Positions 1 to 32,881 of a stretch of DNA of 32,881 nt are shown in pieces. The DNA is from Paludibacteraceae bacterium (lineage in GTDB: Bacteria; Bacteroidota; Bacteroidia; Bacteroidales; Paludibacteraceae): positions 1 to 32,881 of the forward strand of contig JAFTZQ010000036.1 in the NCBI GenBank assembly GCA_017464475.1, in the 5' to 3' direction. The position numbers were made by a program, and so were the translations under genes. The notes beneath the pieces were generated by a model that had not been told where the DNA came from, searched no databases, and saw only the letters and a program-made list of their open reading frames with translations. Position 1 is the stretch's first letter. Each line of letters begins with the position of its first letter.

Positions 1-28
1 ACGTTTTTCCGTTGGAGATTCTTGCCAT
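1..28 (-). CDS. Possible 5' end of a leftward gene (partial)
   Basis: An ATG on the minus strand at 28 opens a frame of nine codons (MARISNGKT) that runs off the left edge. A good Bacteroidota promoter pointing left lies at 196-226, so a leftward gene is expected here. The family cannot be recognised from nine residues, and a start further left is possible. Confidence 0.3.
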
Positions 29-109
29 AAAAAAGAGGTGCTTAAAAAGTATATTATATATAAATATATAATATAGTATAGTACATAAAATTTGGCTTAT
101 TTTCGGGGC

Positions 110-175
110 GACGTTGGCTGCACGTTGGCTTTGACTGTCGCTTGACTGTCGCTTGACTGTCGCTTGACCGTCGTT
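110..175. repeat. 11-bp tandem repeat, six units
   Basis: Six consecutive 11-bp units fill exactly 66 bp. The first two are variants of gacgttggctg and the last four of tgactgtcgct, three of which are identical. The array lies in the presumed 5' leader of the leftward transcript from the promoter at 196-226. A second 6 x 11 bp array of unrelated sequence lies at 21246-21311. Confidence 0.85.
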
Positions 176-195
176 CAAAGTCCATAATTCGGGTA

Positions 196-226
196 CAAAG
201 GTACTGCTTTTCTTTGATATATGCAA
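196..226 (-). promoter_or_regulatory. Bacteroidota promoter pointing left
   Basis: Read on the minus strand, TTG (226-224) is followed by exactly 20 nt and then TACCTTTG (203-196), matching the Bacteroidota -33/-7 consensus. The segment after the -33 reads CATATATC, shared with the promoters at 3315-3345 and 3827-3857. It would transcribe out of the window to the left. Confidence 0.7.
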
Positions 227-431
227 ATATTATGGGGGATTTTTAAAAAAAATGAAGAAAAAAAAGAACGCGAGCAGGATGACTCGCGAACTTAACGAAA
301 GGGGTGCCGGATGAAATCTCGGCAAATGGACGAAGGATTATCTTATCTCTTGACCTTGCGGGCACTATCAATGGACAGCTCGTCCATCTATTATGTAGGT
401 GCGATCACCGCGGAGGATGAGGATTTTGGAG
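227..431. other. Non-coding, hairpin-bearing spacer
   Basis: No credible gene. The stretch has an inverted repeat cgcgag/ctcgcg (269-274 with 283-288) and a second one, atggac/gtccat, around 370-387. Positions 263-301 match 3736-3774 at 36 of 39 bases in the same orientation. The architecture resembles the longer hairpin array at 3400-3775 on the other side of the LRR/nuclease pair. Confidence 0.6.
263..301. repeat. 39-bp direct repeat, left copy
   Basis: This copy matches 3736-3774 with three mismatches in 39 bases. Each copy contains a 6-bp hairpin stem (cgcgag/ctcgcg) with an 8-nt loop. The two copies bracket the LRR and nuclease genes and their leader. Confidence 0.75.
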
Positions 432-1031
432 TTACCACTTTCTTAACCAAAACTCATTGAAGATGTCACTTTCAGTATCTTCGTAATCCCATTTGTCCTC
501 ATGCCAATATTTTTTCGAAAGCAAATCGTAAAAAGGTATTGCTAAAAAGTTATCTTGGCTCTCCTTCTCTGGATACTTAGATACTTTTATTCCATATATT
601 CTCTCTATTTCCTTTTCATCCTCTAAACAAGAAACGAGTCGATATCTCCGATATTCCGGTGTTATATTCTTATTGGCATAATAATCATCAAACTTCTTCT
701 TGTAATCTACGAGTTGATTCCCTCGAAGTCCTGTATAATACTTATTTTCAATGAGAAGTGCATACTTTTGCTTATCTACGACAGCCTCCACACATAAATC
801 CATATACTGCCATTCTCTCCACACATTAACAGATTCGACATTAGACTTATCATTAATAGGGATTCCTAGTAAAACACCAAGCATATATCTGCAATACCGG
901 CAGAGCATTGGTTTTTCTATAAGATACTTATCTACTGCATGTCTTAGCGAATAAGACATAACATAGTCCATGACGATTTCAGCTTTGCCATCACCTTTGG
1001 TGCTGTCGCACATTAATATAGATTTTTCCAT
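432..1031 (-). CDS. PD-(D/E)XK nuclease-like protein
   Basis: From the ATG at 1031 this gives 199 aa. The recognisable core is a region with D and E in YMDLCVEAV, then ALLIENKYYTG, then QLVDYKKKF, which fits the D-x(n)-E-x-K active site and following Q/Y helix of the PD-(D/E)XK nuclease superfamily (PDDEXK_4-like, PF14281). Such proteins are usually found as defence or DNA-processing nucleases; the substrate here is unknown. The frame is open further upstream (ATG codons at 1079 and 1094), but those starts overlap the 3' end of the LRR gene by 41-56 bp, whereas 1031 sits 7 nt past its stop. The N-terminal half is weakly conserved to my eye, so truncation is possible. It is probably co-transcribed with the LRR gene. 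Confidence 0.6.
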   Translation of the reverse strand: MEKSILMCDSTKGDGKAEIVMDYVMSYSLRHAVDKYLIEKPMLCRYCRYMLGVLLGIPINDKSNVESVNVWREWQYMDLCVEAVVDKQKYALLIENKYYTGLRGNQLVDYKKKFDDYYANKNITPEYRRYRLVSCLEDEKEIERIYGIKVSKYPEKESQDNFLAIPFYDLLSKKYWHEDKWDYEDTESDIFNEFWLRKW

Positions 1032-1038
1032 AGCAATT

Positions 1039-3009
1039 TTATTCAACTCGTTCACCAATAATTGAATATTTCTTGCCATCTGGCAAAAGGACATAGATAT
1101 TGTTATTGTTCACGATTTTTTTAGCAGATGAATCATTTAATACATTTTCTATACTTTGATTATCTCCTGTTGTTGTAAAAGATATAATTTCCTCTTCAAT
1201 TGTATTATCGTTAATATCTTTAGCTGTGATCACCAAATCGTATGTTGTTCCTGCTTCTAATCCTGTTACAATAAAAGAGAAACCATCAGCTTGCGCCTGT
1301 TGTGGAGCATTGCTACGCGACGGAGCATTGAAGGATATTAGAACTAACATACCTTGAGCATTGAAGATTAGTGTACATACTACATTCCCATACTGATCTT
1401 TAATAACAAGTTCATAGGTTGCAGCACCCGTAATCGAGGGCCACGCCACGACAGCCGAACTATCGGTGGGAGTTACTTTCACATCATTTGTTTCCACCGT
1501 TGTAGCTTCCACTATTGGTTTTATATCAAACTCGCTCCAGTAAGTATCACGTTTATAGGCGCGTTGACAATCTTCTGGCACATACAAATATATATAATAC
1601 TTATTGCCGATATTAGCAAAAGTAGTCGCGTTGATAGTAGGAACGGTCGTAGCATAACAAGTAATGTCATCATAGTTTTTACATTCCGCGAAGGCATAAT
1701 TACCAATGGAGGCCATATTGTCCCCGATAGATAAATGCCTTATGGTTGTCATCGCATAGAAAGCACTATCACCGATAATTGTAACATCGTTTCCAATTAT
1801 TAAATTCTGCATCTGTGTCGGAGCTTCTATTCCAAACGTATAGTTTTCATTCAATTCGCCAGAACCATCAATTAATAAAGTCTTCGTTTTATCATCATAA
1901 GCCCATGAAAGTTGGTTACCCTTCCCACATATTCCACTTATGTCAACGGCAAAATCTACTACCAAAGTAGTATCTTTGGAAAGAAATATTGTTCGAGGAT
2001 TTGTTGTGTTTCCATCACTCCAACGCACAAAATGATATCCATAATTTGGCACCGCCTCAAAGATGATATTTCCAGAAGCCTCATAAGCTAAAGTGGTATC
2101 ACCTACAACTTTACCCATCGTAGTATCATATGAAAAGTGTACTGTGGGATTCTTGGCAAAAATAGCCGTAAATGATGTGTCACATGTCAGATTTATTGTG
2201 CGAGGATTAGTCGTATCACCATCGTTCCATTGAACAAAATGGCTGCCCCACATTGGCGTTGCTATCATGGAAAGAATAGGATTACATGCACTATTGCTTA
2301 CCCACTCTGAAGAAACTTTGCCTATTAAAGAGTCGGACGAAACAATATTAACTTTAAAAGAATTAGGTATGTCTAGCAGATTGTAATGTCCCCAATCCGT
2401 AGCCATATAGGCTTCCATTGAGCCACAAGGAACATGTATATTCACTGTAAGTGGGATTGTAAAATAATAGGAAATACCATATTGGTGTATAACAGGTGGT
2501 ACTGATGGCAACATTATTATTTCTTTTAAACTATCGCATTTATAAAATGCTTGCTGACCAATAGCAATTACATTTTCAGGAATTACTATAGATTCCAAAC
2601 TACTACATTCGCTAAATGTAAAAGTATTTATTAGATTAATATTGGGAGGAAGTGTTACCGATTTTAGCATTTTACATTTCTCAAAAGCATAAGCGCTTAT
2701 ATATGTAACGCTATTAGGTATAGTAACGGATGTCAAATTAGTGCAACCTCTAAAAGCATCATCAATTTCCGTAACGGTATAAATCGTATCATTATAAGTC
2801 ACAGACGCAGGAACTACAATATCCCCAACATATCTCTTAGGATCTGGATTTGTCTGATTTTTCCACATCACCATCGCTGTCTTTTCACTTCTTAGAAAAC
2901 CATAATAAAAGTCACCTACTTTTGCTATAAAATTATAGGATCCATAGGCATACAATGTTCCCACACTTGATACAAGAGCAAGACAAAGAGATAAAATTTT
3001 TGTTTTCAT
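1039..3009 (-). CDS. BspA-like leucine-rich-repeat surface protein
   Basis: 656 aa with a Sec signal peptide (MKTKILSLCLALVSSVGTLYA). Residues about 60-180 are LRR_5/BspA-type repeats, with recurring patterns such as FRGCTNLTSVTIPNSV and AFYKCDSLKEI. Two InlB-B/Flg_new-like repeats follow (about 240-350, each containing HFV-W-DG-TTNPRTI). A second short LRR stretch lies near 400-470, and a fibronectin type III-like domain near 510-620. The C-terminus ends in a short motif (IYVLLPDGKKYSIIGERVE) of the kind found at the ends of many secreted Bacteroidales LRR proteins; it is probably a sorting or anchoring tail. Function is inferred as adhesion or host/matrix binding; no ligand can be read. The nuclease-like gene follows on the same strand. 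Confidence 0.85.
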   Translation of the reverse strand: MKTKILSLCLALVSSVGTLYAYGSYNFIAKVGDFYYGFLRSEKTAMVMWKNQTNPDPKRYVGDIVVPASVTYNDTIYTVTEIDDAFRGCTNLTSVTIPNSVTYISAYAFEKCKMLKSVTLPPNINLINTFTFSECSSLESIVIPENVIAIGQQAFYKCDSLKEIIMLPSVPPVIHQYGISYYFTIPLTVNIHVPCGSMEAYMATDWGHYNLLDIPNSFKVNIVSSDSLIGKVSSEWVSNSACNPILSMIATPMWGSHFVQWNDGDTTNPRTINLTCDTSFTAIFAKNPTVHFSYDTTMGKVVGDTTLAYEASGNIIFEAVPNYGYHFVRWSDGNTTNPRTIFLSKDTTLVVDFAVDISGICGKGNQLSWAYDDKTKTLLIDGSGELNENYTFGIEAPTQMQNLIIGNDVTIIGDSAFYAMTTIRHLSIGDNMASIGNYAFAECKNYDDITCYATTVPTINATTFANIGNKYYIYLYVPEDCQRAYKRDTYWSEFDIKPIVEATTVETNDVKVTPTDSSAVVAWPSITGAATYELVIKDQYGNVVCTLIFNAQGMLVLISFNAPSRSNAPQQAQADGFSFIVTGLEAGTTYDLVITAKDINDNTIEEEIISFTTTGDNQSIENVLNDSSAKKIVNNNNIYVLLPDGKKYSIIGERVE

Positions 3010-3314
3010 GTTTATTTTGTTTTTTAATTAGTATATACAAAAAAGCGGGACTGCAATGTTGCTGTTCCGCTACTTGAGGCTCTGGTATTGCCTTATTACC
3101 CAAACAGCAACACTGAAGCCCACGCCGTATGTACGTATACACGAAAGAGGTGTATCTTAATACACACTATGGGCGTCCTGTGTCGCGATGTTTTGGGTAA
3201 TTTGAGATTTACCAGATTTCAAGTAGCCAAAACAAAGCGCGTAAGACGCTTTTTGTCAATATGTCCTTGCTTTATTGGTTATGCTGTCAAGGCCAGCAGT
3301 TTGATTTTGCGCTG
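3010..3314 (-). promoter_or_regulatory. Structured 300-nt leader with possible attenuator
   Basis: The transcript from the promoter at 3315-3345 would have a leader of about 300 nt before the LRR start. On the minus strand, a 10-bp perfect stem pairs 3103-3112 with 3057-3066. A competing stem pairs 3067-3071 with 3044-3048 and is followed by six U (3043-3038), i.e. a terminator-like hairpin. The two cannot nest, so an antiterminator/terminator switch is plausible. Further stems are gtgtat/atacac near 3150-3166 and aaagcg/cgcttt at 3234-3252. No known riboswitch was recognised. Confidence 0.45.
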
Positions 3315-3345
3315 CAAAATTACAGAAAATTTTTGATATATGCAA
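3315..3345 (-). promoter_or_regulatory. Promoter of the LRR/nuclease operon
   Basis: On the minus strand TTG (3345-3343), 20 nt, then TAATTTTG (3322-3315). This is a full match to the Bacteroidota consensus and shares TTGCATATATC with the flavodoxin promoter on the other strand. Confidence 0.75.
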
Positions 3346-3399
3346 GAAAAGGGTGATTTTTCTGCGAAAAAATGTTGAATGGCATTCGACAAAATACGA

Positions 3400-3780
3400 A
3401 GAAGAGAGCTCGCCGGAATAGCGGCGAGTAGTAGACAGCAGAACGTAACGATACCGGCATAGGATGCCGGGTTAATGGACGAAAAGACGCTGGATATTAT
3501 CCAGCACAATAGACATAGAGGGGCGGAGCTTACGCTCCTAAAGGGGACGTACTAAACCCGTATTGAGGCCGAAGCGGGCGGGCGACGCGCAGCGAGACGC
3601 GAGGGCGAATGAATCGTTGGAGCGAAGCGAGATAAGAATAAACGTCCTATCGCGGAGATAGGACACGAGGGGCTAATCCGCCTATGGCCCGAGTCCACAC
3701 ACTAGAAGCAAGAAAGAACGCGAGCAGGACGAAAGAAAGAACGCGAGCAGGACGACTCGCGAACAGAACGAAAGAGGATG
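3400..3780. other. Array of short hairpins in non-coding DNA
   Basis: No credible gene between the divergent promoters. At least six compact perfect inverted repeats occur in series with different stems: 3409-3415/3422-3428 (ctcgccg), 3454-3460/3464-3470 (ccggcat), 3489-3495/3499-3505 (gctggat), 3525-3529/3534-3538 (ggagc), 3644-3651/3657-3664 (gtcctatc) and 3742-3747/3756-3761 (cgcgag). Linkers share words such as aatggacgaa with 311-331. The middle part (3560-3640) is GC-rich with cgaagcg-type repeats. Function unknown. Confidence 0.6.
3736..3774. repeat. 39-bp direct repeat, right copy
   Basis: This matches 263-301 at 36 of 39 bases. A partial third copy lies immediately upstream (about 3711-3730) and stops in mid-hairpin, so the unit appears to have been partly duplicated in tandem. 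Confidence 0.75.
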
Positions 3781-3826
3781 ATTTTCTACAAAAATGAGAT
3801 ATTTGTAAATTTGTGCATGGATTTTC

Positions 3827-3857
3827 TTGCATATATCGATTTTTTTTCGTAATTTTG
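3827..3857 (+). promoter_or_regulatory. Promoter of the flavodoxin operon
   Basis: TTG at 3827-3829, 20 nt, TAATTTTG at 3850-3857. The predicted transcript start is about 15 nt upstream of the ATG at 3879. Confidence 0.75.
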
Positions 3858-3878
3858 CGCCAAAATAGCGCAAACACA

Positions 3879-4370
3879 ATGAAACGATTATTATTCATGG
3901 CACTGGTATGTGCCGTAAGTATGACCAGTATGGAAGCAAAGACACTCGTGGCTTATTTCTCCGCCACAGGAACAACGAAAGCCGCAGCCGAGAAGTTGGC
4001 AAAGCAACATGATGCCCGTTTATGGGAGATTGTACCCGCTCAGCCGTACACGGATGCTGACCTCGATTGGCGTAATGACAAATCCCGTTCGTCGCTGGAG
4101 ATGAGTGATCCGGAGGAGCGACCTGCTATCAAACAATGTACGGACGTGACTCCGTATGACACCGTTTATGTCGGTTTTCCGATTTGGTGGGGTATCTGTC
4201 CGCGTATTATCAATTCATGGTTGGACAACAACGAGCCGCAGTTACAGGGTAAAATCATGATTCCGTTTGCAACGAGCGGTAGCAGCGGTATCGAAGAGGC
4301 TGTGGCCTATCTGAAGAAGACCTACCCGACGCTGAAATGGCAGAAGGGATTGTTACTCAACAAACGCTGA
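3879..4370 (+). CDS. Exported flavodoxin (Flavodoxin_4-like)
   Basis: 163 aa, starting at the ATG just downstream of a clear promoter; the frame extends upstream, but that part lies across the promoter. An N-terminal signal peptide (about 1-20, MKRLLFMALVCAVSMTSMEA) precedes the FMN phosphate-binding loop (YFSATGTTKAAAEKLA). A later VGFPIWWGICPRII segment is the typical flavodoxin second loop with an aromatic pair, and PFATSGSSGI is the third. Flavodoxins with export signals are common in Bacteroidota, and the electron partner is unknown. The stop overlaps the next start (TGATG), so translation is probably coupled to the HAD gene. Confidence 0.85.
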   Translation: MKRLLFMALVCAVSMTSMEAKTLVAYFSATGTTKAAAEKLAKQHDARLWEIVPAQPYTDADLDWRNDKSRSSLEMSDPEERPAIKQCTDVTPYDTVYVGFPIWWGICPRIINSWLDNNEPQLQGKIMIPFATSGSSGIEEAVAYLKKTYPTLKWQKGLLLNKR

Positions 4371-5083
4371 TGAAACGGTACAAAGCCATCTTCTTAGATT
4401 GGGACGACACGATAGGCGATTGGTCAACCGCGGAGCATAAGGCGCTGCAGGACATCTATGCGACGTATCGGTTAGATCGGTTATATCCCGCATTTGAGGA
4501 TTACGTAAACGCGTACAGACCCTATAACCTGGAGTTATGGGGCATGTACGGTCGCGGGGAAGTGACAAAGGAATGGTTGCACTTGCAGCGGTTTCTGAGA
4601 CCGTTATTGGTGAATGATGCCAATGATGCAAATGATGAAACGGTGAACTTAGCCCATGAGATAGGCGCGGAGTTCCTGCGACTGACGAACAAGTATTTCT
4701 CCGTGTTGCCGGGTGCGGCGGAAGTAGTGAAAGCCTTGGCGAAGAACTACCCGCTGACTATTATCAGCAACGGTTTCAAAGAGGTGCAGTATTACAAGTT
4801 CGAGCACTCGGGTCTGGCACCCTACTTCACCCACACGATCATTAGTGAAGAAGTAGGGATCAACAAACCGCAACCCGGCATTTTTGAGATAGCCTTGGAA
4901 CGCAACGGTATCACGGCGGACGAGGCGGTTATGATAGGTGACAGTTACTCGTCCGACATCGCCGGAGCCCAAGCAGCCGGGATAGACCAGATATGGGTAA
5001 GGAAAGAAGGAGCGAAGGAGTTAACGAACGAAAGGGCGACGTATATTGTATCGAATGTTTCTGAGATATTAAAGGTATTATAA
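4370..5083 (+). CDS. HAD hydrolase, YjjG-like pyrimidine nucleotidase
   Basis: 237 aa. Motif I is FLDWDDTIGD (nucleophile D10, acid D12), motif II lies in LTIISNGFKEVQ, the lysine in GINKPQPGIF, and motif IV in MIGDSYSSDIAGA. The alpha-helical cap and GVDQIWV-like end match the YjjG family, cytosolic 5'-nucleotidases that hydrolyse non-canonical pyrimidine monophosphates. The start overlaps the flavodoxin stop by one base. A 9-bp repeat (4613-4639) adds an NDANDANDE run in the cap region, probably a dispensable loop. Confidence 0.85.
   Translation: MKRYKAIFLDWDDTIGDWSTAEHKALQDIYATYRLDRLYPAFEDYVNAYRPYNLELWGMYGRGEVTKEWLHLQRFLRPLLVNDANDANDETVNLAHEIGAEFLRLTNKYFSVLPGAAEVVKALAKNYPLTIISNGFKEVQYYKFEHSGLAPYFTHTIISEEVGINKPQPGIFEIALERNGITADEAVMIGDSYSSDIAGAQAAGIDQIWVRKEGAKELTNERATYIVSNVSEILKVL
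4613..4639 (+). repeat. 9-bp tandem repeat in HAD gene
   Basis: Three units of aatgatgNN encode NDA-NDA-NDE. The period is a multiple of three, so copy change would not shift the frame. Confidence 0.8.
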
Positions 5084-5094
5084 CCTCTAAAAAG

Positions 5095-5691
5095 ATGAAA
5101 AAATTACTCTCATTTGCAGTGGTATCAATGGTATTGATAGCCTGCAGTAATCAACCGAAAGTTATGGAAAATCAAGCGATCAACAACATCATGACGCGCG
5201 TATCGGTGCGCGAGTTTACCGGCGAGAAGATCAGCGCCGAACAGTTGGATACTTTGTTACGTGCTGCGATGGCTGCCCCATCAGCTATCAACAAGCAGCC
5301 GTGGGCATTTATCGTAGTGACGGACGAGGCGAAGATCGAAGCGCTTGGAGAGGCTCTTCCTTATTCGCGCTGCAGCAACAAACCGGCCGTAGCAATCATT
5401 CCGTGCGGCGACTTGAGCAAAGCCATTCCGGGCGAGATGGCAGGTTTCTGGATCAATGATGTCTCGGCCGCTACGGAGAACCTGCTGTTAGCAGCTCATG
5501 CCATGGGTCTTGGGGCTGTATGGACAGGCCTGCACCCGGATATGAACCGCGCGAAGATGGTACAAGAGATGTTAGGTTTGCCGGAGCATATCATTCCGCT
5601 GTGCGTAGTGCCCGTCGGTGTGCCGGCAGAACAACCGGAAATAAAGGATAAATACAAAACGGAGAATATTCATTATAACGGCTGGGAATAA
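5095..5691 (+). CDS. Nitroreductase-family lipoprotein
   Basis: 198 aa. A lipoprotein signal (MKKLLSFAVVSMVLIAC, lipobox LIAC, Cys17) is followed by a nitroreductase fold: RVSVREFTGEKIS (FMN phosphate contacts), AAMAAPSAINKQPWAFIVV, and GLGAVWTGLHPD. The family reduces nitro compounds, quinones or flavins with NAD(P)H and bound FMN. A lipid anchor would place it at the envelope, which is unusual for a flavoprotein needing NAD(P)H but recurrent in Bacteroidota. It starts 11 bp after the HAD gene. Confidence 0.85.
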   Translation: MKKLLSFAVVSMVLIACSNQPKVMENQAINNIMTRVSVREFTGEKISAEQLDTLLRAAMAAPSAINKQPWAFIVVTDEAKIEALGEALPYSRCSNKPAVAIIPCGDLSKAIPGEMAGFWINDVSAATENLLLAAHAMGLGAVWTGLHPDMNRAKMVQEMLGLPEHIIPLCVVPVGVPAEQPEIKDKYKTENIHYNGWE

Positions 5692-5704
5692 TAACCGAAC
5701 GAGC

Positions 5705-5857
5705 ATGCAGGCCAACTACTTGACGCAGATGATCACCGAGATAGGGGCAACTCCAGAAATGATTGACAATATCGTATCGACCACCGTCATTTATCCTGCC
5801 GGATATATGGATCTGAAGCCCGAAGATATCAAAGAGATACTCAAAGAGAGCTTGTAA
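5705..5857 (+). pseudogene. 50-codon remnant of an iron-containing alcohol dehydrogenase C-terminus
   Basis: An open frame from the ATG at 5705 gives 50 residues ending in LKPEDIKEILKESL. This resembles the extreme C-terminus of iron-containing (butanol) alcohol dehydrogenases; the intact enzyme at 8198-9385 ends LTEKDIKEILVASL. The preceding part (TPEMIDNIVSTTVIYPAGY) also fits the last helices of that family. Its stop overlaps the next start (TAATG), so it may still be translated. Alternatively it is an independent small gene; I favour a decayed 3' fragment. Confidence 0.5.
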
Positions 5858-6225
5858 TGGACATAGTGGACCTCTTGGAATATAGTGAACGGGCGCAACT
5901 AAGGGCATGGTTCGAACGGAATGCAGCATCGCAAAAATGCTGCTGGATTGCGATGTACCGCGGAAAGAAGAAGCCCGAAGGCCTGTGTCTGCCGTATCTC
6001 GATGTTGTCGAAGAATCGCTCTGTTTCGGCTGGATAGACTCAACGCTTAAACGTCTGCCTGACGGAAGGCTTGCACAACGTCTCTCGCCGAGACAGAAAC
6101 GCAGCCATTGGACCGAACTGAATAAACAACGCTGCGCCGACTTGGAAGCACGCGGTCTGATGACCGACCTTGGCCGCGCTGCATTGGAAAAGGCCGTAAA
6201 CGCACATAATTACACGAAGAAATGA
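5857..6225 (+). CDS. YdeI/OmpD-associated family protein
   Basis: 122 aa. The signature VVEESLCFGWIDSTLKRLPDGR and FSPR-like RLSPRQKRSHWTELNKQR match the YdeI/OmdA family, cytosolic proteins linked to stress or bacteriocin protection with no settled biochemical role. It is shorter than the fullest family members (about 190 aa) but covers the conserved core. The start overlaps the stop of the upstream fragment. Confidence 0.8.
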   Translation: MDIVDLLEYSERAQLRAWFERNAASQKCCWIAMYRGKKKPEGLCLPYLDVVEESLCFGWIDSTLKRLPDGRLAQRLSPRQKRSHWTELNKQRCADLEARGLMTDLGRAALEKAVNAHNYTKK

Positions 6226-6241
6226 ATATAGTAGAAATATA

Positions 6242-7312
6242 ATGAGAATGAAAATTATCTTCATCATATTGGGTATCGTCGTGTTGTTTGTCGGAGCGGG
6301 TTTGGCAATATTGTCCCACCCGGCTTTCGGCCTATGGCGACATGTGTCGAAAGAGCGGATACAAGCGTCCCCGAACTACCGAAACGGGATGTTCCAAAAC
6401 CAAGAACCGACTCCACAGTTCACAGGCGATACCGCGAGCATGAGGCGTACATTTTGGCGTTTTTTGACGAACAAAGACACGCTGCGTGTACCGCAACAAC
6501 CGATACCTGCGATCAAGACCGACCTCAAGAACCTACCAACCGATAGCGATTGGTTGGTGTGGTTCGGGCATTCGTCGTACCTGTTCTGCTTGGACGGCAA
6601 GCGGTACTTGGTCGACCCGGTGCTAAAACCGGAATGGCCTACAACGCTGATGATGAAACCCTTTGCAGGCACCGACATCTACCGCCCTGACGACCTGCCT
6701 GACATCGATGTGCTTATCATCACGCACGAACATTGGGATCATATGGAGTACGCAACCCTGCGTGATATCCGTACGAAAGTCAAGTGTGTAGTTTGTCCGC
6801 TCGGCATCGCTGATTACCTGCGTTACTGGGGCTACGCAAACGAGCAAATCAAGGAAATGGATTGGTACGACCAATCACCAATTACAAATGACCAATTACA
6901 AATTACCTGCATACCAAGTCGCCACTTTTCCAATCGTCTCTTAGGCAAACGCAACCAGACTTTATGGGCATCGTTCATGGTCGAAGCCGGAGGGCGCAAG
7001 GTTTATATCGGAGGCGATGGAGGTTATGACAAACGCTTTAGGGAGATACACGAGCGTTTTGGTTCTATTGATCTTGCTTTTCTGGAAAACGGGCAGTACA
7101 ACGCTAACTGGAAATATATCCATACTACTCCGGAGGACCTCGAAAAAGTCATCCTGGATTTGCAGGCCAAGCAGGTTTTTACCGTTCACCATGACAAGTA
7201 TTCCTTAGCTATGCACCCGTGGTACGAGCCGGATAGCGTAGCGCACAACCTTGCCGTTCGACATAACATCCACCTATTGGATGCTCCGATAGGGACTGTT
7301 GTGAGCTATTAG
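6242..7312 (+). CDS. MBL-fold metallo-hydrolase (UlaG / NAPE-PLD-like), membrane-anchored
   Basis: 356 aa. An N-terminal hydrophobic segment (about 3-25) is a signal anchor. VWFGHSSYLF opens the metallo-beta-lactamase fold and ITHEHWDHMEY carries HxHxDH. Later ligands lie in CIPSRHFS and YIGGDGGYD, with an HHD near the end. This pattern fits the Lactamase_B_2 group that includes UlaG and NAPE-PLD, hydrolysing phosphodiester or lactone bonds; the substrate is unknown. Residues about 212-223 (SPITNDQLQIT) are encoded by five heptamer repeats, placed between conserved motifs in a probable surface loop. Confidence 0.8.
   Translation: MRMKIIFIILGIVVLFVGAGLAILSHPAFGLWRHVSKERIQASPNYRNGMFQNQEPTPQFTGDTASMRRTFWRFLTNKDTLRVPQQPIPAIKTDLKNLPTDSDWLVWFGHSSYLFCLDGKRYLVDPVLKPEWPTTLMMKPFAGTDIYRPDDLPDIDVLIITHEHWDHMEYATLRDIRTKVKCVVCPLGIADYLRYWGYANEQIKEMDWYDQSPITNDQLQITCIPSRHFSNRLLGKRNQTLWASFMVEAGGRKVYIGGDGGYDKRFREIHERFGSIDLAFLENGQYNANWKYIHTTPEDLEKVILDLQAKQVFTVHHDKYSLAMHPWYEPDSVAHNLAVRHNIHLLDAPIGTVVSY
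6873..6907 (+). repeat. Heptamer repeat in MBL gene, five units
   Basis: Five consecutive 7-bp units: aatcacc, aattaca, aatgacc, aattaca, aattacc. The same heptamer family occurs in the DUF1295 gene (31091-31125) and twice, in the gene's sense direction, in the pseudouridine synthase. Confidence 0.85.
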
Positions 7313-7375
7313 AAGCACCTGCAAGAACCCAATCAAAGATAAAATCGCAGAGTTAACAAAATAAGAAGAATAAAA

Positions 7376-8188
7376 ATGGAAGCACAGAAAGAACTAAATC
7401 AATATACCCACCGTTATTCGCTCACGGCGGCGGATATGGACACGCGTTACCGGATGACGCCGAACGCCGTCCTGCTCTATTATCAGGATTGCTGGGCACG
7501 CTATATGGCGTGCCTGCATCTGGCTGCTTTTGATGTGGTCAAGCAGAACCGCATCTGGGTCATTACGGAGTTCAACGCGTGGTTTGAAGAGCAGACAGCC
7601 CTGTGGTCGGATGACATTGATGTGACCGTTTGGAACAGTGAAGTGAGCGCGTTGCGGCTCTATGCCGAATTCCGCGTGCGTCGAGCAGATGGAGTTGAAG
7701 TGGCACACGGATATGGTTGTTGGACGCTCCTCGACACGGAGGCACACCGCCTTGCGCCGATGATGCCTTTCCTACCGCAGATACCCGTACTGCCGGAAGT
7801 AACGTCCGAGACTCACAAGAAACGCCGTTTCCCGATGGAAGGCACTCCGCTCCAACAGATCGAGCACCGTGTCAACCCGATCAATTTGGATTTCAACGGA
7901 CATGTCAACAACCGCACGTACCTTAGTATCGCCATGCAGTCGGCGGACGAAGCGTTTATGGACGCGCACGCCATCCGTTGTTTGGCTATTCATTGGCTCA
8001 AAGAGACCTTCTTGGGCGACACGCTCACCTGCCGTTTGATCTTGTTGCCTAATGAGACCGATGAAGCCGTCTATCACTACCTCCACACGATTGCTCGTAA
8101 CGATGCCGAGACCGCCGCGCAGGTCTATTCCGAATGGATTCCGCGCTCCGAGCAGATTGATGTCTCGGTTCATGCACAAAGAAAATAA
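7376..8188 (+). CDS. Acyl-ACP thioesterase
   Basis: 270 aa, two hot-dog domains. The N-terminal half has RYSLTAADMDTRYRMTPNAV and an FNAWFEEQ segment; the second half has IEHRVNPINLDFNGHVNNRTYL, with the N-x-H-x-N motif typical of the family (PF01643). It releases free fatty acids from acyl-ACP in the cytosol. Bacteroidota carry such short bacterial versions. It ends 9 bp before the alcohol dehydrogenase gene. Confidence 0.9.
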   Translation: MEAQKELNQYTHRYSLTAADMDTRYRMTPNAVLLYYQDCWARYMACLHLAAFDVVKQNRIWVITEFNAWFEEQTALWSDDIDVTVWNSEVSALRLYAEFRVRRADGVEVAHGYGCWTLLDTEAHRLAPMMPFLPQIPVLPEVTSETHKKRRFPMEGTPLQQIEHRVNPINLDFNGHVNNRTYLSIAMQSADEAFMDAHAIRCLAIHWLKETFLGDTLTCRLILLPNETDEAVYHYLHTIARNDAETAAQVYSEWIPRSEQIDVSVHAQRK

Positions 8189-8197
8189 ATCAACATT

Positions 8198-9385
8198 ATG
8201 CAAAACTTTGATTATCAGACACCGACACGTCTTATTTTTGGTGAAGGCGTGGTAGAGAAACTGCAGAAAGTAATGAGCGGTTTCGGCAAGAAAATACTCC
8301 TGACTTACGGAGGAGGCAGTATAAAGAAAATACCGGCTTTCAGAGGTAAAGCAGGCAGTTTGTATGAGTATGTGCGGGAGACGCTGAAGGACTTTGAAGT
8401 GGTGGAACTGAGCGGGATTCAGCCTAATCCGAAATATGATCCTTCGGTATTGGAAGGTGTGCGGCTGTGCAAAGAGCATAAGGTAGATGTGATCCTTTCG
8501 GTCGGCGGCGGAAGTGTGCTGGATTGCTCGAAGGCGATTGCTGCGGGTGCTTGTTATGAGGGCGATCCTTGGGATCTCATTTCGTACAAAGTGAAAGCGC
8601 AAGCCGCACTGCCGATTGTGGATATTATCACGTTAGCGGCTACTGGAAGTGAGTATGACTGCGGTGGTGTGATTTCCCGCACGGAGACGAATGACAAGAT
8701 CGGTTATTTGGATCGGCACTTGTTCCCTGCCGTTTCGTTTCTGGACCCGACATATACGTTCTCGGTCAGCCGGAAACAGACGGCCGCCGGTATTGCGGAC
8801 GCGATGAACCACACTATGGAGCAGTATTTCGTGGAGGACGCGACGCTGCTGAATGACGGTTTTTGCGAGTCGATGTTGCGTAGCCTCATGGCGAACGGAC
8901 GCAAGTGTATTGAGAACCCGGAGGATTACAAGGCACGTGCGGAGATGATGTTGGCTTGTACATATGGTTGCAACGGTATTTTGGCGCTCGGAAACAGCGA
9001 GAGCGGATGGCCTTGCCACGGAATTGAGCACGCTTTGAGTGCGTATTACGATATCACGCACGGTGAGGGTTTGGCGATCATTACGCCGCGTTGGATGAAG
9101 CATATTCTGAACGAGCGCACTTTGCCGCGGTTTGTGAAATACGGCGTGAATGTGTTCGGTATTGACGCTTCGCTGGACGAGTGGATGATTGCGAACAAAG
9201 CTATCGAAGCAACGTACGCGTTCTTTGAGTCGATCGGTATTCCGATGCACTTGCGCGAAGTAGGAATTGACGACAGCCGCCTCGACGAAATGGCACATCA
9301 TATCGCTGTAAATGAGGGACTTGAGAACGCTTATGCGGCTCTGACCGAGAAGGACATCAAAGAGATTTTGGTGGCAAGTTTATAA
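8198..9385 (+). CDS. Iron-containing alcohol dehydrogenase (butanol dehydrogenase / YqhD-like)
   Basis: 395 aa, full length for the family. The N-terminal dinucleotide-binding part contains GFGKKILLTYGGGSIKK and LSVGGGSVLDCSKAIAAG, the NADP-binding glycine-rich segments. Metal ligands are visible as D in GIADAMNHTMEQYF and H residues in GWPCHGIEHALSAYYDITHGEGLAI. It reduces aldehydes to alcohols with NADPH. It sits between a thioesterase and an FMN reductase with short gaps (9 and 26 bp), so co-expression is likely. Confidence 0.9.
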   Translation: MQNFDYQTPTRLIFGEGVVEKLQKVMSGFGKKILLTYGGGSIKKIPAFRGKAGSLYEYVRETLKDFEVVELSGIQPNPKYDPSVLEGVRLCKEHKVDVILSVGGGSVLDCSKAIAAGACYEGDPWDLISYKVKAQAALPIVDIITLAATGSEYDCGGVISRTETNDKIGYLDRHLFPAVSFLDPTYTFSVSRKQTAAGIADAMNHTMEQYFVEDATLLNDGFCESMLRSLMANGRKCIENPEDYKARAEMMLACTYGCNGILALGNSESGWPCHGIEHALSAYYDITHGEGLAIITPRWMKHILNERTLPRFVKYGVNVFGIDASLDEWMIANKAIEATYAFFESIGIPMHLREVGIDDSRLDEMAHHIAVNEGLENAYAALTEKDIKEILVASL

Positions 9386-9411
9386 GAACAAAACATCACA
9401 CATCAAACATT

Positions 9412-9927
9412 ATGAACGTATTGATTCTTCAGGCTTCGCCGAGAGCCCATGGTAACACCGCTTGGATGGCGGAGGAGTACAAGAACGCAGCCGAGGCTGC
9501 AGGACACAACGTGACGCTCGTCAACGTGGCGCACAAACATATCGCAGGCTGTCTGGCGTGCGAGTACTGCCACGGAAAAGGCAACGGCGCGTGCATCCAG
9601 AAAGACGACATGCAGGAACTCTATCCGCTGATGGCAGAGGCGGAAGCACTGGTATTGGCTGCTCCGATCTATTATTTCACGCTCTGCGCGCAGATCCAGG
9701 CGCCTATTCAACGAATGTACTGCGTCAACGCGCCGGCTAAGGTAAAGAAGATGGCATTGCTCTGTTCGTCCTATTCGCCAGGTGTGTATGATGGCGCGAC
9801 GGCTGAATTCCGCGACCTCTGCAACTACTGGCATGCCGAGAATATGGGCGTTGTAACCGCCAAAATCGACGAGCAGAAAACCGATGCTACGAAGCAAAAG
9901 ATCGTTGAGTTGGTAGCAAAGTTATGA
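9412..9927 (+). CDS. NAD(P)H-dependent FMN reductase / iron-sulfur flavoprotein-like
   Basis: 171 aa. ILQASPRAHGNTAWMA is the FMN phosphate loop of the flavodoxin_2 / NADPH-dependent FMN reductase superfamily. The cysteine cluster CLACEYCHGKGNGAC (about 43-57) resembles the cluster region of iron-sulfur flavoproteins. LVLAAPIYYFTLCAQ is the second FMN contact loop. It is a cytosolic oxidoreductase and the last gene before a strong terminator. Confidence 0.85.
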   Translation: MNVLILQASPRAHGNTAWMAEEYKNAAEAAGHNVTLVNVAHKHIAGCLACEYCHGKGNGACIQKDDMQELYPLMAEAEALVLAAPIYYFTLCAQIQAPIQRMYCVNAPAKVKKMALLCSSYSPGVYDGATAEFRDLCNYWHAENMGVVTAKIDEQKTDATKQKIVELVAKL

Positions 9928-9937
9928 GAAATCATTA

Positions 9938-9966
9938 AAATCTGCATCCCAAGTGCAGATTTTTTT
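9938..9966 (+). terminator. Rho-independent terminator
   Basis: A 9-bp perfect stem (9938-9946 with 9954-9962, aaatctgca/tgcagattt), 7-nt loop, then a T run. It closes the 3.9-9.9 kb operon. Confidence 0.9.
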
Positions 9967-9995
9967 GTATATTTCAAAAAAAAGTAGTACCTTTG
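9965..9995 (+). promoter_or_regulatory. Promoter of the zeta toxin module
   Basis: TTG at 9965-9967, inside the T-tract of the preceding terminator, then 20 nt and TACCTTTG at 9988-9995, followed by GCAGCC. Confidence 0.75.
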
Positions 9996-10025
9996 CAGCC
10001 AAAAGTTGCAAAGATGGTTTAAACT

Positions 10026-10181
10026 ATGAATGATTATCGTTTCATAAACATCGACCAAGAGCCGACGGATGAGCAATTAGAGCAGTTGATGCACGAGGTT
10101 GCCGTTGAGGCAAAAGAGCGTCACGACCGAGCGCACGCTGCTTATTTCGCACATATAGACCAAATGATACAAGCTATATGA
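10026..10181 (+). CDS. Small acidic protein, putative antitoxin of the zeta module
   Basis: 51 aa (MNDYRFINIDQEPTDEQLEQ at the start), entirely helical-looking and acidic, with an EVAVEAKERHDRAH amphipathic segment. It is the first gene after the promoter and its stop overlaps the toxin start by four bases (ATGA), the usual arrangement of toxin-antitoxin operons. It is not epsilon-like in sequence (too short). The role is inferred only from position, size and charge. Confidence 0.65.
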   Translation: MNDYRFINIDQEPTDEQLEQLMHEVAVEAKERHDRAHAAYFAHIDQMIQAI

Positions 10182-10774
10182 GGAAACCCGTGCTCATTGT
10201 GATTGCTGGTCCGAACGGATCCGGTAAAACATCCACTACGCGTTTGGTTATCAAACATGAGTGGGCGGATCAATGTGTCTATATTAATCCGGACGAGATT
10301 GCGCAGACGAAGTTCGGCGACTGGAATGATGTCAATGCCGTGCGTCAAGCGGTGGAGTATTGCGAAGAATGGCGCGAGCAACTACTGCACGATCACAAAG
10401 ATTTTATCTTTGAGACGGTTTTGTCTTCTGATGGTAAAGTGGATTTCTTGAAGCGTGCCAAAGAAGAAGGTTATTTCATTCGAATGTTCTTTATTTGTAC
10501 CGAGTCGCCGACCATCAATGCAGCGCGAATAGCGAACCGCGTTATGGAAGGCGGACACGATGTCCCGATACAAAAGATCATTTCGCGCTATGAAAAAGCG
10601 ATAGTGAATGCCGTCAAAGTGATGCGATTTGCTGATAGAGCGTATTTTTATGACAACTCTATTGACAACCAAAATGCGCAGTTACTGTTCCGTACAGCAG
10701 ACGGACATTTCGCAAAACGCTATACAGATAGCATCCCAGAATGGGCAAATAAGATTTTGCAACAAACTAAATAA
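10178..10774 (+). CDS. Zeta toxin family kinase
   Basis: 198 aa. Walker A GPNGSGKT at 11-18, then NPDEIAQ (37-43) and FETVLSS (about 77-83), which in zeta enzymes contact the UDP-N-acetylglucosamine substrate. RIANRVMEGGHDVP followed by a conserved I-SRYEKA is the arginine-bearing segment. Zeta toxins phosphorylate UDP-activated sugars and block cell-wall synthesis; the chromosomal Bacteroidota versions are only predicted. It overlaps the 51-aa gene upstream. Confidence 0.85.
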   Translation: MRKPVLIVIAGPNGSGKTSTTRLVIKHEWADQCVYINPDEIAQTKFGDWNDVNAVRQAVEYCEEWREQLLHDHKDFIFETVLSSDGKVDFLKRAKEEGYFIRMFFICTESPTINAARIANRVMEGGHDVPIQKIISRYEKAIVNAVKVMRFADRAYFYDNSIDNQNAQLLFRTADGHFAKRYTDSIPEWANKILQQTK

Positions 10775-10878
10775 CATCGTCCCCTTCTCCGAGACGTAAA
10801 AGATGGAGAAAGACAAGCGCAAAGCGTTGCGCTAATTAAAAAACATATTAAATAAAGCGTTTACGCATTTGTTCTTTT
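10775..10878. other. Spacer with two weak hairpins
   Basis: No gene. cttctcc/ggagaag (about 10784-10815) and agcgcaa/ttgcgct (10816-10832) form stems downstream of the toxin gene; neither has a clear U-tract, so termination here is uncertain. No consensus promoter was found for the RNA that follows. Confidence 0.4.
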
Positions 10879-11066
10879 GTGAATTGGAATGTAGGAAACT
10901 CTGATTAAGAATCAAAAGACAGACTAAGTAGATGCTCACGGGTGTATATTCACTCGCCCATGCCCATGGACGCAAGTCCTTAGGGCATGTTGGGCGCATT
11001 TATACACGGCGCGAGTAACTGCATGTCTATCCGATTCTTAGGGCACTTCCTACAGCCTCAATTCAC
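10879..11066 (+). ncRNA. 6S-like regulatory RNA (candidate)
   Basis: About 188 nt that fold by eye into one long rod. Closing stem: 10879-10886/11059-11066, 10890-10897/11047-11054, 10906-10913/11033-11040, 10921-10924 and 10932-10935 with 11021-11028. An asymmetric central bubble follows (10936-10941 against 11008-11020). Apical arm: 10942-10948/11001-11007, 10955-10960/10991-10996, 10961-10965/10983-10987 and 10968-10971/10976-10979 capped by a GCAA tetraloop. Length, single-rod shape and a bubble at one third to half are the hallmarks of 6S RNA, which binds RNA polymerase. It has its own terminator. The identity is inferred from shape only. Confidence 0.6.
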
Positions 11067-11093
11067 GGATAACAACAGTTATTCGCGTTTTTG
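11066..11093 (+). terminator. Terminator of the 6S-like RNA
   Basis: 8-bp stem 11066-11073/11078-11085 (one G-U), loop aaca, then cgttttt. It starts at the last paired base of the RNA rod. Confidence 0.8.
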
Positions 11094-11119
11094 TATAATT
11101 ACCTCAACAACTGTTTAAT

Positions 11120-11851
11120 ATGATTCCGAAAATCATTCATTATTGCTGGTTTGGAAATAATCCTATGCCGCAACATCTAATTGCCTATATGGCAACATGG
11201 AAACAACAAATGCCTGAATGGGACATCCGCGCTTGGGATGAAACGACTTTTAGTATCGCAGACGCACCTATTTATGTACTACAGGCTTATGAAGCAAAAA
11301 AGTATGCTTTTGTAAGTGATTACGTTCGTCTATGGGCATTGGAGAAATATGGAGGCGTTTATTTGGATACAGATGTAGAGATTGTTAAATCATTTGAACC
11401 CTTATTAAATGATGTCGCTTTTTGTGGTTTGGAAGAATCGCTTGCTCATTTACCGGGCACTTGTGTTATGGGATGCGAGGCTCATTGTGAATGGGTAAAA
11501 ACAATGCTGCGCGCTTATGACAATATTCATTTTGTCAAGCCGGATGGTTCTTATGATGTTACAACTAATACGCGCCGATTAGGTAATATTCTTTGTGAAA
11601 ATGGTTTTATTCCAAGCAGAGAAGCACAATTTATTGAGAAATGGGGGTTGCACATATATACACACGATTATTTTTCTCCGATTACATCAACTCGAGTTAT
11701 GCGAAAATCCAAGAACACGTACGCTATCCACCATTTAGAATCAAGTTGGAGCGATGGTTATATTCCCGGCAAGATTAAAAGAGGTACTATTTATAACGAA
11801 ATAATCAATTTCTTAGTTCAAATAAAGCGGAAACTGAAAGGAATTAAATAA
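11120..11851 (+). CDS. Glycosyltransferase family 32-like (capsular/mannosyl transferase)
   Basis: 243 aa. MIPKIIHYCWFGNNPMP at the N-terminus and AFVSDYVRLWALEKYGGVYLDTDVE (DxD at 83-85) are the signature of the Gly_transf_sug DXD family (OCH1/GT32-like), which transfer sugars from nucleotide-sugar donors onto surface polysaccharides. C-terminal AIHHLESSWSDG fits the family end. It stands alone between two non-coding RNA regions and is visibly more AT-rich than its neighbours, consistent with horizontal acquisition. Cytosolic or membrane-associated; the sugar is unknown. Confidence 0.85.
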   Translation: MIPKIIHYCWFGNNPMPQHLIAYMATWKQQMPEWDIRAWDETTFSIADAPIYVLQAYEAKKYAFVSDYVRLWALEKYGGVYLDTDVEIVKSFEPLLNDVAFCGLEESLAHLPGTCVMGCEAHCEWVKTMLRAYDNIHFVKPDGSYDVTTNTRRLGNILCENGFIPSREAQFIEKWGLHIYTHDYFSPITSTRVMRKSKNTYAIHHLESSWSDGYIPGKIKRGTIYNEIINFLVQIKRKLKGIK

Positions 11852-11854
11852 CAA

Positions 11855-11893
11855 AACAAAAGCAGGTGGTCAAAATGATCATCTGCCTTTGTT
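11855..11893 (+). terminator. Terminator-like hairpin after GT32 gene
   Basis: 11-bp stem 11862-11872/11876-11886 (two G-U), flanked by complementary aacaaa (11855-11860) and tttgtt (11888-11893). The loop is AAA. A classical U-tract is supplied only by the lower stem. Confidence 0.65.
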
Positions 11894-12060
11894 ATAAAGA
11901 TTCTTAACAATCATATACCTTTCAACTACTTTCCAGCATCGTTTCAAATAGCAGACTTTGCGCTGACGCTGCGCGGAGGTTAAATAGATGTTGTTTTCGG
12001 TAAAATCTTAATAATCGTACATTTTTTAGGCGGAAAATGGGCGATTTTGAACAGGTTAAA

Positions 12061-12115
12061 AGTCTTACTTAACTCTTATTTAAGTCTTATATTAGTCTTA
12101 CTTGTGTCCTATGTG
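12061..12115. repeat. 11-bp tandem repeat, five units
   Basis: Units agtcttactta, actcttattta, agtcttatatt, agtcttacttg and tgtcctatgtg, each 11 bp. Divergence between units suggests an old array. Confidence 0.75.
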
Positions 12116-12132
12116 CTCAAAATCTTAAAAAG

Positions 12133-12148
12133 CGTACAATATTGTACG
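12133..12148. promoter_or_regulatory. 16-bp perfect palindrome, candidate operator
   Basis: CGTACAATATTGTACG, with an extra half-site TTGTACG at 12153-12159 and cgtaca near 12016. The core TACAAT/ATTGTA resembles the half-sites of OhrR operators (TACAATT...AATTGTA), and an OhrR-type gene lies 0.9 kb downstream. It sits about 50 bp upstream of the -33 at 12197. Assignment to OhrR is inference. Confidence 0.5.
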
Positions 12149-12196
12149 ATTTTTGTACGTTTCTGCGAAAATGGTAGATATTTAGCGAATATGTGT

Positions 12197-12227
12197 TTGT
12201 GTATATCAAGAAAATGTAGTACCTTTG
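12197..12227 (+). promoter_or_regulatory. Promoter of the ORF-less transcript
   Basis: TTG 12197-12199, 20 nt, TACCTTTG 12220-12227, then GCAGC. Strong match to the local consensus. Confidence 0.75.
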
Positions 12228-12297
12228 CAGCAAATTTCAGATAAGCAACCGGGCGCGACGAACGAATGGCTTGAGCCCGTGAGCGAAACGCAATACA

Positions 12298-12327
12298 ATA
12301 ATTTAATAACTCTATCAAAGAAGGTAC
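12298..12327 (+). repeat. 30-nt block shared with 19369-19398
   Basis: 29 of 30 bases identical to the activase leader, in the same orientation and also downstream of a TACCTTTGCAGC promoter. It contains aaggtac, the complement of gtacctt in the promoter. Confidence 0.8.
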
Positions 12328-12384
12328 CAGTCGCAACCATCTGAAAGAGAAGATGGGTAAATAATAGTACTTATTTTAATATTG

Positions 12385-12418
12385 AGTGTACGTTTTTTAA
12401 GAAAATGTACACTTTTTG
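12385..12418 (+). terminator. Rho-independent terminator
   Basis: 12-bp stem 12385-12396/12402-12413 with one G-U, 5-nt loop, then TTTTTG. It separates the ncRNA candidate from the peroxidase operon. Confidence 0.85.
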
Positions 12419-12428
12419 TATATATCGC

Positions 12429-12459
12429 TTGCGATATTAAAATATTTGTAGTAATTTTG
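12429..12459 (+). promoter_or_regulatory. Promoter of the peroxidase/redox operon
   Basis: TTG 12429-12431, 20 nt, TAATTTTG 12452-12459. The -33 is embedded in a palindrome ATCGC-TT-GCGAT (12424-12435), and GCATCGC recurs just after the -7. An operator here is plausible. Confidence 0.75.
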
Positions 12460-12527
12460 CATCGCAAACGACATAAACAACGTTTGAGAGATTTATGAAA
12501 AGTTTATTAATTATATTATTTACTATT

Positions 12528-13067
12528 ATGAATATCTATGATTTTACGGTGCTGGACACAAAAAAGAATGAAGTCAAATTGGATGAGTACAAAGGCAAAG
12601 TCCTTTTAGTTGTTAATACCGCTACGGGTTGCGGATTCACTCCGCAGTACGAGGCGCTGGAGAACCTCTACAAGAAATACCAGGACAAGGGTCTGGTGAT
12701 CCTTGACTTCCCTTGCAACCAGTTCGGTCAGCAGGCTCCGGGCACGGACGAAGAGATCGTTTCTTTCTGCCAACTCAAATACAAAGTATCCTTCCCGCAG
12801 TTCTCGAAAATCGAGGTCAACGGAGAGAACGAGAGTCCGCTCTTCACATACCTCAAGGAGAATGGTCCGGAGGAGAAATACGAGGGTCTGAAAGCCAAAG
12901 CTACCGCTACGATGCTCAAAGGCATCAGCAAGACCTTTAAGAAAGAGAATGACATCCGTTGGAACTTCACCAAGTTCCTTGTCGATCGCGAGGGTAACGT
13001 AGTGGGACGCTATGCGCCTACCACCAAACCCGAGGATATCGAGAAAGATGTACTCAAATACTTATAA
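12528..13067 (+). CDS. Glutathione peroxidase family (Cys-type thiol peroxidase)
   Basis: 179 aa from the ATG at 12528, which matches the usual start (MNIYDFTV). An upstream in-frame ATG at 12495 with GAGAG ahead of it would add 11 hydrophobic residues, too short for a signal peptide. NTATGCGFTPQY carries the peroxidatic residue as Cys35, not selenocysteine. FPCNQFGQQ and IRWNFTKFLVD supply the Gln, Trp and Asn of the catalytic tetrad. It reduces H2O2 and organic hydroperoxides, in bacteria usually with thioredoxin. First gene of a long operon, followed 16 bp later by an OhrR-type regulator. Confidence 0.9.
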   Translation: MNIYDFTVLDTKKNEVKLDEYKGKVLLVVNTATGCGFTPQYEALENLYKKYQDKGLVILDFPCNQFGQQAPGTDEEIVSFCQLKYKVSFPQFSKIEVNGENESPLFTYLKENGPEEKYEGLKAKATATMLKGISKTFKKENDIRWNFTKFLVDREGNVVGRYAPTTKPEDIEKDVLKYL

Positions 13068-13083
13068 TTCCTGATTAGATTAT

Positions 13084-13530
13084 ATGTACGAGCAATTAAA
13101 ATTAGATAACCAGCTTTGCTTCCGTCTCTACACGGCAGCCAGGCTCGTTACGAACATCTATCAGCCCTATTTTGCGCCGTTAGGAATCACCTATCCGCAA
13201 TACCTGGTTCTGCTCGTGCTGTGGGAAAACGACCAACAGCCGGTGTGCGAAATCGGCAAGCGTCTGATGCTCGACACCAATACCATTACGCCGCTGCTTC
13301 AGCGGATGGAGAAGGCCGGACTGATTGTCCGCACACGCGGTACCGAAGATACACGCCAGCGCATCGTCTCGCTCACTCCCAAAGGAAAGGAACTGCGAGA
13401 GCAGATGGTGAATATTCCGGACTGCCTGAGCGATAAGATTACGGACAAAATAGGATCCGTAGATGAGATCGTTGCGATGATTCCCACACTCGATAAACTG
13501 ATAGAAGGACTATCTAAAATACAAAAATAA
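13084..13530 (+). CDS. ohrR: MarR family, OhrR-type peroxide-sensing repressor
   Basis: 148 aa. The N-terminal NQLCFRLYTAARL has Cys12 at the position of the OhrR sensing cysteine (Cys15 in B. subtilis), and Tyr26 and Tyr37 fall exactly where the two tyrosines that contact the oxidised cysteine are expected. The winged helix follows (VCEIGKRLMLDTNTITPLLQRMEKAGLI, then RGTEDTRQRIVSLT). OhrR represses peroxide-detoxifying genes until its cysteine is oxidised by organic hydroperoxide. It is placed directly after a peroxidase rather than ohr. A second Cys at about 55 could form a disulfide, as in two-Cys OhrRs. Confidence 0.85.
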   Translation: MYEQLKLDNQLCFRLYTAARLVTNIYQPYFAPLGITYPQYLVLLVLWENDQQPVCEIGKRLMLDTNTITPLLQRMEKAGLIVRTRGTEDTRQRIVSLTPKGKELREQMVNIPDCLSDKITDKIGSVDEIVAMIPTLDKLIEGLSKIQK

Positions 13531-13547
13531 CTTAAATTTTTACAATT

Positions 13548-14009
13548 ATGACAAAAGAAGAAGCATTGAAAGGCCTGGCATATCTGGGCGCAGTATGGTT
13601 TGGAAACAGTAAACAACATTTCGCTTTCTCGGCGTACGACCGTTTGAACGGCTGGAATAAGCTCGCTGACAAATGGAAAGAGGAAGCAGAGGAAGAGTGG
13701 GACGAGGCAGAAGAGGTTCTCAACCGCTTGGTAGAGCTCGGCTGCAAGCCGGCTGACCTACAGGAGGCAATGAGGACCATCGAGTTCCCGTTCTACGATG
13801 ACCCGAAACAGCAGATCGAGACCGACTACAACGAGGGTGCTATCAAAGAACTCAGCGAACTGGCTGCGGCTTTCTCCGATGACTATCCCACCCAGAAACT
13901 CATCCAGAAATGGATTGACGGCGAAGTAGAGCATATGGCTTGGGAGAAGCAGTACCTCAACTACATTGACAAGCTGGGTTACGAGAACTTCTTAATTGAG
14001 ATGATGTAA
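13548..14009 (+). CDS. Ferritin-like domain protein
   Basis: 153 aa, all-helical. Two E-rich helices carry candidate diiron ligands: EEAEEEWDEAEEVLNRLVELG (about 44-64) and WIDGEVEHMAWEKQYLNYID (about 123-142, with E-x-E-H). This fits small ferritin-like proteins of the Dps/bacterioferritin superfamily, though the spacing is not canonical. Likely role: iron storage or peroxide handling next to a peroxidase. The stop overlaps the next start (TAATG). Confidence 0.6.
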   Translation: MTKEEALKGLAYLGAVWFGNSKQHFAFSAYDRLNGWNKLADKWKEEAEEEWDEAEEVLNRLVELGCKPADLQEAMRTIEFPFYDDPKQQIETDYNEGAIKELSELAAAFSDDYPTQKLIQKWIDGEVEHMAWEKQYLNYIDKLGYENFLIEMM

Positions 14010-14182
14010 TGAAAGAGCAAGTTTTAGCTGCCATGCGTACAGCAGGCAAGCCGGTTTCGGCAGGCGAAGTAACCGCCGCTCTCGGAGCAGACCGCAAGGA
14101 AGTGGACAAAGCGTTTGCAGAACTCAAGAAAGAAGGTGCCATCGTTTCACCGGTGCGTTGCAAGTGGGCTCCGGCCAACTAA
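14009..14182 (+). CDS. Small winged-helix transcriptional regulator-like protein
   Basis: 57 aa. MKEQVLAAMRTAGKPVSAGEVTAALG, then DRKEVDKAFAELKKEGAIVSP, is a complete minimal helix-turn-helix with a wing; the tail has a single Cys (VRCKWAP). It starts on the last base of the ferritin-like stop codon, so it is translationally coupled. Such short proteins follow ferritin-like genes in other Bacteroidota as far as I recall. The single Cys might sense redox state, which is speculation. Confidence 0.7.
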   Translation: MKEQVLAAMRTAGKPVSAGEVTAALGADRKEVDKAFAELKKEGAIVSPVRCKWAPAN

Positions 14183-14190
14183 GTAATATC

Positions 14191-14212
14191 GGGAAGGGTC
14201 TCGGCTCTTCCC
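14191..14212 (+). terminator. Weak intra-operon hairpin
   Basis: gggaag (14191-14196) pairs with cttccc (14207-14212), followed by ctattattt. It may partially terminate or stabilise the upstream mRNA before the MBL-rubredoxin gene. Confidence 0.5.
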
Positions 14213-14228
14213 CTATTATTTGAATAAT

Positions 14229-15167
14229 ATGCAAATCAAATCCATTACTTTTTATGACCACGGTTTTATGACCCAGCAGTGGGCGTTCGGTGGTCAGCAC
14301 GATGCCGAAAAATTCGATGCTACTATCAAGTATCGCTCCGGCTTGTACAACTACCTTATCGACACCGGCAGTGAGGTGATTCTTGTGGACACAGGTCTGC
14401 CCGTAGGTTTTCCGGAACCGGCTCCCAAAGAGAACGCACCGATTTACAGCGGACGTTGTGTGCAGGACTACATGGATGGTTTCTTGGCTCTTGGCTACAA
14501 GCCGGAGCAAGTGACCAAAATTCTCCTCACTCACCGTCATGCAGACCATAGCGGCGAGTTGAAGAGTTTCCCGAACGCTAAGATATATGTCAATGCAGAC
14601 GAATTGGATGCCCAGGAATTGAAAGGCTTGAACAATATTGTGCCGGTGCATTTTACAGACGGCGCGTACTACAATTTCCCGGAGAGCCAGAAGATAGCCG
14701 ATGGTATCTATTTCATCAAAGCGAAAGGACACACCGAAGGAAACAGCTTGATTATTGCCGAGAACGAAGGATTATTCTATATGTTCCAAGGGGACATCAC
14801 CTATACAGATGAGGCATTGTATTTGAATCGTTTGTCTCTCTTCAACACCGCGTGGGAAGATGCTCAAGTAACGCTTGACCGCGTTCGGGAGTTTGTTGCA
14901 AACCATCCGACCGTGTACCTGTCCACGCACACACCGCTTGGACCGGAGAATCTGGCAGCTAAACGTGTAATCGACTTGGAAAACATGCCGGAACCGCTAC
15001 CGATAGATGAGATTGTTTTTAAAGCTGAAACAGGCAAGTATGTCTGCTCCATCTGCGGGTTTGTATATGACCCTGCCGAGAATGACGGCGTTGCTTTTGA
15101 AGACCTGCCTGACGATTGGCGTTGCCCGCGTTGCAAACAACCCAAGTCCCGTTTCAATCCGGCATAA
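14229..15167 (+). CDS. MBL-fold hydrolase fused to a C-terminal rubredoxin
   Basis: 312 aa from ATG 14229. The N-terminal part is a metallo-beta-lactamase domain: [10 protein letters not shown] (HxHxDH at 102-107), H168 in KGHTEGNS, D189 in FQGDI, and H234 in LSTHTPLGP. Residues 270-312 are a complete rubredoxin with Cys273, Cys276, Cys299 and Cys302 ([12 protein letters not shown] and [12 protein letters not shown]). The MBL part looks like the lactonase/glyoxalase II type and lacks the flavodoxin domain of rubredoxin:oxygen oxidoreductases. An iron-redox electron carrier on a hydrolase fold suggests an electron-transfer or peroxide/NO role, in keeping with the operon. Confidence 0.85.
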
Positions 15168-15172
15168 TCATT

Positions 15173-16261
15173 ATGGATTTACAAGGATATATGAGCGGAG
15201 CAATCCGCCGTATCATGGCGAAAGCGTACCGCAACGTACTGAGCAATCCGCGCGAGGCGAAGACCGTCTTCCGGCTGCAGAACACGTTTATCAAGTCGGA
15301 GTCACGCCGCAAGGCGGTAGCCAAAGAGTGCGGTGTAGAAGTGCCGCCGTTCCTTATCTGCTCCATCTCTACGGAGTGCAACCTCTCGTGCAAAGGCTGT
15401 TACGCCCGCGCCAACGGTATAGCCGACAATCCCGGCAAGAGCACCCGTCCGACGCTGACGCCCGAACAATGGCGCGGTATCTTCGAAGAAGCATCCGAAT
15501 TAGGCATCAACTTCGCCCTGCTGGCAGGCGGCGAACCGATGATGCGCAAGGACATCTTGGAAGAAGTGGCAAAAGTGGAAGATATGATTTTCCCGATCTT
15601 CACCAACGGCACCCTCATCGGCCCTTCGTACATCGCCTTCCTCAAAGAGCACCTGAATCTTATCCCGGTCATCAGTATCGAGGGCGCGGAGCACGGCACG
15701 GACACACGCCGCGGCAAAGGCATCTACAAACGCGCCATGATGTCTGTTGAGGAACTGCACAAAGAGGATCTGTTCTTCGGTGTGAGTATTACTGTTACGA
15801 CGGAGAACTTCGCCTTAGTCACCTCGGATGAGTATGTGGACCATCTGCGCGAGTTGGGCTGCAAACTCATCATCTACGTAGAGTACGTACCTACCGAACC
15901 GGGCACGGAACATTTGGCGTTCGGCGAGGAGGATTTGGATATGATGGAGAGCGTTCAGGCGCACCAGCGCGAACGGTACGACGATATAATCATCATCTCC
16001 TTCCCAGGCGACGAGAAACACATGGGCGGTTGTCTGGCAGGCGGTCGCGGCTTCTTCCATATCGCGCCGGACGGCAATGCCGAACCTTGTCCTTTCTCGC
16101 CCTACAGCGACAGCAACGTGCTCACGCTGGGTGTCAAAGGTGCCTTGCAATCGCCTCTTTTCCAGCGTTTGCGCGAAGTACATCTGGTAGGCGGCGAACA
16201 TTCCGGCGGTTGCGCCTTGTGGGAGCACCGCGAAGAAGTAGAACAAATGTTAAAGCAATAA
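15173..16261 (+). CDS. Radical SAM / SPASM-domain protein
   Basis: 362 aa from the ATG 5 bp after the upstream stop; an earlier in-frame ATG overlaps the rubredoxin. TECNLSCKGCYARA holds the CxxxCxxC cluster (C69, C73, C76). LLAGGEPMMRKDI is the GGEP motif that binds SAM. The C-terminal GGCLAGGRGFFHIAPDGNAEPCPFSP and GGCALWEH supply extra cysteines of a SPASM-like auxiliary cluster. SPASM proteins modify peptides or are oxidoreductases; no precursor peptide is visible nearby, so a small-molecule or protein substrate is possible. Oxygen-sensitive, matching the anaerobic lifestyle. Confidence 0.85.
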   Translation: MDLQGYMSGAIRRIMAKAYRNVLSNPREAKTVFRLQNTFIKSESRRKAVAKECGVEVPPFLICSISTECNLSCKGCYARANGIADNPGKSTRPTLTPEQWRGIFEEASELGINFALLAGGEPMMRKDILEEVAKVEDMIFPIFTNGTLIGPSYIAFLKEHLNLIPVISIEGAEHGTDTRRGKGIYKRAMMSVEELHKEDLFFGVSITVTTENFALVTSDEYVDHLRELGCKLIIYVEYVPTEPGTEHLAFGEEDLDMMESVQAHQRERYDDIIIISFPGDEKHMGGCLAGGRGFFHIAPDGNAEPCPFSPYSDSNVLTLGVKGALQSPLFQRLREVHLVGGEHSGGCALWEHREEVEQMLKQ

Positions 16262-16265
16262 ATGT

Positions 16266-16673
16266 ATGAAATACGCAGTTCGTTATTTTAGTAAGTTCGG
16301 TCATTCCGAACAGATGGCAAAAGTAGTAGCAGAAGTGGTCAATGCCAAACCGGAGACGGTAGCTGTGCCGCTGTCCGAACCGGTGGATACGCTCTATCTC
16401 GGAGCCGGTGTCTTCCTTGGCAAAGTCAACGGTGCCATCGGTCAGTTCATCGATACGCTCAAGCCGGAGCAGGTTAAGAATGTAGTGTGCTTTGGTTCGT
16501 GTGCTATCATCGACTCACCGATACCGCAGATGCGTAAGATGCTGGAAGCGAAAGGTATCCGCTGCGACGAACGTTCGTTCACCTGCAAAGGTTCGATGGG
16601 ACCTCTCCATTCCGGTCATCCTGATCAGAAAGACCTTGCAGACCTCCGGGCGTTTATTGAGACAACCATCTGA
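16266..16673 (+). CDS. Short flavodoxin-family protein
   Basis: 135 aa. VRYFSKFGHSEQMAKVV is the FMN phosphate loop, LYLGAGVFLGKVNGAIGQFI the second loop, and CFGSCAIIDSP the third. It is cytosolic (no signal) and shorter than classical flavodoxin (about 145-175 aa). It lies 4 bp after the radical SAM gene and could be its electron donor, since radical SAM enzymes commonly take electrons from flavodoxin. Confidence 0.8.
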   Translation: MKYAVRYFSKFGHSEQMAKVVAEVVNAKPETVAVPLSEPVDTLYLGAGVFLGKVNGAIGQFIDTLKPEQVKNVVCFGSCAIIDSPIPQMRKMLEAKGIRCDERSFTCKGSMGPLHSGHPDQKDLADLRAFIETTI

Positions 16674-16702
16674 TGAATGACTAAATGCCCCCATGACCAA
16701 AT

Positions 16703-16738
16703 AAATGGTACATGGTAAATGAACAAATGGTAAATATC
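16703..16738 (+). repeat. Heptamer repeat across the ZIP start codon
   Basis: aaatggt, acatggt, aaatgaac, aaatggt, aaatatc: 7-bp units (one of 8) that contain both candidate ATG starts (16712 and 16727) of the transporter. Confidence 0.65.
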
Positions 16739-17503
16739 ATAGGTCTTTTCATCCCGCTTTTGGGCACGATGCTCGGCTCGGCGTTTGTCTTCTTCATGAA
16801 GCAAGACATGCCCGTCCGTCTGCAAAAAGCCCTCTTGGGATTCGCTTCAGGAGTGATGGTAGCGGCCTCCGTCTGGTCGCTACTCATTCCTGCTATCGAA
16901 GCGGAATCCGCCAAAGGACCGTGGGCAGTCATGCCTGCGGCTCTTGGTTTTCTATTGGGTATCTTGTTCCTCTTGGCGATTGACGAACTGACGCCGCACT
17001 TGCACGTGGGTGCAACCTCACCCGAAGGACCGCGTTCCCGCCTCTCGCGCACAGCCATGTTAGCCCTCGCGGTCACGATTCACAACCTGCCCGAAGGAAT
17101 GGCAGTCGGCGTCGTTCTCGCCGGAGCCACGCAAGGCACAGCCGGACTCTCCTTGTCCGCAGCCATCGCCGTCTCGCTCGGTATAGCCATCCAGAACATC
17201 CCCGAAGGAGCGATCATCTCTATGCCTATGCGGGCAGCCGGAAACAGCCGTTGGCGCTCCTTCCTCATCGGTTCGCTCTCCGGCGTAGTGGAGCCCATCG
17301 GCGGACTGCTCGTCATCCTCTTGGCAGCATGGCTCACACCCATACTCCCGTATCTCCTTGCCTTCGCCGCAGGAGCGATGCTCTACGTGGTAGTCGAAGA
17401 ACTCATCCCCGAAGCCTCGCAGGGCACCCATTCCAACCTCTCCACCATCGGTTTCGCCATCGGCTTCGTGCTGATGATGATTCTCGATGTCGTTTTAGTG
17501 TAA
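16712..17503 (+). CDS. ZIP family divalent metal transporter
   Basis: 263 aa (or 258 from the ATG at 16727). Eight predicted membrane segments. TM4 has the metal-site motif HNLPEGMAVG and TM5 QNIPEGAI; TM7-8 include YVVVEELIPEA. This matches the ZupT/ZIP group that imports zinc and other divalent metals. A hydrophilic His-bearing stretch (DELTPHLHVGATSPEG) lies in the cytosolic loop. The start region is made of heptamer repeats. The last codons (MMILDVVLV-stop) recur in diverged form at 19182-19214. Confidence 0.9.
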   Translation: MVNEQMVNIIGLFIPLLGTMLGSAFVFFMKQDMPVRLQKALLGFASGVMVAASVWSLLIPAIEAESAKGPWAVMPAALGFLLGILFLLAIDELTPHLHVGATSPEGPRSRLSRTAMLALAVTIHNLPEGMAVGVVLAGATQGTAGLSLSAAIAVSLGIAIQNIPEGAIISMPMRAAGNSRWRSFLIGSLSGVVEPIGGLLVILLAAWLTPILPYLLAFAAGAMLYVVVEELIPEASQGTHSNLSTIGFAIGFVLMMILDVVLV

Positions 17504-17506
17504 AAT

Positions 17507-18262
17507 ATGAATCATCAGAATAAAAATATAGGTTTCACCACTTTGGTGGTATTGTTAATCTCTGTTTTAGGGCTCTCTTCGTCGGTTAGCGCCCATAACG
17601 CTTACCGAGATACCTGCTATTCGGTGGGTGCATCGGGAGGGTACGCCTATAATATCATTTACGGACATCACGGAGTTTTCGATGTTGATGCATTTTTGCC
17701 GCTAAATCCTCATTTTGAGGGAGAGATTAATCTGCATGCCACCACCGCCAATACCTATACGGTTGGTATCAGCGCGCAGCCTAAGTTTCCCATCCGAAGA
17801 AACGGAAAAGACTGTGGAGAGATTTTATTGGAGACACGGCTGATGTATGAGCTGTTTCTCCGTAACCGTATTCATGGCTTGGCTGCCTCTTTCTCAGTCG
17901 GTTACCGGTGGGAGTATATTTACGTAAAGATTGGTTACGGCTTGCGGTTGGCTTCTATGATGGATATCTCCCCGCATTCGACGGATAATGGAATCCTGGA
18001 ACCCCATAATCTGGTTTATCATGCGGAGGTGTTTGTCCGTCCTCATACCTCTCCATGGAATCTTTCGTTTTGCGTTACCGACATGACGGAGAGCCAGATG
18101 GAGCGCATGTTTACGCCGATTTTTATTGTCAATAGTTATGTCGATTTGTCTCCTCATTGGAGGCTTGAAATGAGCGGAAGATGCAAGCCGGTCGGGATAG
18201 CTAACTTGGCGCCGTCTTTCTTTGGCGCAGAAGGAAAAATAGGAGCACGTTATAGATTTTGA
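17507..18262 (+). CDS. Predicted outer-membrane beta-barrel protein
   Basis: 251 aa with an N-terminal signal (about 1-29). The mature part alternates aromatic/hydrophobic and polar residues in short strands (for example FSVGYRWEYIYVKIGYGLRLAS), and the protein ends in KIGARYRF with a terminal Phe, typical of outer-membrane barrels. No specific family recognised. Its DNA is more AT-rich than the ZIP gene just 3 bp upstream. It forms a pair with the metallophosphoesterase gene 3 bp downstream. Confidence 0.6.
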   Translation: MNHQNKNIGFTTLVVLLISVLGLSSSVSAHNAYRDTCYSVGASGGYAYNIIYGHHGVFDVDAFLPLNPHFEGEINLHATTANTYTVGISAQPKFPIRRNGKDCGEILLETRLMYELFLRNRIHGLAASFSVGYRWEYIYVKIGYGLRLASMMDISPHSTDNGILEPHNLVYHAEVFVRPHTSPWNLSFCVTDMTESQMERMFTPIFIVNSYVDLSPHWRLEMSGRCKPVGIANLAPSFFGAEGKIGARYRF

Positions 18263-18265
18263 GAG

Positions 18266-19162
18266 ATGAAAAAAAGATATATTTATATAGCCGTTTTGGT
18301 CGCACTCTTTTTCAGTAGTTGCGACGAAGACATGGGAGCACTGGTAAAAAGCAAGGCGCCTACGGTGAACGAACGCTACAAGCAGTACATAAAATATAAT
18401 TCGGAGCATGGCTATACCACGATTCAAGTGCACGACGATGAATATACCGTATATGTGTGCTCGGATCCCCATGTGGCGACGGTCAACAAGAAACTGCAAA
18501 CCTTCATACAGACATACCGCAACGACAAGACCTGTCCTGTGGCCGTTTGTCTGGGTGATTTGGTTGAAGCGAACCATTCCTATCTTTGGTTTAAGGAAGC
18601 GTTTGAGCATGTGAAAGCGATTCCCTCAAAACCGGATACGATGTTTGTCACCATCGGTAATCACGATGTGTTATTCGACCAATGGAATAATTTTATTCAA
18701 TATTGGCCTACGGCGATGTATTATTTCGTGGTAGAGACCAACGGAAAAAACAAGGCGAAAGACCTATATGTATGTTTGGATAATGCGCAAGGGACATTTG
18801 GCGAGTTGCAGATTAAATGGTTGAAACATCTCCTCGCGGAGCATGAGCAATACCGCCATATTATCGTTTATGCGCATGTGAACATTTTCCGGCGTGACAA
18901 TACTTCGGCGGATATTGCCACTGTGTCGTTGGAAGAAACCTACGAACTGATGTCGCTTTTCTCGCAAAACGGAGTAGAGCAGTACTGGTCCGGGCATGAC
19001 CATGCACGGGAAGAATTTACGCATGGCAATGTTAAATATATCATAGTGGATAGCATGGAAGAGGAGAATTCCAACTCTTTTTATATGATTTTACACGTAG
19101 GAGACAAACTCAACAATACCTTCCATCATATAGAAACGGATCCGGCTCTGTTGGATGAATAA
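18266..19162 (+). CDS. Calcineurin-like metallophosphoesterase lipoprotein
   Basis: 298 aa. Lipoprotein signal MKKRYIYIAVLVALFFSSC (Cys19). Metal-site motifs appear in order: CSDPHVA (D-x-H), CLGDLVEANH (GD), TIGNHDVLFD (GNHD), YAHVNIF (H) and WSGHDHAREE (GHDH). This is a complete dimetal phosphoesterase core acting at the periplasmic face or cell surface. The substrate is unknown. Confidence 0.85.
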   Translation: MKKRYIYIAVLVALFFSSCDEDMGALVKSKAPTVNERYKQYIKYNSEHGYTTIQVHDDEYTVYVCSDPHVATVNKKLQTFIQTYRNDKTCPVAVCLGDLVEANHSYLWFKEAFEHVKAIPSKPDTMFVTIGNHDVLFDQWNNFIQYWPTAMYYFVVETNGKNKAKDLYVCLDNAQGTFGELQIKWLKHLLAEHEQYRHIIVYAHVNIFRRDNTSADIATVSLEETYELMSLFSQNGVEQYWSGHDHAREEFTHGNVKYIIVDSMEEENSNSFYMILHVGDKLNNTFHHIETDPALLDE

Positions 19163-19172
19163 TAAAACATCC

Positions 19173-19214
19173 AACGTTTTCCTCATGATACTTCTCGATG
19201 TGGTGTTGGGGTAA
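19173..19214 (+). pseudogene. Fossil of a ZIP transporter 3' end
   Basis: The frame reads NVFLMILLDVVLG-stop. This mirrors the ZIP gene end at 17471-17503 (VLMMILDVVLV-stop): over 33 nt from the Leu codon to the stop, 26 bases match, mostly differing at third positions. It lies just after the two-gene insert, as if that insert had displaced the original end of the ZIP gene. Confidence 0.6.
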
Positions 19215-19320
19215 ACACACGCAATACAATAAATGACTGCGTTTTAATCCTTATAAAATCGGCAAATCTATAAGGGGAAACAGGCTGCAAATTAAGAAAT
19301 AGCGGTCGTTACTAAAGAAA

Positions 19321-19354
19321 AAACACCTGGCGCTTGTGTGCGTCAGGTGTTTTG
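19321..19354 (+). terminator. Terminator overlapping the activase promoter
   Basis: 13-bp stem 19321-19333/19340-19352 (one G-U), loop ttgtgt, preceded by an A-tract and followed by a short T run. It ends the 12.4-19.2 kb operon. Its loop supplies the TTG of the next promoter. Confidence 0.75.
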
Positions 19355-19364
19355 AGTACCTTTG
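19334..19364 (+). promoter_or_regulatory. Promoter of the activase operon
   Basis: TTG 19334-19336, 20 nt, TACCTTTG 19357-19364, then GCAGC. The -33 lies in the terminator loop. Confidence 0.7.
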
Positions 19365-19368
19365 CAGC

Positions 19369-19398
19369 ATAATTTAATAACTCTATCAAATAAGGTAC
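19369..19398 (+). repeat. 30-nt block shared with 12298-12327
   Basis: This block forms most of the activase 5' leader, ending 3 nt before the ATG. 29 of 30 bases match the copy in the ncRNA candidate. Confidence 0.8.
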
Positions 19399-19401
19399 AC
19401 A

Positions 19402-21237
19402 ATGTATAAATTAGGTATTGACATAGGCAGCACGACCATTAAGATGGCGTTGGTCGAAGTTGAAAGTCAAAAATCAAAAGATCGTCCTTCGGACTCAAAG
19501 CCGGTGGTTCTCGCAACCGACTACCGCCGCCATAACGCAGAACCGATGAAAGTCGGACAGGAGATGATTGAAGGGATCTTGAAAGCTGTCAGCGATCAGC
19601 ATTCAGCTATCAGCGTCGGCATCACCGGTTCAGTGGGAATGGGTTGTGCACAACGGCTTGGTATCGGTTTTCACCAAGAGGTGATTGCTGCAGCAGAAGT
19701 GGTGAAACAGCTCTATCCCGATGTACATTGTTTGGTGGACATCGGCGGCGAGGACAGTAAGATGATCTTCTTTGAAGAAGGTTGTGTGCCGGAGATGCGC
19801 ATGAACGGCAACTGCGCAGGAGGAACAGGTGCGTTTATCGACCAGACAGCGACGTTGCTGGGCGTGGAGACAAGCGAGTTGAATGCGCTGGCAGCCAAAG
19901 CCGAACATATCTATCCGATTGCGTCCCGTTGCGGCGTGTTCAGCAAGACCGACATCCAGAACCTTATTTCCCGTTCAGTAAGCAAAGAGGACATTGCCGC
20001 CTCGATGCTTCATGCCGTTTCGATGCAAGTGGTGAGCGCACTTGCGCGCGGAACAGAAGTGCATCCGAAGATTTTCCTTTGCGGCGGTCCGTTCGCTTAT
20101 ATCCCCAAACTGCGCAAGCACTTGTTGCAGGCACTTGAGATGACGGAGGAAGATTGCATTGTGCCCGAATACACGCAGTTTATTCCCGCTATCGGAACTG
20201 CCTTGCTGGCAAAAGGAGAACCGCTCACATACGCGCAGATGCGTTCCCTATTTTCTAATGACCATTGTGGTGTTGCTCAACTCTCCGGCACACTTCCCCC
20301 GCTCTTTGCCGACGAAGCCGATTATCGGAAATGGTTATCAGAGAAAGAGAAGAAGTATGGAAATCTAACAGGTGAAGCCGGTCTAACAGCAACGCGGTCT
20401 AACAGTCCGCAGGACGGTCTAACAGGCATAGCCGGTCCTTTCTATCTCGGTGTCGATTCCGGTAGCACGACCACCAAATTGGTCCTGATTAACGAAAAAG
20501 GCGAACTGGTTTTCACGGACTACAGTTACAATAACGGCAACTCGTTGCAGGCTTTTCATAGTGCGTTGCAACGAATGCGTGACACGCTCGGGCAGGACAT
20601 CGAGATAGCCGGCAGTTGTTCGACAGGTTACGGTGAGCAGTTACTTAAGACCGCTTTTCGCTTGGATTACGGCATTGTGGAGACCATGGCACATTTCATG
20701 GCGGCGAAGCACCTGCAACCGAACGTCTCTTTTGTGCTCGACATAGGCGGTCAGGACATGAAAGCCATCTTCGTGGAGAACGGTTCTATCCAAAGGATAG
20801 AGATCAACGAAGCCTGCTCGTCCGGTTGTGGCAGTTTTATCATGACTTTTGCGCGGCAGTTGGGCTATGAAGTGAGCGATTTTGCACACATGGCGACGCT
20901 GGCGCAACACCCGTACGACCTCGGTACACGCTGCACGGTTTTCATGAACAGCAAGGTCAAACAAGCGATGCGCGAAGGAGCACAAGTGGACGACATCGCC
21001 GCCGGATTCAGTTATTCGGTCATCAAAAACTGCCTGTACAAAGTGCTCAAACTGCAATCGTTTGACCAATTAGGCGAACATATCATGGTTCAAGGCGGCA
21101 CGTTCCGCAACCATTCTGTCGTTCGCGCTTTGGAGATCCTCACCGGCAAGGAAGTCGGCTTCGGTCCGATTCCTGAACTAATGGGTGCGTACGGATGTGC
21201 CTTGTATGCTCAACGTCAAAGAATCGTCCGTATATGA
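19402..21237 (+). CDS. Acyl-CoA dehydratase activase, tandem BadF/BadG ATPase domains
   Basis: 611 aa with two ASKHA ATPase domains: GIDIGSTTIK (5-14) with IGGEDSKMI and NGNCAGGTGAFID (C138), and GVDSGSTTTK (about 351-360) with IGGQDMKAIF and NEACSSGCGSFI (about 469-480). In this family a Cys from each subunit ligates a shared [4Fe-4S] cluster, and ATP hydrolysis drives an electron into a 2-hydroxyacyl-CoA dehydratase-type partner. In most bacteria the two domains continue into a dehydratase-like half in one protein of about 1400 aa; here that half is a separate gene. Linkers at 19458-19478, 19585-19612 and 20362-20425 are made of short tandem repeats. Confidence 0.9.
   Translation: MYKLGIDIGSTTIKMALVEVESQKSKDRPSDSKPVVLATDYRRHNAEPMKVGQEMIEGILKAVSDQHSAISVGITGSVGMGCAQRLGIGFHQEVIAAAEVVKQLYPDVHCLVDIGGEDSKMIFFEEGCVPEMRMNGNCAGGTGAFIDQTATLLGVETSELNALAAKAEHIYPIASRCGVFSKTDIQNLISRSVSKEDIAASMLHAVSMQVVSALARGTEVHPKIFLCGGPFAYIPKLRKHLLQALEMTEEDCIVPEYTQFIPAIGTALLAKGEPLTYAQMRSLFSNDHCGVAQLSGTLPPLFADEADYRKWLSEKEKKYGNLTGEAGLTATRSNSPQDGLTGIAGPFYLGVDSGSTTTKLVLINEKGELVFTDYSYNNGNSLQAFHSALQRMRDTLGQDIEIAGSCSTGYGEQLLKTAFRLDYGIVETMAHFMAAKHLQPNVSFVLDIGGQDMKAIFVENGSIQRIEINEACSSGCGSFIMTFARQLGYEVSDFAHMATLAQHPYDLGTRCTVFMNSKVKQAMREGAQVDDIAAGFSYSVIKNCLYKVLKLQSFDQLGEHIMVQGGTFRNHSVVRALEILTGKEVGFGPIPELMGAYGCALYAQRQRIVRI
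19458..19478 (+). repeat. Heptamer repeat in activase gene, three units
   Basis: agttgaa, agtcaaa, aatcaaa, encoding VESQKSK. The same peptide and heptamer occur in the hydrolase gene at 24784-24811. Confidence 0.7.
19585..19612 (+). repeat. Heptamer repeat in activase gene, four units
   Basis: gctgtca, gcgatca, gcattca, gctatca, followed by gcgtcgg. It encodes AVSDQHSAIS just before the conserved GITGS motif. Confidence 0.7.
20362..20425 (+). repeat. Interspersed decamer repeat in interdomain linker
   Basis: ggtctaacag occurs at 20380, 20396 and 20416, with a variant (aatctaacag) at 20362. Spacings are 18, 16 and 20 bp. It encodes the linker between the two ATPase domains. Confidence 0.7.
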
Positions 21238-21245
21238 TAAGCAGT

Positions 21246-21311
21246 ATAACCTACTAATAACCTACTAATAACCTACTAATAACCTACTAATTACATACTA
21301 ATCATATACTA
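21246..21311 (+). repeat. 11-bp tandem repeat, six units, splitting the activase
   Basis: Four perfect copies of ataacctacta followed by two degenerate ones, 66 bp in all. The array fills most of the 78-nt gap between the two activase genes and ends 4 nt before the ATG at 21316. It contains in-frame stop codons. Confidence 0.9.
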
Positions 21312-21315
21312 TACT

Positions 21316-23784
21316 ATGCATTTAGATGAGATATTGAAATCGGATCGATTTGAGGAGAAAGAGGAAGTGTGTCCGGGATGTCAGAACCACTGCCAGGTGC
21401 GCGTCTATTCGTTTGCGAACGGGCGTCAGTACGTGTCGGGCAATAACTGCGAGCGCGTCTATTCGAATGAAGGCGATGGCGCGCATAAAGGCGTCAACAT
21501 GTTCGAGGAGAAATACCACTTACTTTTCAATCGTACATCGTCAATCGTCAAATCGTCAATCACCATCGGTCTTCCACGGGGACTTGGAATTTATGAGAAC
21601 TATCCCTTCTGGCATACACTTTTCGAGTGTTGCGGAATGCGTGTGCGGTTGAGCGGCATGAGTACGAACCGGCTTTTTGACAAAGGCGTGCGGACCATCG
21701 TGGCGGACAATATCTGTTACCCCGCCAAACTGATGCACGGGCATGTGATGGACCTCATCGAGAAGCAAGTAGACCGCATTTTCTATCCGTGGGTGGTGTT
21801 CGAACGCAAGGAGGATGAGCAATCGAAGAACAGTTTCAACTGCCCGGTCGTCAGCGGTTATTCGGATGTAATCAAGAGTGCCATCAACCCCGAGAAAAAC
21901 TACGGCATTCCTTTGGACGCGCCGACCATCTCGTTCAAGGACGAGGAACTGTTGCGGGCGTCTTTAGTCGAATACCTCGCTACGCTCAATATCAGCGAAT
22001 CCACCGCACAAGCAGCTATCACTCAGGCGATTAGGGCGCAGCAGAACTATCTCGATGCATTGGAAAAACGCAATATGCAAGTCTTCAACGAGGCGCGCGC
22101 GGCAGGTCGGATGGTTATTCTCTTGGCAGCACGGCCTTACCACATCGACCCGCTTATTCAGCATAAGATAGCCGACGCGATAGCCGCGATGGGTATTGAT
22201 GTGATCACGGAGAATGTGGCTGCGCACGAGGGTCAAGGCGTCTATGACGAACTGAACGCGATGGCACAATGGGCGTACCCGAACCGCATTTTCAAGGCTG
22301 CCCATTGGGTCGGGAACAGCCCGTACAACAATCTGCACATGGTCGAGTTAACCTCCTTCGGTTGCGGTCCGGACGCGTTCATCTTGGACGAAGTGCGGGC
22401 AATCCTGTCCCGTTATGGCAAGAACCTCACCGTCCTCAAGATTGACGATGTGAACAATATCGGTTCGCTCCGTCTCCGCGTCCGTTCCCTCGTCGAAAGT
22501 GTCAATGCGTCCTCTCGAAATGTCGAAATATCGAAAGATCGAGATCTCGAAAACAAAGCGCCCTTCACCACCAAGCCCTTCGAGCACTCCGACCGCGAAC
22601 GCGTCATCTTAACCCCTTATTTCGCAGAGGGTTACAACGAGTTCCTGCCCACTATTTTTAGTTTGGCGGGTTACCGCATCGAGTCGCTACCGATGGCGAC
22701 GCAAGAGGACGCCGAAGAAGGGCTGCACGTGGCGAACAACGACATCTGCTATCCGGCTACTATCGTGGTGGGTTCGATCATGCGGGCTTTGAAATCCGGC
22801 AAGTACGACCTCTCAAAGACCGCCGTGGCGATTACGCAGACAGGCGGGCAATGCCGTGCGTCCAACTACTACGCGCTCATCAAAAATGCTCTCGTGGCGG
22901 CAGGTATGAGCCAAGTGCCGGTGATAGCTGTAGCTATCGGTCCAAGTCTCAAAAACAGCCAGCCTGGCTTTGAAATCAACTGGTTACATCTCATCCGTCC
23001 GACGCTCGAAGCGCTTTATTTCGCCGACGCGCTGGCCAAACTCTATTATCCTGCTGCTCCGCGCGAACGTATCCCCGGCGTGGCGCGCAAGCTCTACGAC
23101 CACTACCTCAACGCCGCGCAACCGCTCTTGGCGAAGCGCAACTACCGGGCAATCCGTCAACTCATGCGGGATGCCGCGGGTGCGTTCAAGGACATCACGG
23201 ACACCACCAGACAAGTGCCGGTAGTCGGTGTGGTCGGCGAGATATACGTCAAGTACAACTCGTTCTCTAACCACGGCGTCGTCCGCTGGCTCATGGAGCA
23301 CGGCGTGGAAGTTGTGCCGCCGGCGATCACGGGGTTCTTCTCCACCTCTATTCCGAATGCGTTCATCAACCGCGAGCAGCATATCCGCAAGGATGGTCTG
23401 AGCCCCTGGCAGGCAAAACTCGTCAACCGCCTTTTGCTCCATTATGCGCATATCTATGACCGTCTCTGCGGCGACTTCCCGTTCTACCGTCCTTTCACGG
23501 ATATCATGGACATCTGGCATAAGAGCCGCCGCGTCATCAACTCCGCCGCAGACTTCGGCGAGGGTTGGTTCCTGCCCGGCGAGATATGCGACTTGGCGGA
23601 TCATGGCATCCACAAAGTGGTCTCGCTGCAACCTTTCGGCTGCATAGCGAACCATATCATCAGCAAAGGTATCGAGCGCCGTTACAAAGATCTCTACCCG
23701 CATCTGTCTTTGCTTTTCCTCGACTTCGATGCAGGCACATCTGACGCCAATATCACCAACCGCCTGCATTTTTTGCTGCAATAA
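21316..23784 (+). CDS. Dehydratase-like half of the acyl-CoA dehydratase activase (DUF2229 + HgdB-like)
   Basis: 822 aa. An N-terminal cysteine module (VCPGCQNHCQVRV with C19, C22, C26, then NNCERVY with C45) is followed by a DUF2229-type region (IGLPRGLGIYENYPFWHTLFECCG and ADNICYPAKLMHGHV). The second half is 2-hydroxyglutaryl-CoA dehydratase D-like (NDICYPATIVVGSIMRAL, TQTGGQCRASNYY, SLQPFGCIANHI). It normally continues from the ATPase domains in one chain; the frame here is the same as the upstream gene, with stops and an 11-bp repeat array between. It probably forms a complex with that protein. The reaction is unknown. Short repeats at 21530-21565 and 22513-22552 encode linkers. Confidence 0.88.
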   Translation: MHLDEILKSDRFEEKEEVCPGCQNHCQVRVYSFANGRQYVSGNNCERVYSNEGDGAHKGVNMFEEKYHLLFNRTSSIVKSSITIGLPRGLGIYENYPFWHTLFECCGMRVRLSGMSTNRLFDKGVRTIVADNICYPAKLMHGHVMDLIEKQVDRIFYPWVVFERKEDEQSKNSFNCPVVSGYSDVIKSAINPEKNYGIPLDAPTISFKDEELLRASLVEYLATLNISESTAQAAITQAIRAQQNYLDALEKRNMQVFNEARAAGRMVILLAARPYHIDPLIQHKIADAIAAMGIDVITENVAAHEGQGVYDELNAMAQWAYPNRIFKAAHWVGNSPYNNLHMVELTSFGCGPDAFILDEVRAILSRYGKNLTVLKIDDVNNIGSLRLRVRSLVESVNASSRNVEISKDRDLENKAPFTTKPFEHSDRERVILTPYFAEGYNEFLPTIFSLAGYRIESLPMATQEDAEEGLHVANNDICYPATIVVGSIMRALKSGKYDLSKTAVAITQTGGQCRASNYYALIKNALVAAGMSQVPVIAVAIGPSLKNSQPGFEINWLHLIRPTLEALYFADALAKLYYPAAPRERIPGVARKLYDHYLNAAQPLLAKRNYRAIRQLMRDAAGAFKDITDTTRQVPVVGVVGEIYVKYNSFSNHGVVRWLMEHGVEVVPPAITGFFSTSIPNAFINREQHIRKDGLSPWQAKLVNRLLLHYAHIYDRLCGDFPFYRPFTDIMDIWHKSRRVINSAADFGEGWFLPGEICDLADHGIHKVVSLQPFGCIANHIISKGIERRYKDLYPHLSLLFLDFDAGTSDANITNRLHFLLQ
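21530..21565 (+). repeat. Heptamer repeat in dehydratase-like gene
   Basis: atcgtac, atcgtca, atcgtca, (a) atcgtca, atcacca: five 7-bp units with one extra base. It encodes NRTSSIVKSSIT just before the conserved IGLPRGLG. Confidence 0.75.
22513..22552 (+). repeat. Octamer repeat in dehydratase-like gene, five units
   Basis: tctcgaaa, tgtcgaaa, tatcgaaa, gatcgaga, tctcgaaa. It encodes SRNVEISKDRDLENK, a hydrophilic linker between the two conserved halves. Confidence 0.85.
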
Positions 23785-23785
23785 T

Positions 23786-23816
23786 TTGCAGAAATGAAAA
23801 TATTTTAGTAATTTTG
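23786..23816 (+). promoter_or_regulatory. Promoter of the TetR gene
   Basis: TTG 23786-23788, 20 nt, TAATTTTG 23809-23816. The promoter begins right after the stop of the dehydratase-like gene. Confidence 0.75.
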
Positions 23817-23842
23817 CATCAATTTTAATAGACCTATTAGTT

Positions 23843-24478
23843 ATGACGACAAATGACAAAATGGTAAATGATTCGATGGAACTGCGGATTCGCGAGGTGG
23901 CGCAACAACTCTTTTTTGAGCAGGGCTATGCGTCCACATCGACCACGCAGATAGCCAAAGAGGTCGGCTGCACGCAGGCACTCGTACATTATTATTACCG
24001 CACGAAAGAGAACCTCTTCCGGCAGATTTTCTTGGAGCAAGTCTTGGCGGCTCTGAATGTCATCGGGCGCTCTTTGGCAAACGAAGAATCGTTTGACCGC
24101 TTCATCGAGCAAGCTATCTCTATGTATTTTGACGCGCTGTCGAGCAATCCGCGTTTGCCGTTCTTTGTGTTGGAAGAGTTAGTCAACAACCCCGAGCGCC
24201 GCAAGTACATGCGGGAGAAATTTGTCAAGAATCCCACTTATGCGATGCTCTACATGCAGTTTGACGCACGTCTCAAGCAGGAGCAGCAAGCCGGGCATAT
24301 TACCAAAATCGATCCCTTCGATCTGATGATCACTATTGCTTCCCTGACAGTCTTTACCTTCGTTTCGCTGCCGATGTTCCAAGACCTGCTTTCGCAGACC
24401 GACGACCAAGTGCGAGACTACATCGCCCACCGCAAATCCGAGATCATCCGCATGGTCAAAAAGATCCTTAAACCATAG
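23843..24478 (+). CDS. TetR/AcrR family transcriptional regulator
   Basis: 211 aa. N-terminal helix-turn-helix: LRIREVAQQLFFEQGYASTSTTQIAKEVGCTQALVHYYYRTKENLF is the classic TetR signature. The C-terminal ligand domain is unclassified. It has its own promoter, so it may regulate the activase genes upstream or the hydrolase downstream. The first residues (MTTNDKMVNDS) are encoded by heptamer-like repeats (23851-23871); an ATG at 23876 (MELRIREV) is a possible alternative start. Confidence 0.85.
   Translation: MTTNDKMVNDSMELRIREVAQQLFFEQGYASTSTTQIAKEVGCTQALVHYYYRTKENLFRQIFLEQVLAALNVIGRSLANEESFDRFIEQAISMYFDALSSNPRLPFFVLEELVNNPERRKYMREKFVKNPTYAMLYMQFDARLKQEQQAGHITKIDPFDLMITIASLTVFTFVSLPMFQDLLSQTDDQVRDYIAHRKSEIIRMVKKILKP
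23851..23871 (+). repeat. Heptamer-like repeat at TetR start
   Basis: aaatgac, aaaatggt, aaatga: units of the same aaatg-type heptamer seen at the ZIP start (16703-16738). Confidence 0.5.
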
Positions 24479-24528
24479 AAACAACCTCTCAAATATGCAA
24501 AAGTGGTATATATTCGGGCGATTTGTGT

Positions 24529-24559
24529 TTGCGTATCTGCAAAAAATGTAGTAATTTTG
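24529..24559 (+). promoter_or_regulatory. Promoter of the hydrolase/acetyltransferase operon
   Basis: TTG 24529-24531, 20 nt, TAATTTTG 24552-24559, then CAGC. The start codon follows 28 nt later. Confidence 0.75.
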
Positions 24560-24586
24560 CAGCGGATTTCAAATGTGAAAGAAAAT

Positions 24587-25714
24587 ATGAAAAAGTTTTT
24601 AACCCTTATGCTCGCGGTAATTACTTTTGCTGCTTGCACAAATACAAATGAGAAAATGAGTAAATGCGAAAATGACACATGGGACAAAGTTTTCCCGCTT
24701 AGTGAGAAAGTAAACCACAAAAAGGTGAGTTTCCAAAACCAATACGGCTTCACTTTGGTGGGCGATCTTTACACGCCGAAGACAGTCGAAAGTCAAAAGT
24801 CGAAAGTCGAAAGCAAATACGCCGCTATCGCGGTGTCCGGTCCTTTCGGCGCAACGAAAGAGCAGAGTTCGGGTCTGTATGCGATGAAGATGGCGGAACG
24901 CGGGTTTGTTACGCTGGCTTTTGATCCATCTTTCACAGGCGAGAGTTCGGGTGAACCGCGTCGTACAGCTTCGCCGGATATCAATACCGAGGACTTTATG
25001 GCAGCGGTGGATTACCTTTCTAAACTGCCTGAGGTGGACGCAAACCGCATCGGTATTATTGGTATATGCGGATGGGGCGGCATTGCACTCAATGCGGCTG
25101 CGGCTGATACGCGTATCAAGGCGACGGTGGCTTCGACGATGTACGATATGACGCGTGTATCGGGCAACGATTATTTCGATTCCGCTGACACCGAAGAGGC
25201 GCGTCACGAAGCGCGTGTGGCACTCGCCGCACAACGTCTTGCAGACGCTGCTGCTATGGCAGGAGGCGTGATAGACCCACTGCCGGACGATGTACCGCAG
25301 TTCGTCAAGGACTACCACGATTACTACAAGACTCCGCGCGGCTACCATGCCCGCAGCGGTAACTCGAATGACGGTTGGCGTGTCATCGGCACGCAGGCTT
25401 ATGCCAACAGCCGTTTCCTGTACTACATCAACGAGATCCGTTCGGCGGTTCTGATCATGCACGGCGAAAACGCCCACAGCCGTTATTTCGGCGAAGCGGC
25501 ATACCATTACATGGTGGACGGCAAGGCGGAAGGCTATAAGACCGTGGTGGCTCCGAATCCTTGTCCCGAGAACAAAGAGTTGCTCATCATCCCCGATGCT
25601 TCTCATTGCGACCTCTATGACGGCGGTTATACCGAGCCGGCAGGCCAAGGCGAACCCAAGAACCTCATTCCGTGGGACAAGTTGGCAGAGTTCTTTGAGA
25701 AGAATCTGAAGTAA
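24587..25714 (+). CDS. Alpha/beta hydrolase lipoprotein with Cys nucleophile elbow
   Basis: 375 aa from ATG 24587; an upstream in-frame start lies across the promoter. Lipoprotein signal MKKFLTLMLAVITFAAC (Cys17). The alpha/beta hydrolase core has AIAVSGPFGATKEQ and FDPSFTGESSGEPR, and the nucleophile elbow reads GICGWGG, i.e. G-x-C-x-G with Cys instead of Ser, as in dienelactone hydrolase. The catalytic His is in IPDASHCDLYDGG and an Asp/Glu likely in MHGENAHSRYF. Substrate unknown; it acts in the periplasm. Two repeat tracts follow the lipobox (24646-24677 octamers and 24784-24811 heptamers). Confidence 0.85.
   Translation: MKKFLTLMLAVITFAACTNTNEKMSKCENDTWDKVFPLSEKVNHKKVSFQNQYGFTLVGDLYTPKTVESQKSKVESKYAAIAVSGPFGATKEQSSGLYAMKMAERGFVTLAFDPSFTGESSGEPRRTASPDINTEDFMAAVDYLSKLPEVDANRIGIIGICGWGGIALNAAAADTRIKATVASTMYDMTRVSGNDYFDSADTEEARHEARVALAAQRLADAAAMAGGVIDPLPDDVPQFVKDYHDYYKTPRGYHARSGNSNDGWRVIGTQAYANSRFLYYINEIRSAVLIMHGENAHSRYFGEAAYHYMVDGKAEGYKTVVAPNPCPENKELLIIPDASHCDLYDGGYTEPAGQGEPKNLIPWDKLAEFFEKNLK
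24646..24677 (+). repeat. Octamer repeat after the lipobox, four units
   Basis: aaatgaga, aaatgagt, aaatgcga, aaatgaca. It encodes the hydrophilic tether (NEKMSKCENDT) after the lipid-anchoring Cys. Confidence 0.8.
24784..24811 (+). repeat. Heptamer repeat in hydrolase gene, four units
   Basis: agtcgaa, agtcaaa, agtcgaa, agtcgaa. It encodes VESQKSKVES, inserted before the first core strand. Confidence 0.85.
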
Positions 25715-25724
25715 AGAAAAAACA

Positions 25725-26300
25725 ATGACAGAACGAGAAAAAATGTTGGCAGGCGAAGTGTATGACGCCTGTGCCACGGATCTTTTGGAAGACCTCAACC
25801 GCGTGAAAGTGCTATGTCAGCAGTACAACAATCTGCTGCCGACGGACTTTGCAGGGCGCAATAAGATGATTCGTGAGATCTTAGGTCAGGCGGATGAAGA
25901 CACATTCATCAACCAGCCTTTCTATTGCGACTACGGCAAGCATATCCGCGTCGGCAAACGTTTCTTCGCGAACTTCGGCTTTACCGTTTTGGACGAGGCG
26001 TATGTGACCATCGGCGACGATTGTTTCTTGGGACCTGGCGTGCATATCTACTGCGCGTGTCATAGCACCGATCCGCGTGAACGTAAGACGCGCCAAGAAT
26101 GGGCGAAACCCGTAACCATCGGTAATGATGTCTGGATCGGCGGTAACGTAACCATCCTGCCCGGCGTCACTATCGGCGATAACTGTACGATAGGAGCCGG
26201 AGCGGTTGTTACGCATGACATCCCCGCCAACTCCATCGCCGTCGGCAATCCTGCGAAAGTGATCAAGACTCTTGATAGCGGATATATTCGCCCGGAGTGA
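25725..26300 (+). CDS. Sugar O-acetyltransferase (maltose/galactoside acetyltransferase family)
   Basis: 191 aa. MTEREKMLAGEVYDACATDL is the N-terminal signature of the Maa/LacA/NodL family. Left-handed beta-helix hexapeptide repeats follow (VTIGDDCFLGPGVHI, TIGNDVWIGGNVTILPGVTIGDNCTIGAGAVV). The catalytic His is in CACHSTDPRER. It transfers acetyl from acetyl-CoA to sugar hydroxyls in the cytosol. It follows the hydrolase by 10 bp. The last 38 bp overlap the remnant of an AraC gene on the other strand. Confidence 0.9.
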   Translation: MTEREKMLAGEVYDACATDLLEDLNRVKVLCQQYNNLLPTDFAGRNKMIREILGQADEDTFINQPFYCDYGKHIRVGKRFFANFGFTVLDEAYVTIGDDCFLGPGVHIYCACHSTDPRERKTRQEWAKPVTIGNDVWIGGNVTILPGVTIGDNCTIGAGAVVTHDIPANSIAVGNPAKVIKTLDSGYIRPE

Positions 26301-26496
26301 AGCCTGTGTGGCGCTTGAAGAAACGGCAGAAAGAGGAGGAATCGGCATAACCAAGGTGGTCACCTATTTGCAGTACGGACAAATCCGGACGGGAAGAAAG
26401 CAGATTCTTCGCCTGCTTAGCCAAATACTGCTCAATATAATCGCTGGCGGAAATACCCACCACCTCCTTGATAACTACCGAGAAATGGCGCGTCAC
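26263..26496 (-). pseudogene. C-terminal fragment of an AraC-family regulator
   Basis: About 77 codons on the minus strand encode a nearly full AraC DNA-binding end: RHFSVVIKEVVGISASDYI, then LSVLQIGDHLGYADSSSFCRFFKRHTGFTPGEYI. Only GTG offers a start, and a stop (taa) lies just upstream in frame, so the effector domain and the first helices are gone. The preserved part is intact, which suggests recent truncation. Confidence 0.8.
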
Positions 26497-26503
26497 CTCT
26501 ACT

Positions 26504-26683
26504 TATGATGACGTAACAGGAAAAGTGGTCGAAGAGGTCGAGTACAACGACCGCAATCGTCCTGTCCGCATCAAGAAATACGAATGGAACGCCGATGGCA
26601 CCAAAGCCAAGCAGTACAACTACCTCCCCAACGGCAAACTCTACTCCGTCAAAGTCTATGAGTACATCTTTTCGGATAAATAA
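26504..26683 (+). pseudogene. C-terminal fragment of a YD/MORN-like repeat protein
   Basis: The plus frame reading TYDDVTGKVVEEVEYNDRNRP, RIKKYEWNADGTKAK and YNYLPNGKLYSVKVYEY, then a stop, resembles the end of proteins with YD- or YwqK-type repeats. Further upstream the frame is only antisense to the AraC fragment, so this is a headless 3' end. The junction lies at about 26497-26505. Confidence 0.6.
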
Positions 26684-26763
26684 AGGTTGCAACTACTTCC
26701 AATCGCGTTCGAACGAAGATAGTACTAAAAACAGCAATAAACAACTAAAAATCCAGCAAATCC

Positions 26764-26794
26764 TTGCATAAGTGGGATTTTTGTTGTACCTTTG
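26764..26794 (+). promoter_or_regulatory. Promoter of the wHTH regulator gene
   Basis: TTG 26764-26766, 20 nt, TACCTTTG 26787-26794. The -7 overlaps one arm of the inverted repeat 26789-26814. Confidence 0.75.
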
Positions 26795-26814
26795 CGCCCA
26801 GTTTGACGCAAAGG
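26789..26814. promoter_or_regulatory. Inverted repeat over -7 and start site
   Basis: CCTTTGCG (26789-26796) and CGCAAAGG (26807-26814), perfect 8-bp arms, 10-nt spacer. A candidate autoregulatory operator or 5' mRNA hairpin. Confidence 0.55.
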
Positions 26815-26841
26815 GATTACCTTGGATATAATCAATAATCT

Positions 26842-27447
26842 ATGTACATCAACATTGCTAATCATATAGAACTGGACCGCGAACAGCGGAGTGTGCGCAA
26901 AGATGGACAAACAGTTCATCTGACCGGACTGGAGTACGGCCTGTTGGAGTATCTCTCTGCCCACCCGAATCGGATCTGTACGCGGCAGATGGTATTGGAC
27001 CACGTATGGGGCGATCGTTTTCAGTATGATACAGGCACAATTGACGTGCATCTCAATGCCTTGCGGCGCAAGTTAGGCTGGACGAAGAAAGAACCGATAG
27101 AGACTATTCGAGGGGCAGGATTCGTGTTTCGCATCGAGCAGCAAGTGACGCACTACACAATTGATCTGCAGGTGTTTCTGACCGATTGGCTACGGAGCCG
27201 TGAAACGGAGATTAACGCGAAAGGTCTTGTCGCACAAATACAGTTGACGCCCTTTGTGAACGAGATTACGATTGAGCCAAAAGCCTTACAACAACTCTTA
27301 GACAGCGTGCTGACTGCCCTACTCCCTTCGGCTCAACCGGGTGTCCTTCGCTTAACATCCCAATTAACTATGCACCATTTCATCCTCTCTCTGGATGTTA
27401 ACGGAACCATCAATGAGTTGCGCATCCCCATTTATGGTGATTTTTGA
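26842..27447 (+). CDS. Receiver-less OmpR/PhoB-type regulator with kinase-like C-terminal tail
   Basis: 201 aa. Residues about 1-95 are a complete OmpR/PhoB winged helix (HLTGLEYGLLEYLSAHPNRICTRQMVLDHVWG, IDVHLNALRRKLG, IETIRGAGFVFR) placed at the N-terminus with no receiver domain. Residues about 105-201 (LQVFLTDWLRSRETEINAKGL, ITIEPKALQQLLDSVLTALLPSAQPGVLRL, then strands) resemble the N-box half of a histidine-kinase ATPase domain but lack the G1/G2 ATP motifs. This suggests a degenerate sensor module that may bind a ligand or partner. It ends 3 bp before the 11-bp-periodic repeats upstream of the TonB receptor, its likely target. Confidence 0.75.
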   Translation: MYINIANHIELDREQRSVRKDGQTVHLTGLEYGLLEYLSAHPNRICTRQMVLDHVWGDRFQYDTGTIDVHLNALRRKLGWTKKEPIETIRGAGFVFRIEQQVTHYTIDLQVFLTDWLRSRETEINAKGLVAQIQLTPFVNEITIEPKALQQLLDSVLTALLPSAQPGVLRLTSQLTMHHFILSLDVNGTINELRIPIYGDF

Positions 27448-27450
27448 TTT

Positions 27451-27483
27451 CTTAAGAAAATCTTAAGCAAAGTTTAAGAATTT
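27451..27483 (+). promoter_or_regulatory. Direct-repeat operator, PhoB-box-like, three units
   Basis: Three 7-bp repeats CTTAAGA, CTTAAGC, TTTAAGA, each followed by a 4-bp A/T-rich spacer (aaat, aaag, attt): exactly 11-bp periodicity, as in operators of OmpR/PhoB winged helices. They occupy the place of the -33 element, which is missing (27466-27468 is AGC, not TTG). Confidence 0.7.
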
Positions 27484-27488
27484 CTTTG

Positions 27489-27496
27489 TACTTTTG
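27489..27496 (+). promoter_or_regulatory. -7 element of the TonB receptor promoter
   Basis: TACTTTTG matches TAnnTTTG; no -33 TTG lies 20 nt upstream. Activator-dependent transcription is implied. Confidence 0.65.
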
Positions 27497-27511
27497 CCGC
27501 CGTTTTTAAAA

Positions 27512-29758
27512 ATGCGAGTAAAAGTACTGCTTATATTATTCCTTATCTGCACAGCTCTCTATGGAACAGAAGCGGTATCTGACACTGTTCTGTTGTCGGA
27601 TATAGAAGTGTCGGTGTCGCGGGTAGCGATGCCTGTTTCCAAGCAGCAGTTACAAGTGAGCGTGCTGGACGGAAGACTTATTGAGCAGGCACAAGTGAAT
27701 ACACCCAAAGAAGTAAGCAACCTCGTGCCGAACGTCTATATGCCTGATTATGGCTCAGCGATGACCAGCAGTATTTATATCCGAGGCATGGGAAGCCGAA
27801 TCAACGAACCGGTAATGGGAATGGTGGTGGATGGTATCCCGCTGTTGGACAAGAATATGTATGACCATGTGCTGCAAGATGTGAAGCGAATAGAGTTGTT
27901 ACGTGGGCCGCAAGGCAGTCTTTACGGACGTAACTCACCGGCAGGCATCATGGAGATACGCACTATTCAACCTTTGGATTTAAGTACACGCACTATACGT
28001 GCCCAAGCAACTTACGGTACAGCTAATACCATACGTGCACAGGCATCGTACTATGAACCGGTGAACGATAAGTTTGGTGTCGGTATTTCCGGTCGGTATG
28101 CCCGAACAGACGGATTCTATACCAACATGTTTGACAATAACAAAATTGATTTCGGCCAGCAGGCAGGTGGACGAATTGTGTTGGATGGCAGGCCTTCAGA
28201 TGAATGGCGCGTGACGGGAAATATCTTTGCCGATTGGGTACGACAAGGTGCATTCCCTTATGCGAATGTATCAACGGGGCAGATTGCGTACAATGCACAG
28301 GGTAGTTATGAACGCTTGGCGTTTTTGCCTTCCATCCGTGCGGAGTACCAATATGCCGGCTATCGGTTACAGATGGCTGCAAGTTACCAGTTTATGCATG
28401 ACGATATGCGAATGGATAATGATTATACTCCTGCAGATATCTTCACGCTGCAACAAACCCAACGACAACATAATGCCACCTTGGATGCTCTGCTGCGTGC
28501 TCCCAAGCCTTGCTCGTGGTATGAATGGACGGTGGGACTAAGCAGTTTTGCGAAAGCCAACACCATGCATGCCCCGGTAGTGTTTATGCGTGAAGGTATA
28601 GACGAGTTGATCTTGGGCAATGCTAATCGGGGCATCCAGACGGTTTTTCCGGACGATTCCATTGAGATATCCAACACTACGCTACCTATCCCCAGCTCTT
28701 TTGAACTCTTCAACGCCGGAGCAGCGGTGTACCATCAGAGCCATTTTAAGTTCGGCAACTGGCACCTCAACGCAGGCGTGCGCTTTGATTATGAACATGT
28801 GCGCATGACGTATTTGAGTACTGCCGATGTGACGTACCGTTTCACGATGTTGATGACGGATTACAAAAAGGTGCATACTGAGATAAAAGGTATGCAAACT
28901 GACCATTTTATCCAAGTGCTACCGAAACTGGCAATATCGTATGAAGGCACCTGGGGAACGATCTATGGCTACGCTGCAAAAGGCTATAAAGCAGGCGGAT
29001 ACAATCCGCAGATCTTCAGTACCATTACCCAAAATCAAGTCATGAATGATTTAGCGGCAGATATGGGGGTGCACCTGTCTATAGCTGATCCGCGTTTCTC
29101 CGATGTAGCCATCACACACTATAAACCAGAGACCGATTGGACCTTCGAGATTGGCGCTCATCTGATACCCACAGAGGGTCTGAGGATAGATGTTGATGCA
29201 TTTCATATCCAGTGTTTTGACCAGCAGGTGACCATTTTCCCGAACGGCAAGACAACCGGTCGTATGATGGCTAATGCCGCTCGTTCGAGAATGTGGGGTG
29301 CTGAGGCTGCGCTTCAATATCGCTGGAACAAGGGTGTATGGCAAGGTCTAATCGATGCTTCGTACGGCTTTACCGACGCACGCTTTATCACCTTCAACGA
29401 CGGTATGGGCGATTATTCGGGGAATGTCATTCCTTATGCGCCGCAACATACCGCCCATCTCCTGTGTGAAGTGGATTACCGAGTCGGGCATAAATGGCTG
29501 GAACGTATAGGAATCACCCTCAAAGGGGATGGAATAGGTCGTATTTACTGGAATGAGCAGAACGATGTTTGGCAACCGTTCTACGGATTGTTAGGTGCTA
29601 CGTTCAGCCTGGAATGGCAGTACGTTAAACTGCAACTATGGGGCAGAAACCTGACGGACACGAAATACGATGTATTCTATTTCCGATCGATGGGTAACGA
29701 TTTTCTGCAACGCGGCAAACCGCGAGAATTAGGAGTAACCGTATTATTTGAGATTTAA
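27512..29758 (+). CDS. TonB-dependent outer-membrane receptor
   Basis: 748 aa from ATG 27512; an in-frame TTG at 27494 lies within the -7 element. Signal peptide about 1-21. The plug domain has LSDIEVSVSRVAMPVSKQQ (TonB-box region), NLVPNVYMPDYG, SIYIRGMGSRINEPVMGMVVDGIPL and VKRIELLRGPQGSLYGRNSPAGIMEI. A 22-strand-type barrel ends in GRNLTDTKYDVFYFRSMG and PRELGVTVLFEI with the final aromatic strand. It lacks the carboxypeptidase-like domain of SusC proteins, so a siderophore, haem, cobalamin or metal-chelate receptor is more likely than a glycan one. It heads a unit with a lipoprotein and a membrane protein. Confidence 0.9.
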   Translation: MRVKVLLILFLICTALYGTEAVSDTVLLSDIEVSVSRVAMPVSKQQLQVSVLDGRLIEQAQVNTPKEVSNLVPNVYMPDYGSAMTSSIYIRGMGSRINEPVMGMVVDGIPLLDKNMYDHVLQDVKRIELLRGPQGSLYGRNSPAGIMEIRTIQPLDLSTRTIRAQATYGTANTIRAQASYYEPVNDKFGVGISGRYARTDGFYTNMFDNNKIDFGQQAGGRIVLDGRPSDEWRVTGNIFADWVRQGAFPYANVSTGQIAYNAQGSYERLAFLPSIRAEYQYAGYRLQMAASYQFMHDDMRMDNDYTPADIFTLQQTQRQHNATLDALLRAPKPCSWYEWTVGLSSFAKANTMHAPVVFMREGIDELILGNANRGIQTVFPDDSIEISNTTLPIPSSFELFNAGAAVYHQSHFKFGNWHLNAGVRFDYEHVRMTYLSTADVTYRFTMLMTDYKKVHTEIKGMQTDHFIQVLPKLAISYEGTWGTIYGYAAKGYKAGGYNPQIFSTITQNQVMNDLAADMGVHLSIADPRFSDVAITHYKPETDWTFEIGAHLIPTEGLRIDVDAFHIQCFDQQVTIFPNGKTTGRMMANAARSRMWGAEAALQYRWNKGVWQGLIDASYGFTDARFITFNDGMGDYSGNVIPYAPQHTAHLLCEVDYRVGHKWLERIGITLKGDGIGRIYWNEQNDVWQPFYGLLGATFSLEWQYVKLQLWGRNLTDTKYDVFYFRSMGNDFLQRGKPRELGVTVLFEI

Positions 29759-29785
29759 AATTTAAGCTTTAATATTTTTAAGATT

Positions 29786-30277
29786 ATGAAAAAATTATTC
29801 TATGTATTAGCAGTCGCTATGATAGTAACGGCATGCAATCAAAACGAACCGGAAGATCAGACCAAAGTTTCCTTTGCTAAGGCTACGTATTTTGAAGCCC
29901 TTGGAACCAACACCGTACCGAATGTGGAAGGCGAGAACAAAGATCAGCCTTTCAGTATGGACAGCGTGCGTGTAGAGGCAGTAATTATGACGGATACCAC
30001 ACTCGACATCAACCTCTATGGTATCAATTTCTCCTCTAAAATGCCGGTTACCATCGACATGGTTATCCCGGGTGCCAAGTACAGCCGCACCGCTGAGAAG
30101 ATCACTCTTTACGGTGAAGGCATCATCCCGACTATGGGTGGCAATCCGTTTGATCGTTATGTCATCAATGCTCTGGCAGGCTCCATCACAGCCGACTCAC
30201 TGGTCTTTACCAATAGTTATGGTCAATACGCCGGCTGTACCTACGCGGGTAAGATTACAAAAATGGAAGAGAAATAA
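29786..30277 (+). CDS. Calycin-like lipoprotein
   Basis: 163 aa. Lipobox IVTAC (Cys17 of MKKLFYVLAVAMIVTAC). The mature part is beta-rich, with VRVEAVIMTDTTLDINLYGINFSSKMPVTIDMVIPG, similar to the calycin-like domain (PF13944) of Bacteroidota lipoproteins. It lies 27 bp after the TonB receptor, so it may be its surface ligand-capture partner. The stop overlaps the next start (TAATG). Confidence 0.7.
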   Translation: MKKLFYVLAVAMIVTACNQNEPEDQTKVSFAKATYFEALGTNTVPNVEGENKDQPFSMDSVRVEAVIMTDTTLDINLYGINFSSKMPVTIDMVIPGAKYSRTAEKITLYGEGIIPTMGGNPFDRYVINALAGSITADSLVFTNSYGQYAGCTYAGKITKMEEK

Positions 30278-30570
30278 TGAACTTCGAAGGAATTCTTTTG
30301 GGCGCGGGTGCGTTCCTGTGCATCGGACTTTTTCATCCGCTGGTCATCAAAGCGGAGTACTATTTCGGCGTCAAGTCCTGGTGGGCGTTTCTCATCGTCG
30401 GTCTATTGGCGGCAGGCAGCTCGTTATTCGTAGAAAATACGTATATCTCCATCTTCTTGGGGATCTTTGCTTTCTCGTCCTTATGGGGAATCGGCGAGGT
30501 GTTTCATCAGCGTGAACGAGTCCGCAAAGGATGGTTTCCCATGAACCCCAAACGCAAAAACGAGTATTAA
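30277..30570 (+). CDS. DUF4491 membrane protein
   Basis: 97 aa, three hydrophobic segments (about 5-24, 33-50 and 56-72). The motifs MNFEGILLGAGAFLCIGLFHPLVIKAEYYFG and GWFPMNPKRK are characteristic of DUF4491 (PF14898). No function is known. Translationally coupled to the lipoprotein gene. Confidence 0.85.
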   Translation: MNFEGILLGAGAFLCIGLFHPLVIKAEYYFGVKSWWAFLIVGLLAAGSSLFVENTYISIFLGIFAFSSLWGIGEVFHQRERVRKGWFPMNPKRKNEY

Positions 30571-30594
30571 AAAAACAGCAAAACGTGCAATGAC

Positions 30595-31470
30595 ATGAAA
30601 CGAAATTATTCCAAATGGTGTAGTGTGGCGCTGATAGCCGCTATTTACGCACTCGCAGGCGTAGCAGGATGGCTGCTGTTTGAGTGGTTGGTCGCTAACC
30701 CCCTCATCCCTAACTCCCTCATCGCTCTCTTTTGCGCTGACGTGCTGGCAACAGTTATCGTATGGGCATTCGGCTTACTTTACGAGAACGTGTCGGTCTA
30801 TGATCCTTATTGGAGTGTCTTTCCGCCGGTCGCTTTTTTACTCTGGGCGTCTTATACCGACGTATGGTCGCTACCGGTCATTCTATTGCTTGTAGCCTCA
30901 TGGTATTGGGGCTGGCGACTCACGCGCAACTGGGCTATCACCTTCAAGGGTATCGGTCATGAGGACTGGCGTTACACCAAGTATCGCGACCGACATCCGC
31001 TGGTCTTTCATGCCATCAATCTCTTCGGTTTGAACATGATGCCGACCTTAGTGGTGTTCGCCGCTATGCTACCCGGACTAAAACTATTTGAATCACCATT
31101 TACCAATGACCAATCACCAATTAGCATAGTTTTGCTATGCTTCGGTTTCATCGTTTGCATTGCTTCAGCTACTATTCAACTCATCGCGGACAAACAGAGC
31201 CACGATTTCCGTGCCGCTCATCCGGGTAAAGTGTGTAACGTGGGGCTATGGAAGCACGGTCGACATCCAAATTATTTCGGTGAGATTCAGTTCTGGTGGG
31301 GCATATGGATCATGTACGCGTCTCTGAACGGCATTGATATGTATATCGGCGGTGCGATTGCTATGACGGCTCTCTTCCTCGGAATCAGCATTCCGCTGAT
31401 GGAGAAACGCCAACTGGCGAACAAACCCGACTATGCTGCATACCGCAAGCAAACAAGAATATTAATATGA
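30595..31470 (+). CDS. DUF1295 / steroid 5-alpha-reductase-like membrane protein
   Basis: 291 aa with about seven membrane segments. The C-terminal YRQDH-like part (QSHDFRAAHPGKVCNVGLWKHGRHPNYFGEIQFWWG) matches the DUF1295/ICMT-SRD5A fold, integral membrane reductases or methyltransferases. Two repeat tracts lie in loops: 15-mers at 30694-30723 (ANPLIPNSLI) and heptamers at 31091-31125 (SPFTNDQSPIS). The end overlaps msrA by four bases (ATGA). Confidence 0.8.
   Translation: MKRNYSKWCSVALIAAIYALAGVAGWLLFEWLVANPLIPNSLIALFCADVLATVIVWAFGLLYENVSVYDPYWSVFPPVAFLLWASYTDVWSLPVILLLVASWYWGWRLTRNWAITFKGIGHEDWRYTKYRDRHPLVFHAINLFGLNMMPTLVVFAAMLPGLKLFESPFTNDQSPISIVLLCFGFIVCIASATIQLIADKQSHDFRAAHPGKVCNVGLWKHGRHPNYFGEIQFWWGIWIMYASLNGIDMYIGGAIAMTALFLGISIPLMEKRQLANKPDYAAYRKQTRILI
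30694..30723 (+). repeat. 15-bp tandem duplication in DUF1295 gene
   Basis: gctaaccccctcatc and cctaactccctcatc, 13 of 15 matching; in frame (five residues each). Confidence 0.7.
31091..31125 (+). repeat. Heptamer repeat in DUF1295 gene, five units
   Basis: aatcacc, atttacc, aatgacc, aatcacc, aattagc. Same heptamer family and unit number as in the MBL gene at 6873-6907. Confidence 0.85.
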
Positions 31471-31982
31471 CGCTTAAACACATCTATTTGGCCGGAGGAT
31501 GCTTCTGGGGCACGGAGCATTTCTTCAAACAGATTGACGGAGTGGTTGAGACCGAAGTGGGTTTCGCCAACGGACAAACGGCAAACCCGACGTACGAACA
31601 GGTCTATACCGACACCACCGGCTATGCCGAGACCGTGCACGTAGTATATGACTCGGCCAAAGTGAGTCTGGCATTCCTCCTCCGTATGTTCTTCGTTGCT
31701 ATCGACCCGACGAGCCTGAATAAGCAAGGACATGACGAAGGGACTCGGTATCGCACGGGCATCTACTATACCGACGCTGCGGACCTACCGACCGTTGAGC
31801 AAGTCTATGCAGAGGAACAAAGCAAGTACACGCAACCGTTAGCGGTAGAGAAACTGCCTTTGCAGAATTTCTATCCCGCCGATGAATACCATCAGGACTA
31901 CTTGGACAAGCATCCTGACGGGTATTGCCACTTACCGAAAGCCTTGTTTGATTTTGCAAGACAAACAAAAGTTAATCAATAA
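31467..31982 (+). CDS. msrA: Peptide-methionine (S)-S-oxide reductase
   Basis: 171 aa. GGCFWGTEHFF contains the catalytic Cys12 (GCFWG motif). VGFANGQTANPTYEQVYTDTTGYAETVHVVYD and LQNFYPADEYHQDYLDKHP are characteristic MsrA segments. It repairs oxidised methionine using thioredoxin. No MsrB domain is fused. It is coupled to the DUF1295 gene and ends 10 bp before the convergent pseudouridine synthase. Confidence 0.95.
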   Translation: MTLKHIYLAGGCFWGTEHFFKQIDGVVETEVGFANGQTANPTYEQVYTDTTGYAETVHVVYDSAKVSLAFLLRMFFVAIDPTSLNKQGHDEGTRYRTGIYYTDAADLPTVEQVYAEEQSKYTQPLAVEKLPLQNFYPADEYHQDYLDKHPDGYCHLPKALFDFARQTKVNQ

Positions 31983-31992
31983 CCATCAAGAA

Positions 31993-32881
31993 TTAACGAG
32001 TTAAGGAAAACGAAGAAGGGATGCAGAAATGCATCTCTTTTTGTGTCACAGGATGGACGAAGAGGATCTCGGCAGCATGGAGACATAAGCGATTTGCCGA
32101 TGTGGAGCCATAGAGACGGTCGCCGAGGATGGGGGCATTGAGGCCGTCGGGATGGGCAGCATGGACACGGAGTTGGTGCGTGCGACCGGTGAGCGGGAAG
32201 AAATCGACGAATACTGTGCCATCGGGTCGAAGTTCGCGGATTTCACAGCGGGTGATAGCCGGTTTGCCATGTTCGACATTCACCATCTGACGAGGGCGAT
32301 CATAGGGATTCGGGAGGAGAGGAAGATTTATAATTTGTGATTGGTGATTTGTGATTTTTGATTTGGGATTTGGGCTGAGGATGGCTTCGTAGCGTTTGAA
32401 GACATCGCGGCGTTGAAAATAAGCTTGCAGGGTTTTGTAGATCTCGGGGGTCTTGGCAAGCACCAAGAGTCCACTGGTGTCTTGGTCGAGGCGATGCACG
32501 GGCTGAAGAGATGGGCGCTGAAGGAGTTCGACAACAGAGAGTTCATCGGTCTTACCGGGAACAGAAAGCAAGCCCGAGGGTTTATTGACTACCATCAACC
32601 ATTCATCCTCAAAGAGGATGTCAATGGATGCAGTAGGTGTTGCGAATCCCCTACTCGATTCTTCGCCCAGTATCCATTTTAAGATGGGTTTGCATCGCCC
32701 AGAACAGGGAGCGTAGAACGTACCTTCCTGTCGAACTTCGGTGCGCGAAGGTGCTCCTACCCAGAACTCTGCCAGAGCGATCGGCTTCATGCCATGCGAG
32801 AGAGCGTAGTGCAGTAATTTCGGGGCACAACATTCGCCTGCACCGGAAGGAGGATTGGTAATTGGTGATTGGTGATTGGTG
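31993..32881 (-). CDS. RluA-family pseudouridine synthase (5' end beyond window)
   Basis: The frame is open to the right edge, giving at least 295 residues; the first internal ATG (32790) is not the natural start, because the residues before it (GECCAPKLLHYALSHG) match the conserved region preceding it in longer Bacteroidota and proteobacterial RluA-type proteins (compare GECAAPKLLQYAY-HG). The catalytic motif PVHRLDQDTSGLLVLAKT carries the Asp. LTGRTHQLRVH and APILGDRLYG are further signatures. It converts uridine to pseudouridine in rRNA/tRNA. Two heptamer tracts lie within it: one replaces the short linker before DRPRQMV (KSKITNHQSQIIN), the other is at the window edge. Confidence 0.88.
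   Translation of the reverse strand, partial: TNHQSPITNPPSGAGECCAPKLLHYALSHGMKPIALAEFWVGAPSRTEVRQEGTFYAPCSGRCKPILKWILGEESSRGFATPTASIDILFEDEWLMVVNKPSGLLSVPGKTDELSVVELLQRPSLQPVHRLDQDTSGLLVLAKTPEIYKTLQAYFQRRDVFKRYEAILSPNPKSKITNHQSQIINLPLLPNPYDRPRQMVNVEHGKPAITRCEIRELRPDGTVFVDFFPLTGRTHQLRVHAAHPDGLNAPILGDRLYGSTSANRLCLHAAEILFVHPVTQKEMHFCIPSSFSLTR
32016..32043 (+). terminator. Terminator of the msrA operon, inside the convergent gene
   Basis: 10-bp stem 32016-32025/32030-32039 (one G-U), GAAA loop, then a T run. It overlaps the 3' end of the pseudouridine synthase gene. Confidence 0.8.
32332..32373 (-). repeat. Heptamer repeat in pseudouridine synthase, six units
   Basis: On the gene strand: ccaaatc, ccaaatc, aaaaatc, acaaatc, accaatc, acaaatt. 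Related to the repeats at 6873 and 31091. Confidence 0.85.
32853..32881 (-). repeat. Heptamer repeat at the window edge, at least four units
   Basis: On the plus strand gattggt, aattggt, gattggt, gattggt, g; continues past the edge. It is in frame in the pseudouridine synthase (SPITNPP). Confidence 0.85.

Follow-up and report, generated by a model that had tools for sequence, protein, structure and literature searches.

Heptamer STRRs were originally defined as repeats found in Cyanobacteria. As described by MacGregor (2015, PMC4679880), the cyanobacterial STRR/TAACTGA heptamers have a patchy distribution over phyla including the Bacteroidetes, with Paludibacter propionicigenes among the species named, and their mechanism is not known; tandem 7-bp units occur at many places in a genome, one orientation is open while the other is full of stops, and some sets lie inside ORFs. 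In that account there is mostly one unit, the arrays are mostly intergenic and near start codons, and in-gene sets are found mainly at protein ends. Rickettsia palindromic elements, in the description consulted (PMC2229807), are short dispersed sequences of 105–146 bp with 12-bp terminal inverted repeats, which lie in frame in conserved genes as well as between genes and are tolerated by the enzymes. Three other systems share features with the repeats analyzed here, as far as the cited reports describe them: the G-rich Xanthomonas and Nostoc heptamers, many-copy tandem repeats whose length varies between close relatives, but which are of the G-quadruplex type and over-represented in intergenic regions (PMC4692102); the constant-size tandem repeats of Bacillus, with a fixed unit length and a variable, species-specific sequence, but with units of 20–21 or 52 nt that are largely outside protein genes (PMC8161180); and PARCELs, palindromic coding repeats shuffled within genomes, but encoding amphipathic domains of 25 residues within functionally uncharacterized ORFs (PMC2996958).

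The repeats that we analyzed in a family of gut bacteria, where repeated DNA modules occupy flexible loops of ordinary enzymes, behave like both heptamer STRRs and Rickettsia palindromic elements and, on our best reading, are members of neither. Unlike the STRRs, they comprise many different units that are exchanged at fixed enzyme loops, they include hairpin cassettes, which set them apart from the STRR/TAACTGA repeats as reported (PMC4679880), and only 11 of 61 arrays are intergenic, with 25 wholly inside called genes and 25 across gene edges. Furthermore, the named orthologous loci are mostly from Bacteroidales/Paludibacteraceae and not from Cyanobacteria. In contrast to the published Rickettsia elements (PMC2229807), most of the modules are tandem arrays, and the one composite cassette, although likewise in frame in unrelated genes, measures 43 nt and has an internal hairpin only. 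Among the papers listed by a literature search, with most subscription journals outside its scope, none was seen to describe linker exchange of this kind in the family.

We analyzed a window of 32,881 nt (the whole stretch of DNA) together with 20 further stretches, giving 387,789 bases in total from this Paludibacteraceae-type genome. All 12 tracts listed by the original prediction were verified as written in the window sequence, and TRF (minimum score 30) called 10 of them, missing 19458–19478 and 23851–23871. A strict array test (match +1, mismatch -2, score at least 12) was passed by four 7-bp tracts (6870–6906, 24784–24813, 32326–32374 and 32854–32881) and two 8-bp tracts (22515–22542 and 24646–24674), as compared to means of 0.02 (7-bp) and 0.0 (8-bp) in 40 dinucleotide shuffles. 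The remaining six listed tracts are degenerate, with 7- and 8-bp steps mixed in some, but those at 19458, 19585, 21530 and 31091 are backed by clearer arrays at the equivalent position in orthologs.

The recurrence of units claimed earlier was confirmed in the sequence. AATCACC-type units occur at four places: in a metallo-beta-lactamase-fold (UlaG-like) gene, in the loop before ITCIPSRH (6873–6907); in the gene for a DUF1295 protein (31091–31125); and, on the minus strand, in an RluA-type gene (32332–32373, AATCACA-type on the sense strand) and at the upstream edge of that gene, where the array is cut by the contig end (32853–32881). The other listed tracts, the BadF features and the array between BadF and HGD are on the plus strand. 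AGTCGAA-type units occur at two places, 19458 (see below) and 24784–24811, the latter in an alpha/beta hydrolase gene that also carries an 8-bp array near the N-terminus (24646–24677), directly behind what looks, by eye, like a lipoprotein signal. Degenerate arrays overlap the start codons of a ZIP gene (AAATGGT-type, 16703–16738, TRF score 38) and of a TetR gene (AAATGAC-type, 23851–23871, varying among orthologs), so that, together with 32853, three tracts are at gene starts or edges. Beyond the earlier list, the window contains a 9-bp array (4613–4637), 11-bp arrays at 131, 12063 and 21246, and an array of hairpins in the BadF gene (about 20353–20430). Rfam (gathering thresholds) and ARAGORN gave no matches over the window.

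Heptamer arrays are common in the genus but rare in the sampled relatives from the same order. Consistent with the predicted excess over shuffled sequence, we found 61 period-7 arrays in the 387,789 bases, as opposed to none in three shuffles; and a search of the whole genome for three consecutive AATCACC units, with at most 3 mismatches, gave 27 matches, overlapping registers of one array being counted apart, versus two for the reversed control. The 61 arrays are drawn from just 29 units, where random 7-mers would give 58.7, and a network of single-step changes takes in 23 of the 29 (shuffled mean 5.4, maximum 14). As many as 27 units with an open orientation also arise in certain shuffles (maximum 27, mean 21.7). 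Among the 25 arrays wholly inside genes, the sense strand is the open one in 21, with stops on the opposite strand, while two have stops on the sense unit, the gene calls being rough. An STRR-like class of heptamers in Bacteroidota, partly inside genes and in frame, is supported.

At eight sites, which were picked for their repeats in the window, 89 of 237 ortholog rows (up to eight of them the window itself, and those within one site related by descent) contain a 7- or 8-bp array, as compared to 16 of 684 control windows of 17 codons from the same proteins. Single-letter shuffles were used in this scoring, individual labels shifting slightly from run to run with the randomness of the shuffles; orthologs under the identity and coverage cut-offs were excluded, exact duplicate rows were removed for BadF and HGD only, and the alignments of ABH (8 rows), TetR (32 rows) and ZIP (3 rows) were left out. 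Each site holds 4 to 9 different units, and in closer orthologs the loop in question is often filled by another array or by a hairpin module, or has neither. At the UlaG-like 6873 site, the 22 orthologs carry other units or an array of hairpins, or lack a module; the DUF1295 (31091) and RluA-type (32332) arrays are swapped for other modules; and the 32853 array has similar counterparts in L138, L140 and L149 but is absent in most other orthologs. At a given loop the tracts differ from one sister species to the next, which gives the repeats the look of exchangeable linkers in proteins that spread by copying from one location to another.

The BadF gene has three such sites, A, B and C, which are predicted from a structural model to be loops or an inter-domain link. 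In an outgroup comparison, distant BadF homologs lacked the tracts, and their linkers at site A were without the module found there. Neither of the two observations named beforehand as refuting the earlier interpretation, the same residues in distant homologs or no excess of arrays over shuffled sequence, was made in these comparisons. The AGCTATC-type array at site B (19585–19612) brings a net gain of only 1–2 residues, and we therefore regard this loop as overwritten; in-frame insertion, as originally proposed, describes part of the tracts in genes but not every one. Site C, the link joining the two ATPase halves, contains an array of small hairpins with words resembling GGTCTAACAG between them (about 20353–20430). 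The spacer between the BadF and HGD genes has an 11-bp array (ATAACCTACTA, 21246–21311), called by TRF. In HGD (a DUF2229 protein), an AATCGTC-type 7/8-bp array at site 1 (21530–21565) is supported by orthologs, and the 8-bp array at site 2 (TCGAAATA type, 22513–22552) is common to most close relatives, with a replacement in L029, L030 and L033.

BadF site A is a 43-nt composite cassette (19458–19500), in which three AGTCGAA-type heptamers (19458–19478) are joined to a GTCC-TTC-GGAC hairpin, giving the peptide VESQKSKDRPSDSK. A search of 61 genus genomes with its core gave 27 matches, distributed over 15 of the genomes, and none for the reversed control. Across the genus, 14 sites in 12 unrelated genes carry the cassette, and of the 24 copies for which both ends were defined, 21 are 43 nt long. 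Although three frames are open, the reading frame is identical at all 14 sites, and the same frame is used in 22 of 24 copies within ORFs of at least 200 aa; these counts use the longest open frame, the L249 copy reaches its ORF only at the ORF's end, the L242 row is the L232 site once more, and the second copy in L232 was read separately. The genome of the window has a single copy of the 26-base core, and the highest count in any genome is four. Spread within a genome is therefore modest, and descent or interspecies exchange could contribute. Carriage by phage was considered and set aside, as a 24-nt core, the one pattern searched, had no exact match in viral contigs.

Alongside the excess of arrays, their shared units, the exchange of modules at fixed sites, the bias in orientation and frame, and the cassette in unrelated genes, all of which we observe, we favor the following reading, to which we assign a probability of roughly 0.55: dispersed repeats are copied in trans through recombination or replication and are kept in genes only where they are in open frames in loops. 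The tracts would be members of a population of short repeats dispersed throughout the lineage, made up of 7- and 8-bp arrays from connected units and of composite cassettes in which heptamers are combined with a small hairpin. Existing loops would be enlarged or overwritten by copies originating at other places in the genome or in related bacteria, probably through template switching or through gene conversion between short homologous stretches and not by cut-and-paste transposition. Inside genes, selection would let mainly sense-open, in-frame, loop-located copies persist, the outcome being hydrophilic linkers of nearly neutral effect, with a faster turnover than the surrounding protein. We infer from sequences the route of copying, the near-neutrality of the linkers and the movement of plain arrays in the manner of the cassette, and copying in trans is deduced from comparison rather than from a single copying event caught in progress.

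A bolder version, which we regard as possible but put forward only tentatively, is a transposase-free mobile linker system, in which the genome keeps a resident library of short modules, some being heptamer arrays with the same reading in all phases and others hairpin cassettes fixed to one frame, and loops of housekeeping enzymes gain and give up such modules by copying. A 7-bp period may be favored in genes because the insert becomes indifferent to the reading phase. If such a system exists, sister species retain the same enzyme with interchangeable linkers.

Local birth alone appears unlikely. Polymerase slippage would duplicate a resident 7-mer, point mutations would decay the arrays, loops would tolerate them, and shared units would reflect slippage bias and coding constraint. 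Heptamer repeats are indeed over-represented in many bacteria, a polymerase-footprint cause having been proposed in the report on them (PMC4692102), and the presence of TCA/TGA in 18 of the 29 units, versus 8.0 expected, could be such a sequence bias. However, so few units for 61 arrays, and a cassette that couples heptamers with a shared, non-tandem hairpin in 12 genes, make slippage alone insufficient; of the original alternatives, mobile or slippage-driven, a mobile part is supported by the cassette, and the earlier interpretation overall is partly supported. MutS_I is encoded by 57 of 61 genus genomes and by 26 of the 26 near-complete ones, the four genomes without it (the window's own included) being 54–84% complete. 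On this basis we rejected a lost mismatch-repair system as the origin of the arrays; the presence of MutS also counts against local birth, though 7-nt loops may escape MutS repair anyway.

Slightly less likely still is that the cassette, and perhaps the arrays too, are passengers of the MITE or REP type, mobilized by a transposase. This would fit the finding of a discrete unit of 43 nt, constant at both ends, in unrelated genes, the internal stem that changes on both sides together (GTGC-TTC-GCAC in L246 and L250), and the Y1 transposases of 22 of 61 genus genomes (18 above the cut-off). Conversely, the target-site duplication expected of MITEs and REPs was looked for at 3–9 nt and found in none of the 24 cassette copies with both ends, although some transposases leave none; the first and last 12 nt are, by eye, not inverted repeats, with about 3 of 12 consensus positions pairing; and Y1, the sole family searched, was found neither in the window's own genome (71% complete) nor in 19 of 26 near-complete relatives (seven have it). 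A Y1 (RAYT/IS200-type) transposase as universal driver was thus rejected.

We consider it improbable that old insertions were simply reshuffled between species by homologous recombination, the differences at a site being exchanged alleles. Two main alleles of BadF site A are scattered over close relatives, and in most rows the type of BadF–HGD spacer tracks the first HGD codons, as this would predict, but exchange neither generates 4 to 9 units per site nor puts one cassette into 12 genes. Phase variation, in which gain or loss of one unit toggles a gene, is very improbable and finds no support: one slip would shift the frame, because 7 and 8 bp are not multiples of three, but most of the host genes encode metabolic or housekeeping enzymes, internal stops are absent from the full-length orthologs listed for HGD, UlaG-like and DUF1295, and WIN, L195 and L196 have equal linker length. 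RluA matches in some genomes show one stop, its position within the match not being placed.

With the same enzymes carrying many different linkers, always at fixed positions, across dozens of genomes, these loci amount to a natural loop-replacement experiment. Since comparison between orthologous sites is possible and a non-repetitive tag allows the cassette to be followed, the origin and spread of bacterial heptamer repeats become testable; differences in protein length in such genomes may stem from repeats and not from function.

GGTC-flanked hairpins were also considered as a general feature and set aside, as they are near the control level in our sample (298 of 2,807, 0.106, versus 0.096–0.103 for three other tails), and no conclusion rests on GGTC. 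The label "two or more GGTC or GACC" is likewise unspecific (37 of 237 rows versus 62 of 684 controls). GNA/GNNA loops precede GGTC in 199 of 13,091 cases, as compared to 47 of 10,317, 96 of 13,652 and 102 of 17,429, in loci that are largely chosen orthologs.

All 12 of the 7- and 8-bp tandem tracts that the original prediction had placed in the window were found in the sequence, and TRF called 10 of them; six passed a strict test, which shuffled sequences almost never did. The host genes, named by their Pfam matches, encode a UlaG-like protein of the metallo-beta-lactamase fold (6242–7312), a ZIP transporter, a BadF-type ATPase (19402–21237), a DUF2229 CoA-activase-family protein (HGD; 21316–23784), a TetR regulator, an alpha/beta hydrolase, a DUF1295 protein (30595–31470), and an RluA-type pseudouridine synthase. 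Within 387,789 bases of the genome holding the window (1.9 Mb in 36 contigs, 71% complete), we counted 61 period-7, 11 period-8 and 20 period-11 arrays, while three shuffles yielded none at these periods, bearing out the proposed excess. Period-7 array density follows lineage: 20 members of the genus had 27 arrays in 281,517 bases, and 20 other genomes of the same order had 3 in 246,730 bases, a few withheld stretches being counted in each total. The distribution of AATTCTC x 3 across the phylum is patchy. Allowing at most two mismatches and scoring overlapping registers separately, it matched 156 times in the window's own genome (reversed control: 0) and was found in 38 of the 395 genomes searched. 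Ten other genomes, from three families, had at least 10 matches, one of them (G386) having three reversed-control matches as well.

The array units are non-random. The 61 period-7 arrays are built from 29 units, as against 58.7 for random 7-mers of the same DNA (minimum 54, 200 draws), and a network of single-base steps joins 23 of the 29 (letter-shuffled mean 5.4, maximum 14, 200 shuffles). TCA or TGA occurs in 18 units (8.0 expected), and 27 are free of stops in one orientation or both, against a mean of 21.7 and a maximum of 27 after shuffling. By our own ORF model, 25 of these arrays lie wholly within called genes, 25 cross gene edges, and 11 are intergenic. Sense is the open strand, with stops on the opposite strand, in 21 of the 25 in-gene arrays; two are open on both strands, and two run contrary to this rule. 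A plain heptamer array encodes the identical seven-residue cycle whichever phase is read. The 11-bp arrays form a separate class, all 20 in the sample being intergenic and none lying in called genes (window 131–173, 12063–12100 and 21246–21311; 17 more in own-genome stretches L004–L020).

The central result is that different modules occupy the same loop of orthologous proteins. Most of the 45 named orthologous loci come from Bacteroidales or Paludibacteraceae genomes, many of them from the rumen or other ruminant gut. In the UlaG-like protein, the loop bounded by EMDWY and IT-PSRH carries AATCACC-type units in the window, AATCTTC in orthologs L165 and L167 (85–86% identical), and AGTCGAA (L170), AATTATC (L171), AATTCTC (L173), AATTAAA (L178) or AAATGTC (L179) in single orthologs; L172 has a hairpin array instead, and in L168 and L169 (81–83%) the array is absent. 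Module differences of the same sort are seen in the DUF1295 and RluA loops, and in three BadF loops and two HGD loops the modules differ between orthologs that are 90–96% identical. Across eight sites, picked because the window has repeats there, a 7- or 8-bp array was present in 89 of 237 ortholog rows versus 16 of 684 control windows from the same proteins, with 4 to 9 distinct units per site.

In the same variable loops there is also a longer, CCCTCTCC...GGAGAGGG-type palindromic element, lying in frame (L043 and L051, HGD loop 1; L058 and L064, BadF loop C; L207, DUF1295 loop). The BadF-HGD spacer (21238–21315; orthologs L021–L071) is swapped among close relatives, taking the form of an 11-bp array, GTTAAA-type arrays, or a short spacer with a GGAGG ribosome site. 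Two pairs, L023 with L052 and L028 with L050, are each two versions of the locus within one assembly, perhaps from co-binned strains; BadF site B is not alike in L023 and L052.

Five distant BadF homologs show empty-state linkers, in agreement with the predicted absence of the tracts from such homologs; these linkers measure 22 residues at site A (19458–19500), 27–28 at site B (19585–19612) and 38–39 at site C (20353–20430), and those of the window 34, 29 and 53. Among 26 closer sequences, the window included, the linker is longer than in any of the five in 23 at A, 18 at B and 21 at C. The view of the tracts as insertions does not hold at site B, where an array can be seen to overwrite a loop with nearly no net gain. 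A predicted BadF model (mean pLDDT 80.1, pTM 0.60) shows site A as the turn joining strands 12–19 and 35–43, site B as the loop following helix 48–60, and site C as the link from helix 305–319 to strand 347–353; no other stretches with pLDDT below 50 are as long as residues 23–30 and 324–342.

The tract at 19458 opens a 43-nt composite cassette that reads VESQKSKDRPSDSK, in which three AGTCGAA-type heptamers are joined to a GTCC-TTC-GGAC hairpin. Its 26-base core (at most three mismatches) matched 27 times, in 15 of 61 genus genomes (reversed control: 0), with one copy in the window's own genome and four at most in any genome. Both ends were definable in 24 of the 27 copies, of which 21 are 43 nt long and the rest 29, 36 and 50; none of these 24 has a target duplication of 3–9 nt. 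The copies occupy 14 sites in 12 genes: BadF (three places), LigA, PepT (the 29-nt copy), RibBA (at the RibB/RibA boundary), a Dpp5-like peptidase, EFR1 ferredoxin, DHH phosphoesterase, a DsbD-like protein, an NRPS-like protein, a PotA-like ATPase, an indolepyruvate ferredoxin oxidoreductase alpha-like protein, and an alpha-amylase-family enzyme, '-like' being used because several NCBIfam scores fall under the curated cut-off.

The cassette can be read without stops in each of its three sense frames, yet among the 24 copies that lie in ORFs of at least 200 aa, 22 share one frame (in this count, L249 only touches its ORF and the L242 row duplicates the L232 site). The exceptions are L247, without a Pfam match, and L224 (G029:C2), where the HGD match spans 42 residues only and the cassette is out of its usual frame in the longest ORF; the BadF-HGD locus of L224 looks decayed. 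In L246 and L250 both stem sides are altered together, giving GTGC-TTC-GCAC. A second module, AGTCCGCAGGACGGTC (SPQDG), uses a single frame in all 13 long-ORF contexts, several of which are orthologs of one BadF site.

The repeats had been proposed to be a mobile or slippage-driven class. Slippage cannot give the non-tandem hairpin part found in 12 genes, and copying is therefore needed, at least for that part. As target duplications are lacking, Y1 transposases are patchily distributed, and site B of BadF is overwritten, we consider copying by replication or recombination more likely than transposition. A copy would arrive by such a route, and selection on open frame, orientation and loop position would decide where copies persist; the one-frame rule of the cassette points to filtering of the peptide itself. 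The linkers would have a near-neutral role, and plain arrays presumably behave as the cassette does. Since each genome has few copies of the cassette, exchange between species could account for part of its spread.

Heptamer repeats of no evident mechanism have been described from Beggiatoaceae, Cyanobacteria and five Bacteroidetes, Paludibacter among them (PMC4679880), and heptamer repeats are also known from Xanthomonas and Nostoc (PMC4692102); Rickettsia palindromic elements are in-frame inserts of 105–146 bp with inverted ends (PMC2229807). The present repeats act like both, but depart from each in a defining feature. In the open-licence papers searched, we found no description of many-unit exchange at fixed enzyme loops or of a 43-nt frame-fixed cassette.

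Two further repeats were seen in the window. The first, at 4613–4637 in a gene that we take to be HAD-like, is an array of 9-bp AATGATGCA-type units encoding an NDA peptide; 9-bp units resembling these occur in the RluA loop of L145 and L149. A 23-bp perfect tandem duplication (3710–3755) precedes the gene at 3813.
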